Of a DNA stretch of 63,628 nucleotides, positions 1-63,628 are shown piece by piece; within the stretch, counting starts at the first letter, position 1; the number at the start of each line of letters is the position of its first letter. Source of the stretch: Acidipropionibacterium timonense (lineage in GTDB: Bacteria > Actinomycetota > Actinomycetes > Propionibacteriales > Propionibacteriaceae); the NCBI RefSeq assembly GCF_900605005.1, contig NZ_LR027558.1:1592505-1656132 (forward strand), in the 5' to 3' direction. The notes under the pieces are model-generated. The model was given only the letters and a program-made list of their open reading frames with translations. It made no database searches and was not told the origin of the DNA. The position numbers and the translations under genes were made by a program.

Positions 1-2
1 AA

Positions 3-1025
3 GAGCCAGGCCCGCCCCCCGCCGGCCGGACCTGTCGGCCGGCTCCCGATCAGCCCCGACACCCCGGCCTGCTCCTCGTCCTGTGGCTCGTCGCGCTGCT
101 CCTGGCCGTCCTCGTCGACGTGCCGGCGCCGACGGTGGCCATGGCCGCCGGACGATCCGACCCACCGGTGCCCGGTCCGGTCGTGCGACCCTTCGACCCA
201 CCCGACAAGCCGTGGTTGCCCGGACATCGGGGGGTCGACATCGCCGCCCCCGTGGGCACCCCCGTGCGCTCTGTGACACCGGGGGTCGTCGTCGTGGCCG
301 GGGTCGTCGTGGACCGGCCGGTCGTCGTCGTCCTCATGGCCGACGGGCGTCGGGTGACCCACCAGCCGGTCGATCCGGCCGTCGAGGTGGGCGACGTCGT
401 CCACCCGGGGCAGGTCCTCGGACACCTGGCAGGCGGGGGCGACTGCGCGACGAGCTGCCTGCACTGGGGCCTCAAGCGCGGCACGACGTACGAGAACCCC
501 TTGTCGCTGTTGGGGTTCGTGCCGGTGCGGTTGCTGCCGGCCGGAAGTCGCCCCGCTCCCCCGCCCGATCCCGGCCCGCAGGAGGTCACCGACCCCCGGG
601 GTCTGCCATCGGCCTCGGGCAGGACGTCGACGATGCTACGGCCGACCTCCGGGCCGGTCTCCTCCCCCTTCGGGATGCGGGTGCACCCGGTGACCGGGGT
701 CCGCAAGCTGCACGACGGCGTCGACCTCGCGTCCCCGTGCGGGACGCCGGTGCGCGCCGGGTACTCGGGGCGCGTCGTGTGGTCGGGCTACAACCGCGCC
801 TGGGGACACCGGGTCGTCGTCGACCATGGACGTGTCGGTGGAGTGCACGTGCGCACCACCTACAACCACCTGGCCTCCTCGGGGCCACCGGTCGGCACGG
901 TGGTCCTGCGTGGCCAGAGCCTGGGTCAGGTGGGGTCGACCGGCTACTCCACCGGGTGTCACCTCCACCTGGGGCTGGAGCGGGACGGGACCCTCATCGA
1001 CCCGGTTCCCTATCTGGGCAGGTGA
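3..1025 (+). CDS. Secreted M23 peptidase with two tandem LytM domains (5' end outside window)
   Basis: The reading frame is open to the left edge, and codons from about position 69 encode a hydrophobic Leu/Val-rich stretch that looks like a signal peptide, so the start lies upstream of the window. Counting from the GTG at 120, a first M23 domain spans about residues 30-130. It has HRGVD (H36, D40) and a CLHWG motif, but Asp stands in front of the first Cys (GDC) where relatives usually have His. A second, complete M23 domain spans about 175-301, with HDGVD (H198) and HLHLGL (H281, H283). Such enzymes cut peptidoglycan cross-bridges or stems. An M23 gene convergent with a xerC-like gene is the common actinobacterial arrangement beside rpsB-tsf. 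Two domains in one chain is less usual. The first may be inactive. Function on peptidoglycan is inferred from the family. Confidence 0.85.
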   Translation, partial: EPGPPPAGRTCRPAPDQPRHPGLLLVLWLVALLLAVLVDVPAPTVAMAAGRSDPPVPGPVVRPFDPPDKPWLPGHRGVDIAAPVGTPVRSVTPGVVVVAGVVVDRPVVVVLMADGRRVTHQPVDPAVEVGDVVHPGQVLGHLAGGGDCATSCLHWGLKRGTTYENPLSLLGFVPVRLLPAGSRPAPPPDPGPQEVTDPRGLPSASGRTSTMLRPTSGPVSSPFGMRVHPVTGVRKLHDGVDLASPCGTPVRAGYSGRVVWSGYNRAWGHRVVVDHGRVGGVHVRTTYNHLASSGPPVGTVVLRGQSLGQVGSTGYSTGCHLHLGLERDGTLIDPVPYLGR

Positions 1026-1043
1026 GGATCTGGGCAGGTGAGG
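1012..1043. repeat. Perfect 16-bp tandem duplication across the M23 stop codon
   Basis: Two exact 16-bp copies lie at 1012-1027 and 1028-1043. The first contains the TGA stop (1023-1025) of the M23 gene and the second repeats that gene tail in the intergenic space. It sits at a convergent junction with the recombinase gene. Confidence 0.9.
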
Positions 1044-1060
1044 GGTCGATGCGCCGGCTG

Positions 1061-1990
1061 TCAGGCCCGGGGGTGCGCGCGCTCGAAGGCGGCACGCAGA
1101 CGTTCGGTCGACACGTGGGTGTAGATCTGCGTCGTAGACAACGACTCGTGCCCGAGCATCTCCTGGACCGATCTGAGGTCTGCCCCGCCCTCGAGCAGGT
1201 GGGTGGCCATGGCGTGTCGCAGCCCGTGGGGGCCGAGGTCGGGTGCGTCGTCGTCGAGACGAAGGTGCTGGTGGACGATCCGCCGGACGACCCGCTGGTC
1301 GATGCGGCCACCCCGGGTTCCAAGGAGGACTGCCCGGCCCGAGGCCGGCGTCACCCATTCCCCGCGCCGGGCCAGCCACCGGTCGAGGGCGGCCCAGGCC
1401 GGGGCACCCAGCGGCACGGTGCGTTCCTTGTCGCCCTTGCCCGTCACGCGGATCGTGTCGCGGTCCCGGTCGAGGTCGTCGAGGTCGAGCCCGCACAGTT
1501 CCGAGACACGCACTCCCCCGGCGTAGAGCACCTCGAGGATGGCGGCGTCGCGGCGACCTCGAGGCGTGGGGTCGTCGCCGGCCCGGGCGACGGCGTCGTC
1601 CATGACCCTGCGGGCCTGGTCGGCGGTGAGCACCTTCGGCAGTCGCCGTGGCACCTTGGCGGCTCTCAGCCCGGCAGCGGGGTCGGTGTCGACGAGGCCC
1701 TCGGCGCGCGCCCAGCGGAAGAAGCTGCGGGCACTGGCCCAGTGCCGCTGCATCGTCGCCGGGGAGGCCCCGCCCTGGCGCGATGCGGCCAGCCAGTCAC
1801 GGAGTTCGGCCAGGTCGACCTCGGCCAGTCTGGTGATGCCGTGCTCGTGAGCATGCACCATGAGCCCCTCGAGGTCGCGCCGGTAGGCACGCACGGTGTT
1901 CGCCGAACGCCGGATCGCCACGAGGTGGTCGCAGAAGTCGTCGATCGGCACGCCGAGGGCAGCAGGAACAGTGGTCGTCATCGGCTCCAC
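1061..1990 (-). CDS. xerC: Tyrosine recombinase XerC-like
   Basis: This 309-residue protein has the two-domain layout of Xer recombinases: an N-terminal SAM-like core-binding domain (about 15-100) and a C-terminal catalytic domain (about 120-300). Visible catalytic motifs are the Arg in GGVRVSEL, the [12 protein letters not shown] block (HxxR), LGHESLSTT, and the Tyr nucleophile in TQIYTH. Length and motifs match XerC/XerD, which resolve chromosome dimers at dif. No phage or integron genes are adjacent, so a housekeeping role is likely. Chromosomal position next to an M23 peptidase supports XerC rather than XerD. The start could be the ATG at 1990 or the one at 1981. Confidence 0.9.
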
Positions 1991-2034
1991 TGTCCCACCC
2001 CGACGTCGACGCGTCGAGGTTCTAGGCTCACCCC

Positions 2035-3072
2035 ATGCAGCGCACCCCCGTCCTCATCTGCGGAACGACGACTCCCCACGGCACCGGCGGCATCTCGACC
2101 TGGCTGGTCTCCTGGCCGGAGCAACCGGACGGCGAGCCCGCGCCCACCGCCGAGCAGACCGGCGCGCTCACCCTCGGTGACGCGAGCTGGGTGACGCCGG
2201 TCGGCGACCGTCTGGCGGTCATCGGCGAACGGGATCATCACCTGTGGCTGGTGCGTCCAGGGGAATGTCCGACGGTCGAGGCAGACCTCGACCTCGTCGG
2301 CGGTGAGCCGTGCCATGCCGCCCTCGACCCCACCGGGCGGATCCTGGCGGTGGCGCACTACGGATCGGGCGAGGTGAGCCTCGTCGACCTCGACTCGTGG
2401 GGCCGTCCACCGCACGTGCTCACCCGGTGCGGATTCGAGGGACACGGACCGGTCGCCGACCGCCAGGCCGGCGCCCACGCCCACCACATCCTCTGGCTCG
2501 ACCGCACCCACCTCGCGCTGTGCGACCTCGGCTCCGACCTCGTGCGCATCCTGCGGCTCTCCGACGCCGGTCTGGAGCAGGTCGGCGAGCTGAGGACGCC
2601 CGCCGGACTGGGACCCCGGCACGCCGTGCTGCGTCGGGACGGCGGCAAACAGGTCCTCACCGTCACCGGTGAGTTGTCAGGCTCGGTGTTCAGCTGGTCG
2701 CGCCCGGCCGGTGAGGACGCCTGGGCGCGGCAGTGGCGTCCGGTCGTGGAGACGCCGACATCCCGGCAGCCGGGAGCAGTCCCCTCGGGGCTGGTCCCGG
2801 GGCCCGACGGGACCCTCCTCGTCGCCAACCGCGGGACCGGCACGCTCGGCGTCCTGCGAGGGAGGTTCGGCCGACTCACCCTGACCGACGAGGTCCCGCT
2901 GTCCGGACGTCACCCCCGCGACCTCACCAGTGATGGCTCCCGCGTGTGGGTGGCAGACCGGGCCGAGGGGACCGTCGAGTGCCTCACCCTCGGTGAGGAC
3001 GGCGCCCGACGCGAGCTGGTGCTGGCGTACCACGGCGCCAGCCGGGTGCTCGTCGGACCCACGCTGGGCTGA
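2035..3072 (+). CDS. Lactonase-family beta-propeller protein (putative 6-phosphogluconolactonase, YbhE type)
   Basis: The 345-residue protein has the repeating blades of the lactonase (PF10282) seven-bladed propeller. Family-like segments include HAHHILW near the middle, [20 protein letters not shown] and [18 protein letters not shown]. In E. coli the YbhE/Pgl type hydrolyses 6-phosphogluconolactone in the pentose phosphate pathway. It carries no signal peptide, consistent with a cytosolic enzyme. A second, unrelated 6-phosphogluconolactonase of the DevB type lies at 38503, so this one may act on another lactone or be redundant. It is followed by the deformylase gene on the same strand. Confidence 0.75.
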
Positions 3073-3172
3073 GGACGGTCCCGACCGGGCCGGCCGGCGT
3101 GCCACAATGAACGGTCGAACAGCCATCACGTCGCCGGTCGGACCGCCCACGGCGACATCGCGAGGAGTAGCC

Positions 3173-3775
3173 ATGCGCAAGCACACCCCCAACGACGACC
3201 CCCGCTGGGAGGACCTCCTCACCGGGGGGACCCTGCGCCGGGTGACCCGGTGGGGTGAGCCCGTGCTCCACGCGAGGACGGCACCGATCACGCAGTTCGA
3301 CGACGACCTGCACACCCTCATCCGCGACATGTTCGCCACCATGGACGCCGCAGACGGGGTCGGCCTGGCAGCCACGCAGGTCGGCGAGAGCCTGGCACTG
3401 TTCGTGTACATCTGCCCCGACGACGACAACGTCGTCCACCACGGCGCCATCTGCAACCCGGTCGTCACCCTGCCGGAGGGCCGCGACCGTCACCTCGTCG
3501 CCCACGACGAGGGATGTCTGTCGTGGCCGGGCGGGTTCCAGCAGTTGGCCCGACCCGACCTGGCGACCTGCGAGGGCCAGGATCCCTGGGGCAACGCCGT
3601 CACCGTCACCGGCACCGGGTTCTTCGCCCGCTGCCTGCAGCACGAGACCGACCACTGCAACGGCATCGTCTTCGGCGATCGACTGTCGAAGCGATCACGG
3701 CGCAAGTTGGACGAGCAGCACGCCGAACTCGACCACCTCTACCCGGCCGACTGGCCGGTCCACCCCAAGGGCTGA
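3173..3775 (+). CDS. def: Peptide deformylase
   Basis: Removes the formyl group from the N-terminal Met of new proteins. All three family motifs are present: GVGLAATQVG, EGCLSWPG with the metal-binding Cys, and QHETDH with the two metal-binding His and catalytic Glu. The ATG at 3173 follows a CGAGGAG ribosome site and gives 200 residues. An upstream in-frame ATG at 3107 lacks a good ribosome site. The Asp/His-rich C-terminus (about 180-200) is an ordinary extension. The gene ends against the convergent rRNA methyltransferase, with a tandem repeat between them. Confidence 0.93.
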   Translation: MRKHTPNDDPRWEDLLTGGTLRRVTRWGEPVLHARTAPITQFDDDLHTLIRDMFATMDAADGVGLAATQVGESLALFVYICPDDDNVVHHGAICNPVVTLPEGRDRHLVAHDEGCLSWPGGFQQLARPDLATCEGQDPWGNAVTVTGTGFFARCLQHETDHCNGIVFGDRLSKRSRRKLDEQHAELDHLYPADWPVHPKG

Positions 3776-3809
3776 GGGCCGTCACCCCGCGCGCTGCGGG
3801 CGTTGCTCG

Positions 3810-3901
3810 CCCAGCGCATGACATGCCCTATTCACCCAGCGCATGACATGCCCTATTCACCCAGCGCATGACATGCCCTATTCACCCAGCGCATGACATG
3901 C
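3810..3901. repeat. 25-bp tandem repeat, 3.7 copies, built from the tail of the adjacent methyltransferase gene
   Basis: Three perfect 25-bp copies lie at 3810-3834, 3835-3859 and 3860-3884, followed by 17 bp of a fourth (3885-3901). The last copies are the 3' end of the minus-strand methyltransferase gene, including its TAG stop (3878-3880). Each unit contains the 11-bp palindrome GCATGACATGC. It lies between convergent genes. Confidence 0.95.
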
Positions 3902-4693
3902 GACGGCCGCAGCGGCGGCGACGTTGAGCGAGTCGACTCCCCGCGCCATGGGAATCCGCACGACGACGTCGGCCTGACCGATCCAGTGCGACGACAGGCC
4001 CGCCCCCTCGGTCCCCATGAGAAGGGCCACCTTGCGCGGCCGCTCCCGCAGCTCGGCGGCGAACTCGTCCAGACCCACCGAATCGTCCGACAACGCCATC
4101 GCCGCCACCGTGAACCCGTGTTCCTTGAGCCGCAACAGCCCCTGCGACCAGTCCTCCAGCCGCGCCCAGGGCAGGGCGAAGACCGTCCCCATCGACGTCT
4201 TGATCGCCCGGCGGTACAACGGGTCGGCTGCTCTCGGGGCCAGCAGGACGCCGTCCCACCCCAGGCCGGCGGCGCACCGGATGATCGCCCCGACATTGGT
4301 GTGGTCGACGATGTCCTCGCAGACGACCAGACGTCGCGCCCCCAGCAGGTCCTCGGCCCTCCATCGGGTCTGCCGCTCCATCGACGCCAGCGCACCACGG
4401 TGCACGTGGAAGCCGGTGACCTGCTCGGCCATCGACTCGGTCAGGACGTACACCGGGGCATCGACGGCGTCGAGCAGATCACGCAGCCCGTCGATCCACC
4501 GCGGCGCCAGGAGGAACGATCGCGGGCGGTACCCGGCTTCGCACGCCCGCCGGATGACTTTGGCCCCCTCGGCGATGAAGAGCCCCTCCGCGGCCTCCAG
4601 GCTGCGCCTCAGACTGACGTCGCGCAGGCTCACGTAGTCCGCGAGCCGCGGGTCGGCCGGGTCGGTGATGTCGATGAATCGGGCCACCGGCAC
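3878..4693 (-). CDS. SpoU/TrmH-family RNA 2'-O-methyltransferase
   Basis: This is a 271-residue SPOUT enzyme that transfers methyl from S-adenosylmethionine to a ribose 2'-OH in rRNA or tRNA. The N-terminal substrate-binding domain (about 20-95) has the typical LFIAEGAKVI segment. The C-terminal SpoU domain shows motif 1 (DHTNVGAIIRCAA), motif 2 (LLMGTEGAGLS) and motif 3 (IPMARGVDSLNVAAAAAV), which form the trefoil-knot SAM site. The exact substrate cannot be told from sequence. It resembles the group often annotated as 23S rRNA methyltransferase. Its last codons have been tandemly duplicated downstream. Confidence 0.88.
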   Translation of the reverse strand: MPVARFIDITDPADPRLADYVSLRDVSLRRSLEAAEGLFIAEGAKVIRRACEAGYRPRSFLLAPRWIDGLRDLLDAVDAPVYVLTESMAEQVTGFHVHRGALASMERQTRWRAEDLLGARRLVVCEDIVDHTNVGAIIRCAAGLGWDGVLLAPRAADPLYRRAIKTSMGTVFALPWARLEDWSQGLLRLKEHGFTVAAMALSDDSVGLDEFAAELRERPRKVALLMGTEGAGLSSHWIGQADVVVRIPMARGVDSLNVAAAAAVACHALGE

Positions 4694-4742
4694 AACCTAC
4701 CGCCGCAGCCGAGGCCGGCCCCGGGGCCCTAGGGTGTCAGCC

Positions 4743-5723
4743 ATGAGTTCGCGCCGGCGTCCGCCCATCGACCGCTTCGTCCTCGCCATCATCATCAGCG
4801 CGATCATCGGTTCCCTGCTGCCGGCCCGCGGACCCATGGTGCCGGTGGTCAGTGACGGCGTCCTCGTCATGGTCTTCCTCCTGTTCTTCCTCTACGGGGC
4901 GCGACTGGAACCGTCCGAGACCCTCGCTGGCCTACGTCACTGGCGACTGCACGGGCTCATCATGGCCTTCACCTTCGTCATGTTCCCGTTGCTCGGCATC
5001 GGCCTGCGCCTCCTCGTGCCCTGGGCCCTGCCGCCGGCGCTCTACGCCGGAGTGATGTGGATCTGTCTGGTGCCCTCCACGGTGCAGTCGTCGATCAACT
5101 TCACCTCGATAGCCCACGGCAACGTCGCCGGGGCGATCGTCGCGGCGACGACGTCGAACCTCATCGGGACCTTCCTCACCCCGGTGCTGGCGATGTTCCT
5201 CATGACGACCAGCGGTGGGCTGCACATCGACGCCAGGTCTTTCCTCGACGTCATCGTCCAGTTGCTTCTGCCGTTCGTCCTCGGCCAGCTGTCACGACGG
5301 TGGACGGCGAGCTTCGTGACGACGCACCGCAAACCCCTCAAGTTCGTCGACCAGGGAGTCATCATCCTCGTCGTCTACTCGGCCTTCTCGGCAGGGATGC
5401 GCGAACACATGTGGTCGCTGGTGAGCCCGACATCCCTGGCCGTCGTCGTCATCGTCTGCCTGGCACTGCTCGCCTTCGCCCTGTGGATCACCTGGGCCAC
5501 CTCGGGCTGGCTCGGGTTCAACCGCGGCGACCGCATCGCCATCCAGTTCTGCGGCACGAAGAAGTCGCTGGCCACCGGGCTCCCCATGGCCACGGTCCTC
5601 TTCGCCGGTCAGCCCGTCGGACTCATCGTCCTGCCGCTCATGATCTTCCACATGACCCAGCTCGTGGCGTGCGGCACCCTGGCCGGACGCTACGCGGAAC
5701 AGGACGCGCAGGTCACGACCTGA
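4743..5723 (+). CDS. Bile acid:sodium symporter (SBF-like) family membrane protein
   Basis: A 326-residue, strongly hydrophobic protein with about nine to ten membrane segments, starting with RFVLAIIISAIIGSLLP. It resembles the PF13593 SBF-like branch (yeast Rch1 and bacterial YfeH types). Conserved-looking elements are FFLYGARLEP near residue 65, STVQSSINFTSIAHGN near 125, and FCGTKKSLATGLPMA near 290, which corresponds to the sodium-site crossover region. The substrate is unknown; the family name should not be read as proof of bile acid transport. The ATG at 4743 follows the minus-strand methyltransferase divergently, with about 50 bp between the starts. Confidence 0.8.
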   Translation: MSSRRRPPIDRFVLAIIISAIIGSLLPARGPMVPVVSDGVLVMVFLLFFLYGARLEPSETLAGLRHWRLHGLIMAFTFVMFPLLGIGLRLLVPWALPPALYAGVMWICLVPSTVQSSINFTSIAHGNVAGAIVAATTSNLIGTFLTPVLAMFLMTTSGGLHIDARSFLDVIVQLLLPFVLGQLSRRWTASFVTTHRKPLKFVDQGVIILVVYSAFSAGMREHMWSLVSPTSLAVVVIVCLALLAFALWITWATSGWLGFNRGDRIAIQFCGTKKSLATGLPMATVLFAGQPVGLIVLPLMIFHMTQLVACGTLAGRYAEQDAQVTT

Positions 5724-5814
5724 GACACGTCGCGCTGGTCGACCCGACGCGCCGCGATGAGCTGCCCCGGCCCGATGAGCCGGGATCGGCGGGGCACGCC
5801 GCCAGCGGCCGGCC

Positions 5815-6999
5815 TCAGCCCTCGTCGGGCTGCGTCGGCCCCCAGTCCTGGACCGTCGCCTCCTCGGAAAACCGCTGGGGAGCCGGCGTCAACTCCTCAG
5901 GGGCCTGCGGGGCGGGCACGGAGTGCTGACGGACGCCGGGATTCTCGAGCTTGGCGGCCTCCTCGATGGCCTGCTGGACGGTGGCGTCGGAGGCCTCCTT
6001 CTCGTCGGCCTTCTGCTGGGCGATCTCGGCGAAGACGTCGACCTTCTCCGGCGCCTTGAAGTGTCCCGGGTCGGCAGCCTCATAGGGCGTCCGGGCGTCG
6101 CCGTCATGGCCGACCATCGATCCCAGCCCCCGCAGGGCGTCATTGAGCTCGGAGGGAATGACCCACACCTTGTTCGCATCGCCACGGGCCAGGGTCGGCA
6201 GCATCTGCATGTACTGGTAGGCCAGCAGACCCTGATCGGGCTGTCCGGCATGGATGGCGCCGAAGACGGTCGTGATGGCCTGGGCCTCGCCCTCGGCACG
6301 CAGCATCTGGGCCTGACGGTCGGCCTGGGCACGCAGCACCGCGGCCTCCCGATCGCCCTGGGCGCGGAGGATCGCCGACTCCCGGTCACCGCCGGCGGCG
6401 AGGATCTGGGACTGACGCTGGCCCTCCGCCAGGAGGATGGCGGCTCGCTTGTCACGCTCGGCTCGGGCGCCCTTCTCCATGGCGTCACGGATCGTCGGCG
6501 GGGGCTCGATGGCGCGCAGCTCGACACGGTTGACCTTGATGCCCCACTTTCCGGTGGCCTCGTCGAGGACCGAACGGAGCTTCTGGTTGATCTCCTCGCG
6601 GCTCGTGAGGGCCGCCTCCATGTCCATTCCACCGATGATGTTGCGCAGGGTCGTCATGGTGAGCTGTTCGATGGCCGTCTTGTACGACTGGGCCTCGTAG
6701 GCCGCACGCTCCGGATCGACGATCTGGAAGTAGATGACCGAGTCGATGTTGACCATGAGGTTGTCCTCGGTGATGACACCCTGCGGCGGGAAGGGGACGA
6801 CCTGCTCGCGCATGTCGAGGTTGTACTGGACGTGGTCGAGGATCGGGATGACCAGATGCGGGCCGGGATTGAGCCGCCGGTGGAACTTGCCGAGCCGCTC
6901 GACGAGACCGATCTTCTGCTGGTGGATGATCTTGACGCTCGAAGCGAGAGCGACGAGGACGACCACCAGGATGATGAGACCGACGATGAGTTCGGGCAT
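5815..6999 (-). CDS. SPFH/stomatin-prohibitin family membrane protein
   Basis: A 394-residue protein with one N-terminal membrane helix (LIVGLIILVVVLVALASSV), a stomatin-like SPFH domain (about 25-185, including QQKIGLVERLGKF and PGPHLVIPILD), an Ala/Arg/Glu-rich coiled coil (about 195-275) and an acidic Pro-rich tail. Such proteins form membrane-bound oligomers in functional microdomains. It sits downstream of an NfeD gene; NfeD-stomatin pairs are a well-known partnership. The ATG at 6999 has a GAGGAG site and precedes the membrane helix directly. Confidence 0.9.
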   Translation of the reverse strand: MPELIVGLIILVVVLVALASSVKIIHQQKIGLVERLGKFHRRLNPGPHLVIPILDHVQYNLDMREQVVPFPPQGVITEDNLMVNIDSVIYFQIVDPERAAYEAQSYKTAIEQLTMTTLRNIIGGMDMEAALTSREEINQKLRSVLDEATGKWGIKVNRVELRAIEPPPTIRDAMEKGARAERDKRAAILLAEGQRQSQILAAGGDRESAILRAQGDREAAVLRAQADRQAQMLRAEGEAQAITTVFGAIHAGQPDQGLLAYQYMQMLPTLARGDANKVWVIPSELNDALRGLGSMVGHDGDARTPYEAADPGHFKAPEKVDVFAEIAQQKADEKEASDATVQQAIEEAAKLENPGVRQHSVPAPQAPEELTPAPQRFSEEATVQDWGPTQPDEG

Positions 7000-7090
7000 G
7001 GGAAGCTCCTCAGCAGGCGACGGGGTCCCGGACCGTTCCGGGATCACCTCAGTCTGCCACCCGGGTAGGTCAGGACGCGACGGAATCCGC

Positions 7091-7182
7091 CGGCCCACTC
7101 ACGCGGACTGACGCGCTCAGTTCACGAGGGCTGACGCGCACAGTTCACGAGGGCTGACGCGCACAAGTCATGAGGGCTGGCG
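7091..7182. repeat. 23-bp tandem repeats derived from the nfeD gene tail
   Basis: Four 23-bp units run 7160-7182, 7137-7159, 7114-7136 and 7091-7113. The first contains the end and TGA stop (7168-7170) of the minus-strand nfeD gene, the next two are close copies that keep the stop region, and the last is diverged. They fill most of the space before the SPFH gene. Confidence 0.85.
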
Positions 7183-7650
7183 CCCGGGCCACCCCAACTC
7201 GGCGTCGGCCGGGTACACCAGCAGGGTCGTCCCCTCGACGCCGTAGACCTCGACCCGCTCCCCGTCCTCGACGACCCGGCCCGGGGTGACCAGACGTGCC
7301 GTCCACGTGTCCCCGTTGACCTTGACCTCACCCCTGCCATCGGTGACCTGCCCGACGGCGACCCCCTCGGCACCGACGAGGCTGTCCAGGGACGAGCGGT
7401 ACCCCGGCGAATTGCGCACCCGGCGCAGCAGGGTCGGGCGCAGCACCGCCAGCAGCAGTACGGCGACGACGACCGCGACGATGACCTGGGCCAGCCACAT
7501 GCCCGGGAGCACGGCTGCCGTCACCGCCCCGGCCAGGGCGCCGGCCGCGATCATGAGCAGTGTGAAGTCGCCGGTGAGCATCTCGAGGCAGGCCAGCACG
7601 GCCGAGGCGACGAGCCAGGCCAACCACAGGTGTCTGCTGAAGTAGTTCAT
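7168..7650 (-). CDS. NfeD family membrane protein
   Basis: A 160-residue protein with a membrane region of about three or four helices (residues 8-75) followed by a soluble OB-fold-like domain (about 95-150) with the typical GEVKVNGDTWTARL segment. This is the short NfeD form lacking the ClpP-like protease domain. NfeD proteins partner with stomatin/SPFH proteins, and the SPFH gene lies directly downstream on the same strand. It starts only 4 bp after the ABC ATPase stop, so the three genes probably form one transcript. Confidence 0.85.
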   Translation of the reverse strand: MNYFSRHLWLAWLVASAVLACLEMLTGDFTLLMIAAGALAGAVTAAVLPGMWLAQVIVAVVVAVLLLAVLRPTLLRRVRNSPGYRSSLDSLVGAEGVAVGQVTDGRGEVKVNGDTWTARLVTPGRVVEDGERVEVYGVEGTTLLVYPADAELGWPGRQPS

Positions 7651-7654
7651 GACC

Positions 7655-8443
7655 TCACCCCCTGCCGGCCCGGGCGCTCCATCGTCCATCCTCGTGCCCG
7701 ACCTCCAGGTCCATGCCGAAGGCCCGGCTGAGCACCTGCGAGGTGAGGGTCCGCTCGATCGGACCGGCCTCGACGATCCGGCCTGCCGACAGGACGAGGG
7801 CATGGGTGATGCCCCAGGGGATCTCCTCCATGTGGTGCGTGACGAGCACCGTCGCCGGGGCGTCAGGGTCGGTGCAGATCTGGCTCATGACGCCGACGAG
7901 CTGTTCACGGCCGGCCAGGTCGAGTCCGGCGGCCGGCTCGTCGAGCAGCAGCAGCTCCGGGTCGGTCATGAGGGCCCGGGCGATCTCGACCCGCTTGCGC
8001 TCCCCCTCGCTGAGGGTGCCGTAGGTCCGATCCTCGAGACCGGCCAGTCCCATCTGCGCGACGAGCGCGGCGGCACGGGCCTCGTCCATGGGATCGTAGG
8101 CCTCGCGCCAGCGTCCCAGGACCGCCCAGGCGGCCGAGACGACGACATTGCGCACGGTCTCCGACTCCGGGATGCGATGGGCCAGGGCTGAGGAGGAGAC
8201 GCCGATCCGCGGCCGGAGCTCGAAGACGTCGACGGCTCCGAGGATCTCGTCGAGGATCTCGACCAGGCCGCTGGTCGGGAACATCTGGGCGGCGAGGATC
8301 TGCAGCAGGGTCGTCTTCCCGGCCCCGTTGGGCCCGACGAGGACCCACCGCTCGCCCTCGTCGACGACCCAGTTGACGTCGTCGAGGATGATGGTTCCAC
8401 CACGTCGGACGGTGACGTCGGCCAACTGCACCACTGCGCTCAT
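7655..8443 (-). CDS. ABC transporter ATP-binding protein (no permease nearby)
   Basis: A 262-residue ATPase with Walker A GPNGAGKT (about residue 38), signature LSEGERKR, Walker B LLLLDEPAAGLD and H-loop VTHH. The signature with Glu in place of the second Gly and the absence of any adjacent permease resemble the stand-alone ModF/YlmA-like ATPases. It is first in a probable operon with nfeD and the SPFH gene. Its start faces the start of the 8494 gene 50 bp away, so a divergent promoter lies there. Substrate or role is not determinable. Confidence 0.85.
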   Translation of the reverse strand: MSAVVQLADVTVRRGGTIILDDVNWVVDEGERWVLVGPNGAGKTTLLQILAAQMFPTSGLVEILDEILGAVDVFELRPRIGVSSSALAHRIPESETVRNVVVSAAWAVLGRWREAYDPMDEARAAALVAQMGLAGLEDRTYGTLSEGERKRVEIARALMTDPELLLLDEPAAGLDLAGREQLVGVMSQICTDPDAPATVLVTHHMEEIPWGITHALVLSAGRIVEAGPIERTLTSQVLSRAFGMDLEVGHEDGRWSARAGRG

Positions 8444-8493
8444 GGACGTGACGCTACCGCACCCCCACCCCGGGTCGCGCCTATCGTCGAGGG

Positions 8494-9264
8494 ATGCTGT
8501 CGATCTGCCTTCGTCTGGCGTGCGAGCTCAACGCGCTGTCGTCGGGCCTGACGACCCCGGCGCACGCCGAGCAGGCCCTTCTCCGGCTCGTGCCGGCGCA
8601 CCACGTCGCCGATCCGGACGAGCTGTTGGGGATGCCCGAGCACGATCCCGTCGCGTCGGTGCCGGTGCGGATGGCCCTGTCGCGCATCGGCGCGGGATCC
8701 CCGTGCCCGACGCCGTCGGGCCCATCACCGACCGAACCGACGCGCTGGGCCCTCCTCCTACCGGGCCCGGGCCGTCCGGCTGGCCTGCGCGGACCGGCGG
8801 AGGTCACCGCGGCGGCCATGGACGCCGGCGTCGTCGTCACCTGTCACGAGTCACCCCGCGACGATCTGCTCGGGCTCACGTGGATCGGCGACCTCGTGGG
8901 CCAGGGAGTCCACTGGCGCCTGCTCCGGGCGCGACGCCCCCTTCCGCCGCCGACACCGGCAGAGGCCTCCGGGCAGCTGCGCGCGGCGATGATCCACGCC
9001 CGCGAGGTGCTCACCGACCTCGACGACGTCGCCGGGAACCGCCCCGACGTCGTCGCCCCCACCCTCGGCCGGGGCCACGTCAAGGGCGACCAGAGCCTGC
9101 TCGACCTGGCGTGGACCGTCCTGCACGCCTGTGACGCCGGACTCGCGTCGAACCACGAGATCCTCACCGCCCATGGAACCGGGACCCGGGAGCGAGCCCT
9201 GCGGGACCTGCGGCAGGTCGCCGCCGAGGCCCTCACCGCGGCGGTGTCCTGGCCGGGACGCTGA
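8494..9264 (+). CDS. Conserved-looking protein of unknown function
   Basis: A 256-residue soluble protein that I do not assign to a named family. It has no signal peptide or membrane helix. Its middle has two Pro-rich stretches (about 70-95 and 150-160) and the C-terminal half is helical with DQSLLDLAWTVLHACDAGLASNHE. Coding is supported by consistent actinobacterial codon bias, a start close to a divergent promoter, and its fit between flanking genes. No catalytic motif is recognised. Confidence 0.65.
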   Translation: MLSICLRLACELNALSSGLTTPAHAEQALLRLVPAHHVADPDELLGMPEHDPVASVPVRMALSRIGAGSPCPTPSGPSPTEPTRWALLLPGPGRPAGLRGPAEVTAAAMDAGVVVTCHESPRDDLLGLTWIGDLVGQGVHWRLLRARRPLPPPTPAEASGQLRAAMIHAREVLTDLDDVAGNRPDVVAPTLGRGHVKGDQSLLDLAWTVLHACDAGLASNHEILTAHGTGTRERALRDLRQVAAEALTAAVSWPGR

Positions 9265-9307
9265 GACGCGGCGTCCCGGCACCCGGGCACGACCCGGCCA
9301 GGGCCGC

Positions 9308-10081
9308 TCAGGCGCCGGTCGAGTGCAGGCCTCCGTCGACGTGGATCATCTCGCCGGTGGTGGCGGGGAACCAGTCCGACAGCAGGGCGACGATGGCCTT
9401 GCCGGCCGCCGTCGTGTCGCTGGAGTCCCAACCCAGGGGAGCCCGCTCACCCCAGACGTCGTTGAGCCCGGCCGCCCCGGGGATGGCCTTCTTGGCGAGG
9501 GTCTCCAGCGGCCCGGCCGAGACGAGGTTGCAGCGCACGCCGTCCTTGCCGAGGTACCGGGCCAGATATCGATTGGCCGACTCGAGTCCGGCCTTGGCCA
9601 CGCCCATCCAGTCGTAGAAGGGCCAACTCACGGTGGCGTCGAAGGTGAGGCCGACGACCGAGGCGTCGGGGCCGAGGACCGGCTGGACGGCCTTGGCCAG
9701 CGACACGTAGGAGTACGTCGAGGTGTGCAGGGCGATGTCGACGTCCTCCCAGGCCGTCTCGAGGAAGGCCCCGCCGAGGGCGCGCTCCGGGTTGGCGTAG
9801 GCGATGGCGTGGACGAGCCCGTCGAGCCGCTCGACGCCCAACTCGGCCAGGGTCCGCGGGAGCGCAGCGAGCTGCTCGGCATCGGTGGCGTCGAGTTCGA
9901 TGACGTCGGGCACCGGGTCGAGCTTGCGGACGGCGCGCCGGGTGACCCCGACGGCCCTCGGGATGTTCGACACGATGACCCGGGCTCCCTCGGCCTGGGC
10001 GATCTGGGCGGCGCTGTAGGCGATCGAGGTGTGCATCGTCACGCCGGTGACGAGGATGGTGCGGCCTTCGAGAAGTCCCAT
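9308..10081 (-). CDS. fabI: Enoyl-[acyl-carrier-protein] reductase (NADH), InhA type
   Basis: Catalyses the last reduction of each fatty-acid elongation cycle. The 257-residue Rossmann protein has the FabI-type N-terminus ILVTGVTMHTSIAYSAAQ, and the catalytic region FYDWMGVAKAGLES with Tyr and Lys spaced as in InhA. SAGPLETLAKKAI and MIHVDGGLHSTGA follow as in the family. It is the natural target class of isoniazid and triclosan, though drug response cannot be read here. It lies 33 bp downstream of fabG with an AGAAAGGA ribosome site, the mabA-inhA arrangement. Confidence 0.93.
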   Translation of the reverse strand: MGLLEGRTILVTGVTMHTSIAYSAAQIAQAEGARVIVSNIPRAVGVTRRAVRKLDPVPDVIELDATDAEQLAALPRTLAELGVERLDGLVHAIAYANPERALGGAFLETAWEDVDIALHTSTYSYVSLAKAVQPVLGPDASVVGLTFDATVSWPFYDWMGVAKAGLESANRYLARYLGKDGVRCNLVSAGPLETLAKKAIPGAAGLNDVWGERAPLGWDSSDTTAAGKAIVALLSDWFPATTGEMIHVDGGLHSTGA

Positions 10082-10114
10082 GATCAGGTCCTTTCTGGTG
10101 GGAGGTGTGGCGGA

Positions 10115-10840
10115 TCAGTGGCCCATGCCGAGGCCGCCGTCGACCGGCAGCACGGCTCCGTTGACGTATCCGGCCCCGTCACTGACGAGGAAGCGGACGG
10201 CGGCGACGACGTCGTCCACCTCACCGAGCCGGTGTGTCGGGATCCGCCCCAGGTAGTCCGCGACGGTCGCTTCGGGCAGCTCGGCCGTCATGTCGGTGCG
10301 GATGAACCCGGGCGCGACGACGTTGGCGGTGATGCCGCGCGACCCGAGTTCACGGGCCACCGACCGCACCAGGCCGACGAGACCGGCCTTGGAGGACGCG
10401 TAGTTGACCTGCCCGGGGGAACCGAGCAGGCCGACGACCGAGGAGATCGCGACGATGCGGCCGAACCTCGCCCTCGTCATGGCGCGGGCGGCCCGACGCA
10501 CGACCCGATAGGTGCCGGTGAGGTTGGTGTCGACGACCTCGGTGAAATCGCTCTCGGCCATGCGGGCCAACAGGCCGTCCCGGGTGACACCGGCGTTGGC
10601 GACGAGCACCTCGACCGGCCCGAGGGCCTTCTCGACCTGCCCGAAGGCGGCGTCCACCGATGCCTCGTCGGTGACGTCGCAGGTCACGGGCAGGACGCCG
10701 TCGGGCGCTCCGCCGGACCGGCTCGTCGCGGCGACGCGGTAGCCGGCGTCGGCCAGGGAGGCGGCGATGGCGGCGCCGATCCCGCGCGATCCACCGGTGA
10801 CGAGGGCGACCCGACCGGGCGCAGAAGTCTGTTCGCTCAT
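10115..10840 (-). CDS. fabG: 3-oxoacyl-[acyl-carrier-protein] reductase
   Basis: NADPH-dependent short-chain reductase of fatty-acid elongation, 241 residues from the ATG at 10840. It has the cofactor motif TGGSRGIG, the NAG motif LVANAG, and the catalytic Ser-Tyr-Lys set in ISSVVGLLG and [10 protein letters not shown]. The C-terminal VDGGLGMGH matches FabG/MabA. It is upstream of and probably cotranscribed with fabI. Its start faces the DUF3099 gene across about 80 bp. Confidence 0.92.
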
Positions 10841-10919
10841 GTCGAAGAACCTATCGCGAGCCGAGGACAGTTCGCCGGGCCCGACCCGCAGCCGGCCCGA
10901 TCGTCCTAGGGTTGGCCCC

Positions 10920-11399
10920 ATGACCGTCGTGGGAGGCCGAACCCGGGAGGTGGCTCCCGTACGGCGTCGCAGGGCCTCCACGCACGTCATCACCCAGGCC
11001 CGGTTGTCGGCCTCCGAGGACCTCGAACGGCGTCAACGGCGCTACCTGTGGTCGATGGCGATCCGCACCGTGTGCTTCATCCTCCTCATCGTCGTGCCGA
11101 GCCCGTGGCGATGGCTCTTCATTCCCGGGGCGGCCGTGCTGCCCGCCATCGCGGTCGTCCTCGGCAACGCCGCCGACCGACGGAGCACCCGGGCGGTTCC
11201 CGATCCGCCGACCTCCGCCGGGGCGCTCGGCCCGGCCCTCACCGTCCCCGGGGAGGTGCTGACCGCGGAGTCGACGGGCGAGTCGACCCCCGACGGGCAG
11301 GCGCCCGGCACGGAGGCTCCCGACGCACCGTCGCGCGGCGCTGCCGCCGCCGGTGTGGGAGTCGCTGCTCGCCCCGCCGGACCGGCCCCTTCGCGCTGA
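10920..11399 (+). CDS. DUF3099 family membrane protein
   Basis: A 159-residue protein with an Arg-rich cytosolic N-terminus, [23 protein letters not shown], and two close hydrophobic helices (about 46-62 and 64-83), then a long low-complexity Pro/Ala/Gly tail. This pattern matches DUF3099, an actinobacterial family of unknown function commonly found beside fabG-fabI and SURF1. The tail is of low complexity and may vary between strains. It is followed by the SURF1 gene on the same strand after 18 bp. Confidence 0.75.
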
Positions 11400-11417
11400 C
11401 GAGCTAGGCTCACCCGG

Positions 11418-12191
11418 GTGAGGAAGCTGTGGGTGCGATGGCTGGCACTGATCGGGCTGACCGCCGTCCTCGCCGCCGTCATGATCCGGCTCGGCGAGTG
11501 GCAGGTGCACCGCCTGGAGGGACGCCGGGCGGCCAACGCCATCATCCGGACCAACCGGTCGGCCGCCCCGGTCGACTGGTCGACGCTGTTCGGCGGCTCC
11601 ATCACCTCGGCCCAGCAGTGGCGTCCGGTGACGGCCACCGGCACCTTCGACGCGACCAAGCAGATCCAGGTGCGCTACCGCTCGGTGGGCAGCACCGACG
11701 GCTCGGAGATCGTCACCGTGCTCCACACGACGAGCGGGCGTGACGTCCTCGTCGACCGCGGCCTGCTCCCCCGTTCCGCGTCCTCCGGCGACGACCAGAC
11801 GATCCCGGCGCCGCCGTCCGGCACGGTGACGGTCACCGGGTACGTCCGCGGTGACGAGAACGGCAAGCCGACGGCCGTCGTCCCGGTCGACGGGAAGGCC
11901 CGTCTCATCAACTCGGCGGCCATCGCCAAGGCCCTCGACGTGTCCCTGCCCTCCGGCTACATCGCCCTCACCTCGGTGACGCCGTCACAGAGCGGCGGGC
12001 TGGTACCGGTCCCCTACCCGGAGCTGGACGAGGGCCCGCACCTGTCGTACGCGATCCAGTGGTTCTGCTTCACCGTCATCGCCGTCGCCGGGGTCGTCAT
12101 CCTCATCCGCGCAGACCTGCGCGACCGCCACAAGATCGCCCAGCGGGCCGCCAGACGCCGCGATTCGGCCGCCCACACCGCCGACCGATGA
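11418..12191 (+). CDS. SURF1 family cytochrome oxidase biogenesis protein
   Basis: A 257-residue protein with the SURF1 layout: one N-terminal helix (about 8-24), a periplasm-facing domain starting with LGEWQVHRLEGRR, and a C-terminal helix (WFCFTVIAVAGVVILI). VLVDRGLLPR is the family's conserved central motif. SURF1 assists insertion of heme A into cytochrome c oxidase. This fits with the heme O and heme A synthase genes at 36-38 kb. The GTG start at 11418 is chosen because the first helix follows directly. It overlaps the next gene by 4 bp. Confidence 0.85.
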   Translation: MRKLWVRWLALIGLTAVLAAVMIRLGEWQVHRLEGRRAANAIIRTNRSAAPVDWSTLFGGSITSAQQWRPVTATGTFDATKQIQVRYRSVGSTDGSEIVTVLHTTSGRDVLVDRGLLPRSASSGDDQTIPAPPSGTVTVTGYVRGDENGKPTAVVPVDGKARLINSAAIAKALDVSLPSGYIALTSVTPSQSGGLVPVPYPELDEGPHLSYAIQWFCFTVIAVAGVVILIRADLRDRHKIAQRAARRRDSAAHTADR

Positions 12192-13036
12192 GCGTACGCA
12201 CCGACCGTCTGGAGCCGGTCCTCGACTGGCTGGCCTGCCCGGCCTGCCAGCGACGTGGACGCGAGGAGGCACTCTCCCTCGACGGGAGTTCGGTGGTGTG
12301 CCGTCAGGGCCATCGGATCGACGTCGCCCGCGACGGCCACCTCACCCTCATCAGCACCCCGGCCGGGGCCAACGCCGATTCCTCGGCGATGCTCGAGGCC
12401 CGCTCCCGGGTGCTGGCCGCCGGCCTGCTCGACGGCGTCGACGAGGTGCTCACGCGGCGTACCGCCCACGCCACACGGATCCTCGAGGCCGGGGCCGGAA
12501 CCGGCCACCACCTGGCGGCCGTCCTGTCGGCCCACGACGCGGCGTCGCACCCCGCGCACGGCCTGGCCACCGACATCTCCCCGGCGGCGGTGCGCAGGGC
12601 CGCCCGGGCCCATGAGCGGATGGCCGCCGTCGTCGCCGACACATGGCAACGGCTTCCGGTGCGCTCACACAGGGTGGACGCCGTCCTGTGCGTCTTCGCT
12701 CCCCGCAACCGTGACGAATTCGCCCGAGTCCTCGTCGAGGGAGGTCACCTCGTCGTGGCCACCCCGCTGCCCGACCACCTCGTCGAACTGCGTGAGGCCA
12801 CGGGCATGATCGGTATCCAGCCCGACAAGCAGTCGAACCTGTTGGCCTCGATGGTCGGCCCCTTCGAGCCGGTGTCTCGCGACGCCGTGCGGGACCGGGT
12901 CCGCCTCGGCCCGGATCTGGCGGCCGACGTCGTCGCCATGGGACCGAGCGCCCACCATGACACGCGGGTGGCCGACGGTCTGGAGGTCACCGTGGCCGTC
13001 GAGGTGACGACCTTCACCCGACGCCCGTCCGCCTGA
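12188..13036 (+). CDS. rlmA: RlmA-type 23S rRNA guanine-N1 methyltransferase
   Basis: The 282-residue protein begins with a zinc-binding domain (CPAC at 17-20, then C..GH around 38-42) and continues with a Rossmann SAM-dependent methyltransferase whose motif I is ILEAGAGTGHHL. This domain order is typical of RlmA(I)/RlmA(II), which methylate G745 or G748 of 23S rRNA; the latter type gives tylosin resistance in producers. The exact position cannot be told. The ATG overlaps the SURF1 stop (ATGA), implying translational coupling. Confidence 0.82.
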   Translation: MSVRTDRLEPVLDWLACPACQRRGREEALSLDGSSVVCRQGHRIDVARDGHLTLISTPAGANADSSAMLEARSRVLAAGLLDGVDEVLTRRTAHATRILEAGAGTGHHLAAVLSAHDAASHPAHGLATDISPAAVRRAARAHERMAAVVADTWQRLPVRSHRVDAVLCVFAPRNRDEFARVLVEGGHLVVATPLPDHLVELREATGMIGIQPDKQSNLLASMVGPFEPVSRDAVRDRVRLGPDLAADVVAMGPSAHHDTRVADGLEVTVAVEVTTFTRRPSA

Positions 13037-13040
13037 GCCG

Positions 13041-13121
13041 ACCTGCCGGGGGCGCTCAGCCGCGCGGAACCTGCCGGGGGCGCTCAGCCGCGCGGAACCT
13101 GCCGGGGGCGCTCAGCCGCGC
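13041..13121. repeat. 28-bp tandem repeats derived from the tail of the HTH protein gene
   Basis: Perfect 28-bp copies lie at 13041-13068 and 13069-13096, with 25 bp of a third at 13097-13121. The third includes the minus-strand stop codon (13112-13114) of the adjacent gene. Each unit keeps the stop codon context. The repeats fill a convergent junction. Confidence 0.92.
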
Positions 13122-13645
13122 CGGGCCTCCTCGAGTGCCGCCTGGGCCTGCTCGAGCATCCGCTGGGCAGCAACAGCCTTGTCGGCACGCTTGTCCGCCT
13201 TGCGACGGGCCGCCTTGCGCTTGGCCTTGGATGCGCCCTGGTCACGGAGCTTGCGCACCTTGCGCTTGGCCTTCGTGGCCTTGCGCGTCGACCTGGCCGC
13301 CTCCTGCCGGGCCACCTCGACGGCCTCCTGGAGGCTGCTCATCGCCGCCGGATCCGACGCCGCGAGCGCTCGGCGCTCCCGGGACTCGGCCTCGTCGGCA
13401 GCTCGGACCGCCGCCTCCGCGACCTCCTCGCGCAGCGCCCTGGTGCGCGGGGACGCCGGATCGGCCCCGCCTCGCGACCGGAATTCGACGCCGGCCTCCC
13501 GCAACAGCTTCTGGACCAGCCCGTAGGACCGGCCGGTCTCCTGGGCCAGGGACCTGATCGACGCCCCGTCCTGGTACCGGACGGCGAGGTCGTCGGCGAC
13601 GTCACGGCGCTCCTGGCCGACGAGTCGGGGTGCGCGAGCGGCCAT
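13112..13645 (-). CDS. Helix-turn-helix protein with Lys/Arg-rich coiled-coil tail
   Basis: A 177-residue protein. Residues about 10-60 form an HTH of the actinobacterial type with VRYQDGASIRSLAQETGRSYGLVQKLLREAGV, followed by an FRSRGG motif. The rest (about 75-177) is Ala/Glu/Arg then Lys/Arg-rich helix, probably coiled coil, which may bind nucleic acid. The ATG at 13645 has an AGGAGG site 7 nt upstream, so the ATG at 13675 is rejected. Function is unknown; a DNA-binding role is inferred from the HTH. Confidence 0.7.
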   Translation of the reverse strand: MAARAPRLVGQERRDVADDLAVRYQDGASIRSLAQETGRSYGLVQKLLREAGVEFRSRGGADPASPRTRALREEVAEAAVRAADEAESRERRALAASDPAAMSSLQEAVEVARQEAARSTRKATKAKRKVRKLRDQGASKAKRKAARRKADKRADKAVAAQRMLEQAQAALEEARRG

Positions 13646-13735
13646 GGAACCTCCTGGGATGCGGGTGGGCCTCATCGTACGGCACGGGCAGCCGTGACGC
13701 GGGCCCAGCGGGGACCGTCGTCCCCGGCCGACGGG

Positions 13736-15334
13736 TCAGGCCAGGGAGATGAGCTCGGCGTAGTCGGGACTCCACAGGTCCTCGGTGCCGTCGGGCAGCA
13801 ACAGCACCCGATCAGGCTCCAGGGCGTGGACGGCACCCTCGTCGTGGGTCACCAGGACGATCGCCCCACCGAAGTTCGAGATGGCCCGGAGCACCTGCTC
13901 CCGGCTGGCCGGGTCGAGGTTGTTCGTCGGCTCGTCAAGGAGCAGGACGTTCGCCGAGGAGACGACGAGGGTCGCCAGGGCCACCCGGGTCTTCTCACCA
14001 CCCGAGAGCACCCGGACCGGCTTGTCGACGTCGTCCCTGGTGAAGAGGAAGGAGCCGAGGATCTTGCGCATCTGGGTCTCGTTGAGGTCCTGGGCGGCAC
14101 TCGCCATGTTCTCGAGAATGGTGCGGTCCATGTCGAGCATGTCGTGCTCCTGGGCGAAGTAGCCGATCCGCAGCCCGTGACCGGCGACGACCTCGCCGGT
14201 GTCCGGTTGCTCGACCCCGGCCAGGATGCGCAGGAGGGTCGTCTTGCCGGCGCCGTTGAGCCCCAGGACGACGACCTGGGATCCACGGTCGATGGCCAGG
14301 TCGACCCCGGTGAAGACCTCGAGGGAGCCATAGGTCTTGGTGAGGTTGCGCGCCATGAGCGGGGTCCGACCGCACGGAGCGGGGTCGGGGAAACGGATCG
14401 CGGCGACCTTGTCGGCGGCCCGCTCCCCCTCCACCGAGGCCAGCAGCCGTTCGGCCCGCCGGGCCATGTTCTGGGCGGCGACGGCCTTGGTCGCCTTGGC
14501 GTGGAGCTTGTCGGCCTGGGCCTGGAGAGCTGCGGCCTTGCGCTCGGCGTTGATCCGCTCCTTGTGCCGACGCTTCTCGTCGGCGGCCCGCTGCTCGAGA
14601 TAGAGCTTCCAGCCCATCGAGTAGATGTCGAGAGTGGCGCGGTTGGCGTCGAGATGGAAGACCTTGTTGACGGTGGCCTCGACGAGTTCGGTGTTGTGGC
14701 TGATCATGAGGACGCCGCCCGAGTACGACTGGAGGAAGTTCCGCAGCCACACGATGGAGTCGGCGTCGAGATGGTTGGTCGGCTCGTCGAGGAGCAGCGT
14801 GTCGGCTCCGGAGAAGAGGATGCGCGCCAACTCGACCCGTCGGCGCTGCCCACCCGAGAGGTTCTTGAGCGGCTGTCCGAGCACCCGGTCGGGCAGGGCC
14901 AGGTTGGACGCGATCCGGGCGGCCTCGGCCTCGGCGCCGTATCCCCCGGCGGCGACGAGCCGGTCCTCGGCCCGGGCGTACTTGGCCATCGCCTGCTCAC
15001 GCTCGGCGTCGGTGCCGTGGGCCATGGCGTGCTCGAGGGAGCGCATCTTCTCGAGCATGTGGTCCAGCCCCCGCGCCGAGAGGATCCGGTCGCGCGAGAT
15101 CGTCTCCATGTCGGGATCACGAGGGTCCTGGGGCAGGTAGCCCAGGGTCCCGGTGCGTCGGACGCTGCCGGCGGCGGGCAACCCCTCACCGGCCAGGATG
15201 CGGGTGAGGGTCGTCTTGCCGGCGCCGTTGCGGCCGACCAGGCCGATCTTGTCCCCCGCCGTCACCTGGAAACTCACCGGGTTGAGCAGGAGCCTGGCCC
15301 CGACCCTGACCTCCACATCCTTGACCTGCAGCAC
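13736..15334 (-). CDS. ABC-F family ATPase
   Basis: A 532-residue protein with two ABC cassettes and no membrane segments. Cassette 1 has GRNGAGKT and LSGGQRRRVELAR, and cassette 2 has GLNGAGKT and LSGGEKTRVALA, with LLLDEPTNHLD and LLLDEPTNNLD Walker B motifs. Between them is a charged linker rich in Lys/Ala (about 235-310), the part of ABC-F proteins that reaches into the ribosome. Such proteins act in translation or in antibiotic target protection. The subtype is not clear. The GTG at 15334 opens with LQVKDVEV. A longer in-frame extension upstream reads as out-of-frame GC-rich noise. Confidence 0.88.
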   Translation of the reverse strand: MLQVKDVEVRVGARLLLNPVSFQVTAGDKIGLVGRNGAGKTTLTRILAGEGLPAAGSVRRTGTLGYLPQDPRDPDMETISRDRILSARGLDHMLEKMRSLEHAMAHGTDAEREQAMAKYARAEDRLVAAGGYGAEAEAARIASNLALPDRVLGQPLKNLSGGQRRRVELARILFSGADTLLLDEPTNHLDADSIVWLRNFLQSYSGGVLMISHNTELVEATVNKVFHLDANRATLDIYSMGWKLYLEQRAADEKRRHKERINAERKAAALQAQADKLHAKATKAVAAQNMARRAERLLASVEGERAADKVAAIRFPDPAPCGRTPLMARNLTKTYGSLEVFTGVDLAIDRGSQVVVLGLNGAGKTTLLRILAGVEQPDTGEVVAGHGLRIGYFAQEHDMLDMDRTILENMASAAQDLNETQMRKILGSFLFTRDDVDKPVRVLSGGEKTRVALATLVVSSANVLLLDEPTNNLDPASREQVLRAISNFGGAIVLVTHDEGAVHALEPDRVLLLPDGTEDLWSPDYAELISLA

Positions 15335-15497
15335 CGGACAATCCTGCCCCGCGTCGGTGCCGGTCCCCAAACCGCGCGTCCCCACGGCCACCATGGACGA
15401 CGTCGTACCGCTGTCGACGAACAGCCGGCACGAGCTGCCCCGGGCCTCTACCATGGGTCCGCACGGCCCGTGAGGGGCCCGACGGGGAGCCGCCACC

Positions 15498-16382
15498 ATG
15501 GACTTCAAGGACGACGCGCAGATCGACCAGGACGCCATCGATTCGAGTGCCTCCAGAGGCGGAGGAGGAGGCGGGCGGATCGCCATCGGCGGTGGCGCCG
15601 GCGTCATCGTCCTCATCATCGCCCTGTTCCTGGGCATCGACCCGGCGAACATCCTCGGTTCGGACACCGGTGAGACGGGGACGGGCACCTCGTCCGTCGC
15701 GTCGACGACCTCGTGCCGGACCGGGGCCGACGTCAGGAAGGACCCGAACTGTCGGTGGGCGGCGTACGCGACGAGCATCAACCAGTACTGGGCCACCCAG
15801 ATCGACGGCTACACCAAGGCCCGCGTCAAGCCCTTCACCAACGCCGTCGACACCGGCTGCGGCCATGCCAGCGCCCAGATGGGCCCCTTCTACTGCTCGG
15901 CCGACAAGCTCGTCTACCTCGACACGAACTTCCTCGGCGAACTGCTGCAGCAACTCGGTACCCAGACGAGCACCGCGGCCGAGGCCTATGTCATCGCCCA
16001 CGAGTACGGACACCATGCCCAGGACCTCATCGGGACCCTGTCGAAGGCGCACTCCTCCGGCAGCCAGACCGGCGCTCACTCGGCCTCGGTGCGCCTGGAG
16101 CTCCAGGCCGACTGCTACGCCGGGGCGTACCTCAAGTGGGCCGCCGACAACCCGGACGACCTCATCGAGAACGTCACCTCCTCCGACATCGAGAAGATCG
16201 TCGCCGCCGCCAAGTCGGTCGGTGACGACCACATCCAGGAACAGCAGCAGGGGCAGGTCGACCAGGACGCCTGGACCCACGGCTCGTCCGCCATGCGGAT
16301 CTACTGGACCAAGCGCGGGTTCGCCAGCGGATCACCGAAGCAGTGCGACACCTTCTCGACGAACAACCTCGAGGGTCGCTGA
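15498..16382 (+). CDS. YpfJ-type neutral zinc metallopeptidase, membrane-anchored
   Basis: A 294-residue protein with a Gly-rich N-terminus, one membrane helix (about 30-50) and an outside zinc peptidase domain. The zinc site HEYGHH is at residues 168-173, followed by QDLIG, and ELQADCYAG downstream supplies the third ligand Glu. These features and the length match PF04228. Two Cys pairs (CRTGADVRKDPNC and CGHASAQMGPFYC) suggest disulfides. The role of the family is unknown. It stands alone, with the ABC-F gene divergent upstream. Confidence 0.85.
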   Translation: MDFKDDAQIDQDAIDSSASRGGGGGGRIAIGGGAGVIVLIIALFLGIDPANILGSDTGETGTGTSSVASTTSCRTGADVRKDPNCRWAAYATSINQYWATQIDGYTKARVKPFTNAVDTGCGHASAQMGPFYCSADKLVYLDTNFLGELLQQLGTQTSTAAEAYVIAHEYGHHAQDLIGTLSKAHSSGSQTGAHSASVRLELQADCYAGAYLKWAADNPDDLIENVTSSDIEKIVAAAKSVGDDHIQEQQQGQVDQDAWTHGSSAMRIYWTKRGFASGSPKQCDTFSTNNLEGR

Positions 16383-16394
16383 GGTCTGCGGGGG

Positions 16395-16901
16395 TCAGGG
16401 CCTGGGCGTCGGCGTGTCTGCACCCGATGCCTCCCGCACCATGGGGACGTGGTCGATCCCGGCCTCCTCGAAGTGCTGTCCGCAGGTGACGAACCCGAAC
16501 CGTCCGTACCACCGCTCGAGGTACGACTGGGCGTGGATGAGAACGGTCTTGCCCCTGCACAGGTCGAGGGCGTGCTCGACGAGGAGCGCCCCCACCCCGC
16601 GCTGACGCCAGGCCGGATCCGTGACGACGCGGCCCAGGGCGACGGTGTCGCCGTCGTCGAGGATGCGCAGGTGCCCAACGACGTCGTCTCCGCTGGCCGC
16701 CCACACCAGGACGGTCGACGGCTCGAGCTCGCGACCGTCGAGATCCTCCTCGGTGACGCCCTGCTCACCGAAGAACACCCGGCTGCGCAACCAGAGGATC
16801 CGGTACAGGGTCGTCGGGTCCATGGCACCCAGGGGCCGGCTCCGCACGACGACGGGACGCGAATCCCCCGTGGTGGGCGTGAGGGCGAAGTCTGAGGTCA
16901 T
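16395..16901 (-). CDS. GNAT acetyltransferase, ElaA-like
   Basis: The 168-residue protein has the ElaA-type N-terminus (TLYRILWLRSRVFFGEQ) and the acetyl-CoA binding segment RGVGALLVEHAL, then HAQSYLERWYGRFGFV, typical of the fold's last strands. The acceptor substrate is unknown. The ATG at 16901 is chosen because upstream codons look noncoding. It is convergent with the zinc peptidase gene, 12 bp away. Confidence 0.82.
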   Translation of the reverse strand: MTSDFALTPTTGDSRPVVVRSRPLGAMDPTTLYRILWLRSRVFFGEQGVTEEDLDGRELEPSTVLVWAASGDDVVGHLRILDDGDTVALGRVVTDPAWRQRGVGALLVEHALDLCRGKTVLIHAQSYLERWYGRFGFVTCGQHFEEAGIDHVPMVREASGADTPTPRP

Positions 16902-16985
16902 GGCGACATTGTCGCCGTCCCGAGGCGGGTGGCGGTAAGCGTCTCGCCGTGGCCGGGTGGGCACCTGGCTCCGGGAGTTGACACA

Positions 16986-17345
16986 ATGGGACCCATGGCA
17001 GCACCCCGTCACGCGGCACCGGAAGAGGACCTTGAACTCCAGGCGGTCACCCGGGCGTGGCGTCGTTACATGGCCTGGGTCATCGTCGGCCTGGCCGTCG
17101 CCGTCGTCGGGCTCATGCTCTTCGGGTATCTGTCATGGTGGAGCCTGTGCCGTCAGGTCATCGGTGTGTGCAAGCGTGGGGAACCGGGCATCTTCTGGGG
17201 AGCGACCGCCTCGGCCGCCATCCTCGGCGCCATCATCGGAATCCTCTGCCAGGTGTGGGTCGAACGCCGGACGAGCGCGATCATCGCCGCCGGCGCCGCC
17301 GGGGTCATCCTCGCGGCCGGGGTGATCTTCTGGTTCGTCGTGTGA
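16986..17345 (+). CDS. Small three-helix membrane protein of unknown function
   Basis: A 119-residue protein with helices at about 30-50, 70-92 and 96-118 by hydrophobicity. The segment between helices 1 and 2 holds a Cys pair (SLCRQVIGVCKRG). The start may be the ATG at 16986 or 16995, three codons apart. No family is recognised. The ordinary codon bias, hydrophobic pattern and position at the end of the core block support coding. Confidence 0.6.
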   Translation: MGPMAAPRHAAPEEDLELQAVTRAWRRYMAWVIVGLAVAVVGLMLFGYLSWWSLCRQVIGVCKRGEPGIFWGATASAAILGAIIGILCQVWVERRTSAIIAAGAAGVILAAGVIFWFVV

Positions 17346-18270
17346 GGACGCTCCCCGTCACGTCGTCCCCACGATGACCGCCGAGGCCCGCTGACCGCAA
17401 CGCGCGCTGGCCGCCGATGCCGCCCTGCCCCCCGACGGCACTCTGCTCCAGAAGCTGCGCCCTGCTCCGGAACCTGAATCCTGCTCGGGAACCTGAATCG
17501 GCACCGCGACGCCACTCCACCCCGTGAACCACCGAGCCCACCGGTCAGGGTCGCCACGTGGCGCCAGATACTGCACCCTGCTCCACAATCCGCCAGCCGC
17601 TCACCCCCGACGCCCACCCAGCGCCAGAACCTGCACCCTGCTCCCGGTATTCCCGGAGCAACGTCAATGCTCTGGAGCAACGTCGCGTCAGGGCCGGGAA
17701 CGGTGGTGGTTTCCGGAGCAGAGTCCCTGTCGGCCGCGCCACCATCACCCGGTCGGCCAGACAACCGTGCTAGGCGGGCTGACCCGCGCCAGCGTCTCCA
17801 CCGACGACGGCGTCATCATCCTCTGCCCCATGACCCGCACCCCACACTCGAGACATCTCGGATGGCGCCACCCCTCGCGAATCCTCGAGGTGAATCGCAT
17901 AGATGCCATGCCCGTCTCGCACGTCAATCTGGCCCCGGACGACCATCGATGGCTCAGGTCATGAGGAGACTCCACACCACTCACGTGGCCGGAGTCATGA
18001 GGATGGGCTCAACCTCGGATGGCTGACCATGCCGCGGCCCGGCACCTGCAATCGCAAAACAGCCGGGCGACACCATCCGAGGCGACCGACACTGTCAACC
18101 TCCCCCGCCGCACTCACACGGAAGAGCTAGACTTTCAACAACGTATTCACAGCATGGCGGCGACGGTTCACGTCATCAACACGCCGCCCCCGGACAGGGT
18201 CAGAGTCGACCCCGTCAACGACGAATGACAGGTTCAGACGGAGCCACCCCCCACGACGAAGGAACACCCG
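17346..18270. other. Long gene-poor stretch with degraded repeats
   Basis: About 925 bp in which I see no credible gene. Several open frames of 65-200 codons exist, but they show no domain, poor ribosome sites and Arg/Ser/Pro noise typical of shadow frames in GC-rich DNA. Between 17440 and 17720 are repeated short motifs built around CTGCTCC and GGAACCTG. From 18090 to 18270 the sequence becomes clearly more AT-rich and leads into the protease gene, so the promoter of that gene probably lies there. Confidence 0.6.
17440..17720. repeat. Degenerate short repeats in intergenic DNA
   Basis: Units of about 20 bp with the theme CCTGCTCCGGAACCTGAATC recur three times between 17440 and 17498. A 24-bp unit starting GCGCCAGA and ending CCCTGCTCC occurs at 17561-17584 and 17621-17644 with two differences. 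The motif GGAGCAACGTC occurs twice at 17655-17684. They look like a decayed repeat cluster or remnant of a mobile element. Confidence 0.55.
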
Positions 18271-18888
18271 ATGAAGGACATCCTCGCACGAACCAGCCTT
18301 TTCCAGACAGCACTGTCGCGAGTCACGCGCATCGTGCCCGCATTGCTGATCATCATGTGCATGGCCATGGCGTCGATCTTGCTTTCCAGCCCGGGCACAG
18401 CCCATGCGTATGCGCTGACGGGCTGCAAGTCCACGAACCTGAGCCGCAAGCTTCCCGACTACTACGCGACAGGGATCGGAATGACGGTGTGGTATAGCGA
18501 CGTTCTCGATCAATCGACTATACATTGGTGGCGAAATGGCGTCAGCGGCGGATTCAAGCGATCTGCGAACTACGACATTCTCGTCAAACGGGAACCAGTT
18601 GGGGGCGCCGGCTACTGGATGATGTCATACTGGTCGTGCGATATCTTCGGCCACATGCACGCCCGATCCATCACTGTCAACTCGAAGACCACCGATGGCC
18701 TCGAAGCCTGGAAGATCAAGTACATATTCATTCATGAATTCGGGCACCAACTCGGCTTGGCACACACCGACTACGGATGCGGTGTTTCCATCATGCGCGG
18801 CAACTCCAATGCCGAGGGCGCCCAGTGCCCAGGGTCGTTCCCACCATGGTCTGACGACCTCAAGGGCTACCACCACATCTACGGCTGA
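18271..18888 (+). CDS. Secreted matrixin-like zinc metalloprotease
   Basis: A 205-residue protein with a signal peptide (hydrophobic core about 20-45, ending AHAYA) and the metzincin zinc site HEFGHQLGLAH (H155, E156, H159, H165). A later SIMRG contains the Met expected for the metzincin Met-turn. The mature part has five or six Cys, suggesting disulfides. Base composition is visibly lower in GC than neighbours, and codons such as AAA, TAT, ATA and TTG are frequent, which suggests transfer. It has a GAAGGA ribosome site. The next gene, for a lipoprotein, begins 24 bp later, so the two are probably one operon. Target is unknown. Confidence 0.8.
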   Translation: MKDILARTSLFQTALSRVTRIVPALLIIMCMAMASILLSSPGTAHAYALTGCKSTNLSRKLPDYYATGIGMTVWYSDVLDQSTIHWWRNGVSGGFKRSANYDILVKREPVGGAGYWMMSYWSCDIFGHMHARSITVNSKTTDGLEAWKIKYIFIHEFGHQLGLAHTDYGCGVSIMRGNSNAEGAQCPGSFPPWSDDLKGYHHIYG

Positions 18889-18912
18889 CACAGCGAACGA
18901 AAGGACTCCACC

Positions 18913-19593
18913 ATGACCCGGCACACCTACACCCGCAGACACGCACTCTTCCTGGGCGCAGGTTCGGTAGCGCTCCTCACCCTCACCAACTGTTCATCCT
19001 CCCAGGGCTCGGGCGGCGGTCAAGCAGCCCACGTCCACTTGGCGAGCCCGGCCTGGGACTCCATCGAAGCCATCGCGAAGTACTCCAGCACGGTCGTCAT
19101 GGGAACCTTCGCCTCCTTCTCCGAGGGCCAGACCAACGTCGGACCGGACGAGACACCGGTCATGGCGAACCTCCGAGTCGGAAAGCTCACGGTGACCCAG
19201 GGAGACCTCGCCGGGGAATCACCCCTGACCGTGATGTTCCCCTATCCCATCGAGTCCACACCGGGCGGCATCCAAGTGGAACAGGACGTCGAACAGCCAG
19301 CGGCCGTGAAGAAGCAGATCGACGATCTCCAGACGGACGGAACCACCTATCTCATCTTCACGTACAGAACCAAGAAGGAAGACATCCAAGACGCAGAACT
19401 CAAGAAACTCAATTCCGACACATATCTGGAAATGGGCGACATGCGGGGAACCTTCGTCGTCAAGGGCGACCGGGCCTATCCGGTCGGGAAACCCGTGCCG
19501 TGGGACTCCGCCACCGCGTCGACGACCGCACCACCGGAGAGCTGGCCGGTCGACGACCTCCTCAAGGTGAAACTCGGGAGAGCCTCGTCCTGA
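18913..19593 (+). CDS. Tat-type lipoprotein of unknown function, paired with the metalloprotease
   Basis: A 226-residue protein. The N-terminus has a twin Arg (TRRHALFLGAG) and a lipobox-like LTNC with Cys27, so a Tat-exported lipoprotein is likely. The mature domain (about 40-190) is a beta-rich-looking unit with VVMGTFASFSEGQ, LRVGKLTVTQGDL and YLIFTYRT, which I do not recognise. It follows the secreted protease by 24 bp with an AAAGGA ribosome site. A role as partner, inhibitor or surface receptor of the protease is only inferred from the pairing. Confidence 0.72.
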   Translation: MTRHTYTRRHALFLGAGSVALLTLTNCSSSQGSGGGQAAHVHLASPAWDSIEAIAKYSSTVVMGTFASFSEGQTNVGPDETPVMANLRVGKLTVTQGDLAGESPLTVMFPYPIESTPGGIQVEQDVEQPAAVKKQIDDLQTDGTTYLIFTYRTKKEDIQDAELKKLNSDTYLEMGDMRGTFVVKGDRAYPVGKPVPWDSATASTTAPPESWPVDDLLKVKLGRASS

Positions 19594-19667
19594 GTGGATC
19601 CTCTGACACAGCACCTCACCCGGGACGACGACGTGGGGGGTCGGGCGACCACGCCACCCGACCCCCC

Positions 19668-19703
19668 ACGATCCCACGACCTCAGACGATCCCACGTCCT
19701 CAG
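19668..19703. repeat. 18-bp tandem duplication at the sufT gene tail
   Basis: Two 18-bp units with one difference, at 19668-19685 and 19686-19703. The second contains the TGA stop (19700-19702, minus strand) of sufT. The junction is convergent with the lipoprotein gene. Confidence 0.85.
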
Positions 19704-20119
19704 ACGTTGAACCCGATGGCCTGCAACTGCGCCCGACCGTCGTCGGTGATGCGCTCCAGACCCCACGGCGGCAGCCACACCCAATTGATCCGCACCGAGG
19801 TGACGAGCCCCTCGAGGACGGTCTGGGTGTCGTACTCCAACCGGTCGGTGAGCGGGCAGGTCGGGCTGGTGAGCGTCATGTCGATGACGACCGACCCGTC
19901 GTCGTCGATGTTGACGCCGTAGACGAGGCCGAGGTCGACGACGTTGACCATGAGCTCCGGGTCGATGACGTCCTTCATGGCCTCGATGACGTCGTCGACG
20001 CTGGGCCTGGCGCTGGGCACCGACGGCGTCCCGCCCTCGACGGCCCCGCCCTGCTTCCCCGACCCGTCGGGGAAGGTGTCGTTGACCAGGTCGGACGGCC
20101 TGGTGGTGTCCTCGCTCAC
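19700..20119 (-). CDS. sufT: SufT-type metal-sulfur cluster assembly factor (DUF59/MIP18)
   Basis: A 139-residue protein whose C-terminal 100 residues form the MIP18/DUF59 domain. It shows DPELMVNVVDLGLVYGV, the conserved TSPTCPL with a Cys, and VWLPPWGLERITDDGR. SufT helps Fe-S cluster maturation. The GTG start at 20119 overlaps the sufU stop (GTGA), and the first 40 residues are a low-complexity lead. It is the last gene of the suf operon. Confidence 0.88.
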   Translation of the reverse strand: MSEDTTRPSDLVNDTFPDGSGKQGGAVEGGTPSVPSARPSVDDVIEAMKDVIDPELMVNVVDLGLVYGVNIDDDGSVVIDMTLTSPTCPLTDRLEYDTQTVLEGLVTSVRINWVWLPPWGLERITDDGRAQLQAIGFNV

Positions 20120-20589
20120 GACTGATCCTCCTTCGTCTGCGGCGCGGCGGCCGAGTCCCGGGTGCTCTCCAGGAGGGCGTCCTCCAGGGCCGACCACCCG
20201 AGCATGGCGCACTTGACCCGCGCCATGAGCTGGGCGACGCCCTCGAAGGCGACGGCGTCCTCGTACACCTCCTCGTCGAGCTTGACCCGACCGCGCGAGC
20301 GCATCATCTCCTGGAATCCGCGGTACAGCTCCTGGGCCTCGTCGATCGTCCGGCCGATGACGAGGTCGGTCATGACGGAGGTCGAGGCCTGCGAGATGGA
20401 GCAACCCACCGCGTCGTAGGAGACGTCGGTGATCCGGTCGCCGTCCAGATGCAGCCTCAACAGCAACTCGTCCCCGCAGGAGGGGTTGACCTGGGTCACC
20501 TCGGCGGCGTAGCCGTCACGCAGCCCGCTGTGATGCTTCTCCTTGTAGTGATCGAGGATGATCTGCTGGTACATCTCCTCGACGTTCAT
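20116..20589 (-). CDS. sufU: SufU Fe-S assembly sulfurtransferase
   Basis: A 157-residue zinc protein of the IscU-like fold that accepts sulfur from SufS. The metal ligands are visible: Cys38 and Asp40 in NPSCGDE, the Cys in GCSIS and the Cys in VKCAMLGW. The insertion between the second and third ligands typical of SufU rather than IscU is present. The short extra tail is Ala-rich. The gene overlaps sufS by 4 bp. Confidence 0.92.
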   Translation of the reverse strand: MNVEEMYQQIILDHYKEKHHSGLRDGYAAEVTQVNPSCGDELLLRLHLDGDRITDVSYDAVGCSISQASTSVMTDLVIGRTIDEAQELYRGFQEMMRSRGRVKLDEEVYEDAVAFEGVAQLMARVKCAMLGWSALEDALLESTRDSAAAPQTKEDQS

Positions 20590-21836
20590 GAGGCCCTCCC
20601 TCCGGCGAAGAAGTCGCGCGCGTGCTCGACGGATTCGACGAGCCGGTCGATCTCCTCGCGGGTCGTGTACAGGTACGACGAGGCGCGCAGCGATGACTGG
20701 ATGCCCAGCCGCTCGTGCAGCGGACGCGCACAGTGGTGCCCGCCGCGCACCGCGACGCCACGGCCGTCCATGATGCTCATGGCGTCGTGCGGGTGCACCC
20801 CCTCGACGGTGAACGAGACGGTGCCCGTGTGGTCGACGGCATCGCGCGGGCCGAGGATGCGCACGCCGCGCACTCCCCCGAGCCCCTCGAGCATGTAGCC
20901 GGCGAGCTCGTGCTCATGGGCGGCGATGGCCTCCATGCCGATCCCGTCGAGGTACTCGGCGGCCGCAGCCAACCCGACCATCTGGGCGATCGGCGGGGTG
21001 CCGGCCTCGAACCGGTGCGGCGGCTCGGCGTAGGTCGAGTGGTCCATCCTCACGATCTCGATCATCTCGCCGCCGCCGAGGAAGGGCGGCAGCTCGGCGA
21101 GGAGCTCGTAGCGGCCCCAGAGGATCCCGATCCCGGTCGGTCCGACCATCTTGTGGCCGGTGAAGGCGACGAGGTCGGCGCCCAGGCTCGACACGTCGAC
21201 CGGCAGCTGCGGGACGGCCTGGGAGGCGTCGACGACGACGGTCGCGCCGACGGCGTGGGCCTGCTCGGCGATCCGACCCACCGGGTTGACGGTGCCCAGG
21301 ACGTTCGAGGCCAGAGCCAGCGAGACGACCTTGGTGTGCTCGTTGATGAGCCCCTCACGCTCGGCTGCTGCCAGGTCGAGGCGGCCCTCGTCGGTGATGT
21401 CGAACCAGCGCAGGCGGGCCCCGGTCCGCTGGCAGGCCAGCTGCCAGGGCACGAGATTGGAGTGGTGCTCCATGACGGTGACGACGACCTCGTCACCGGG
21501 CCCCAGCCTCGACCCCAGGGTGTGGGCGCACAGGTTGAGGGCCTCGGAGGCATTGCTCAGGGCGATGACCTCCTCGGGGCGAGCCGCCCCGATGAAGCGC
21601 GCGATACGTTCACGTCCACCCTCGTAGGCCTGGGTGGACTCGAGCCCCAACCGGTGCATGGCCCGGGCGACGTTGGCGTTGTGGTGCTCGTAGTGGTCGG
21701 CGAGGGCGTCAATGACGACCTGCGGCTTCTGCGAGGTGTTGGCGGAGTCGAGGTAGGTCAGGGGGTACCTCCCCACCCTCGTCGCGAGGATGGGGAAGTC
21801 GGCTCGGATCGCGTCGACGTCGAGGACGTCGGTCAT
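20586..21836 (-). CDS. sufS: SufS cysteine desulfurase
   Basis: PLP enzyme that removes sulfur from cysteine for cluster assembly, 416 residues. The PLP Lys lies in TGHKMVGPTG, preceded by VDASQAVPQLPVD, and the persulfide Cys in RGGHHCARPLH, the group II desulfurase sequence. It is translationally coupled by 4-bp overlaps to sufC before it and sufU after it. Confidence 0.95.
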   Translation of the reverse strand: MTDVLDVDAIRADFPILATRVGRYPLTYLDSANTSQKPQVVIDALADHYEHHNANVARAMHRLGLESTQAYEGGRERIARFIGAARPEEVIALSNASEALNLCAHTLGSRLGPGDEVVVTVMEHHSNLVPWQLACQRTGARLRWFDITDEGRLDLAAAEREGLINEHTKVVSLALASNVLGTVNPVGRIAEQAHAVGATVVVDASQAVPQLPVDVSSLGADLVAFTGHKMVGPTGIGILWGRYELLAELPPFLGGGEMIEIVRMDHSTYAEPPHRFEAGTPPIAQMVGLAAAAEYLDGIGMEAIAAHEHELAGYMLEGLGGVRGVRILGPRDAVDHTGTVSFTVEGVHPHDAMSIMDGRGVAVRGGHHCARPLHERLGIQSSLRASSYLYTTREEIDRLVESVEHARDFFAGGRAS

Positions 21837-22603
21837 GAGGCGAGCGCCTTCGCGGCCTCGACGTACTTCTCGTACCCGCTGGCCTCCAGCTCCTCGCCCA
21901 GCTCCGGACCGCCGGTGGCGACGACACGGCCGTCGACGAAGACGTGCACCCGGGTGGCGTGGACGTAGCGCAGGATCCGCGTGTAGTGGGTGATGAGCAT
22001 GAGCCCCTTGGCGGGGTCCTCGAGGTAGTGGTTGACGGCCGTCGACACGACCTTGAGGGCGTCGATGTCGAGGCCGGAGTCGGTCTCGTCGAGGATGGCG
22101 ACCTTGGGATGGAGCAGCTCGAGCTGGGCCATCTCGGAGCGCTTCTTCTCGCCGCCGGAGAAGCCCTCGTTGACCGAGCGCTCGGAGAAGTCGGCGTCGA
22201 GCTCCTGGCGGGCCAGGGCCGAGGTGACCTCCTTGACCCAGGTGCGCAGCTTGGGGGCCTGGCCGTCGATGGCGGTCCGCGCGGTGCGCAGGAAGTTCGC
22301 CATGGAGACGCCGGGCACCTCGACCGGGTACTGCATCGACAGGAAGAGGCCGGCGCGAGCACGCTCGTCGACGGACATGGCGAGCAGGTCCTCGCCGTCC
22401 AGGGTCACCTGCCCGCCGGTGACGGTGTACTTCGGGTGACCGGCCAGGGTGTAGGCGAGGGTCGACTTGCCCGAACCGTTGGGACCCATGATGGCGTGGA
22501 CCTCACCGGAGTTGATGGTGAGGTTGACGCCCTTGAGGATCTCCTTGGGGCCGGACTCGGTCTCGACATTGGCACGAAGGTCGGTGATCTGCAGGGTTGC
22601 CAT
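21833..22603 (-). CDS. sufC: SufC Fe-S assembly ATPase
   Basis: ABC-type ATPase of the SufBCD scaffold, 256 residues, with Walker A GPNGSGKS, signature FSGGEKKR, Walker B VAILDETDSGLD and H-loop ITHY. The DETDSGLD form is diagnostic for SufC. It follows the Rieske gene by 6 bp and overlaps sufS by 4 bp. Confidence 0.95.
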   Translation of the reverse strand: MATLQITDLRANVETESGPKEILKGVNLTINSGEVHAIMGPNGSGKSTLAYTLAGHPKYTVTGGQVTLDGEDLLAMSVDERARAGLFLSMQYPVEVPGVSMANFLRTARTAIDGQAPKLRTWVKEVTSALARQELDADFSERSVNEGFSGGEKKRSEMAQLELLHPKVAILDETDSGLDIDALKVVSTAVNHYLEDPAKGLMLITHYTRILRYVHATRVHVFVDGRVVATGGPELGEELEASGYEKYVEAAKALAS

Positions 22604-22609
22604 GGGTGT

Positions 22610-22936
22610 TCAGGACTCCTTGATGGGATGGGCGGCGTCGACGAGGACGTCGTCGCCGTCGATGGTCACGGGATAGACGGGGATCGGCTCGGTGGCCGGG
22701 AGGTTGAGGGGCTTGCCCGTGCGCAGGTCGAACATCGACCCGTGCATGTAGCACTCCAGGGCGCATCCCTCGACGTCGCCGTCGACCATGGGCACCTGGG
22801 CGTGCGAGCAGATCGCTCCGACGGCGTGGACGGTTCCCTCGGTGAGGACGAGGACGACGTCGGTCCCCTCGACACTCACCTCGACGGGACGGTCCTCCTC
22901 GAGCTGTGAGAGGGCCATGGCCTTGACGGCGCTCAT
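22610..22936 (-). CDS. Rieske-type [2Fe-2S] ferredoxin in the suf operon
   Basis: A 108-residue protein with the two Rieske ligand pairs CSH (near 43) and CYMHG (near 62), and the DLRTGKPLNLPA segment typical of non-heme ferredoxins. A Rieske gene between sufD and sufC is usual in actinobacteria, where it may deliver electrons to cluster assembly; that role is not proven. It overlaps sufD by 4 bp. Confidence 0.9.
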   Translation of the reverse strand: MSAVKAMALSQLEEDRPVEVSVEGTDVVLVLTEGTVHAVGAICSHAQVPMVDGDVEGCALECYMHGSMFDLRTGKPLNLPATEPIPVYPVTIDGDDVLVDAAHPIKES

Positions 22937-24138
22937 GCCTCCACCTGCTCCGGGGCGGACCCGAGCGTCGCGACGAGCTCGGCCTCGATCCGCTCGATGA
23001 GCTCATCGGTCAGCTCGGGCACGCCGATCTTGCGGACGATGTCGGTGAAGAAGCCGTGGACGACCAGGCGCCGCGCCTCGGCCTCCTCGATGCCGCGGGC
23101 CTGCAGGTAGAAGAGCTGGTCGGCGTCGAACCGGCCGGTCGAGGCGGAGTGCCCGGCGCCGCGGATCCGTCCGGTCTGGATCTCCAGGTTGGGGACGGCG
23201 TCGGCGCGACAGCCCTCGGTGAGGACGAGGTTCTTGTTCGACTCGAAGGTCTCGATGTCCTCGGCGGTCGGCCGGATGAGGACGTCGCCGATCCACACGG
23301 AGTGGGCGTCCTGGCCCTGGAGACAGCCACGGAAGTCGACATGGGAGACGGTGCGCGGGGCGTCGTGGTCGACGAAGAGCCGGTGCTCGATGTGCTGGTC
23401 GGCGTCGACGAAGTACACGCCGAGCTGGGTGAGGTCGCCGCCGGGGCCCTGGTAGGAGGCCGTCTGCGAGATACGCAGCACCTTGCCCCCGAAACTCGCC
23501 TGGGCGGTGCGCACCGTGGTGTCGCGTCCCAGCTCGAAGGCGATCTGGGCGCCGTGGACGGCGTCGTCCTCCCACTCCTGGACGAAGAGGATCGTCGTGT
23601 GGGCGCCGTCGCCGATCCGGAAGGTCCAGTTCTCGTCGAGGGCGGCCGAGCCGCGGTAGCGCACGACGATGGTCGAGGAGCTGGCCTCACCGATCTCGAC
23701 GACGACGTTCTGGAAGACCGCCGTGCCCGGGCCGGTCCCCGACAGGGTGATCTCGACGGGGCTGTCGAGCTCCACCCCGGCCGGCACGACGACCCGCCGC
23801 GCCGGGGCCTGGGCGTTGGCCACGGCCAGCACCGAGAGACGGTCCTGCGGGGTCTCGGCGAGATCGCGCAGATCGGCGGCCTCGAGGGCCGTCGTGGTGA
23901 CGGCGTCCGGACCGGCGACGTGCCAGTCGAGTTCGGCGGCCGTCGGGGCCTCACCGAGGATCGGGGTGAACCGGTCCACCGGCGTGAACCGCCAGATCTC
24001 CTCCTGACCGGTCGGCATGGGGTGGTCGGCGACCTGCCACGAGGGCCTGGGGTGGAGGTGGGACTCGACGTCCCCCTCGATGGTGACGTTGTGTCCCCGG
24101 TCGGTCGAGGCCTGCGGGGTGGACACGGGTGCGCTCAA
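22933..24138 (-). CDS. sufD: SufD scaffold protein
   Basis: A 401-residue partner of SufB in the SufBCD complex. The central beta-helix region and the C-terminal helical domain (RGIEEAEARRLVVHGFFTDI) match the family, as does the DQLFYLQARGI motif. Sequence similarity to the C-terminus of the SufB encoded upstream is visible. It starts 46 bp after sufB. Confidence 0.93.
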   Translation of the reverse strand: MSAPVSTPQASTDRGHNVTIEGDVESHLHPRPSWQVADHPMPTGQEEIWRFTPVDRFTPILGEAPTAAELDWHVAGPDAVTTTALEAADLRDLAETPQDRLSVLAVANAQAPARRVVVPAGVELDSPVEITLSGTGPGTAVFQNVVVEIGEASSSTIVVRYRGSAALDENWTFRIGDGAHTTILFVQEWEDDAVHGAQIAFELGRDTTVRTAQASFGGKVLRISQTASYQGPGGDLTQLGVYFVDADQHIEHRLFVDHDAPRTVSHVDFRGCLQGQDAHSVWIGDVLIRPTAEDIETFESNKNLVLTEGCRADAVPNLEIQTGRIRGAGHSASTGRFDADQLFYLQARGIEEAEARRLVVHGFFTDIVRKIGVPELTDELIERIEAELVATLGSAPEQVEA

Positions 24139-24184
24139 CGCGTTCTCTCCTTCTTGAGCTGCGTGTTCGGGGTGCCGGGCCGGG

Positions 24185-25645
24185 TCAGCCGACCGCGCCC
24201 TCCATCTGGATCTCGATGAGCCGGTTGAGCTCGAGGGCGTACTCCATGGGCAGCTCCTTGGCGATGGGCTCGACGAACCCGCGCACGATCATGGCCATGG
24301 CGTCGGACTCGGTGAGACCGCGCTGCATGAGGTAGAAGAGTTGGTCCTCACTCACCTTGGACACCGTCGCCTCATGGGCCATCGACACCTCGTCGGTGCG
24401 GATGTCGTTGTACGGGTAGGTGTCGGAGCGGGAGATGTCGTCGACGAGCAGGGCGTCGCAGCGCACCGCCGAGGAGGAGTGGTGGGCATCCTTGCCGACG
24501 GCCACCAGACCGCGGTAGGCCGAGCGTCCACCACCCTGGGAGATCGACTTGGAGACGATCGTCGAGGAGGTGTACGGGGCGAAGTGGACCATCTTCGCAC
24601 CGGTGTCCTGGTACTGCCCCTCCGAGGCGAAGGCCACCGACAGGGCCTCGCCCTTGGCGTGCTCACCCATGAGGTAGCAGGCCGGGTACTTCATGTTGGC
24701 CTTGGAGCCGATGTTCCCGTCGATCCACTCCATGGTGCCGCCGGCCTCGACGTAGGCCCGCTGGGTGACGAGGTTGTAGACGTTGTTCGACCAGTTCTGG
24801 ATGGTCGTGTAGCGCACCCGGGCGTCCTTCTTGACGACGATCTCGACGATCGCGGCGTGCAACGAGTCGGACTTGTAGATGGGCGCCGTGCAGCCCTCGA
24901 CGTAGTGCACGTAGGAGCCCTCGTCGGCGATGATGAGCGTGCGCTCGAACTGGCCGAGGTTCTCGGTGTTCATGCGGAAGTAGGCCTGCAGCGGGATGGT
25001 GCAGTGCACGCCCTTGGGCACGTAGATGAACGACCCACCTGACCACACGGCCGAGTTGAGGGCGGCGAACTTGTTGTCGCCCAGGGGCACGACGGAGGCG
25101 AAGTACTCCTGGAAGAGGTCCGGGTGCTCACGCAGCGCGGTGTCGGTGTCGAGGAAGATGACGCCCTGGCGGGCGAGTTCCTCGTTGATCTTGTTGTAGA
25201 CGACCTCGGACTCGTACTGGGCGGCAACGCCGGCCACGAGGCGGTCCTTCTCGGCCTCGGGAATGCCGAGCCGGTCGTAGGTCGCCTTGATGTCGGAGGG
25301 CAGGTCCTCCCAGGACTCGGCCTGCCGATCGGAGGCGCGCACGAAGTACTTGATGGCGTCGAAGTCGATGGAGTCGAGCTTGACCCCCCACGTCGGCATG
25401 GGCTTGCGCTGGAACAGACGCAGCGCCTTGAGCCGCATCTTGAGCATCCACTCGGGTTCGTTCTTGAGGGCCGAGATGCCCCGGACGACGTCCTCGGACA
25501 GTCCGCGCTGCGAGGCGGCGGCGTAGGCGTCGGAGTCGTGCCATCCGTACTTGTAGCCGCTCAGGGCGGCCAGGTGCTCGTCCTGGGTGGCTCCGGTGCC
25601 GGGCAGCGGCGTCACCGCCGTCGTGGGGTTGTCTAGCTGGGTCAT
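24185..25645 (-). CDS. sufB: SufB scaffold protein
   Basis: The main scaffold of the SufBCD complex, 486 residues. Characteristic segments are [44 protein letters not shown] and [13 protein letters not shown], which hold the Cys residues used in cluster binding and sulfur transfer. The C-terminus [13 protein letters not shown] matches SufB/D. It has an AGGCTGATCC leader and lies 175 bp from sufR, so it may be read from the sufR promoter, from its own, or both. Confidence 0.95.
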
Positions 25646-25820
25646 GGATCAGCCTTTCGGATGGATCGCTCGAGGGTGGTGCAGCGGTGGAGTCGGATGG
25701 CCCGTGGTCGAGCCGGGTCGGCGCGGCCTCTTCGGACCCGCACGCCGGACCCTCGATTTCACTCGCCCATTGTTGCGTAATTGGCTGTGAGGTCAAAGTC
25801 CCCGACGAGAACGGCGTCCG

Positions 25821-26534
25821 TCAGGGATGCCGCGTTCGCTGACGGATGAGTTCGACGTCGATCGGCACGTGGGTCGTGCACACACCGTCCCCGTGGGCGA
25901 TGGTCGCCAGCCGCTGGACATGGGACCCGAGGAGTTGTGAGAAGAGTTCGGTCTCGACGTCGCACAACTGCGGGAAGACCTTGGCGACCTCGGCCACCGG
26001 GCAGTTGTGCTGGCAGATCTGCCGCCCCAGGGACGCCGGCGTGATCGACGCCGCGTACCCATCGGCCGACAGGGCCCGGGTCAGGGCGTCGACGGGGTCA
26101 CACGTCGGGTCGGACGCACGCAGCTGCCGGTACCGCGCCTCGATGTCGTCGACACGGGCCTGGGCGACCGCCTTGAGCGCGTCCTGCCCCCCGGCCTCGG
26201 CCAGGTGCCGCAGGGCGTTGATGGCCAGCTCGTCGTAGGCCGTGTAGAAATCGGCGCGTCCGGCGTCGGTGAGGAAGAAGACGCGCGAGGGTCGACCCCG
26301 CCCGCGGGCACCGAAGACACGCTTCTCCCGCGATCCGACGAGGCCCTCGTCGGTGAGCGACGCGAGGTGTCGTCGGACAGCGGCGGCCGTCAGCCCGAGT
26401 CGTTCTGCCAGGTCGGAGGCCGTCGAGGGGCCGTTGTGAAGGATGGAGGACATGACGCGCTCCCGGGTCGAGCCGTCGGAGACCTGCTCCTCGGGTGACT
26501 CGGGGGTCTGCGTCGAACCTGCCGAAGATTTCAC
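25821..26534 (-). CDS. sufR: SufR-type Fe-S cluster transcription regulator
   Basis: A 237-residue regulator with a winged HTH (about 25-85, STASDLAERLGLTAAAVRRHL) and a C-terminal set of Cys in CDPVD, GRQICQHNC and LCDVETEL that fits the SufR [4Fe-4S] site. SufR represses suf operons when clusters are intact. The GTG at 26534 is the first useful start; the next, the ATG at 26453, would cut into the HTH. No clear ribosome site stands before it. A CAAC-N6-GTTG palindrome overlaps the start, suggesting autoregulation. Confidence 0.88.
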   Translation of the reverse strand: MKSSAGSTQTPESPEEQVSDGSTRERVMSSILHNGPSTASDLAERLGLTAAAVRRHLASLTDEGLVGSREKRVFGARGRGRPSRVFFLTDAGRADFYTAYDELAINALRHLAEAGGQDALKAVAQARVDDIEARYRQLRASDPTCDPVDALTRALSADGYAASITPASLGRQICQHNCPVAEVAKVFPQLCDVETELFSQLLGSHVQRLATIAHGDGVCTTHVPIDVELIRQRTRHP

Positions 26535-26547
26535 AACTACATTGTTG
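26534..26547. promoter_or_regulatory. Candidate SufR operator CAAC-N6-GTTG
   Basis: CAAC (26534-26537) and GTTG (26544-26547) form an exact inverted repeat with six bases between, the arrangement reported for cyanobacterial SufR. It overlaps the start of sufR. A related CATTGTTGC also occurs at 25767-25780, upstream of sufB. Confidence 0.55.
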
Positions 26548-26642
26548 CCAAATGGGACGCAGATGCAAGTCCTCCCTCGCACGTCCGGGTCGAGAGCCGA
26601 CCCACGCGCAAGAGCCCGGCAGACACCCAGAGCCAGATGAAA

Positions 26643-26673
26643 GATTCATGGCAAGAAGGATTCATGGCAAGAA
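26643..26673. repeat. 16-bp tandem duplication upstream of the sugar importer
   Basis: A 16-bp unit (GATTCATGGCAAGAAG) occurs at 26643-26658 and again, less its last base, at 26659-26673. It lies in the control region between sufR and malE, upstream of the possible operator. Confidence 0.8.
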
Positions 26674-26688
26674 CGACTGGACATCTCT

Positions 26689-26700
26689 GAAAACTTTTGC
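26689..26700. promoter_or_regulatory. Candidate LacI-family operator upstream of the mal-type importer
   Basis: GAAAACTTTTGC is a near-perfect palindrome, and TTGCAAG occurs at 26697-26703 and again at 26715-26721. LacI-family sugar regulators often bind such TTGCAA/AAACGTTT-like sites. The cognate regulator would be the gene at 30851. Confidence 0.45.
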
Positions 26701-26810
26701 AAGACTGTCTCTCGGTTGCAAGGACCGCACTCCCGATGCCGGGTTGTCCAGAACCTGCGCCGCCACAGCTCGACGAAGAGCGTCGAGCAGACCATGAAAG
26801 TGAGACAACC

Positions 26811-28094
26811 ATGTCTGACATGTCGCGCCGTTCCATCCTGCTCGGTGGCCTCGGCCTCGCCGCCGTCGGTGCTCTCTCGGCCTGCGGCGGCTCGAGCAGC
26901 TCCACCGGCTCCTCCGCCTCCGCTTCCACCGCTGCCTCCTCGGCCACCTCCGCCGCCTCGTCGGCCGCCGCCGACGCCGGCTCGATCCTCGTGTGGACCG
27001 ACTCCAACCGCGAGCCCGTCCTGCGCAAGGTCGCCGCCCAGTTCAAGCAGGACACCGGCGTCACCGTCAACCTCGCCGTCAAGGACTTCGCCAAGATCCC
27101 CGACGACTTCATCACCCAGGTGCCGACGGGCAAGGGCCCCGACGCCGCCATCGCCGCCCACGACGGCACCGGCCGCATGGTCCAGAACGGCGTCGTCGCC
27201 CCGCTCGAGCTCGGTGACACCTCCGCCTTCCAGAACGTCGCCATCCAGGCCTTCACCGTCAACGGCAAGATCTACGGCGTCCCCTACGCCACCGAGAACA
27301 TCGCCCTGGTGCGCAACACCAAGCTCGTCAAGGAGGCCCCCAAGACCTTCGACGAGATGATCGAGATGGGCAAGAAGTCCGGCGCCAAGTACCCGTTCGT
27401 CGTCGGCATCGACCCCAAGAACGCCGACCCGTACCACCTGTACCCCTTCCAGGCGTCCTTCGGTGCGGCCGTCTTCGCGATGACCGACAAGGGCTTCGAC
27501 TCCTCGAAGCTCACCATGGGCGGGGCGAACGGTGACAAGTTCGCCGCCTGGCTGCTCGCCCAGGGCAAGGCCAAGACCCTCAACCTCAACATCTCCCAGG
27601 ACATCTCCAAGGACCTCTTCTCCAAGGGGCAGGCCGCGTTCATCGTCACCGGTCCGTGGAACATCGACGCCTTCAAGAAGGCCGGCATCTCCTACGAGAT
27701 CTCCGCCGTGCCGTCCGCCGGCGGCCAGGACGCCACCCCGTTCGTCGGTGTCCAGGGCTTCTGGATGAGCGCCAAGGCCAAGAACCCCGTCGCCACGCAG
27801 AAGTTCCTCGTCGAGTATCTGGGCAACGAGAGCGTCCAGACCGAGCTGTTCAAGGTCGGCAACCGCGCCCCCGCCAACAAGAAGGCCTTCGAGGCCGCCA
27901 AGTCCGACAAGGACGTCGCCGCCTTCGGTGCCGTGGGCGAGAAGGCCGTCCCGATGCCGAACATCCCGGCCATGGGCTCGGTGTGGGCCGACTGGGGCAC
28001 CGCCGAGGCCCAGCTCATCGGTGGCAAGGCGACCGACGCCACCGCCACTTGGGAGAAGATGGTCAAGACCATCGACGGCAAGATCAAGGGCTGA
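26811..28094 (+). CDS. malE: Sugar ABC transporter substrate-binding lipoprotein (MalE-like)
   Basis: A 427-residue family 1 solute-binding protein. Its N-terminus has twin Arg (MSRRSILLGG) and the lipobox LSAC, so it is probably a lipoprotein. A Ser/Ala spacer follows (about 25-60). The core has GPDAAIAAHDGTGRMVQNGVVAPLE, KIYGVPYATENIALVRNT and TGPWNIDAF, all seen in maltose/maltodextrin-binding proteins. It is followed by malF and malG and a LacI regulator. The exact sugar cannot be told. A weak ribosome site suggests that translation may begin at the ATG at 26820. Confidence 0.88.
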   Translation: MSDMSRRSILLGGLGLAAVGALSACGGSSSSTGSSASASTAASSATSAASSAAADAGSILVWTDSNREPVLRKVAAQFKQDTGVTVNLAVKDFAKIPDDFITQVPTGKGPDAAIAAHDGTGRMVQNGVVAPLELGDTSAFQNVAIQAFTVNGKIYGVPYATENIALVRNTKLVKEAPKTFDEMIEMGKKSGAKYPFVVGIDPKNADPYHLYPFQASFGAAVFAMTDKGFDSSKLTMGGANGDKFAAWLLAQGKAKTLNLNISQDISKDLFSKGQAAFIVTGPWNIDAFKKAGISYEISAVPSAGGQDATPFVGVQGFWMSAKAKNPVATQKFLVEYLGNESVQTELFKVGNRAPANKKAFEAAKSDKDVAAFGAVGEKAVPMPNIPAMGSVWADWGTAEAQLIGGKATDATATWEKMVKTIDGKIKG

Positions 28095-28125
28095 TCCGCT
28101 CGACCGGTCGTCGGTCCGCCGGCCC

Positions 28126-28203
28126 GATCACGTCACCGTGATCCGTGCCGACGGCTGACCACCACCATCGGGGCCCCGTCGTCATCGACTCGGCGGGGCC
28201 CCG
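28126..28203. promoter_or_regulatory. Two stem-loops between malE and malF
   Basis: GATCACG and CGTGATC pair at 28126-28143, and CGGGGCCCCG pairs with an identical copy at 28169-28178 and 28194-28203. No T-run follows. In binding-protein operons such hairpins often stabilise the upstream message, giving more binding protein than permease. Confidence 0.55.
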
Positions 28204-28280
28204 CCCCCAGATCCCCTCCACCCCCCACACCCAGCTGTCGGCAGCGACGCCGTCGACCGTTCCCCGGGAGTCCCCTCATC

Positions 28281-29885
28281 ATGTCCTCACCTGTTCCCTC
28301 GAGCAGCGCGGACCGCGAGAAGCGGGTCGCGCGAGCCAGCGCCTCCTATTCCGGGTCGCTGACGGCCTGGATCGTCAAGATCGCCCTCCTCGGGCTGCTC
28401 GACGCCGTCGCCGTCTACGGCGTCATCGTCGCCATCGCCCACCACTCGTGGTGGATGGCAGCCGGCATCGCTGCCGTGGCCGTCGTCATCACGATCATCT
28501 ACCTGCCGCCGAACCGCATGCTGCCGGCCAAGTATCTGGCCCCGGGCATCGTCTTCATGCTCATCTTCTCGCTCGGCGTCATGGCCTACACGGTCTACGT
28601 CGGGTTCACCAACTACGGTGACGGCCACAACGGATCCCGTGACGATGCCATCGCCGCCATCCAGTCCGACAACCAGGTGCGCGCGACCGACAGCCCGACC
28701 TATTCCTCGGCCGTCGCGACCAAGGACGGCAAGCTCGCCCTCATCATCGTCGACCCGACGACCAGGAAGGTCGAGGCCGGCACCGCGGACGAACCCCTCA
28801 AGGAGATCCAGGGAGCTCAGACGAACTCCCTGGGAGCGGTGACCTCCGCTCCCGGCTACCAAGTGCTCTCCTTCGCCGAGGTCTCCAAGCGGGGCGACGA
28901 GATCGCCAAGCTCAAGGTGCAGTTCTCCGACAACATCGCCGACGGTTTCGTGCGCACGACGACCGGCTCCCAGGCCTTCCGCTTCGTCTCGACGATGAAG
29001 TACGACGCCGCAGCCGGCACGATGACCGATTCCAAGGGCACCGTCTACAAGGACAACGGGCGCGGCAACTTCGTCTCCAGCTCCGGCAAGGTGCTCGAGC
29101 CCGGGTGGAAGGTCAACGTCGGCCTGTCGAACTTCCAGCGGGCCTTCACCCAGTCCGACATCCGCAGCCCCTTCCTGCGCGTCACCGCCTGGACCTTCGC
29201 CTTCGCGATCCTCTCGGTCCTCACGACCTTCGCCCTGGGACTTGCCCTGGCCCTGCTCTTCAACGACACCACGATGAAGGGCCAGAAGATCTACCGCATC
29301 CTCATGCTGCTGCCGTACGCCTTCCCCGGGTTCCTCTCGGCCCTGGTGTGGAGCGGCATGTTCAACCAGGAGTTCGGCTTCATCAACCAGGTCTTTTTCG
29401 GTGGGGCGTCCATCCCCTGGCTCACCAACCCGACCATGGCCAAGCTCGCCGTGCTCATCGTCAACCTGTGGCTGGGCTTCCCCTACATGTTCATCGTCTC
29501 GACCGGCGCGCTCCAGTCCATCCCCTCGGACATCCTCGAGGCGGCGAGCATCGACGGCGCCTCCGGTTGGCGCATCTTCAGCAAGATCAAGCTGCCCCTG
29601 CTCATGGTGCCGCTGGCCCCGCTGCTCATCAGCTCCTTCGCCTTCAACTTCAACAACTTCACCCTCATCTACATGCTCACCCAGGGCGGACCCCGGTTCA
29701 CCGACACGAGCCTGGACGTCGGCTCCACCGACATCCTCATCTCCATGGTGTACAAGGTCGCCTTCGGCGGAGCCGGGCGTGACTACGGTCTGGCGAGCGC
29801 CTTCTCCGTCCTCATCTTCATCATCGTCGGTGTGTTCGCCTGGCTCGGCTTCCGCCAGACCAAGGCTCTCGAGGAGGTCAACTGA
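28281..29885 (+). CDS. malF: Sugar ABC transporter permease (MalF-like)
   Basis: A 534-residue membrane protein. Three helices lie near the N-terminus (about 30-110), then comes a large external loop (about 115-280) like the MalF P2 region, and then the core permease with six helices. The EAA loop reads EAASIDGASGWRIFSKIKLPLL, the coupling site for the ATPase. The large external loop is a MalF feature not present in most sugar permeases. It overlaps malG by one base. No MalK-type ATPase is in the window, so a shared ATPase elsewhere must serve it. Confidence 0.9.
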   Translation: MSSPVPSSSADREKRVARASASYSGSLTAWIVKIALLGLLDAVAVYGVIVAIAHHSWWMAAGIAAVAVVITIIYLPPNRMLPAKYLAPGIVFMLIFSLGVMAYTVYVGFTNYGDGHNGSRDDAIAAIQSDNQVRATDSPTYSSAVATKDGKLALIIVDPTTRKVEAGTADEPLKEIQGAQTNSLGAVTSAPGYQVLSFAEVSKRGDEIAKLKVQFSDNIADGFVRTTTGSQAFRFVSTMKYDAAAGTMTDSKGTVYKDNGRGNFVSSSGKVLEPGWKVNVGLSNFQRAFTQSDIRSPFLRVTAWTFAFAILSVLTTFALGLALALLFNDTTMKGQKIYRILMLLPYAFPGFLSALVWSGMFNQEFGFINQVFFGGASIPWLTNPTMAKLAVLIVNLWLGFPYMFIVSTGALQSIPSDILEAASIDGASGWRIFSKIKLPLLMVPLAPLLISSFAFNFNNFTLIYMLTQGGPRFTDTSLDVGSTDILISMVYKVAFGGAGRDYGLASAFSVLIFIIVGVFAWLGFRQTKALEEVN

Positions 29886-30790
29886 TGAGCACCGCATCCA
29901 TCTCCGAGGCCGTCGCCCACGCCAACCGCAAGACACCCCTGGCCAAGCGACTGGCCAGCCAATGGTGGCGTCACCTGCTGGGGATCATCGCCGTCGTCTT
30001 CGCGGCCTTCCCCATCGTCTACATCCTCTCGGCATCGTTGGCCTCCGGCGGCACCCTCACCGGATCCAACAAGCTCTTCTCGTCGGTCGACCTGGGCAAT
30101 TACAGCCAGCTGCTGTCCGACCCGGTGCGCCCCTACGGAAAGTGGTACCTCAACACCGTCATCATCGCCCTGGTGTGCGCGGTGGCCACCGTCTTCCTCG
30201 GCGCCCTGGCCGCGTACTCCTTCTCACGGATGCGCTTCAAGGGCCGCCGTGGCGGTCTGCTCGCCCTCATGCTCATCCAGATGTTCCCGCAGATGCTCAC
30301 CGTCGTGGCGATCTTCCTGCTGCTCACCTGGCTCGGTGACGTCTACCCGGTGCTCGGCGTCGGCTCGCGCACCGCGCTCATCATGGTCTACCTGGGTGGT
30401 GCCCTCGGGGCGAACACGTACCTCATGTACGGCTTCTTCAACACCGTCCCGGCCTCCCTCGACGAGGCGGCCAGGGTGGACGGCGCCGGTCACGCGAGGA
30501 TCTTCTTCACGATCATCCTGCCGCTCGTCGCCCCGATCCTCGCGGTCGTCGGCCTGCTGAGCTTCATCGGGACGTTCACCGAGTACGTCGTCGCCTCGGT
30601 CATCCTCGGCGCCGACCCGAACACCGAGACCCTGGCGGTGGGCCTGTACCAGTACGTCTCGACCGAGACGAGTTCGAACTGGGGGGTCTTCGCGGCGGGC
30701 GCCGTCCTGGCGGCCCTGCCCCCGATGATCCTCTTCCTCTGGCTCCAGAAGTACATCGTCTCCGGTCTGACCGGCGGCGCCGTCAAGTGA
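29885..30790 (+). CDS. malG: Sugar ABC transporter permease (MalG-like)
   Basis: A 301-residue permease with six membrane helices and the EAA loop EAARVDGAGHARIFFTIILPLVAP. The LTGSNKLFSSVDLGNYSQLL segment after the first helix is a MalG trait. Its ATG overlaps the malF stop codon (TGATG), so the two are coupled. Confidence 0.9.
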   Translation: MSTASISEAVAHANRKTPLAKRLASQWWRHLLGIIAVVFAAFPIVYILSASLASGGTLTGSNKLFSSVDLGNYSQLLSDPVRPYGKWYLNTVIIALVCAVATVFLGALAAYSFSRMRFKGRRGGLLALMLIQMFPQMLTVVAIFLLLTWLGDVYPVLGVGSRTALIMVYLGGALGANTYLMYGFFNTVPASLDEAARVDGAGHARIFFTIILPLVAPILAVVGLLSFIGTFTEYVVASVILGADPNTETLAVGLYQYVSTETSSNWGVFAAGAVLAALPPMILFLWLQKYIVSGLTGGAVK

Positions 30791-30793
30791 TCG

Positions 30794-30828
30794 CGGGTCG
30801 GGGGTGGTCCCCATCCACCCCCGACCCG
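30794..30828. terminator. Stem-loop between malG and the LacI gene
   Basis: A perfect 14-bp stem (30794-30807 with 30815-30828) and a 7-base loop lie between the two genes. No T-run follows, so it may attenuate or shield the message rather than end it fully. The next gene's AAGGAGGA site starts right after it. Confidence 0.55.
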
Positions 30829-30850
30829 TCCTCGGAAGGAGGACGAAGCC

Positions 30851-31867
30851 ATGAACGGCCCCACACTGGCCGACATCGCCAACCAGGCGGGTGTGAGCCA
30901 GGCCACCGTCTCGCGCGTCCTCAATGCGCGTCCAGGAGTCTCCGAGTCGACACGACAGTCGGTCCTCACCGCCCTCGACGTCCTGGGCTACCAGCGTCCG
31001 TCCCACCTGCAACCGGTGACGACCGGCATGATCGGCCTCATCGTCCCCGAGCTGACGAACCCGATCTTCGCCCAGCACGCCCAGGTGGTCGAGACCACCC
31101 TGGCCCGCGAGGGGTACGCCACCGTCGTGTGCACCCAGGCCCCCGGCGGGATGCGTGAGAGCGACTACATCAGCCTGCTGCGTTCGCGTCAGGCCGCCGG
31201 GATCATCGTCATCTCCGGGTCCCACGCCGACACCAGCGCCGAGATGTCGACCTACCTCGAGCTCGTCGACGTCGGGCTGCCGCTCGTCCTCGTCAACGGC
31301 TTCGCACCGAGCGTCCCGGTCCCCTCCATCAGCGACGACGACGTCTCCGCGGTCGAGCAGGCCGTCGGGCACCTCATCGCCCTCGGTCACCGACGTCTCG
31401 GCCTGGCCACCGGGCCGGAGCGCTACGTGCCGGTGCAACGCAAGGAGCAGGCCTTCCTCGAGGCCATGGAACGTCGGCTGGGCGACGAGGGCATCGGCCT
31501 GGTGAGCCACTCGATCTACTCCATCGACGGTGGTTCGCGGGCGGCGATCGATCTGCTGGCCGGCGGGGTGACAGGCATCCTCTGCGCCTCCGACCTCATG
31601 GCACTGGGAGCCATCCGGGCCATCCGCGCCCAGGGACTCACCGTGCCCGGGGACGTCTCGGTCATCGGCTGTGACGACTCCGCCCTCGTGCGCTTCGCCA
31701 ATCCCGCCCTGACGACCCTGCACCAGAACGTCGACCTCATCGGCGCCCTGGCGGTCTCGGCGATGCTGGCACAGATCCGGGGGGACCAGCCCTCCCTCAC
31801 CGAGCGGCTCGTCCGCCCCGAACTCGTCATCCGGTCGACGACCGCCCCGCCTCCGGGGAGGTCCTGA
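30851..31867 (+). CDS. LacI-family sugar regulator (MalR-like)
   Basis: A 338-residue regulator with an N-terminal HTH (TLADIANQAGVSQATVSRVLNARPGVSE) and hinge (about 5-60) and a periplasmic-binding-type effector domain (about 60-335) including GLIVPELTNPIF, RRLGLATGPERYV and GCDDSALVRFANPALTTLHQ. It follows the importer genes by 60 bp, so its likely target is the malE promoter region. Confidence 0.9.
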   Translation: MNGPTLADIANQAGVSQATVSRVLNARPGVSESTRQSVLTALDVLGYQRPSHLQPVTTGMIGLIVPELTNPIFAQHAQVVETTLAREGYATVVCTQAPGGMRESDYISLLRSRQAAGIIVISGSHADTSAEMSTYLELVDVGLPLVLVNGFAPSVPVPSISDDDVSAVEQAVGHLIALGHRRLGLATGPERYVPVQRKEQAFLEAMERRLGDEGIGLVSHSIYSIDGGSRAAIDLLAGGVTGILCASDLMALGAIRAIRAQGLTVPGDVSVIGCDDSALVRFANPALTTLHQNVDLIGALAVSAMLAQIRGDQPSLTERLVRPELVIRSTTAPPPGRS

Positions 31868-31921
31868 GACCAGTCGGGGTGACCACCCCCACGGGTCGGG
31901 ACGGCCCGGCCGCCCTCATCA

Positions 31922-31963
31922 CGTCGATGCGCTCACGCCGTTGAGCGCATCGACGCCGTTTTT
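31922..31963 (+). terminator. Intrinsic terminator after the LacI gene
   Basis: A 14-bp perfect stem (CGTCGATGCGCTCA with its complement, 31922-31935 and 31942-31955), a six-base loop and a TTTTT run at 31959-31963. It ends the sugar importer operon. Confidence 0.9.
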
Positions 31964-32134
31964 GTGGGCTTGGCCACATCGAGGACCCTGACCGCTGACA
32001 TCGTCACCGCGGGCGCATAGCGTGGACCTGTCACCTCCTCTGTCGGGTGGTGGCAAGTACCGCGCGCAGTCGCGCGGACCGACCGACGACGTCACGGCGT
32101 CCCGGCCGGGAGTGCTCGAGGAAGAGGACACAAC

Positions 32135-34732
32135 GTGAACGGCACAGCGGCCGCATCTTGCGGCACCACCTCGTCCGGTGACCCGGGCAGGTCCCGGTCC
32201 AGACATCTGCTCACCCCTGCCCTGGTCGTCGTCCTGACCCTGCTCGCCGGGTGCGGGACGACCGGATCGGGCTCGACCGGTGGCGGCGAGGCCAACCTCA
32301 AGTTGCCGCCCCTCAACGAGAAGGTCGGCTCGATGTCGGGCACGACCCTGCTGTGGATCGGCCTGGTCGTCTGCATCCTCGGGCTGCTCTTCGGTCTGCT
32401 GAGCTACTCCAAGCTGCACAAGCTGCCCGTCCACGAGTCCATGCGCGAGGTCTCCGAACTCATCTACGCCACCTGCAAGACCTACCTCAAGCAGCAGGCG
32501 AAGTTCCTCATGCTCCTGTGGGCCTTCATCGCCGCCGTCATCCTCGTGTACTTCCTGTTCCTGGAGCACATGGGGGCGAAGGTCCTCATCATCCTCCTGT
32601 TCAGCCTCATCGGGATGGCCGGGTCCTTCGGAGTGGCTTGGTACGGCATCCGCGTCAACACCTTCGCCAACTCGCGCACCGCCCACGCCTCCCTGCGTGG
32701 CAGCCCCTACGAGTGCTTCGACATCCCCATGCGTTCGGGCATGAGCATCGGCATGGTCCTCATCAGCGTCGAGCTGTTCATGATGCTGCTCATCATGCTG
32801 CTCCTGCCAGGTGACCTGGCCGGCCCCTGCTTCATCGGCTTCGCCATCGGCGAGTCCCTCGGCGCGGCCTGCCTGCGCATCGCCGGCGGCATCTTCACCA
32901 AGATCGCCGACGTCGGCGCCGACCTCATGAAGATCGCCTTCCACATCAAGGAGGACGACGCCCGCAACCCCGGCGTCATCGCCGACTGCACCGGCGACAA
33001 CGCCGGGGACTCGGTGGGCCCGTCGGCCGACGGGTTCGAGACCTACGGCGTCACCGGCGTCGCCCTCATCACCTTCGTCCTGGGCGCCGTCCCGAACCAG
33101 TCCGAACAGGTCCAGCTGCTCGTGTGGATCTTCGTCGTGCGCGTCGTCATGCTCGTGGCGAGCTTCCTGTCGTACCTGCTCAACTCGGCCATCGCCAAGG
33201 CCAGGTACGGCCAGGTCGCCGAGTTCGACTTCGAGAAGCCGCTCACCAGCCTGGTGTGGATCACCTCGATCATGTCGATCCTCCTCACCACCGTCACGAC
33301 GTGGTGGATGCTCGGATCGATGGGTGACGGCTCGATGTGGTGGAAGCTGTCGATCATCATCTCCTGCGGCACCCTCGCCGGTGCCCTCATCCCCGAACTC
33401 GTCAAGGCCTTCACCTCGACGAACTCCCGTCACGTCCGCGAGGTCGTCACCAGCGCCAAGGAGGGCGGGGCCTCCCTCGACATCCTCTCGGGTCTGGTCG
33501 CCGGCAACTTCTCCGGTTACTGGCTCGGCGTCGTCATCGTCGGCCTCATGGGGGTCTCCTTCCTCGTCGCGGGCACCGGCTCGGGGCTGGGCGACATGGG
33601 CGCCATGAGCGACGTCAAGTGGGCCGTCTTCGCCTTCGGCCTCGTGGCCTTCGGATTCCTCGGCATGGGCGCGGTGACGATCGCCGTCGACTCCTACGGG
33701 CCGGTCACCGACAACGCGCAGAGCGTCTACGAGCTGTCGACCATCGAGGATCTGCCCGGTATCGACGAGGAGGTCGAGAAGACCTTCGGGTTCCAGCCGA
33801 AGTGGGATGTCGCCAAGCACTTCCTCGAGATGCAGGACGGTGCCGGCAACACCTTCAAGGCCACCGCGAAGCCGGTGCTCATCGGAACGGCCGTCGTCGG
33901 TGCGACGACGATGATCTTCTCCATCGTCATGATGCTCACCAATGGCATGCAGAATGCCGCCGAGGTGGCCAAGCTCGGCCTCACCCATGCCCCCTTCCTC
34001 CTCGGCCTCATCACCGGCGGCGCCGTCATCTACTGGTTCTCCGGGGCCTCGATGCAGGCGGTCTCGACCGGCGCCTACCGGGCGGTCGAGTTCATCAAGG
34101 GCAACATGAAGCTCGACGCCAACGCGACGAAGGCCTCCACCGAGGACTCGAAGAAGGTCGTCCAGATCTGCACCGAGTACGCCCAGAAGGGCATGCTCAA
34201 CATCTTCCTCGGGGTGTTCTTCTCGGCCCTGGCCTTCGCCTTCCTCGATCCCTTCTTCTTCATCGGCTACCTCATCTCGATCGCCGTCTTCGGTCTGTAC
34301 CAGGCGATCTTCATGGCCAATGCCGGTGGGGCCTGGGACAACGCCAAGAAGATCGTCGAGGTCGACCTCGACGCCAAGGGCACTCCCCTCCACGACGCCT
34401 CGGTCGTCGGCGACACCGTGGGCGACCCCTTCAAGGACACCTCCTCGGTGGCCCTCAACCCGGTCATCAAGTTCACGACCCTCTTCGGTCTGCTGGCCGT
34501 CGAGTTGGCCGTGTCGCTGGGCGCCGGAATGCTCACGCACCTCCTGGCGGCGGTGTTCTTCCTCATCAGCGCCTACTTCGTGTACCGCTCGTTCTACGGC
34601 ATGAGGATCCACTCGGGTCACGACGACCTGGGCAGCCTCGCCCTCGACGAGGGCACCGAGGTGCCGGGTTGGGACGACGACGGACCCCTGGTCAAGGAGG
34701 CCGGCACTCCCGATCCGGACCGCCGCGCCTGA
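32135..34732 (+). CDS. hppA: Membrane-bound proton/sodium-translocating pyrophosphatase
   Basis: An 865-residue membrane PPase that couples hydrolysis of pyrophosphate to ion export. Motifs include IADVGADLMK, EDDARNPGVIADCTGDNAGDS and SADGFETYGVTG, plus AGGAWDNAKK near the C-terminus. In GNTFKATAK a Lys sits where K+-independent forms have one. DCTGDNAGDS departs from the more usual DNVGDNVGD. The first 50 residues look like a lipoprotein signal (VVLTLLAGC with Cys near 46), which is unusual. PPi-based energy use is typical of propionibacteria. The GTG start at 32135 follows GAGGAAGAGGA. About 16 helices are likely. Confidence 0.9.
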   Translation: MNGTAAASCGTTSSGDPGRSRSRHLLTPALVVVLTLLAGCGTTGSGSTGGGEANLKLPPLNEKVGSMSGTTLLWIGLVVCILGLLFGLLSYSKLHKLPVHESMREVSELIYATCKTYLKQQAKFLMLLWAFIAAVILVYFLFLEHMGAKVLIILLFSLIGMAGSFGVAWYGIRVNTFANSRTAHASLRGSPYECFDIPMRSGMSIGMVLISVELFMMLLIMLLLPGDLAGPCFIGFAIGESLGAACLRIAGGIFTKIADVGADLMKIAFHIKEDDARNPGVIADCTGDNAGDSVGPSADGFETYGVTGVALITFVLGAVPNQSEQVQLLVWIFVVRVVMLVASFLSYLLNSAIAKARYGQVAEFDFEKPLTSLVWITSIMSILLTTVTTWWMLGSMGDGSMWWKLSIIISCGTLAGALIPELVKAFTSTNSRHVREVVTSAKEGGASLDILSGLVAGNFSGYWLGVVIVGLMGVSFLVAGTGSGLGDMGAMSDVKWAVFAFGLVAFGFLGMGAVTIAVDSYGPVTDNAQSVYELSTIEDLPGIDEEVEKTFGFQPKWDVAKHFLEMQDGAGNTFKATAKPVLIGTAVVGATTMIFSIVMMLTNGMQNAAEVAKLGLTHAPFLLGLITGGAVIYWFSGASMQAVSTGAYRAVEFIKGNMKLDANATKASTEDSKKVVQICTEYAQKGMLNIFLGVFFSALAFAFLDPFFFIGYLISIAVFGLYQAIFMANAGGAWDNAKKIVEVDLDAKGTPLHDASVVGDTVGDPFKDTSSVALNPVIKFTTLFGLLAVELAVSLGAGMLTHLLAAVFFLISAYFVYRSFYGMRIHSGHDDLGSLALDEGTEVPGWDDDGPLVKEAGTPDPDRRA

Positions 34733-34897
34733 GCCGACCGGGGTGCGCCGAGTCCCACCGGCCCGGCGCACCCCGCCACCTCGATCCATCCTGACCCCGC
34801 CGCCCCTGACCGCATGGCCCCACCCCGTGATCCCCCCTCATGGGGCACAGCCAGCGGACAGGGGCGCCGTCGCGTCCGGAGACCTACACTTGCCCCC

Positions 34898-35623
34898 GTG
34901 CCGCAGTCCGCTCTGGTCCTGGAGGACCTCCACGTCTCGTTCGGTGCCGTGACGGCACTGGACGGACTGACCCTGTCCGCCGCGCGTGGTGCCGTCACCG
35001 CCGTCCTGGGCCCCAACGGGGCCGGCAAGACGACGATGATGCGCTGCTGCACCGGTCTCATCCGGCCGGGACGGGGACGCATCGAGGTGCTCGGCCACGC
35101 CCCCGGCAGCCCCGAGGCGGCCCAGGCCACCGGCCTCATGCCCCAGTCCTCGGGCGCCTGGAGCGGGATCCGCGCCGGCGAGTTGCTGCACTACATGGCG
35201 GGGCTGCACGCCGACCCCATCGACCCCGAACAGCTCATCGACGCCCTGGGCATCCGCTCCTTCGCCCGCACCACCTACCGGCGGCTGTCCGGCGGGCAGC
35301 AGCAGAGCGTCAACCTGGCGGCCGCGGTCATCGGCCGACCCGAGCTCGTCTTCCTCGACGAACCGACCGCCGGCATGGACCCGCACGCCCGTCACCACAC
35401 CTGGGACGTCGTCGAGCAGCTTCGCACCGACGGCGTCTCGGTCGTGCTCACGACCCACGCCATGGACGAGGCGGAGCGCCTGGCCGACCACGTGTGGATC
35501 GTCGACGCCGGGCGGGTCGTCGTCGACGGCACCGTCGCCGAGCTCACCAGCGAGGGGAGCCTCGAGGACGTCTTCCTCGCCCACACGAGTGACCGGGCCG
35601 CCGGTCCGGTCGGGAGCCGCTGA
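34898..35623 (+). CDS. ABC transporter ATP-binding protein (ABC-2 type exporter)
   Basis: A 241-residue ATPase with Walker A GPNGAGKT, signature LSGGQQQS, Walker B LVFLDEPTAGMD and H-loop LTTHAMDEAERL. It lies 1 bp before an ABC-2 permease, which overlaps heme A synthase, the order seen in mycobacteria near sufR-sufB. The exported substrate is unknown. The GTG at 34898 is chosen because upstream codons look noncoding. Confidence 0.87.
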   Translation: MPQSALVLEDLHVSFGAVTALDGLTLSAARGAVTAVLGPNGAGKTTMMRCCTGLIRPGRGRIEVLGHAPGSPEAAQATGLMPQSSGAWSGIRAGELLHYMAGLHADPIDPEQLIDALGIRSFARTTYRRLSGGQQQSVNLAAAVIGRPELVFLDEPTAGMDPHARHHTWDVVEQLRTDGVSVVLTTHAMDEAERLADHVWIVDAGRVVVDGTVAELTSEGSLEDVFLAHTSDRAAGPVGSR

Positions 35624-35624
35624 C

Positions 35625-36386
35625 ATGACCACCCTTGACCTGCACCCCGCACCCCGGGCGGCGTCGCCGGCCCATCGCGTCTGGAACCATGGCCGCACCG
35701 AGGCCTCCCTCGTGCTGCGCAACGGCGAACAGGTCGTCCTGGCCCTCGTCGTGCCCATCGCCATCCTCGTCGCCGGACGCTACCTCGGCGGTCACGTCGA
35801 CCTGCCGATCGGCGTCCTGGCCCCGTCCGTGCTCGCCCTGGCCATCTGGTCCACCTGCTTCACCTCCCAGGCCATCATGACCGGGTTCGAGCGACGCTAC
35901 GGGGTGCTCGAGCGGCTGTGCGCCACTCCCCTGGGCCGCTCGGGGCTGCTGGCCGGCAAGTCCTTGGCCTATGCCCTCATCAGCGCCGGTCAGGTGATCG
36001 TCCTGGCCGTCATCGCGGTGGCGCTGGGGTGGCGCCCCCTCGGCTCGCCGATCGCCTGGCTGCCGGCGCTGCTGTCTGTCGTGCTCGCCATGATGACCTT
36101 CGGGCTGGCCGGGCTGGCCCTGGCCGGCTCCCTCAAGGCCGAGGTCACCCTGGGGCTGGCGAACCTCCTCTACCTCGTCGGCATGATCGCCGGGATCATG
36201 TGGCCGCTGCGCGACTATCCGAACGGGCTGCGTCAGGTCGTGGCCGTCCTGCCGACGACCGCCTTGGGCGAGTCCCTGCGGTCCTGGGGCATCGGGATGA
36301 CCGCCTGGTGGCCCGTCGGCTCGCTGCTGTGCTGGGCCGCCGTACTCGCCCTCGTGGCCCGCAGGACCTTCCGGTGGGTGTCGTGA
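35625..36386 (+). CDS. ABC-2 type transporter permease
   Basis: A 253-residue protein with six hydrophobic segments and the internal FERRYGVLERLCATPLGRSGLLAGK typical of ABC-2 exporters. It starts immediately after the ATPase and overlaps the heme A synthase gene by 4 bp. Location with ctaA suggests a link to cytochrome oxidase or heme handling, but this is only inferred. Confidence 0.85.
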   Translation: MTTLDLHPAPRAASPAHRVWNHGRTEASLVLRNGEQVVLALVVPIAILVAGRYLGGHVDLPIGVLAPSVLALAIWSTCFTSQAIMTGFERRYGVLERLCATPLGRSGLLAGKSLAYALISAGQVIVLAVIAVALGWRPLGSPIAWLPALLSVVLAMMTFGLAGLALAGSLKAEVTLGLANLLYLVGMIAGIMWPLRDYPNGLRQVVAVLPTTALGESLRSWGIGMTAWWPVGSLLCWAAVLALVARRTFRWVS

Positions 36387-37258
36387 CGACCCGGGCGCAC
36401 CTGCGCGGCTGGGCCCTGGCCGCACTGTTCACCAACATGGCCCTCGTCGTCACCGGCGCCGTCGTCCGGCTCACCGGCTCGGGTCTGGGCTGCCCCACCT
36501 GGCCGCACTGTGCCCCGGGTTCCTTCGTACCCCGTCAGGCCATGGGCGTCCACTCGGCCGTCGAGTTCGGCAACCGGCTGCTCACCTTCGTCCTCCTCGT
36601 CGTCGCCGTCGGGGCGGTCGTCGCGGCCCATCGGTCGCGCGCAACCGGCCGGGTCCGGGCACTGGCGTGGATCAACCTCTCGTCGATCGTCCTCCAGGCG
36701 GTCATCGGCGGGATCAGCGTGCTCACCCACCTCAATCCCTTCGTCGTCGCCCTGCACCTGCTGGCCTCGGTGGGCATCATCCTCGTGTGCGTCAAGCTCG
36801 TCTGGCTCACCGGCGATCATCCGTGCGTCGAGGTCGACGGCCTCACCATGGGCGTGGTCCGGGCCACCGTGGCGGCCATGTGCGTCGTCATGTGGCTCGG
36901 GACGGTCGTCACCGGGTCGGGGCCCAATGCCGGTGACGGCGGCGCCAGCCGGACGGGGTTCGCCATCGAGACCGTCGCGCGGCTGCACGGCGTCTCGGCG
37001 TGGATCACGGTGCTCCTCACCGTCTGCTGCCTGGTCCTGGCGGTACGGCGACGGGTGCCCGTCCTGCGTCGCTGGGCCATCGCCCTGCTGTGCGTCGAGA
37101 TCTACCAGGCCGTCGTCGGGTACGCCCAGTACTTCGCCCACCTCGATCCGTGGCTCGTCATCTGGCACATGCTCGGCATCGCCGTGGCCGCCGCGACCGT
37201 CGGCGCCCTCTGGTGCTCGGTGCGTCCGACGGTGTGGGGGCTGTCACCCCGCAGCTGA
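36383..37258 (+). CDS. ctaA: Heme A synthase (COX15/CtaA family)
   Basis: Oxidises the C8 methyl of heme O to the formyl of heme A for cytochrome c oxidase. It is 291 residues with about eight helices. It starts RGWALAALFTNMALVVTGAVVRLTGSGLGCPTWPHC, with VHSAVEFGNR carrying the first heme-ligand His region, and later HLLASVGI, RLHGVSAWITV and IWHMLGIAVA as the other His sites. A GTG start overlaps the permease stop. The heme O synthase gene lies convergent, 95 bp on. Confidence 0.92.
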   Translation: MTTRAHLRGWALAALFTNMALVVTGAVVRLTGSGLGCPTWPHCAPGSFVPRQAMGVHSAVEFGNRLLTFVLLVVAVGAVVAAHRSRATGRVRALAWINLSSIVLQAVIGGISVLTHLNPFVVALHLLASVGIILVCVKLVWLTGDHPCVEVDGLTMGVVRATVAAMCVVMWLGTVVTGSGPNAGDGGASRTGFAIETVARLHGVSAWITVLLTVCCLVLAVRRRVPVLRRWAIALLCVEIYQAVVGYAQYFAHLDPWLVIWHMLGIAVAAATVGALWCSVRPTVWGLSPRS

Positions 37259-37353
37259 TCGGCCCGTGCGGACCGGCCCTCGGTGTGGCCTTCTCCGGTC
37301 GGAACCAGGTCGGCCACGCCCGACCAGCCCCGGTCGGACCGGCTCGGCCCGCC

Positions 37354-38307
37354 TCACCCCAGGTGGACCAGGGGATCGATGGCGATGGCCAGGAAGAGCA
37401 GCGACAGGTACGTGTTCGTCCAGTGGAACAACCGCATCGGTTTGAGCAGCGCGTCACGCAGACCGGCGTCGGCACGACGCAGCAGGGCCACGGCCTCCCA
37501 CAGGAGCACCGCCCCCGAGACCACCGCGACGACCCCGTAGATCCATCCCATCGACGCGACCGGCCACAGCGCCAGCGCGGTCGCCTCGGTGGCGACGCAG
37601 TACGCCAGGATCTGACGGGCCACGGCGGGGGCCTCCCGGACCACCGGGAGCATGGGGACCCCGGCAGCCTCGTAGTCGGTGCGATAGCGGAAGGACAGCG
37701 CCCAGGTGTGCGGCGGCGTCCACCAGAAGACGAGCAGGGCCAGCAGCAGCGGGGTCCAGGCCAGGTGCCCGGTGACGGCCGTCCAACCGATGACCGGCGG
37801 GAAACAGCCGGCGATGCCACCCCAGACCGTGTTCTGCCAGGTGCGTCGCTTGAGCACCATCGAGTAGACGAAGACGTAGAAGAGATTGGCCCCCACGGCC
37901 AGCCCGGCGGACAGCCAGTTCGTGAGCAGACCGAGGACGAGGGCCCCGGCCACTCCGAGGACGACGCCGAAGACGAGGGCGTCCCGGGTCGGCACCTGGT
38001 GACGGGGCAGCGGGCGACGCCGGGTGCGTCGCATCTTCTCGTCGATGTCCGCGTCGACGACGCAGTTGAAGACGTTGGCACTGGCCGCCTCGAGGAATCC
38101 CCCGACGAGGGTCGCCAGGGCGAGGACGAGATCGGGCAGACCGCGGGTCGCCAGGAACATCACCGGCAGGGTCGTCACCAGGAGAAGCTCGATGATCCGG
38201 GGCTTGGTGAGGGCGACATAGGCACCGATGACGTGACGGACATGGGTGCGGTCACCGGTCGACTCGGCGGTGCGGGTCCTCGGCGTGGTGGGGGCGTGCT
38301 CGGTCAC
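37354..38307 (-). CDS. ctaB: Protoheme IX farnesyltransferase (heme O synthase)
   Basis: A 317-residue UbiA-family prenyltransferase with nine helices that adds farnesyl to heme B. The first Asp-rich motif reads NVFNCVVDADIDEKMRRTRRRPL, and the second region FRYRTDYEAAGVPMLPVV. With ctaA, it forms the heme A pathway. A TATACT sequence at 38379-38384 on the minus strand may be part of its promoter in the 195-bp region that it shares with the 6-phosphogluconolactonase gene. Confidence 0.95.
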   Translation of the reverse strand: MTEHAPTTPRTRTAESTGDRTHVRHVIGAYVALTKPRIIELLLVTTLPVMFLATRGLPDLVLALATLVGGFLEAASANVFNCVVDADIDEKMRRTRRRPLPRHQVPTRDALVFGVVLGVAGALVLGLLTNWLSAGLAVGANLFYVFVYSMVLKRRTWQNTVWGGIAGCFPPVIGWTAVTGHLAWTPLLLALLVFWWTPPHTWALSFRYRTDYEAAGVPMLPVVREAPAVARQILAYCVATEATALALWPVASMGWIYGVVAVVSGAVLLWEAVALLRRADAGLRDALLKPMRLFHWTNTYLSLLFLAIAIDPLVHLG

Positions 38308-38502
38308 GGCGTCCTTCGGGGTCAGCGGTCCCGGGCATTACCACACGACGCTCGTCGTCCTGCCTCGGGGTCCCCTGAAGTATAGGTAAACCGGCGAGGG
38401 CATGCTCGGGGGCGACGCCGTGCACCCGGCGTGGAATGATTCATCATGAAAGCACGCCGGCGATCCACCCGGGCGTGGAACCGGACCAAGGAGGACCTCG
38501 TC

Positions 38503-39237
38503 ATGGCCACACCGCGTGTCATGCGGTACTCTTCGCCCGACGACCTCGCCGACGGGCTGGCCCACCGCCTCGTCCATGCGATCGTGCGCCGGCAGGACGA
38601 CCAGCAGCGGATCGACCTGTGCGTGGCCGGGGGACGGATCGCCACCCGCGTCTACGAGGCCCTGGGGCGCGTCCCCGAGCGGCAGGCGGTCGACCCGGCG
38701 AAGCTGCACGTCTGGTGGGGTGATGACGCCTTCGTCCCGACCGGCAGGCCAGAGCGCAACTCCCAACGCACCCTGCCGTTGCTCACCGCCGCCTTCCACC
38801 TCGATCCCTCACGCACCCATCTCATGCCGACCGTCGACGGCAAGGCCGACCCCGACGAGGCCGCCTACGCCTACGCCCAGGAGCTCGGCGAGACGACCTT
38901 CGACCTGTGCCTGCTCGGGGTAGGACCCGACGGCGAGGTGGCCTCGCTCCACCCCGACCGGCCCTCCTTCTCCCCTGAGACGTCGGCCCTGGCGGTCGGC
39001 GTCACGGACTTCCCGGTGCCGCCCGCGGAGCGGATCTCGCTCACCCTGCCCGAGTTCAACCGGTCACGTCAGCTCTGGCTCGTCGCCTCGGGGGCCGAGA
39101 AGGCACAGGCCCTGGCGGAGGCCCTGTGCGGGTCGGTCCGCTCCCCCGCCGCCCTCGTCCACGGCACCGAGGAGACCTGCTGGTGGACCGACCAGGAGGC
39201 TGCGGCCGGGCTGCCGAGCTACAACTGCTCGCTCTGA
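38503..39237 (+). CDS. pgl: 6-phosphogluconolactonase (DevB/Pgl type)
   Basis: A 244-residue enzyme of the pentose phosphate pathway. Its features are LCVAGGRIATRVYEAL, HVWWGDDAFVP with the motif VWWGDDAFV, LCLLGVGPDGEVASLHPD and RISLTLPEFN, all matching the SOL/DevB family. The ATG at 38503 has an AAGGAGGA site. In many actinobacteria this gene lies with zwf, tal and tkt next to ctaB; here only pgl is present in the window. Confidence 0.92.
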   Translation: MATPRVMRYSSPDDLADGLAHRLVHAIVRRQDDQQRIDLCVAGGRIATRVYEALGRVPERQAVDPAKLHVWWGDDAFVPTGRPERNSQRTLPLLTAAFHLDPSRTHLMPTVDGKADPDEAAYAYAQELGETTFDLCLLGVGPDGEVASLHPDRPSFSPETSALAVGVTDFPVPPAERISLTLPEFNRSRQLWLVASGAEKAQALAEALCGSVRSPAALVHGTEETCWWTDQEAAAGLPSYNCSL

Positions 39238-39299
39238 GCCCGGCCCGCCGCCGGTCCCACCGGTCCCGGACCGTCCGAACCGCTGGGTACGATGGCGCC

Positions 39300-39857
39300 A
39301 TGACCGCACCCACAGCGACGCCCGACCGGGAGGTCGTCGTCCACCGGCAGGCCCGACGTCCGCTGGACTGGATCGGGCTGCTGGCCCGGCTCGCCCTGGG
39401 GGTCACCCTCGTCGTCGCCGGGACCATCAAGGCCACGAACTTCGCCAACACCGTCCTGTCGGTGCGCGCCTACCGCATCCTGCCGTGGGACGTGGCCCCG
39501 GTCGTCGGCTACGCCATGCCGATCCTCGAGATCCTCGTCGGCCTGGCTCTCGTCGCCGGCCTGTGGACGCGCTGGTCGGCTCTCCTGGGCGCCCTGTCGA
39601 TGGTCGTCTTCATCGCCGGCATCTCGTCGGCCTGGGCGCGCGGCATCAAGCTCGACTGTGGATGCTTCGGCACCGGCGGCCTCGTCGGCGAACCTTGGAG
39701 CACCGTCCGCGCCGGCTACCTGCGCGACATCCTGCGCGATCTCGGCCTCCTCGTCGCCGGTCTGTGGCTCGTCGTGCGGCCCCGCAGCCCGTTCTCCCTC
39801 GACTCGTGGATGGCCCCGCCCGTCCTCGACGACACCACCTCCCCGGACCCCTCCTGA
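39300..39857 (+). CDS. MauE/DoxX-like membrane protein
   Basis: A 185-residue protein with four helices (about 25-160). ALGVTLVVAGTIKATNFANTV and KLDCGCFGTGG, with a conserved CGCF, resemble MauE/DoxX proteins that act with redox thiol systems. Its neighbours, two DsbA-like thioredoxins, fit such a role: it may pass electrons to the thiol oxidase or reductase. No proof of electron transfer is visible. Confidence 0.82.
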   Translation: MTAPTATPDREVVVHRQARRPLDWIGLLARLALGVTLVVAGTIKATNFANTVLSVRAYRILPWDVAPVVGYAMPILEILVGLALVAGLWTRWSALLGALSMVVFIAGISSAWARGIKLDCGCFGTGGLVGEPWSTVRAGYLRDILRDLGLLVAGLWLVVRPRSPFSLDSWMAPPVLDDTTSPDPS

Positions 39858-39885
39858 CCACCCTCGACCCTTGGAGCACCCCCCG

Positions 39886-40677
39886 ATGAGCCAGTCCCAG
39901 TCGTCCCGACGCGCCGCCCTGCGAGCCCAGCAGCAGGCCCAGGAGACCGCCTCCCGACGCCGCAAGATCATCTCGGTCATCGCCGGGGTCGTGGCGGTCG
40001 CCGTCATCGCCGTCGTCGTCATCATCGCGATCACGAGGAACTCCGGTGACGGTTCCAGTGCGTCGAACCAGGTGACGCCGCCCAGTGCGGACGCCTCGAC
40101 CGGCATCTACACCCTCAATGCCGACAAGGTCCGGGCCGGGGCGCCGACGGTCACGGTGTACGAGGACTACCAGTGCCCCATCTGCAAGGAGGCCGAGACC
40201 GCCTTCGGACCGTCCCTCGACGCCTTGTCGGCGAAGGGCCAGATCAAGCTCCAGTGGCGTACCCTCACCTTCCTCGACGACAACCTTCGCAATGACGCCT
40301 CCTACCGCGCCGCCATGGCTGCTGCCGCCGCCGACAAGGTCGGCAAGCTCGAGGCCTACCACAACGTCATCTACAAGAACCAGCCCACCCAGGAGGGTCA
40401 GGGCTACACCGACGAGCAGCTGCGCGTCGACTTCGCCAAGGACGCCGGGATCACCGGCAACGATCTGGTGACCTTCCAGAAGCTCTACGACTCCAAGGCG
40501 ACCTCGAGCTTCGTCAAGAACGCCGCGTCGAAGGGTCTCGAGGAGGGCACGAAGCTCGACCCGCAGTTCGGCACCCCCTTCTTCACCGTCAACGGCAAGG
40601 CCTGGACCGGTTGGCGTCAGGTGACCAACCCCACCGAGAGCACCGTGCTGGCCGCCATCCAGGCCGCCGCGAAGTGA
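39886..40677 (+). CDS. Membrane-anchored DsbA-like thioredoxin domain protein
   Basis: A 263-residue protein with a basic N-terminus, one membrane helix (about 27-50) and an outside DsbA-type domain. It shows VYEDYQCPICKEAE with the CPIC active site, FGTPFFTVNGKAW as the cis-Pro region and many helical residues between. It probably oxidises or isomerises disulfides in exported proteins. Its neighbour at 40705 is a paralogue. Confidence 0.88.
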   Translation: MSQSQSSRRAALRAQQQAQETASRRRKIISVIAGVVAVAVIAVVVIIAITRNSGDGSSASNQVTPPSADASTGIYTLNADKVRAGAPTVTVYEDYQCPICKEAETAFGPSLDALSAKGQIKLQWRTLTFLDDNLRNDASYRAAMAAAAADKVGKLEAYHNVIYKNQPTQEGQGYTDEQLRVDFAKDAGITGNDLVTFQKLYDSKATSSFVKNAASKGLEEGTKLDPQFGTPFFTVNGKAWTGWRQVTNPTESTVLAAIQAAAK

Positions 40678-40704
40678 CCCGGACCGGGTGTTGAATCTGC
40701 TCAC

Positions 40705-41501
40705 ATGACGACCTCGACGCCCTCCCGACGAGACCGCTTGCGCGCTGAGCAGGAGGCCCGGGCCGCCGCGGCCCGACGCCGTCGGGTCATCGGAGTGGGT
40801 GCCGGGGTCGTGGCCGTCCTCGTCGTCGTGGCCGTCGTCACCTGGGTCGTCGTCTCCCACTCGCGGCAGTCGTCCACCGGGCAGGCCGTCGACCCGCCGC
40901 CGGGCAGAGCTCGACGGGGGCGATCCGGGTCACCGGTACGGCAACGTCGGGCGCACCGACCGTCGTCGTCTACCAGGACTACCAGTGCCCCTACTGCAAG
41001 CTCGCCGAGACGGCCGTCGGGCCCGCCCTCAACGAACTCGCCGCCAGCGGTGACGTCGTCCTCGAGTACCGCACCCTGACCTTCCTCGACTCGGGCACGA
41101 ACACCTCCTCGTACCGCGCCGCGATGGCCGCAGCCGCCGCCGACGTCGTCGGCCACTACCGCCAGTACCACGACACGGTCTTCGCCAACCAACCGGCCAC
41201 CGAGGGAACCGGGTACACCGACACCCAGCTGCGCGTCGACTTCGCCCGCCAGGCCGGGATCTCCGGGCCCGACCTCGAACGGTTCCAGCGGCTCTACGAC
41301 ACCAAGGCCACCTCGGACTTCGTCCACTCCGCCGACGCCCGCTCCCAGAAGGACCTGGCCGGACTCATCGGCAAGCCGTCGACGCCGACGTTCACCCTCG
41401 ACGGAAAGGTCTGGGAGGGCTGGGAACCCTGGGTCAACCGTGATGCGGTGGCCTCCGCGGCCGATCTGCTCAAGGTCATCAAGGCCGACGCCCACAAGTG
41501 A
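40705..41501 (+). pseudogene. Second DsbA-like thioredoxin, broken by a one-base frameshift
   Basis: Start and membrane anchor (MTTSTPSRRDRLRAEQEA, helix about 33-52) lie in one frame and the DsbA domain, with VVVYQDYQCPYC and YRTLTFLD, in another. The change is near 40900-40915, at a CCGCCGCCGGGC run. Inserting one G there would restore VDPPAGQSSTGAIR. The last ORF in the shifted frame starts only at 41124, after the CPYC site. So the intact protein cannot be made unless the reading is a sequencing error or the ribosome shifts frame. The paralogue at 39886 shares order and motifs throughout. Confidence 0.8.
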
Positions 41502-41541
41502 GGTTCACGTCGTCGGGGCGCCGTTCACTAGACTTCCGCCC

Positions 41542-44139
41542 ATGACGTCACAGACCCACGACCAGATCGACGCGCCCCTTCGCGGCGTCGTGCCCGACAA
41601 GCCGGCCCTCGAGGGGCTCGAGGCCAAATGGGGCAAGGTCTGGGAGGACGAACAGCTCTACGCCTTCCATGCCGAGGAGGTCCGCTCCCGCGAGGCGGTC
41701 TTCTCCATCGACACCCCGCCGCCCACCGTCTCGGGACATCTGCACCCGGGTCACGTCTTCTCCTACACCCACACCGACACCATCGCCCGCTACCAGCGGA
41801 TGAGGGGCAAGAAGGTCTTCTACCCCATGGGCTGGGACGACAACGGGCTGCCCACCGAGCGCCGCGTCCAGAACTTCTACGGGGTGCGGTGCGACCCGAC
41901 GCTGCCCTACGACCCGCAGTTCGTGCCGCCGACCAAGCCTGATCCCAAGCACCAGGTGCCGATCAGCCGACGCAACTTCGTCGAGCTGTGCGTCCAGCTC
42001 ACCGGGGTCGACGAGAAGACCTTCCAGGACCTGTGGCGGTCGGTCGGCCTGTCGGTCGACTGGAACCAGCTGTACACGACGATCTCCCCGGAGTCCCAGC
42101 GCATCGCCCAGCTCGCCTTCCTGCGCAATCTCTCCCGCGGCGAGGCCTACATGAACGACGCCCCCACCCTGTGGGACGTCACCTTCCAGACCGCCGTCGC
42201 CCAGGCCGAGCTCGAGGCCCGGGACTACCCCGGTGCGTACCACCGGCTGGCCTTCCACCGCACCGACGGCTCGGGCGATGTCTTCATCGAGACCACCCGA
42301 CCCGAGCTGCTGGCCGCCTGCTGTGCCCTCATCGCCCACCCCGAGGACGAGCGCTACCAGCACCTCTTCGGCACCACCGTGACCACGCCGCTCTACGGCG
42401 TCGAGGTGCCGGTCCTGGCCCATCCGGCTGCCGAGATGGACAAGGGCGCCGGCATCGCCATGTGCTGCACCTTCGGTGACCTCACCGACGTCCAGTGGTG
42501 GCGCGAACTGCAGCTGCCCACCCGCACCATCATCGGCCGCGACGGTCGGATCCTGGCCGACACCCCCGAGTGGATCGTCAACCGCGAGGCCTACGCCGAC
42601 ATCGCCGGCAAGACGACCATCTCGGCCCGCAAGGCCGTCGTCGAGGCGGTCCGGGCCTCCGGCGAGATGGACGGTGAGCCCCAGGCGACCGAGCGCAAGG
42701 CGAACTTCTACGAGAAGGGCGACAAGCCACTGGAGATCATCGGTACCCGGCAGTGGTACATCCGCAACGGCGGGCGCGACGAGGACCTGCGCGCCGCCCT
42801 GCTGGAGCGCGGACGCGAGCTCGAGTGGGTGCCCGACCACATGCGGCACCGTTACGAGAACTGGGTCGAGGGACTCAACGGCGACTGGCTCATCAGCCGC
42901 CAGCGGTTCTTCGGCGTGCCCTTCCCGGTGTGGTACCCCCTGGACGACCAGGGTGAACCGGACTACGACCATCCCATCGTCCCCGCCGAGGACGCCCTGC
43001 CGGTCGACCCGGCGTCCCAGGCCCCGGCCGGGTTCGAGGAGTCCCAGCGCGGTCGGGCCGGCGGGTTCATCGGCGACCCGGACGTCATGGACACCTGGGC
43101 GACGAGTTCCCTCACCCCGCAGATCGTCACCGGCTGGGAGCGTGACGCCGACCTCTTCGCCAAGACCTTCCCCATGGACTTCGCCCCCGAGGCCCACGAC
43201 ATCATCCGTACCTGGGTGTTCTCGCGGATCGTCCGGGCTCATCTGGAGAACGGAGTCCTGCCGTGGCGGCGCGCGGCGATCTCCGGGTTCGTCACTGACC
43301 CGGACCGCAAGAAGATGAGCAAGTCCAAGGGCAACACGGTGGTCCCCACCGAGATCATCGACGAGTTCGGTGCCGACGCCGTCCGCTGGCGCGCCGCCAT
43401 GGCCCGCCCCGGCATGGACTCCCCCTTCGACAAGGCCCAGATGAAGGTCGGACGCCGCCTGGCCATGAAGATCCTCAACGCCTCGAAGTTCGTCCTCGGT
43501 TTCGGCGAGGGCGGCGAGCTCACCGCCGTGACGAACCCGGCCGATCTGGCCATGCTCGCCCAACTGCGCCAGCTCGTCACGACGGCCACCGCGAGCTTCG
43601 ACGAGTTCAACTACACCGCGGCCCTCGAGGCCTCCGAGCAGTACTTCTGGACCTTCTGCGACGACTACCTCGAGCTCGTCAAGGAGCGCGCCTACGACTC
43701 GGAGGGCACGGACCCGGCCGGTGCCGCCAGCGCCCGGACCGCGTTGCGGCTCGCCCTCGACGTGCTGCTGCGGCTCTTCGCGCCGTTCCTGCCCTTCGTC
43801 ACCGAGGAGGTGTGGAGTTGGTGGAAGCCCGGTTCCGTGCACACCTCGGCCTGGCCGATGACCGAGGAACTGCCCAAGGTCGGGGACATCGAGCTGCTCA
43901 CCGACGTGTCGGCGGCCCTCGTCGAGCTGCGCGGGGTGAAGTCGACCCACAAGGTGCCCATGCGCACGCCGATCCTCCACGCGAGCATCACCGCTCCCGC
44001 TCCAGTCATGGCCCATCTGCAGGCGGTGGAGTCGGACCTGGCCAAGGTGTCGAGGACCGAGAGGTTCACCTGGGTCGAGGGCGGGGAGGGCATCACCCTC
44101 GAGGCCGAGCTCGGAGAGGCACCCGCCAGGAAGCGCTGA
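41542..44139 (+). CDS. valS: Valyl-tRNA synthetase
   Basis: An 865-residue class I synthetase. It has the HIGH-type motif HLHPGHVF, VFYPMGWDDNGLPTERRVQNFYG, the editing CP1 domain (about 200-400), the KMSKS loop in DRKKMSKSKGNTVVP, and the anticodon-binding domain. The C-terminal coiled-coil arm common in bacterial ValS is absent, and the sequence resembles the archaeal-like short type present in some bacteria. It joins valine to tRNA-Val in the cytosol. Confidence 0.93.
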   Translation: MTSQTHDQIDAPLRGVVPDKPALEGLEAKWGKVWEDEQLYAFHAEEVRSREAVFSIDTPPPTVSGHLHPGHVFSYTHTDTIARYQRMRGKKVFYPMGWDDNGLPTERRVQNFYGVRCDPTLPYDPQFVPPTKPDPKHQVPISRRNFVELCVQLTGVDEKTFQDLWRSVGLSVDWNQLYTTISPESQRIAQLAFLRNLSRGEAYMNDAPTLWDVTFQTAVAQAELEARDYPGAYHRLAFHRTDGSGDVFIETTRPELLAACCALIAHPEDERYQHLFGTTVTTPLYGVEVPVLAHPAAEMDKGAGIAMCCTFGDLTDVQWWRELQLPTRTIIGRDGRILADTPEWIVNREAYADIAGKTTISARKAVVEAVRASGEMDGEPQATERKANFYEKGDKPLEIIGTRQWYIRNGGRDEDLRAALLERGRELEWVPDHMRHRYENWVEGLNGDWLISRQRFFGVPFPVWYPLDDQGEPDYDHPIVPAEDALPVDPASQAPAGFEESQRGRAGGFIGDPDVMDTWATSSLTPQIVTGWERDADLFAKTFPMDFAPEAHDIIRTWVFSRIVRAHLENGVLPWRRAAISGFVTDPDRKKMSKSKGNTVVPTEIIDEFGADAVRWRAAMARPGMDSPFDKAQMKVGRRLAMKILNASKFVLGFGEGGELTAVTNPADLAMLAQLRQLVTTATASFDEFNYTAALEASEQYFWTFCDDYLELVKERAYDSEGTDPAGAASARTALRLALDVLLRLFAPFLPFVTEEVWSWWKPGSVHTSAWPMTEELPKVGDIELLTDVSAALVELRGVKSTHKVPMRTPILHASITAPAPVMAHLQAVESDLAKVSRTERFTWVEGGEGITLEAELGEAPARKR

Positions 44140-44193
44140 GACCCGATCGGGTCGTCATCCCGGGGGTCGCTGCGGCCCTCGATGTCGTGAAAT

Positions 44194-44252
44194 TCCCGTG
44201 AGCGCGGGTTTCCTCCCTTCGAGGGGAGGAAACCCGCGCTCACGGGATTTTT
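44194..44252. terminator. Strong hairpin terminator after valS
   Basis: A perfect 24-bp stem (44194-44217 with 44224-44247) and six-base loop are followed by TTTTT at 44248-44252, giving a rho-independent terminator for valS. On the other strand it lies after the kinase gene, so it may serve both. The sequence CCGTGAGC...TTTCCTCCC and the following TTCTGACGCT resemble the flanking repeat family at 44917 and 50229. Confidence 0.9.
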
Positions 44253-44291
44253 CTGACGCTGTCCCGGGCGTCCCCGGCCGTATCCGGGTGG

Positions 44292-44870
44292 TCAGGGGGT
44301 TCGGGCGGCCGCGACGAGGCGATCCAGGTCCCGCGGACGGGCGAGCAGGATCGTCGGGAGCGCTGCCGGGTCGTCGTGCAGGGCCCGCATCGTCGCGCGC
44401 TTACGGGCGAACGAGGTGAGGTGCCATCGCAGGATCGAATCCTTGGAGACGAGGTTGCCCACGGTCTCGCGGTTGCCGTTGCAGATCGGGGTGCCGTCGA
44501 TGATCCGCACGATGCACCGTCTCACCAGGCGCCCGAGGGACAGCCAGCGCGAGTAGTCGAGCCCGATGACGATCTCGGCGCGGGCCATGACGACGTCCCG
44601 GAAGTGGGAGTAGGTCGAGTCGAGGATCCAGGCCTCCTCGGCGCTGAGCCCGGCGGCGATGGCGCGCATCTCGTCGGGCGAGCGGTTCGTCCACGGGCTC
44701 TCCTCGGCCGGCAGGAAGCCGATCTCCTCGTCGACGAGGTGCACCGGGATCCCCAGGGCCTCCCCGAGACGGAGGGCCGCGGTCGACTTGCCGGAGCCGG
44801 TCACCCCGTGCAGGACGATCCGCCGTGCGTGACGCAGATCCTCGACGCTCCCGTGTGACATGGGCGTCAT
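44292..44870 (-). CDS. Small P-loop kinase (adenylate-kinase-like)
   Basis: A 192-residue P-loop protein with Walker A LHGVTGSGKST, an acidic LVDEE after it, EEAWILDSTYS and the LSLGRLVRRCIVRI lid-like segment. It resembles the adenylate-kinase-like FlaR/topology-modulation group, whose substrates are not established. The ATG at 44870 or 44861 can start it. No operon partner is visible. Confidence 0.75.
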   Translation of the reverse strand: MTPMSHGSVEDLRHARRIVLHGVTGSGKSTAALRLGEALGIPVHLVDEEIGFLPAEESPWTNRSPDEMRAIAAGLSAEEAWILDSTYSHFRDVVMARAEIVIGLDYSRWLSLGRLVRRCIVRIIDGTPICNGNRETVGNLVSKDSILRWHLTSFARKRATMRALHDDPAALPTILLARPRDLDRLVAAARTP

Positions 44871-44916
44871 CCTAGGGGCGGGTCCCCGGGCCGCAGGCAC
44901 GGTTCCCGGCTTCTGG

Positions 44917-45018
44917 TGTCAGGAATCACCGTGAGCACCGAGATGTTCCCCTGGCGGGGAACGATCGCCCTCCGGGGGGATTTTCCTGATGCTCGCCCCG
45001 GGGCCGCCGCCGGCCGGG
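44917..45018 (+). repeat. Structured dispersed repeat, copy A
   Basis: About 100 bp closely matching 50229-50331 in the same direction. It has outer inverted arms (GTCAGGAAT ... ATTTTCCTGAT) and an inner hairpin GTTCCCC-TGGC-GGGGAAC. It stands 5' of the GH101 gene. Confidence 0.85.
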
Positions 45019-45129
45019 CCGACGCACGACACCCGCACCGGGCGCCAGCCGCCACGTCTCGAGTGAGGTTCCGCACCGACCGGCAACGAATTGACGTGAA
45101 CACTCCCGCTGAGCGCCTTGCACTGCTAA

Positions 45130-45143
45130 TGTACACGTGTTCA
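45130..45143. promoter_or_regulatory. Near-palindromic candidate operator of the GH101 gene
   Basis: TGTACACGTGTTCA is symmetric at 12 of 14 positions with a perfect ACACGTGT core. It lies 62 bp before the GH101 start, a natural place for a regulator. No cognate regulator is known. Confidence 0.35.
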
Positions 45144-45205
45144 TACGATGGCCTCGGACGGCGGAGCAGTGGTGCCCGCCGTCGCGAACCAGGGGAAGGA
45201 CAGCG

Positions 45206-48200
45206 ATGTCACAACGAAGAACAACGGCGATCGGGGTCGGGATCGTCACGACCGGCATGATCGCCGCGATGGCCGTCGCGGCCTCGCCGGCCACCGGCGC
45301 GCCCGCGTACACACGCATCGACCAGGCCGCCATGACAGCGGTCGCCGCCGATTCGGTCGAGACCAGCGGTGAGGGCTCCAACGGCCCGATCTCCCTCATC
45401 CTCGACGGCGACGAGTCGACCTACTGGCACACCCAGTGGTCCGGCTCGGTGGCACCGCTGCCGCACTGGTTCGTCGTCAAGCTCGGCGATGAGCCCGTCG
45501 ACCTCGGCCGGGTCGACCTCACGCCGCGACAGTCCTCCAACGGATCGGGACGCGTCCACGAGTACAAGCTGTTCGCCGTCAACGCCCCGCAGTGCACCAA
45601 GGACTCCTTCGGCACCGCCTCCCCGGTGGCCTCCGGCCAGTTCGACGGCCTCGTCGCCAACAAGGCCCAGGTGCGGTCGATCGTCCTCGACACCCCGGTC
45701 AAGGCGACCTGCGTCAAGGTGCAGTACGACTCCAGCTGGGGCGGAGCGAGCGGCTCGGCGGACACGTCCCCCACGGAACAGGTGGCCTCCCTCGCCGAGT
45801 TCAACGCCTTCACCGCCTCGACCCCCTCGGCGACGCCGACCACCCCCGCCGCCCCACTCACCCCCCAGGTGCCCGAGGGAACGCTGTCGATCGGTGACGG
45901 CACCCTGTCGGTGCGTCTGCGACCCGACTTCCCCCAGGTCATCGACTACTCCCTGGCCGGTCGGACCCTCGTCGGCCAGTACGGCAGCGCGCTGTCCTCG
46001 ATGACCATCGACGGGAAGGTCCAGAAGGTCACCGTCGGCAAGGCCTCCGTCTCCGCCGACAAGCGGTCGGTGAGCTACCCGATCGCCCTTCCCGGGCTGG
46101 ACGGCGTCCACCTCACCGCTGTGGTCTCCGTCAGGAACGGGACCCTCACGTACAAGCTCACCGACATCGTCGACCCCGGCAAGCTCGTGCACCGCATCGC
46201 CATCCCCGGCCTCGACCTCGTGAGCCTCACCGGCGCCGACGCGAAGTCCCGGATCCTCGCCGCCGACATCTCGGTGAGCCGAGGAACCTCCGGTGACAAG
46301 GTCATCGACGTCTCGACGGCGAGCCCCGGAACCGGCAGTGCCTGGATGGTCACGGCCAACAGCTCCACCCTGGCAGCCGGTTTCGAGACCAACGCCATCG
46401 GCGACAACACGGTCTCCCAGGGAGGCGGCACGACCGCCCGCTTCGTCCACACCGTCAAGGACGTCTCGGGCACGACCGTGGCCTCCGTCTCCCCCGCCCA
46501 GTGGACCTACCGTTCGGGTGCCGTGACGACCTACGACGACGGGTCCGGGATCGGCCCCGACGACGACCCCATGATCCAGGTCCGTCTCACCGCCGACGCC
46601 AATGCCGACGGCACCGTCGACTGGCAGGACGGCGCCATCGCGACCCGGCACATCCTCACGCCGATCGTCGGCGCCGCCGAGGTGCCGAACGACGTCATCG
46701 CGCACATCCCCTTCAACATCGTCTCCCAGGCGACCCACCCGTTCCTGCGAACCCTCGACGACGTCAAGCGGATCTCCCTGGCCACCGACGGGCTCGGCCA
46801 ACAGGTCCTGCTCAAGGGCTACCAGGCCGAGGGACACGACTCGGCCCAAGGTGACTACGCCGGCCACTACAACGACAAGGCCGGCGGCCTCACCGACCTG
46901 CGCACCCTGGTGAACCAGGGCAAGTCGTGGAACGCCACCTTCGGCATCCACGTCAATGCCACCGAGTCGTACTCCGAGGCCATGGCCTTCGGACCCGACC
47001 TGCTGCAGATGCCCCCGCAGAAGGCCTGGGGCTGGATGAACCAGGCGTACTACATGAACAGCCCCAAGGACCTGGCCACCGGTGCGGTCCTCCAGCGGCT
47101 GGCGCAGTTGCGCAAGGACTTCCCCGCCGACAGCAACCTCAACTGGCTGTACTGGGACGTCTACTACCCGCGCGGCTGGCAGGGCGACCGGTTCGCGGCC
47201 GAGGTGGCCAAGCAGGGGTGGCGTCAGGGCTCCGAGTGGGCCGACGCCATGCCCCGCTCGAGCACCTGGTCGCACTGGGCCAATGACGAGAACTACGGCG
47301 GCTCCAACAACAAGGGCCTCAACTCCCGGCTCATCCGTTTCGTCGAGAACTCCTACCGCGACACGTGGAACCCCGACCCCATGCTCGGCAATACCAACGT
47401 CGTCGAGTTCGAGGGCTGGACGGGACACAACGACTACAACGCCTTCATCGCCAACGTGTGGGAGCGCAACCTGCCGACGAAGTTCATGCAGCGCTCCCCC
47501 ATCGTCGGCTGGTCCGACCATGAGGTGAAGCTGGCCGACGGGACCGTCGCCACCTCGCCGTTGAGCTCCATCGACGGCCGGACCCTTCCGACCGATCGCA
47601 CCGTCACCACCGACGGAGCGGTCGTCTACCACGACGGCACGTACCTGCTGCCGTGGAAGGACGGCGGCAAGGACCGGCTGTACTACTGGAACCCCTCGGG
47701 GCAGCCGGCCACCTGGCAGCTGACGAAGGCCTGGGCCTCGCAGTCCGGCCTCACGCTGTTCAAGCTCACCGACACCGGACGCGTCAAGGTCGCCGACCTG
47801 CCCGTCTCGGGCGGCAAGGTCTCGCTGCCGGCCACCGCGGCGAACACGGCATACGTCGTGTACCCGACCTCGGCCGTCCCGGCAGCCGCGACCCCCAACT
47901 GGGGGGAGAGCAGTCACATCGCCGACCCGGGCTTCTTCTCGGGAACGACGAAGGCCTACCGCACGAGCGGAGCGGTCACGGTGACGAAGTCCGCCCGGGG
48001 CAACTTCCAGGCCGAGCTCGGGGCGGGGGCGTCCTCCCTGTCGCAGCAGCTCGCCCTGCCCGCGGGGACCTGGAGCGCCTGGGCCTGGGTTCAGGTCCAG
48101 CCTGGTGCGACCCGCCACGTCGAGGTCGCGGTGTCCGGGTCCGGGGTCTCCCCTGCCGGTCACCAGGCCGGGCGCAAGGGTGAGGCTGTGACGTCGATCG

Positions 48201-50092
48201 ACGCCTCGACGGCTCCGAACGCGACCGCCTCCGACGAGAAGGTCGGCACGTACTTCCAGCGGGTCCCGGTGCGCTTCACCTCGGACGGGTCCGCGGTGAC
48301 CCTCTCCGTCCGTGCCGCCGAGGGCTCGGCAGTCGTCTCGGTCGATGACCTGCGCGTCGTCCCCACGACGACCCCGAAGGACCCGGCGTCGACCGGATCG
48401 ACCGTCCTCTACGAGGACTTCGAGCACATCGACGACGGCTACGGGCCGTTCGTCACCGGGTCGGCCAATGCCAGTGGCGATGCCCGTACCCAGCTCGCGC
48501 AGAAGCACGCGCCCTACTCGCAGTCCGGCTGGTACGGCCTGGTCAACGACTCCGACCGTGCCGCGACCGAGGGGCAGAAGTACCTCGACAACGTCCTCGA
48601 CGGTCAGTGGTCGCTCATGGCCCATCAGGAGAACGGCGGACTCATCCTGCGCACCACCCAGGGGCTCGTCCCCCTGTCCAAGGGGCACACCTATCGGGTG
48701 AGCTTCGACTACCAGACCGCCTATGACGACGACTACTCGCTGGTCGTCGGTCACGACACCTCCACCGGAAGCGCGTGGAAGGCGACCGTCGACCGCACCG
48801 TGCCGATCGCCCAGGCTCGAGGCGCCGGATGGCACTCCGGGACGACGACCGGTTCGGGGACCAAGGTGTTCAGCACCGAGTTCGCCGCTGGGGAGCACGC
48901 CTTCCTCGGGGTCGTCAAGCAGGGCAGCAAGGTCCAGGGAGACCTCGTCATCGACCGGTTCCGGGTCGAGGACCTCGGTGCCAAGCCGGTCCTGTCGGTC
49001 ACCTCGAAGGCGGTGACGTCGTCCGATCCGACGATGCGCGAGCTCACCGTCACCGCCTCGCTGGCCCTGTCGCAGGGCTCGGCCACCGAGGTCCAGCTGG
49101 CCCTCACCGGCCCTCAGGGGTGGACGGTGAGGCCGGTGAGCACGGCGGCCACGAGCGTGTCGGCCGGACACGACGCCACGGCGACATGGACGGTCACGGT
49201 ACCGCGCAACGCTGCGGCCGGGGACCTCACGGTCAAGGCCACGTGGACCCAGGACGGCAAGGCAGGGCAGAGCACCGAGTCGATCCCGGTCGACCCGGGA
49301 CACTTCCCGCTCGTGGACCCGATCGGTGGGGCTGACCTCACGCTCGTCGAGGCGAGCTCGGAGCAGACCGGGGACGCCGAGCCGGCGCCGAACGGCCCGG
49401 CGGCGGCCGCCATCGACGGCGATCCGTCGACCTACTGGCACACCCAGTGGGACCCGACCGTCGACAGCTACCCGCACTCGATCGTCATCCGGCCGACCGC
49501 CTCGCTCACTGCGGGGACGACCTGCCAGATCAAGGGTCTGGAGTACACCGCCCGTCAGAGCGCAGCCAACGGCCGCGCCAAGGGCTACCAGGTGTACGTG
49601 TCGACCGACGGCAAGACCTGGGGTGACCCGGTGGCCTCGGGTGATTTCTCCGATGTGACGACGCCGCAGATCGTCGAGTTCGCCAAGCCGGCGACCGGCC
49701 CGTTCGTCAAGCTCGTGGAGACCTCCTCGCAGAACGGGGCACAGTTCGGCGGGGCCGGGGAGATCCGGTTGTCGGCGAGCTGCTCGGGGTCCGTGACGCC
49801 GACCCCCACGCCGACCCCGACCCCGACGCCGGGTGACACGCCCAGTGCCACGCCGACGGTGACGCCGAGCCAGCCCAGCACCACGCCGAGCCAGCCTGCC
49901 TCGCCGACCGGTCCCGGTGCCCCGGGCGAGCCCGGACGACCCAGCACACCGGCCCACCCCAGCAAGCCCAGCAAGCCCAGCAAGCCCGGCACGCTGCCGC
50001 ACACCGGAGCCTCCGGGGCGGACGCCGTGGCGCCGCTCACCGCAGCGGCCCTGATGGTCATGGCGGGAGTGTCGCATCTGCGACGGCGGTGA
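45206..50092 (+). CDS. Cell-wall-anchored endo-alpha-N-acetylgalactosaminidase (GH101)
   Basis: A 1628-residue exoenzyme that would release Gal-beta1,3-GalNAc (core 1) from mucin-type O-glycans. Order: signal peptide (1-34), F5/8-type domain (about 45-210, STYWHTQW), GH101 sandwich and barrel, more sugar-binding domains, a second F5/8-type domain (about 1375-1530, again STYWHTQW), a Pro/Thr linker with SKP repeats and LPHTG plus helix and RRR for sortase. In the barrel, D651 in LYWDVYYP and E677 in GSEWADAM align with the known nucleophile and acid of GH101 enzymes. HWANDENYGG follows. No sortase gene is in the window. It suggests growth on host mucin. Confidence 0.93.
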   Translation: MSQRRTTAIGVGIVTTGMIAAMAVAASPATGAPAYTRIDQAAMTAVAADSVETSGEGSNGPISLILDGDESTYWHTQWSGSVAPLPHWFVVKLGDEPVDLGRVDLTPRQSSNGSGRVHEYKLFAVNAPQCTKDSFGTASPVASGQFDGLVANKAQVRSIVLDTPVKATCVKVQYDSSWGGASGSADTSPTEQVASLAEFNAFTASTPSATPTTPAAPLTPQVPEGTLSIGDGTLSVRLRPDFPQVIDYSLAGRTLVGQYGSALSSMTIDGKVQKVTVGKASVSADKRSVSYPIALPGLDGVHLTAVVSVRNGTLTYKLTDIVDPGKLVHRIAIPGLDLVSLTGADAKSRILAADISVSRGTSGDKVIDVSTASPGTGSAWMVTANSSTLAAGFETNAIGDNTVSQGGGTTARFVHTVKDVSGTTVASVSPAQWTYRSGAVTTYDDGSGIGPDDDPMIQVRLTADANADGTVDWQDGAIATRHILTPIVGAAEVPNDVIAHIPFNIVSQATHPFLRTLDDVKRISLATDGLGQQVLLKGYQAEGHDSAQGDYAGHYNDKAGGLTDLRTLVNQGKSWNATFGIHVNATESYSEAMAFGPDLLQMPPQKAWGWMNQAYYMNSPKDLATGAVLQRLAQLRKDFPADSNLNWLYWDVYYPRGWQGDRFAAEVAKQGWRQGSEWADAMPRSSTWSHWANDENYGGSNNKGLNSRLIRFVENSYRDTWNPDPMLGNTNVVEFEGWTGHNDYNAFIANVWERNLPTKFMQRSPIVGWSDHEVKLADGTVATSPLSSIDGRTLPTDRTVTTDGAVVYHDGTYLLPWKDGGKDRLYYWNPSGQPATWQLTKAWASQSGLTLFKLTDTGRVKVADLPVSGGKVSLPATAANTAYVVYPTSAVPAAATPNWGESSHIADPGFFSGTTKAYRTSGAVTVTKSARGNFQAELGAGASSLSQQLALPAGTWSAWAWVQVQPGATRHVEVAVSGSGVSPAGHQAGRKGEAVTSIDASTAPNATASDEKVGTYFQRVPVRFTSDGSAVTLSVRAAEGSAVVSVDDLRVVPTTTPKDPASTGSTVLYEDFEHIDDGYGPFVTGSANASGDARTQLAQKHAPYSQSGWYGLVNDSDRAATEGQKYLDNVLDGQWSLMAHQENGGLILRTTQGLVPLSKGHTYRVSFDYQTAYDDDYSLVVGHDTSTGSAWKATVDRTVPIAQARGAGWHSGTTTGSGTKVFSTEFAAGEHAFLGVVKQGSKVQGDLVIDRFRVEDLGAKPVLSVTSKAVTSSDPTMRELTVTASLALSQGSATEVQLALTGPQGWTVRPVSTAATSVSAGHDATATWTVTVPRNAAAGDLTVKATWTQDGKAGQSTESIPVDPGHFPLVDPIGGADLTLVEASSEQTGDAEPAPNGPAAAAIDGDPSTYWHTQWDPTVDSYPHSIVIRPTASLTAGTTCQIKGLEYTARQSAANGRAKGYQVYVSTDGKTWGDPVASGDFSDVTTPQIVEFAKPATGPFVKLVETSSQNGAQFGGAGEIRLSASCSGSVTPTPTPTPTPTPGDTPSATPTVTPSQPSTTPSQPASPTGPGAPGEPGRPSTPAHPSKPSKPSKPGTLPHTGASGADAVAPLTAAALMVMAGVSHLRRR

Positions 50093-50228
50093 GAGCACCG
50101 GCGTCGCGGTGAGCGACCGATGACGGGCGGGGCCACGCGGCCCCGCCCGTCGCGTTGTGTTCTCCGGCCGACTACGTCCCCACGGATCACGTCCCGGGCG
50201 ACTGTCTGACTCGGTCGCCCCCAGCAGA

Positions 50229-50331
50229 TGTCAGGACATCACCCTGAGCGGCGAGATGTTCCCCTGGAGGGGAACGATCGCTCTGTGGGGGCGATTTCCT
50301 GACGCTCATCCCCGGGGCCACCGCCGGCCGG
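50229..50331 (+). repeat. Structured dispersed repeat, copy B
   Basis: Matches 44917-45018 over about 100 bp with roughly 85 percent identity by eye. It keeps the inner hairpin GTTCCCC-TGGA-GGGGAAC and the end TTTCCTGACGCT. It stands 3' of the GH101 gene in the same direction as copy A. Confidence 0.85.
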
Positions 50332-50387
50332 ACCCACCCTCGACGCTGGCCCCGGGCGCCGCCCCGACCGAACCCACACACAGACAC

Positions 50388-50425
50388 ACAGTGCCCGGGG
50401 CCACCATGGTGGCCCCGGGCACTGT
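50388..50425. terminator. 38-bp perfect palindrome between GH101 and tricorn genes
   Basis: An exact 38-bp palindrome (19 bp each way) centred on CCATGG. As RNA it forms a very stable hairpin in either direction, so a two-way terminator is plausible for the convergent genes. It lacks a T-run. Confidence 0.65.
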
Positions 50426-50437
50426 CGACCAGGAGGG

Positions 50438-53400
50438 TCAGTCCTTCCTCGACCCACCGAACGCCGGGCCGGGGAAGGCGGGCGGCGTCGCCGCCGGATG
50501 CTCCGCCAACGCCGCGAGACAGACGTCGATGGCGGCGTCGAGCTGGACGTCCTGCTCGGACTCCCAGTCCTCGGGCGAGACGATGACCTCGATGTCGGGA
50601 TCGACGCCGTGGTTCTCGACGCCCCATCCGTAGTTCCCGTACCAGCCGGCGTACCGCGGCTGGGTCACCGACGTCCCGTCGACGAGGTCGAAGCGTCCGT
50701 CGATGCCGACGACGCCGCCCCACGACCGCTCGCCGACGATCGTCGCGTAGCCCATCGCCTGGGTCACCGCCGAGACGATGTCGCCGTCGGACCCGGCCCA
50801 CTGGTTCGTCACCATGACGATGGGACCGCGCACGGCGTTCTGCGGGTAGGTCATGGGCTCGCCGTAGTACCGCGCGAAGTCCCATCCGACGACCTTCCGG
50901 GCCAGTCGCTCGACGACCAGCTGTGAGGTGTGTCCACCGTGGTTGAACCGCACGTCGGCGATGACTCCCTCGTGCCTGGTGGCCTCGGAGATCTGCCGGT
51001 GCAGCTCGGCCCAGCCCATCGACACCATGTCGGGGACGTGGAGGTACCCCAGCCGGCCACCGGAACGCTCCTCGACGTAGCGACGCCGTGAGGCCACCCA
51101 GTCGTGGTACCGCAGGGTCGCCTCGTCGGCCATCGGGACGACGGCCACCCGACGCTCCTGCGATCCACTGCGCACGGTGAGCTCGACCGTCTGCCCGGCC
51201 GACCCCTCGAGAGCCTGCCCCAGGCCGAGCGACCGCCCGACCCGATGCCCGTCGACGGCGACGATGACGTCCCCGTCGCGCACCGCCACACCGGCGGCCC
51301 GCAGCGGCGACCAGGCCAGCGGGTCGGAGGACTCCCCCGGCACCACCCGGACGATCGGGACCCCGTCGTCGCCGGGGGCGCCGTGGTCGACACCGAGCAG
51401 GCCGGCGCGCAGGCTGGCCTCACCGTCCAGCCCGGCCGGGCTCACGTAGGAGTGCGAGGTGTTGAGTTCGCCGACCGTCTCCCAGAGGATGTCGTGCAGG
51501 TCGTCGAGGCTGTGGATGCGGTCGACCAGCGGCCGGTACCGACGCAGCACCCCGTCCCAGTCGACCCCGTTCATGTCGTCACGCCAGTAGTGGCTGGCCA
51601 TGATGCGGCCGTTCTCGTCGAACATCTGACGCCACTCGTCGCGAGGGACGATCCGACGACGGAGCCGACCGAGGTCGACGCTGATGTGCGCCGGATCGTC
51701 CGACTCGACCTTGTGGTCGGCCGGGATGACCGTCACGTCGTCCTTGTGCCGCACGACGAGCCGCTCGCCATCCCCGGACACGGAGTACGAGTCGACGGCG
51801 TCACAGAGCCTGTCGGCGTGCCGGGAGGCCAGACCGTAGTGCACGAGGGCATCGGTGGGAGCGTCCCCGCTGACCCCGGCCCGGGCCGCCCCGAGCTCGC
51901 CACCGCGGTCGGCGACCTCGATCCAGGTGAGTCCGTCCTTGACGGCCGCCAGCCCACGGTACGGGCCCGACGGCACCGGGAAGGGCACGAGTCGCTCCTC
52001 GAAGCCATCGACGTCGAGGTGGCAGGTGACCTTCTCCTCGTCCTTGGACGTCTCGGCCTCAGCGGACTGCTTGGACTTGGCGTCCTGCACCTCACTGATC
52101 CGCCACCCCTCGGGGGTCGGGCCGAAGGGGGAAGGCTCGGTCGCGCTCAGCGGTGCCAGCCACGGGCGGATCGTGTGGCCGAAGGACAGATCGAAGGTCT
52201 GTCCGTCGTAGCTCGGGTCGAAGGTCCTGGCCGACAGGAGGACGAGGTACTTGCCGTCGCTGGTGAACACGGGGTTCGAGTCGTCGAACGTGCCCTTGGT
52301 GAGGGGGAAGGACTCCCCGCCGCCCTGCTCGTCCCAGCAGACGATGCGACCGTGGTCGCCCTCGCCGTCGCTGCCGGCGCGCCACACGAGGTAGCGGCCG
52401 TCGGGAGACCAGGCAAGGCCGGTGGCCTCTCCCTGGGTGGAGACGCCGACCTGCGTCACCGACCCGGACTCGACCGACACGACGAGGACCCGGCCGTCGT
52501 GGCTCACGACGGCCACCTTGGCACCGTCGGGGCTCGACGCGAGCCACAGCACCCGGCCGAGCTGCCCGGAGGCGATCCGGCGACGCTCGCCCGTGCCGTC
52601 GAGAGCCGCGACCTCAAGGCAGTCCTCCCCCTCGACGTCACTGGCCCAGACACCCAGGCCGGTGTCGCCGAGCACGCGCGGTTCGCGAATGCGGACCCCG
52701 TCCTCGGCCGCCAGGGCCCGTGCCGGTCCGCTGCGATGGGTGAGGTAGTACGCGGCGCCACGCCACTCGAGCAGCGACCCGTCACCGCCATGATCGGCGA
52801 CGACCGCCTCGAGCCGGTCCGTCGGCTCCACCGGGAAGGCCGCCGGCGCGCCGATGCCCAGGTCGACGTCGATCTGACGAGGGCGCTCGTCGAGCCCGGC
52901 CATGGCGTAGAGCTGGCCGCGCGCGTGGTAGACGATCGTCCTCCCGTCGGTGCGCGGGTCGCGGACGTAGCCCTGGTCCTCGCCGTGGTGGGTGTGCTGA
53001 CGAAGATCGTGCCCGTGGTCGTCGACCGACCAGATCTGCGCCTGCTCGGTCGGGTGGTCGGGCAGCGTCGCACCCATGTCGGAGGTGAAGAACAGCCGCC
53101 CGTCGTACCAGCCGATGCCGTATCGCCCGGCCGCGGCGTAGAGCCCGTCGTGGTCGTCATTGCCGTCGCGCAGGACGCGCAGCGACTTCTCCGCGTCGGC
53201 GGGACGCAGCCAGATCTGGGCGGCCGTCCCTCCTCGGTAGCGCTTCCACCGGGAGCAGTCGCCGGAGTTCGGGGTGACCGTCGCGACGTCTCCCCGGTCC
53301 GACACGGCCAGGTCCATGCCCGGACCGTGGTGCAGCCTGTCGATGACGCCGTCGAGGCTCACCGAGTACAACCACATGAGGCCGACGTCATTGGTCTGGT

Positions 53401-53716
53401 GCGGTGAGGAGAAGACGATGTGATCGTCGTCGAGCCACCCGATCGTCAGCAGCTTGCGGGCACCGAGCCAGGTGAGTCGACGCTGGTCGCCGCTGGCCAG
53501 GTCGAGGACGTACACCTCGGGGCGCTGGGCCAGGGACGAGGTCCAGGCGACCTTCGTCCCGTCCGGGGAGAATCGGGGATTGCGCACGGGAACGTGGTCG
53601 CTCGTGAGTCGGGCGGCACGCCCTCCCGTCAGCGGAACGAGCCACAGGTCGTCGTCGGCGGCGAGGACGACGCGGTCGTCGTGCACGTCGGGGTAACGCA
53701 GGTATCCAGAAGCCAT
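50438..53716 (-). CDS. Tricorn protease homologue (S41 family)
   Basis: A 1092-residue cytosolic protease. It has the tricorn layout: N-terminal beta-propellers (about 1-640, with repeated FSPDGTKVAW and WSPDGRYLVW blades), the C1 region, a PDZ domain (about 770-870) and the C2 catalytic region. Ser-His of the tetrad appear in LNTSHSYVSP (about 755), the catalytic Ser in NQWAGSDGDIVS (about 970) and the distal Glu region near EDWESEQDVQLD. Tricorn trims peptides produced by proteasomes or Clp. The clp genes are close by. It carries no signal peptide. Confidence 0.92.
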   Translation of the reverse strand: MASGYLRYPDVHDDRVVLAADDDLWLVPLTGGRAARLTSDHVPVRNPRFSPDGTKVAWTSSLAQRPEVYVLDLASGDQRRLTWLGARKLLTIGWLDDDHIVFSSPHQTNDVGLMWLYSVSLDGVIDRLHHGPGMDLAVSDRGDVATVTPNSGDCSRWKRYRGGTAAQIWLRPADAEKSLRVLRDGNDDHDGLYAAAGRYGIGWYDGRLFFTSDMGATLPDHPTEQAQIWSVDDHGHDLRQHTHHGEDQGYVRDPRTDGRTIVYHARGQLYAMAGLDERPRQIDVDLGIGAPAAFPVEPTDRLEAVVADHGGDGSLLEWRGAAYYLTHRSGPARALAAEDGVRIREPRVLGDTGLGVWASDVEGEDCLEVAALDGTGERRRIASGQLGRVLWLASSPDGAKVAVVSHDGRVLVVSVESGSVTQVGVSTQGEATGLAWSPDGRYLVWRAGSDGEGDHGRIVCWDEQGGGESFPLTKGTFDDSNPVFTSDGKYLVLLSARTFDPSYDGQTFDLSFGHTIRPWLAPLSATEPSPFGPTPEGWRISEVQDAKSKQSAEAETSKDEEKVTCHLDVDGFEERLVPFPVPSGPYRGLAAVKDGLTWIEVADRGGELGAARAGVSGDAPTDALVHYGLASRHADRLCDAVDSYSVSGDGERLVVRHKDDVTVIPADHKVESDDPAHISVDLGRLRRRIVPRDEWRQMFDENGRIMASHYWRDDMNGVDWDGVLRRYRPLVDRIHSLDDLHDILWETVGELNTSHSYVSPAGLDGEASLRAGLLGVDHGAPGDDGVPIVRVVPGESSDPLAWSPLRAAGVAVRDGDVIVAVDGHRVGRSLGLGQALEGSAGQTVELTVRSGSQERRVAVVPMADEATLRYHDWVASRRRYVEERSGGRLGYLHVPDMVSMGWAELHRQISEATRHEGVIADVRFNHGGHTSQLVVERLARKVVGWDFARYYGEPMTYPQNAVRGPIVMVTNQWAGSDGDIVSAVTQAMGYATIVGERSWGGVVGIDGRFDLVDGTSVTQPRYAGWYGNYGWGVENHGVDPDIEVIVSPEDWESEQDVQLDAAIDVCLAALAEHPAATPPAFPGPAFGGSRKD

Positions 53717-53826
53717 GGCGAGAGCCTATCCAAGCCCGAGGACAGTTCCACGGACTTCGCTGCTCCCCCATGGGAACCTGCCATCTGTCACCATGGATGG
53801 GTCCGTCCCGTCGAGAGGTCACCGTC

Positions 53827-54207
53827 ATGCCGAGCAAGTCCATCCGCGCCAGGGCCATCGGAACCGCCGTCGCGGCCGCCGTGCCCATCGCCAAGGACCT
53901 GTGGGACGTCGTCAACAAGGACGATCGAGCCGCGGACGCCCTGCGCAAGGGGTACTCCTCGGCTCGCACCTCCGCCGCGGCGCGGACCCCGTTGGGCAAG
54001 GTGGAGGCCACCGTCGCCTCGGTGCGGGCCTACGCGCGCACGACCTCCGACCCGCGCGCGGGGACGTGGATGCAGCGGGCGGACGAGATCTCCCGGCTCA
54101 TCCCGTTGGCCCGGCTCCAGCGCGGCAGGGAGCGCAAGGCGTCGACGAAGCACCTGCAGACCATGGCCTCCGAACTCCTGCGGGAGGTCATCAACCTGGG
54201 CTCCTGA
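53827..54207 (+). CDS. Small helical protein of unknown function
   Basis: A 126-residue, Ala/Arg-rich, mostly helical protein with no recognised domain. The ATG at 53827 gives IRARAIGTAVAAAVPIAKDLW as the first segment. Upstream codons from 53770 look noncoding. It is followed by the 54245 gene after 37 bp. I do not recognise a family. Confidence 0.6.
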   Translation: MPSKSIRARAIGTAVAAAVPIAKDLWDVVNKDDRAADALRKGYSSARTSAAARTPLGKVEATVASVRAYARTTSDPRAGTWMQRADEISRLIPLARLQRGRERKASTKHLQTMASELLREVINLGS

Positions 54208-54244
54208 GGCCACGACTCAGGATCCATGACCCGGAAGGAACAGC

Positions 54245-54469
54245 ATGTTCACCGACACGACCGCACTGACGATCCAGCTCTCGCGCATCGAGCGCAAGCT
54301 CGACGTCGTCATGGAGCACCTCGGCATCGTCGACGACCGGACCACCGCGATCCGCGACGAGGTGCGTCAGGTCAAGGAGACGGTGGGCGTCATCTCCGCG
54401 GTCAAGCGGTACCGCGAGCTCACCGGGGCGAGTCTCGTCGAGGCGAAGCTCTACGTCGAGACCCTCTGA
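54245..54469 (+). CDS. Mini-protein with ribosomal L7/L12-like C-terminus
   Basis: A 74-residue protein. A helical coiled-coil-like N-terminus (LSRIERKLDVVMEHLGI) is followed by GVISAVKRYRELTGASLVEAKLYVETL, which resembles the helix-turn of the L7/L12 C-terminal domain. GGAAGGA precedes the start. Such short L12-like proteins are seen in actinobacteria, but their role is unknown. It may pair with the gene just upstream. Confidence 0.7.
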   Translation: MFTDTTALTIQLSRIERKLDVVMEHLGIVDDRTTAIRDEVRQVKETVGVISAVKRYRELTGASLVEAKLYVETL

Positions 54470-54486
54470 TGCCCACCCGGTGATGG

Positions 54487-55776
<1,290 letters not shown>

Positions 55777-55929
55777 GTCGTCCCCCTCCTCTCGCGACTG
55801 ATCCGTCCCGTTCGTCCAACCGGCCACCGTCCGGTCCCGGCCGGTCCGTGGTTCCACCCACCCTAGCCCGGCGCGGTGCCCTCACCGGGAAAGGTGCGGC
55901 CCCGAGCCGGGCGTGTCGTCCTCAGGACC

Positions 55930-56640
55930 TCACTGGTCCCCGAAGATCTCGTCGATGAGGCCGTACTCCTTGGCCCCTTCGGCGGTGAGGTACTTGTCCC
56001 GGTCGACGTCCTTGGACACCTGCTCGATGCTCTGCCCGGTGGCCTCCGACAACATCTTCTCCATGAGTCGACGGATCCGCTGGATCTCGTCGTCGAGGAT
56101 CTCGATGTCGGTGGCCTGTCCGTAGGTCGACTGCCCCATCGCCGGCTGGTGGATGAGGACGGTCGAGTTCGGCAGGGCGAAGCGCTTGCCCTTCGTCCCC
56201 GCCGCCAGGAGGACGGCGGCCGCGGAGGCCGCCATGCCCAGGCAGACGGTCTGGATGTCGGGGCGGACGTACTTCATGGTGTCGTAGATCGCGCTCATGG
56301 CCGAGAAGGAGCCGCCGGGCGAGTTGATGTAGATGCTGATCTGACGATCCGGGTCCATCGACTGCAGGCACAGCAGCTGCGCCATGATGGCGTTGGCGAT
56401 GTCGTCGGTCACCGGCGTCCCGAGGAAGATGATGCGGTCCTCGAAGAGCTTGGTGTACGGGTCGACGCGGCGCACACCGTAGGACGTGCGCTCCTCCCAC
56501 TGGGGGATGTAGTAGTCCATCGAGGGGGACGCCGGGGCGACGCCGGTGGGCAGTCCCCCCATCGACGGGACGACGCGCGGGGACGCCATCGCGGCGCCCG
56601 CCTGGGCGGCATTGAAGTCAGCCAGGTCGAAACGGTTCAT
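55930..56640 (-). CDS. clpP2: ATP-dependent Clp protease subunit ClpP2
   Basis: A serine protease subunit that assembles with ClpP1 in actinobacteria. The catalytic triad appears in GMAASAAAVLL (Ser), IHQPAMG (His) and DVDRDKY (Asp). The 50-residue N-terminal propeptide-like lead is longer than in ClpP1. The ATG at 56640 has a GAGG site; a GTG at 56655 overlapping the ClpP1 stop is the alternative. It lies between clpP1 and clpX. Confidence 0.95.
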   Translation of the reverse strand: MNRFDLADFNAAQAGAAMASPRVVPSMGGLPTGVAPASPSMDYYIPQWEERTSYGVRRVDPYTKLFEDRIIFLGTPVTDDIANAIMAQLLCLQSMDPDRQISIYINSPGGSFSAMSAIYDTMKYVRPDIQTVCLGMAASAAAVLLAAGTKGKRFALPNSTVLIHQPAMGQSTYGQATDIEILDDEIQRIRRLMEKMLSEATGQSIEQVSKDVDRDKYLTAEGAKEYGLIDEIFGDQ

Positions 56641-56651
56641 GGAGCGGTACC

Positions 56652-57290
56652 TCACTTGGTGGGGGCGTCGTGGCCCATCTGGGCGGCGCTGGTGTAGACG
56701 TGGTCGATGAAGCCGTACTCGAGGGCCTCCTGGGCGGTGAACCAGTGGTCGCGGTCCGAGTCGGCGGTGATCTTCTCCACCGGCTGGCCGGTGTGCTCGG
56801 CGATGATCTCGGCCATCTCGCGCTTGGTGTCCTTGAGGAACTTCGCGTTGATGGAGATCTCGGTGGCCGTGCCCCCGACCCCGCCGAGGGGCTGGTGCAT
56901 GAGGATCTTGGCATGGGGCAGGGCGTACCGCTTGCCCTTGGTGCCGGCGGTGAGGAGGAACTGCCCCATCGACGCGGCCATGCCCATGGCGACGGTGGCG
57001 ACGTCGTTAGAGATCCATTGCATGGTGTCGTAGATAGCCATGCCGGCCGAGATCGACCCGCCCGGCGAATTGATGTAGAGGAAGATGTCCGCGGTCGGGT
57101 CCTCCGCGTTGAGGAGCAGCATCTGGGCGCACAGCGCGTTGGCGTTCTCGTCCTTGACCTCCGAGCCCAGGAAGATGATCCGGTTGCGCAGCAGCGACTG
57201 GTAGACGTTGTCGGTGAGGCCGATCCCCGCAGCGTCTGCGCCGGCCATCCGGGGCATCCCCGGTCCCTTGGGTGCATTGATGTCGTTCAC
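56652..57290 (-). CDS. clpP1: ATP-dependent Clp protease subunit ClpP1
   Basis: A 212-residue serine protease subunit with Ser in GMAASMGQ, His in LMHQPLGG and Asp in DSDRDHW. Together with ClpP2 it forms the mixed tetradecamer used with ClpX. Actinobacteria commonly keep two adjacent clpP genes. It is next to clpP2, which it may be coupled with. Confidence 0.95.
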
Positions 57291-57408
57291 GTCTACGAAA
57301 CTACCGTGCCCCTACGACAGTTTCGTGCGGGGTGACACGGTTTCGCCCTCGGCACGCCCGTCGCCGCGCTCGTCCCGGCCCGCTGACGCCGTCCCGAGCG
57401 GTTCACCG

Positions 57409-58866
57409 TCAGCTCGCGGAGCCCTCGCCGGCCGGCTCGTCAGCCTCGTGAGGACGCGCATCCACGTCACCGTGCTCCGGGAGCGCATCGGCACCGAGCT
57501 GGCCAGGGGCATCGACCTGGTCGGAACGCTCCTGGGCACTGGGCTGCTCGCCGCTGCCGGCGACGTCGTCATCCCCGGGATGCTCGACCCGATCGTCCCT
57601 CTCCGCGTCGTCGGCGCCGTCGTCCCCCTCCTCGGGCCGCGAGGAGATGATGGCGTTGACCCACCGGGCACCGGGATCGCGATCGATGAGCAGAGACTTG
57701 ACCAACAGCGAACAGGGCAGGGCGATGAGCGTGCCGAGGGCCCCGAAGCACCATCCCCACAACAACAGCGACAGGAACGACATCGTCGGCGTCAGTCCGA
57801 CGGCGTCACCGGCGAACTTCGGTTGGATGATCGACTGGATGACGAAGTTGAGCACGCTGTAGGAGACGACGACGGCCAGGGCCGACCACCACCCGTCCTG
57901 GAAGAGGGCGAGCAGGGCCGGCGGGAGCAGGCCGATGACGAAGCCGATGTTGGGGATGTAGTTGGTGAGGAAGCTGAACAGGGCCCAGACCCCCGCCAGC
58001 GGTACCCCGATGACCAACAGCGCAGCCCAGTCGAAGAGGGCGACGATGATGCCGAAGAGCGTCGTCACGAGCCAGTAGCGTCGGATTCCCGAGGCGAACC
58101 CCTCGAGGGCCAGGACGATGTCGGGCTTGCTGCGGCCGGCGATCCGAAGACGCTCGTGCATGGACGGTGTGTCCATGATCATGAAGACCATGGCCGTGAG
58201 GATGACGACGATCATCGTCACGACGCTCGAGGTGTCGGACACCAGGGAGGTGGCGACCGACAGCACCTGCTGCGGGTCGATGGCCTTGAGCTTGGACGCG
58301 ATGACGTCCTCGCTCCATCCGAAGCGCGTGAGCAGCTCGATGGCCTGCTTGTACATCGCGACCATGCGCGGCGTGTAGGTCTGCAGCTGGTCGACGGTTG
58401 CGGCAACCGACCACACCATTCCGGCGACCCCCGCGGCCAGGACGACGACCACCGTGAGACCTGAGGTGAGCGCGCCGAGCCAGCTCGGGAAGCGGTGACG
58501 CACCATCCAGCGGTGGATGGGATACGCGGTGATGAGCAGGTTGAGCCCGAAGAACAGGGGCGCGATGACGCTGGAGAGCTCGTGCAGCAGGCTGAGTGCG
58601 AACCACCCGGCGCCGATGGTGAGCAGGGCCAGGGTGAGGGCCGGCAGGGACGAACGCTGGCCCGACGGCTCAGCGGACTCGTCCCGGGGCTCGCGCGTCG
58701 AGGACTCTGCCGGTCCGCCGCCCGCGGGCTCCTCCCCGTCGGCCCAGGTGACCTGGCCGGCCTCGACGGCCCGGGCCAGGGCCAGGTCCTCGCGCATGGA
58801 GCTGCGGACGCGGCGCAGCCGGGCAGCCCTCGAGGCAGCGCGGGCCGCAACACGTGGCACCCTCAT
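57409..58866 (-). CDS. AI-2E family (DUF20) membrane transporter
   Basis: A 485-residue permease of the AI-2E/YdiK/TqsA family with about eight helices. Helices begin near residue 75; FLTNYIPNIGFVIGLLPPALLA and QPKFAGDAVGLTPTMSFLSLLLWG are family-typical. The N-terminus is basic and acidic by turns, and a 100-residue acidic tail ends it. Substrate is unknown; the family includes Na+/H+ antiporters as well as exporters. The ATG at 58866 follows GAGGAGG. It lies between trigger factor and clpP1. Confidence 0.85.
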   Translation of the reverse strand: MRVPRVAARAASRAARLRRVRSSMREDLALARAVEAGQVTWADGEEPAGGGPAESSTREPRDESAEPSGQRSSLPALTLALLTIGAGWFALSLLHELSSVIAPLFFGLNLLITAYPIHRWMVRHRFPSWLGALTSGLTVVVVLAAGVAGMVWSVAATVDQLQTYTPRMVAMYKQAIELLTRFGWSEDVIASKLKAIDPQQVLSVATSLVSDTSSVVTMIVVILTAMVFMIMDTPSMHERLRIAGRSKPDIVLALEGFASGIRRYWLVTTLFGIIVALFDWAALLVIGVPLAGVWALFSFLTNYIPNIGFVIGLLPPALLALFQDGWWSALAVVVSYSVLNFVIQSIIQPKFAGDAVGLTPTMSFLSLLLWGWCFGALGTLIALPCSLLVKSLLIDRDPGARWVNAIISSRPEEGDDGADDAERDDRVEHPGDDDVAGSGEQPSAQERSDQVDAPGQLGADALPEHGDVDARPHEADEPAGEGSAS

Positions 58867-58909
58867 GTCGACCCTCCTCGGGACAGCGGTCTTCCGGGGC
58901 CCGGGACGA

Positions 58910-58952
58910 CGTGACCGGCGCCGCACGAGCGATTGTGCAGGCGCCGGTCACG
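58910..58952 (-). terminator. Hairpin downstream of the trigger factor gene
   Basis: A 13-bp perfect stem (58910-58922 with 58940-58952) and a four-pair inner stem (GCAC with GTGC) lie between tig and the permease gene. No T-run is present, so the terminator role is moderate. Confidence 0.5.
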
Positions 58953-59008
58953 GATGTCTCAGAGCCGATCCACAGCGATCCTAGCGGCTGGGACGGACTC
59001 GACCGTGG

Positions 59009-60658
59009 TCAGGACTCGTCGGCCTCGGCCTTGGCGGCGGTCTTCTTCGTCGTCTTCCTGGCTGCGGGCTTCTTGGCCGGGGCCTTCCTGGCAGGCTTCT
59101 TGTCGGCCTTCTCCTCCGCGGCGGGGGCCTCGGCGGCCTTCTCCTCCTCGGCGGCCTTCTCGTCAGCTGCGGTGTCGGCTGCCGCCGCGGGCTCCTCCGT
59201 TGCGGCTGCCGCCGCGAGCTCCTCCGTTGCGGCTGCCGCCGCGAGCTCCTCCGTTGCGGCTGCCGCCGCGAGCTCCTCCGTTGCGGCTGCCGCCGCGAGG
59301 GCCCCCTCCTCGGCCGGCTCGACGACCGATCCATCGGGCGCGACGGTGTCGAGGTCGACGACGTTGCCCTCGGAGTCCTTGACGGTGGCCTTCATGACGA
59401 GGTTCGCCAGGGCCTTTCCGCGCCGGATCTCCTGCATCCACTCACCGATGTGGTTGTGCTCCATCATGTGCTGGGCCTCCTGCTCGGGGGAGGTCCCGTT
59501 CTGCTGCGCCTTCTGGAAGAGCAGCTGGGTGAGGTCGTTCTGCTCGACCTCGGACTTCTCGTCGTCGGCGAGCTTGTCGAGAACGATCTGGGCGCGTAGG
59601 GCGTCGATGGACCGCTTCTCGATCTCGGCCCAGAAGTCGTCCTCGTTGTCGGCCTCCTCCTCGGAGTCCTCGAGGTACTGCTCGACGGTGAGGCCGGCCT
59701 GGGCGAGCTGCTGGCTGACCTGCTGGCGCCGGGCCTCGATCTCGGACTCGACGAGCTTGGACGGCAGCTCGAACTCGACCTTGTCGATGACGGCCTGCAG
59801 CACGTTGTCGCGGGCGTCCGCGGCCTGGTCGAGCCGGGCCTGGTTCTCCAGGGCCTTCTTGAGGTCCGCCTTCATCTCGTCGACGGTGTCGAACTGGCTG
59901 ACGAGCTGGGCGAAGTCGTCGTCCACCTCGGGCAGCTCCTGGGAGGAGACCTTGGTGACGGTGACCTTGATGTCGGCCTCCTGGCCGCGCAGGGCCCCGC
60001 CGACGAGGGTCGAGTGGAAGGTGGCGTCCTGGCCGGCGGTCAGGCCGACGACAGCGTCGTCCAGGCCCTCGAGCATCCCCTCGGAGCCGACCTTGTAGGT
60101 GATGCCCTCGGCGGTGGCGTCGGCGAGCGGCTCGCCGTCACGGCTGCCGGCCAGGTCGATGACGACGACGTCGCCCTTCTCGGCGGCACGCTCGACCTCG
60201 GTGGTCGTCGCGAAGCGCTCCCGCAGCAGCTCGATGCGCTGGTCGACGTCCTCGTCGGGGACGGAGACGGCGGGCACCTCGACGGTGATGGTCGTGGGGT
60301 CGGGCACCTCGAAGTCGGGCCGGACGTCGACCTCGGCGGTGAACTCGACGAGCTCACCGTCCTCGAGCTTGGTGACGTCGACCTCGGGCTGGCCGAGGGG
60401 GACGATGTCGTTCTCCTCGACGGCCTTGCCGTAGGCCTCGGGCAGGGCGTCGTTGATGGCCTGCTGGAGGACGGTGCCGCGCCCGAAGCGCTGGTCGATG
60501 ACGGCGGCGGGGACCTTGCCCTTGCGGAACCCGGGGACGTTCACCTGGCCGGCGATGTCCTTGTACGCCTTGTCAAGCGTGGGCTTGAGCTCATCAAAGG
60601 TCATCGTGATGGTGAGCTTGACCCGGTTGGGGCTGAGCTGCTCGAGGGTGCTGGGCAC
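59009..60658 (-). CDS. tig: Trigger factor chaperone with extended C-terminal tail
   Basis: A 549-residue ribosome-bound chaperone and prolyl isomerase, against about 430 for E. coli. N-terminal ribosome-binding domain with the PGFRKGKVP signature, FKBP domain (about 160-245), helical C-terminal domain (about 250-440). The extra 100 residues are an Ala/Glu tail with four perfect 27-bp repeats (AAAATEELA), then a Lys/Ala tail with PAKKPAARK. The repeated tail is probably not needed for chaperone activity but may bind nucleic acid or ribosome. It is upstream of the clp genes on the same strand. Confidence 0.95.
   Translation of the reverse strand: MPSTLEQLSPNRVKLTITMTFDELKPTLDKAYKDIAGQVNVPGFRKGKVPAAVIDQRFGRGTVLQQAINDALPEAYGKAVEENDIVPLGQPEVDVTKLEDGELVEFTAEVDVRPDFEVPDPTTITVEVPAVSVPDEDVDQRIELLRERFATTTEVERAAEKGDVVVIDLAGSRDGEPLADATAEGITYKVGSEGMLEGLDDAVVGLTAGQDATFHSTLVGGALRGQEADIKVTVTKVSSQELPEVDDDFAQLVSQFDTVDEMKADLKKALENQARLDQAADARDNVLQAVIDKVEFELPSKLVESEIEARRQQVSQQLAQAGLTVEQYLEDSEEEADNEDDFWAEIEKRSIDALRAQIVLDKLADDEKSEVEQNDLTQLLFQKAQQNGTSPEQEAQHMMEHNHIGEWMQEIRRGKALANLVMKATVKDSEGNVVDLDTVAPDGSVVEPAEEGALAAAAATEELAAAAATEELAAAAATEELAAAAATEEPAAAADTAADEKAAEEEKAAEAPAAEEKADKKPARKAPAKKPAARKTTKKTAAKAEADES
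59191..59298. repeat. 27-bp in-frame tandem repeats in the trigger factor gene
   Basis: Four exact 27-bp copies at 59191-59217, 59218-59244, 59245-59271 and 59272-59298 encode nine-residue units rich in Ala with TEEL. Their perfect identity suggests recent slippage expansion. Confidence 0.95.
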
Positions 60659-60797
60659 GAAGGTCTCCTGAAGGGTCCGAATCTATGACTCCGCCGCAGG
60701 GGCGGACACATGCCCACCAATCCTAGCGAGCGGCCGTCGGGGCATCCAAGCCGGCAGTGAGGGCCGGACGATGGAACGCACCGCGACCCGTACCGAC

Positions 60798-61373
60798 TCA
60801 GTCCGCCATCCCCTTCACCAGCGCGTCGATCCGCGCGATGAGCAGTCGCGTCGCCTCGGCGTCGTACTCGTCGGTGGAGTCGTCCATGAAGAGGTGACGG
60901 TCGCCGGGCAGGACGTGCACGTGCAGGTTGTCGTGGACCTGCGCCCAGGCCCGTGCTGCGTCGAGGTCCCCCTCGAGGGCGAAGAACGGATCGGCGTCCA
61001 TCCCCAGCACATGGACGGGAACCTCGTCCGGCCACGATCCGGTGAGGAACCCAGGGTCGACGAAGGTGCTCAGCAGGAGCGCTCCGGCCACCGGCCGAGT
61101 GAGCAGCAGATGCTCGGCGGGGATGCCGCCCATGGACACGCCTGCGACGATCGGCGTCTCGAGCCCGGCGACCGCGTCCTCCGCCCGAGACAGGAGGGCG
61201 TCGTCACCGAGGTCCTCGCTGAAGGCCAGCCCCTCGGCGATGGTCGCGAAGGTGCGTCCGCCGAAGAGGTCCGGGGTGAGGACGTCGTGGCCGGCGTCGC
61301 GCAGCCGATCGGCGATATGGCGCAGGCCATCGGTCAGTCCGAGCACGTGGTGGAACAGGACGATCTGGGTCAT
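60798..61373 (-). CDS. Dienelactone-hydrolase-like alpha/beta hydrolase
   Basis: A 191-residue hydrolase with the nucleophile elbow GVSMGG, a following HVHVLPGDRHLF that offers the His, and LHDNLH. The order fits dienelactone hydrolases, though the nucleophile here is Ser, not Cys. Substrate is not known. The ATG at 61373 is chosen because upstream codons look noncoding. The quinone reductase gene lies 55 bp upstream. Confidence 0.78.
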   Translation of the reverse strand: MTQIVLFHHVLGLTDGLRHIADRLRDAGHDVLTPDLFGGRTFATIAEGLAFSEDLGDDALLSRAEDAVAGLETPIVAGVSMGGIPAEHLLLTRPVAGALLLSTFVDPGFLTGSWPDEVPVHVLGMDADPFFALEGDLDAARAWAQVHDNLHVHVLPGDRHLFMDDSTDEYDAEATRLLIARIDALVKGMAD

Positions 61374-61428
61374 GGGCCTCACGCTAGGCGCGCAGGGGTC
61401 AGGAACCCACGTCAGCAAGGAGCATCGT

Positions 61429-62010
61429 TCACCGGCGGGCTGCGTCGGCCGCGCCACGAGCACGCACCCGCTCGAGGAAGGCCCGTCGGGACGCCTCGGT
61501 GTCGCGGGGCCCGTCCATCCCTCCGAGCAGGAGGGTCGATGTGACGCGGACCCCGCAGTACCCGAGAACATCCTTGCGAAGTCGCGTCACGGGATAGCTG
61601 CGACGCATCCTGGCGTACCAGGCGGGCGCGTGGGAGGTGGCGACGAGAGTCGCGGTGCGTCCGGTGAGGAGCCGGTCCGGGGCGGGCCTGCCCGGTCGGT
61701 AGTGGTAGGCGATCCCGGGGACGAGCACCCGGTCGAACCACCCCTTGAGGATCGACGGCTCGGCCGCCCACCACACGGGGAGGACGAGGGTCAGATGGGC
61801 GACTTCCTGCACCAATCGGATCGACCGCTCGACGAAGGGATCCTCGGGCATTCTCTCGCGGTAGCCCATGCGAAGGACAGGGTCGAAGTCGGCGCGCGAC
61901 AGATCGATGACCTCGGCCACAGCGGCAGTACCGATCCCGTCGACGTAGGCGCCCGCCAAGGCCGCGCAGAAGCTGCTCGCGTCCGGATGGCCTTGCACGA
62001 CCAGGATCAT
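61429..62010 (-). CDS. NAD(P)H-dependent flavin oxidoreductase (YwrO/quinone reductase type)
   Basis: A 193-residue flavodoxin-like protein. It begins ILVVQGHPDASSF, has VLPVWWAAEPSILKGWFDRVL at the flavin and quinone site, and matches YwrO/KefF/NQO-type reductases. It reduces quinones or similar compounds with NAD(P)H. The start is the ATG at 62010; a GTG two codons upstream at 62016 is the alternative. It stands next to the hydrolase gene on the same strand. Confidence 0.85.
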   Translation of the reverse strand: MILVVQGHPDASSFCAALAGAYVDGIGTAAVAEVIDLSRADFDPVLRMGYRERMPEDPFVERSIRLVQEVAHLTLVLPVWWAAEPSILKGWFDRVLVPGIAYHYRPGRPAPDRLLTGRTATLVATSHAPAWYARMRRSYPVTRLRKDVLGYCGVRVTSTLLLGGMDGPRDTEASRRAFLERVRARGAADAARR

Positions 62011-62096
62011 GTTCACAGTGTACTCGTCGCTCGCTCCTGAGCGCCGTGAATCAGGGGAAAAGATGACGTCGACCGGTCCAGCGAGGGGACCGACGG

Positions 62097-62170
62097 TGGA
62101 GCGGATGACGAGAATCGAACTCGCGTAGCCAGTTTGGAAGACTGGGGCTCTACCATTGAGCTACATCCGC
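62097..62170 (-). tRNA. tRNA-Gly (anticodon TCC), CCA encoded
   Basis: Read on the minus strand it starts GCGGATGTAGCTCAATGG and ends in CATCCGC plus T and CCA. Acceptor stem GCGGATG/CATCCGC pairs perfectly. The anticodon loop CTTCCAA carries TCC for glycine, and TTCGATTC is the T-loop. Confidence 0.95.
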
Positions 62171-62280
62171 ACGCCCCGAAGGACCTGCACCACAGTACAC
62201 GAGGGGCGTCCCCCCGTCATCTCGACAAGTCATCCTTTCGGGGGATGGATGAGCGGGTCCACGCTTGATGTCATGGTGGC

Positions 62281-62697
62281 ATGACAGCATCTCGAAAACT
62301 CCTGTACGCGGCGACGTCGTGGCTCGTGCTCGGTCTGGTCGGCGGCCTGTTCTACCGCGAGTTCACCAAGGCCCACGAGTTCACCGGGGTCACCCAACTG
62401 GCGGTGGTCCACACGCACACCCTGGCCCTCGGGTTCCTGCTCACCCTCGTCGTCCTCCTGCTGGAGAACGCCTTCACCCTGAGCCGGACGCGTGCGTTCG
62501 CCGTCTACCTGTGGGGCTTCAATCTCGGTCTGCTCGTCACGGTCGGGGTGATGATCGTCCACGGCGTCCTGCAGGTGCTCGGGCACACGAGCGTCTCCCC
62601 CGCGATCTCCGGGGTCGCCGGCCTGGGACACATCGGCCTCACCGTCGGGCTCATCGCGTTGATCGTGGCGCTGTTCGCCCGGGTCGGGAGGCAGTGA
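62281..62697 (+). CDS. DUF2871 family membrane protein
   Basis: A 138-residue protein with four helices. It starts RKLLYAATSWLVLGLVGGLFYREFTK and holds LAVVHTHTLALGF and GLGHIGLT with conserved-looking His, which fits DUF2871. The function is unknown. Low identity to neighbours; it is followed by the 62780 gene. Confidence 0.75.
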   Translation: MTASRKLLYAATSWLVLGLVGGLFYREFTKAHEFTGVTQLAVVHTHTLALGFLLTLVVLLLENAFTLSRTRAFAVYLWGFNLGLLVTVGVMIVHGVLQVLGHTSVSPAISGVAGLGHIGLTVGLIALIVALFARVGRQ

Positions 62698-62779
62698 CCT
62701 CAGCCCTGCCGCGTCGAGGGGGTGTGACCCCCGTGTCACCTAGCCTCACCGGAGAGGACCCCCACCGACAGGAGCCCCC

Positions 62780-63238
62780 GTGCAAGACCTCGAAGCCTTC
62801 ACCGCAGCCCAGGTGAGGATCGGCCGGATGTGGTGGCAGTTCATGCCTGAGCAGGGATGGACGGAGTCGACCCTCACCTGGCTACGGGTGCAGCAGTGCA
62901 TCTGGCGCGAACTCATCATGGTTCGCGACGACGGCCAGAAGGTGAGCGGCTCGATGCCCGACGCCCTCCAGAACGAACTCATCGCCTTCCAGGACGCCCA
63001 CGGCACCATCGGCCAGCCCCGCCCCTTCGGATTCACCATGCAGCTGTCCAACACCGGAAAGGTCCAGGTCTGGATCACGTGGGACAAACGCGTCCACTTC
63101 CACACGGGCCCCGAGGCCCCGTTCCAGCCCGGCCCCCAGGGCCCCTCCATGCCGACGGACGAGATGTGGCGCGCTGAACTGGCGCAGTACCCTCGGCCGG
63201 CCGACCAGATCCCCGACTGGTGGCAGGCGCTGCTCTGA
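62780..63238 (+). CDS. Hypothetical protein, last chromosomal gene before the att site
   Basis: A 152-residue soluble protein, rich in Trp (nine), with no signal peptide. It includes RIGRMWWQFMPEQGW and FGFTMQLSNTGKVQVWITWD. I do not recognise a family. The GTG at 62780 follows AGGAGCCCCC. It lies just before the inverted repeat and the tRNA-Pro fragment. Confidence 0.6.
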   Translation: MQDLEAFTAAQVRIGRMWWQFMPEQGWTESTLTWLRVQQCIWRELIMVRDDGQKVSGSMPDALQNELIAFQDAHGTIGQPRPFGFTMQLSNTGKVQVWITWDKRVHFHTGPEAPFQPGPQGPSMPTDEMWRAELAQYPRPADQIPDWWQALL

Positions 63239-63266
63239 GCCACCGCGCACGCGCCGGTACCTTCCC

Positions 63267-63345
63267 GGGTGGATTTCTGACGTGGGGATGGGGTTCGAGA
63301 CGTGAAATGCGATCGGAACGGCCTCTCCACGTCAGGAATCCACCC
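63267..63345. repeat. Long inverted repeat before the att site
   Basis: Arms GGGTGGATTTCTGACGTGG (63267-63285) and its complement with one change (63327-63345) frame a 41-base centre. It shares GTCAGGAATC and TTTCTGACG with the family at 44917 and 50229, but the middle is different. It may be a terminator for the 62780 gene or a mobile remnant. Confidence 0.6.
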
Positions 63346-63401
63346 GCACCCCGCCCCACGGGGATCCCACCGGGCAACCAGCGGCACCCCGTACGGACCA
63401 A

Positions 63402-63449
63402 TGGTCGGGGCGACAGGACTCGAACCTGCGGTCTCCTGCTCCCAAAGCA
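63402..63449 (-). other. 3' fragment of tRNA-Pro (TGG), probable phage/ICE attachment site
   Basis: 48 bases on the minus strand match tRNA-Pro from the anticodon arm to CCA: TGCTTTGGGAGCAGG, then TTCGAGTCC and CGCCCCGACCA. The 5' half is missing; the sequence before it does not form the D-arm or a full anticodon stem. This is the typical remnant left at one end of an element integrated in a tRNA gene. Confidence 0.85.
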
Positions 63450-63459
63450 CACCCCGCAC

Positions 63460-63628
63460 CTAGTCAGAGGACCCCGGTACGGCACGGGTAGTGTCACTGT
63501 CAGACATCAGCCGATCCATCCTCGACGCCACATCATCCAGCCCCTGATCCCACAGGTGCCCGTACAGATCAAGCGTCATCGTCGCCGAGCGATGCCCGAG
63601 CATCCGCTGCACCGCCAGGACATCGGCA
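63460..63628 (-). CDS. Phage-type tyrosine integrase, C-terminal part (runs off right edge)
   Basis: The final 55 codons on the minus strand read DVLAVQRMLGHRSATMTLDL then YGHLWDQGLDDVASRMDRLM and end at TAG (63460-63462). LGH and the Tyr of LYGHL are the last two catalytic elements of phage integrases, and RSATMTLDLYGHL is typical of actinophage and ICE integrases. The stop is 10 bp from the tRNA-Pro fragment, as expected for an integrase at the edge of its element. The rest is outside the window. Confidence 0.88.
   Translation of the reverse strand, partial: ADVLAVQRMLGHRSATMTLDLYGHLWDQGLDDVASRMDRLMSDSDTTRAVPGSSD

Follow-up and report, generated by a model that had tools for sequence, protein, structure and literature searches.

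Why should the end of a gene, stop codon included, be repeated in tandem just beyond that gene, and why at five places within one stretch of DNA? We addressed this question in a 63,628-nt stretch of Acidipropionibacterium timonense (GCF_900605005.1, contig NZ_LR027558.1), hereafter the window, using a larger part of this assembly (the own genome) and other genomes for comparison. All five arrays noticed previously from the letters were recovered by TRF:

1012..1043, + strand: period 16, 2.0 copies, 100% matches; spans the stop of an M23 peptidase gene (PF01551), in a convergent gap toward a tyrosine recombinase gene (PF00589); 14 of 16 unit bases are coding.
3810..3901, - strand: period 25, 3.7 copies, 100% matches; spans the TAG stop of a SpoU/TrmH-type methyltransferase gene, in a convergent gap toward a peptide deformylase gene; 24 of 25 unit bases are coding.
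7099..7183, - strand: period 23, 3.7 copies, 88% matches; spans the nfeD stop, in a co-directional gap between the NfeD and SPFH/Band 7 genes (Pfam); 16 of 23 unit bases are coding.
13041..13121, - strand: period 28, 2.9 copies, 100% matches; spans the stop of an HTH_58 gene, in a convergent gap toward an rlmA-like methyltransferase gene (Pfam); 10 of 28 unit bases are coding.
19668..19706, - strand: period 18, 2.2 copies, 95% matches; spans the sufT stop (SufT-like FeS_assembly_P product by Pfam), in a convergent gap toward the gene at 18913-19593, which had no Pfam match; 7 of 18 unit bases are coding.

The sequence-only reading had placed three of these arrays exactly and two approximately, at 7091-7182 (7099-7183 by TRF) and 19668-19703 (19668-19706). 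It was also right that four of the five lie between convergent genes, the NfeD/SPFH gap being co-directional. Its description of the unit as the last 16-28 bases of the gene did not hold, as a unit covers 7-24 coding bases including the stop and then extends past it. With periods of 16-28 bp and 2.0-3.7 copies, the arrays show the head-to-tail repetition of a ~10-100 bp unit that characterizes minisatellites, and the most fitting reading is that of ordinary bacterial minisatellites lying across stop codons (VNTR-type by anatomy, as judged from one genome per species). Counting intragenic ones, the window holds 13 arrays with a score of at least 60 and a period of at least 12, compared to a mean of 0.1 such arrays and a top score of 62 in 30 first-order Markov surrogates. 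A dispersed family of the MIRU or REP type found no support: the other four units differ from the 3810 unit and from one another (TRF consensus comparison), and a 110-bp query of the 3810 array found no second copy in the genome, the best other match being 20 bp long (E = 0.04). The 23 stop-spanning units of the own genome were compared with one another by eye only.

We then estimated how often such arrays span stop codons relative to start codons. In 1.26 Mb of the own genome we counted 23 arrays across a stop alone and 2 across a start alone; excluding the window, 19 arrays were found for 16,693 stop-spanning placements and 2 for 16,512 start-spanning placements (P = 2e-4). Over all genomes without the window the counts were 45 and 4, respectively, those of relatives not being independent because the loci are in part syntenic and related, and a single Brevibacterium array can be counted in more than one genome. 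Thus the equal rate at start codons that would have spoken against the earlier idea of one kind of event, with units differing from site to site, did not appear. Starts are about tenfold poorer in arrays, and the phenomenon recurs genome-wide, with unit lengths of 13-56 bp across the arrays seen. Where an array covered a stop as well as a start (“both”, “straddle35”), it was tallied separately, and rows with a period above 100 (137/138- and 168-bp) were excluded, as were periods above 60 in the placement counts. The latter were limited to ancestral gaps of at most 300 bp and used a slightly looser edge rule, giving 24 own stop arrays rather than 23 with the window included. The relatives had 13 stop-only arrays, of which 12 entered the unit analysis, where a gap above zero is required. 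The analysis drew on 79 loci out of a set of 80, L020 being excluded; L087-L116 and L001-L006, from two other sets, do not enter the counts.

A second regularity concerns the reading frame. Unit length was divisible by three in 124 of 138 intragenic arrays in the own genome and in 177 of 187 in the other genomes. Over stops the own-genome figure was 9 of 23, and this difference is the one expected of neutral slippage. Within the window, the sufT unit (18 bp) alone is a multiple of three.

The arrays also appear to be recent. No TRF array with a score of at least 50 was found at 29 corresponding junctions in seven related loci, although the SufT match in L008 is a doubtful ortholog. The 3810 junction has gaps of -43 to +46 bp and the 13041 junction gaps of 22-106 bp in six related loci each, all without an array. 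The sufT gene end (...FNV-stop) is conserved in five related loci, again array-free, and it is this conserved end that the sufT unit includes. An exact one-unit difference between sister genomes was found in Brevibacterium, where four genomes are longer than two sisters by precisely 17 bp, one stop-spanning unit, and the two shorter ones already carry CTGTGAA direct repeats. This may well be a gain rather than a loss; the case comes from another genus than the window species. Among stop-spanning arrays with at least 95% matches, 10 of 15 terminate in a partial copy of at least 6 bp, as do 8 of 14 interior arrays. Partial copies at both kinds of site are what slippage between direct repeats already in place would leave; erosion could also produce them.

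We therefore consider it probable that the arrays are young, species-specific minisatellites generated by replication slippage and filtered by selection. The polymerase would slip back between short direct repeats during replication and recopy the intervening stretch, and once two copies are present further slippage would add or remove whole units. Such duplications probably arise everywhere, with most removed by selection: those that shift the frame inside genes would be eliminated, as would those that disturb initiation at gene starts. A duplication spanning a stop may survive because the protein and its stop stay intact, with the spare copies lying in the 3' untranslated stretch. Slippage, already suggested by the sequence-only reading, fits the data; at the level of the enzyme it would be slippage of the polymerase, and the arrays themselves may well be neutral. 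A search of nine same-genus genomes detected no Ku, which counts against an origin by end joining (NHEJ), and loss of NucS was rejected as NucS is present in all 20 genomes searched. The roughly tenfold richness of stops over starts provides a simple, measured rule for the survival of duplications in a compact genome, and the arrays suggest candidate typing loci for the species.

Tolerance alone leaves one observation without explanation. If it were the only filter, gap interiors should match stops in density, yet the number of arrays per placement is about twofold higher at stops. The stop/interior ratio was 2.02 in the own genome without the window (P = 0.027) and 2.49 for arrays with at least 90% matches (P = 0.054); convergent gaps alone gave 10 stop and 5 interior arrays (P = 0.12). 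Over all genomes without the window, which are not all independent, the ratio was 2.04 (P = 5e-4). Thus an equal rate at random intergenic sites, the other outcome that would have weighed against the sequence-only reading, was not seen either, the twofold deficit of interiors being weakly significant. Divergent-gap interiors (7 arrays in the own genome, 12 in all) were omitted from the pooled ratio. Two earlier placement nulls, which gave a stop excess of up to ~7-fold in convergent gaps, were discarded for ignoring partial copies; counting the ancestral footprint brings the pooled excess to ~2-fold, the sole figure used here. For a replication-strand comparison, GC skew across the sampled stretches proved too slight to locate the origin and terminus.

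This excess supports an alternative that we regard as unlikely, namely a genuine mutational hot spot for tandem duplication at the 3' ends of genes, where RNA polymerase pausing or R-loops at translation stop or transcription termination might, for instance, stall the fork. Further results favor it. Own-genome interior density is nearly flat across gap types (6.2, 5.5 and 5.9 per 10,000 placements in convergent, co-directional and divergent gaps, respectively), so promoters do not obviously lower it, and 8-mer direct repeats are no denser at stops than in gap interiors, so seed density fails to explain the excess. In the other genomes, moreover, array edges cluster in the two 20-bp bins flanking stops (28 and 22, for 2193 ends) and not in those flanking starts (4 and 5, for 2383 ends). 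However, the excess is small, comes in part from non-independent genomes and amounts to a weak 1.67 (P = 0.08) in the other genomes once Brevibacterium is set aside, and some lineages show no such arrays, with 0 in 400 kb of G003. When the window is left out of the own genome, edges within 20 bp outside genes are similarly frequent at stops (9) and starts (11); the contrast is confined to the 20 bp on the inner side of the gene end (14 and 1), and tolerance explains it. It is likewise doubtful that, in high-GC Actinobacteria, the final bases of genes form a mutational hot spot for short tandem duplication that depends on where translation or transcription finishes and not on convergent transcription, with 3' UTRs growing by repeated copying of the gene's own end and the twofold excess as its signature. 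Should the excess over gap interiors prove mutational, mutation-accumulation data could serve to test how duplication relates to the biology of gene ends.

Selection at gene ends for extra stop codons, as proposed by the sequence-only reading, or for tandem terminators of transcription is very improbable. The copies do contain the stop triplet, and some units form clear hairpins (for example L132 and L144), but a unit length divisible by three, as in-frame stops would demand, was found in just 11 of 35 stop-spanning arrays (9 of 23 own, 2 of 12 in relatives), the chance level. Hairpin terminators were rejected because the folding energies of these 35 units resemble those of gene ends lacking an array (KS P = 0.32 for single units, 0.11 for two copies). 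The related-species junctions examined also showed no array.

The other cause that the sequence-only reading had offered, slippage or repair where transcription from convergent genes collides, has even less to recommend it. Its appeal lay in the convergent setting of four window arrays and of 14 of the 23 own-genome arrays, with unmatched rates of 14/342 convergent and 9/570 co-directional ends (P = 0.027). Excluding the window, these became 10/316 and 8/544 (P = 0.14), and for ancestral gaps of 60-300 bp the preference disappeared: the own genome without the window gave 3/158 convergent and 8/265 co-directional 3' ends (Fisher P = 0.55), the other genomes 5/376 and 9/595 (P = 1). That the arrays are assembly artefacts is scarcely credible: the assembly does seem to contain some, namely 13 duplications of 137 or 138 bp present in two copies, of which 12 lie in multi-copy DNA, but the five arrays have five different periods, 2-3.7 copies and lengths of at most 92 bp, and arrays of like kind occur in the single-contig G002, G005 and G011. 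Of the earlier interpretation, then, the single kind of event, which recurs genome-wide and avoids starts, is supported and slippage fits, whereas collision, extra stops and the lack of a named element are not supported.

Minisatellites of this kind have several known counterparts. Mycobacterial MIRU are tandem repeats of variable copy number at actinobacterial gene junctions, forming one family with longer units than the arrays described here. The Xanthomonas GGGAATC heptamer repeats are also tandem but constitute a single family with a fixed G-quadruplex motif, whereas units here vary by site (PMC4692102). For Propionibacterium (Cutibacterium) acnes, PMC5874615 reports a 13-locus MLVA scheme with large-VNTR units of 14-31 bp, attributed to slipped-strand mispairing; those loci lie in several genes and one intergenic region, whereas many here span stops. 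The same anatomy, against the earlier view that no named element behaves this way, is found in the tandem repeats of the archaeal Borgs, whose arrays start inside the end of an ORF (PMC9879509). Borg repeats differ in being A-rich, perfect and located on archaeal extrachromosomal elements, and the passages of that paper covered here contain no stop-codon count. They resemble the arrays described here in being independent and recent, in having flanking partial repeats, and in having units divisible by three within ORFs but mostly not between them.

TRF recovered all five tandem arrays that the sequence-only reading placed at gene ends, none lying more than a few bases from the positions it gave. 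Each spans the stop codon of a gene with a Pfam assignment:

1012-1043, 16-bp unit, M23 peptidase
3810-3901, 25-bp unit, SpoU/TrmH-type methyltransferase
7099-7183, 23-bp unit, NfeD
13041-13121, 28-bp unit, HTH_58 protein
19668-19706, 18-bp unit, SufT-like protein

Between 7 and 24 bases of each unit, including the stop, are coding, and the rest extends into the gap. The window holds 13 arrays with a score of at least 60 (within-gene ones counted) versus a mean of 0.1 in 30 Markov surrogates, and its arrays are thus not due to chance.

We sampled part of the 2.82-Mb genome containing the window, whose nearest named relatives include Cutibacterium, as 60 stretches of 20 kb plus the window (1,263,628 bp), together with 400 kb from each of four related genomes. 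Genes were called with a purpose-written codon-usage model and arrays with TRF, using assembly sequence only and a single genome of the window's species. At periods of 12-100 bp, and with the window included, as it also is in the list of stop-spanning units, 23 arrays in the own-genome sample spanned only a stop versus 2 that spanned only a start. Of the others, 138 lay within genes, 54 wholly between genes, 2 touched a gene edge and 1 spanned both kinds. The relatives G002, G003, G005 and G011 had 3, 0, 7 and 3 stop-only arrays per 400 kb, respectively, and no start-only arrays in the same sequence. Brevibacterium loci carried 7 stop-only and 2 mixed arrays in 156 kb, partly one array recurring across genomes, and four further groups of actinobacterial loci had 7, 0, 0 and 2 stop-only versus 1, 0, 1 and 1 start-only arrays.

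To set these counts against the available space, we tallied, for each array footprint, the stop-spanning, start-spanning and wholly interior placements in real gaps, after removing inserted copies (period at most 60 bp, ancestral gaps at most 300 bp). The window, having been picked for its arrays, was left out of these tests and of the convergent-gene test. In the own genome, stops were occupied in 19 of 16,693 placements versus 2 of 16,512 for starts (P = 2e-4), and interiors of convergent and co-directional gaps in 21 of 37,343 (stop/interior ratio 2.02, P = 0.027). Arrays with at least 90% matches gave 11 stop, 1 start and 9 interior cases (ratio 2.49, P = 0.054), and convergent gaps alone 10 stop versus 5 interior arrays (P = 0.12). 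Pooling all genomes, which are related and not fully independent, gave 45 stop, 4 start and 56 interior arrays (ratio 2.04, P = 5e-4); for the other genomes without Brevibacterium the ratio was 1.67 (P = 0.08). Within gaps of the own genome, interior density was about equal whether the gap was convergent, co-directional or divergent (6.2, 5.5 and 5.9 per 10,000 placements). Arrays are firmly commoner over stops than over starts; their excess over gap interiors is modest.

Array positions probably reflect a selective filter, in which duplications that break frames or starts are purged and those over stops retained. Within-gene arrays have periods divisible by three in 124 of 138 cases in the own genome and 177 of 187 in the others, a preference not seen in stop-spanning arrays. 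With the window excluded, array edges in the inner 20-bp bin of the own genome numbered 14 at stops versus 1 at starts, and those in the outer bin 9 versus 11; since only the inner bin differs, this genome alone matches tolerance. In the other genomes, the 20-bp bins on either side of stops held 28 and 22 edges versus 4 and 5 at starts. A possible mutational hot spot at stops, a less likely alternative to such a filter, rests on the pooled excess at stops.

The causes first proposed for the arrays fared less well. Slippage where convergent transcription collides was not borne out at matched ancestral gaps of 60-300 bp, where arrays occurred at 3 of 158 convergent versus 8 of 265 co-directional 3' ends (window excluded, P = 0.55); without gap matching, the difference had P = 0.027 when the window was counted and P = 0.14 when it was left out. 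Selection for extra stop codons is disfavored by the periods of stop-spanning arrays, divisible by three in 9 of the 23 own-genome arrays and 2 of the 12 from relatives. Transcription terminators were also considered and rejected, as the folding of 35 units resembles that of array-free gene ends.

How the arrays arose can be approached through related loci. At 29 corresponding junctions in Cutibacterium and Acidipropionibacterium, including a SufT match (in L008) of doubtful orthology, no array reached a TRF score of 50; the only rows were two faint ones with periods of 11-12 bp, scoring 35 and 38. The SufT ending FNV-stop, part of the A. timonense sufT unit, is common to five related loci, indicating that the gene's own end was the template for this array. 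In Brevibacterium, a 17-bp stop-spanning unit has one extra copy in L044, L045, L047 and L048 versus L046 and L049, and CTGTGAA direct repeats are already present in the shorter form; we read the difference as a probable gain of a unit. Partial terminal copies of at least 6 bp occur in 10 of 15 stop-spanning arrays (at least 95% matches) and likewise in 8 of 14 interior arrays. The partial copies and the one-unit difference fit slippage between pre-existing direct repeats, though truncated copies could also result from erosion. Searches of nine same-genus genomes found no Ku. NucS was present in all 20 genomes searched and therefore does not account for the contrast between species. Near position 14475 (L044 coordinates) of the six Brevibacterium loci L044-L049, the stop and the next gene's apparent GTG start lie in copies of one CTGTGAA-bearing unit, a repeat that would join both ends of the junction.

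Other repeats were found in the same sequences. Tandem duplications with a 137- or 138-bp unit in two copies occur at 13 places and look like unmerged overlaps at contig joins in multi-copy DNA; 12 of these units match the sample at more than two sites:

L123, 3950-4222
L123, 4450-4726
L127, 10216-10488
L128, 3001-3278
L132, 4829-5099
L147, 11866-12141
L151, 8734-9010
L151, 14121-14399
L154, 12635-12910
L167, 12088-12364
L168, 16504-16778
L172, 2352-2627
L176, 5417-5692

Three further repeats lie in the window, the first two called by TRF:

59176-59299, 27-bp unit, 4.6 copies, 98% matches
26639-26673, 16-bp unit, 2.2 copies, AT-rich for the genome, in a divergent gap
17346-17769, intergenic, bearing copies of CTGCACCCTGCTCC

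The 27-bp unit, being a multiple of three and absent from intergenic arrays, presumably encodes a 9-residue protein repeat. The 1.26-Mb sample has 8 occurrences of the intergenic repeat's 12-base core GGAGCAGGGTGC versus 0.65 expected, always between called genes; the other loci have 6 and the four 400-kb relatives none. A 14-mer from 17346-17769 has 25 matches genome-wide with at most one mismatch versus 14 for a reversed control, several of them forming pairs at a 60-bp spacing or inverted pairs at a 24-bp spacing. The repeat is possibly a small dispersed family.

Related kinds of repeat are described elsewhere. Tandem repeats of archaeal Borg elements can likewise start inside the end of an ORF (PMC9879509). 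The VNTR scheme of C. acnes comprises 13 loci, the large ones with 14-31 bp units (PMC5874615), phase-variable repeat copy number in promoters is reported for M. tuberculosis (PMC12817950), and the small variable segments of an E. coli comparison include minisatellites that are not palindromic units (PMC2884548). Titles and opening lines of abstracts, in a literature lacking most subscription journals, yielded no report of stop-codon enrichment of arrays; given this coverage we do not claim the enrichment as unpublished. Heptamer repeats in Xanthomonas lie mostly less than 50 bp from stops, on the coding strand, and, in contrast to the arrays described here, form one family (PMC4692102).
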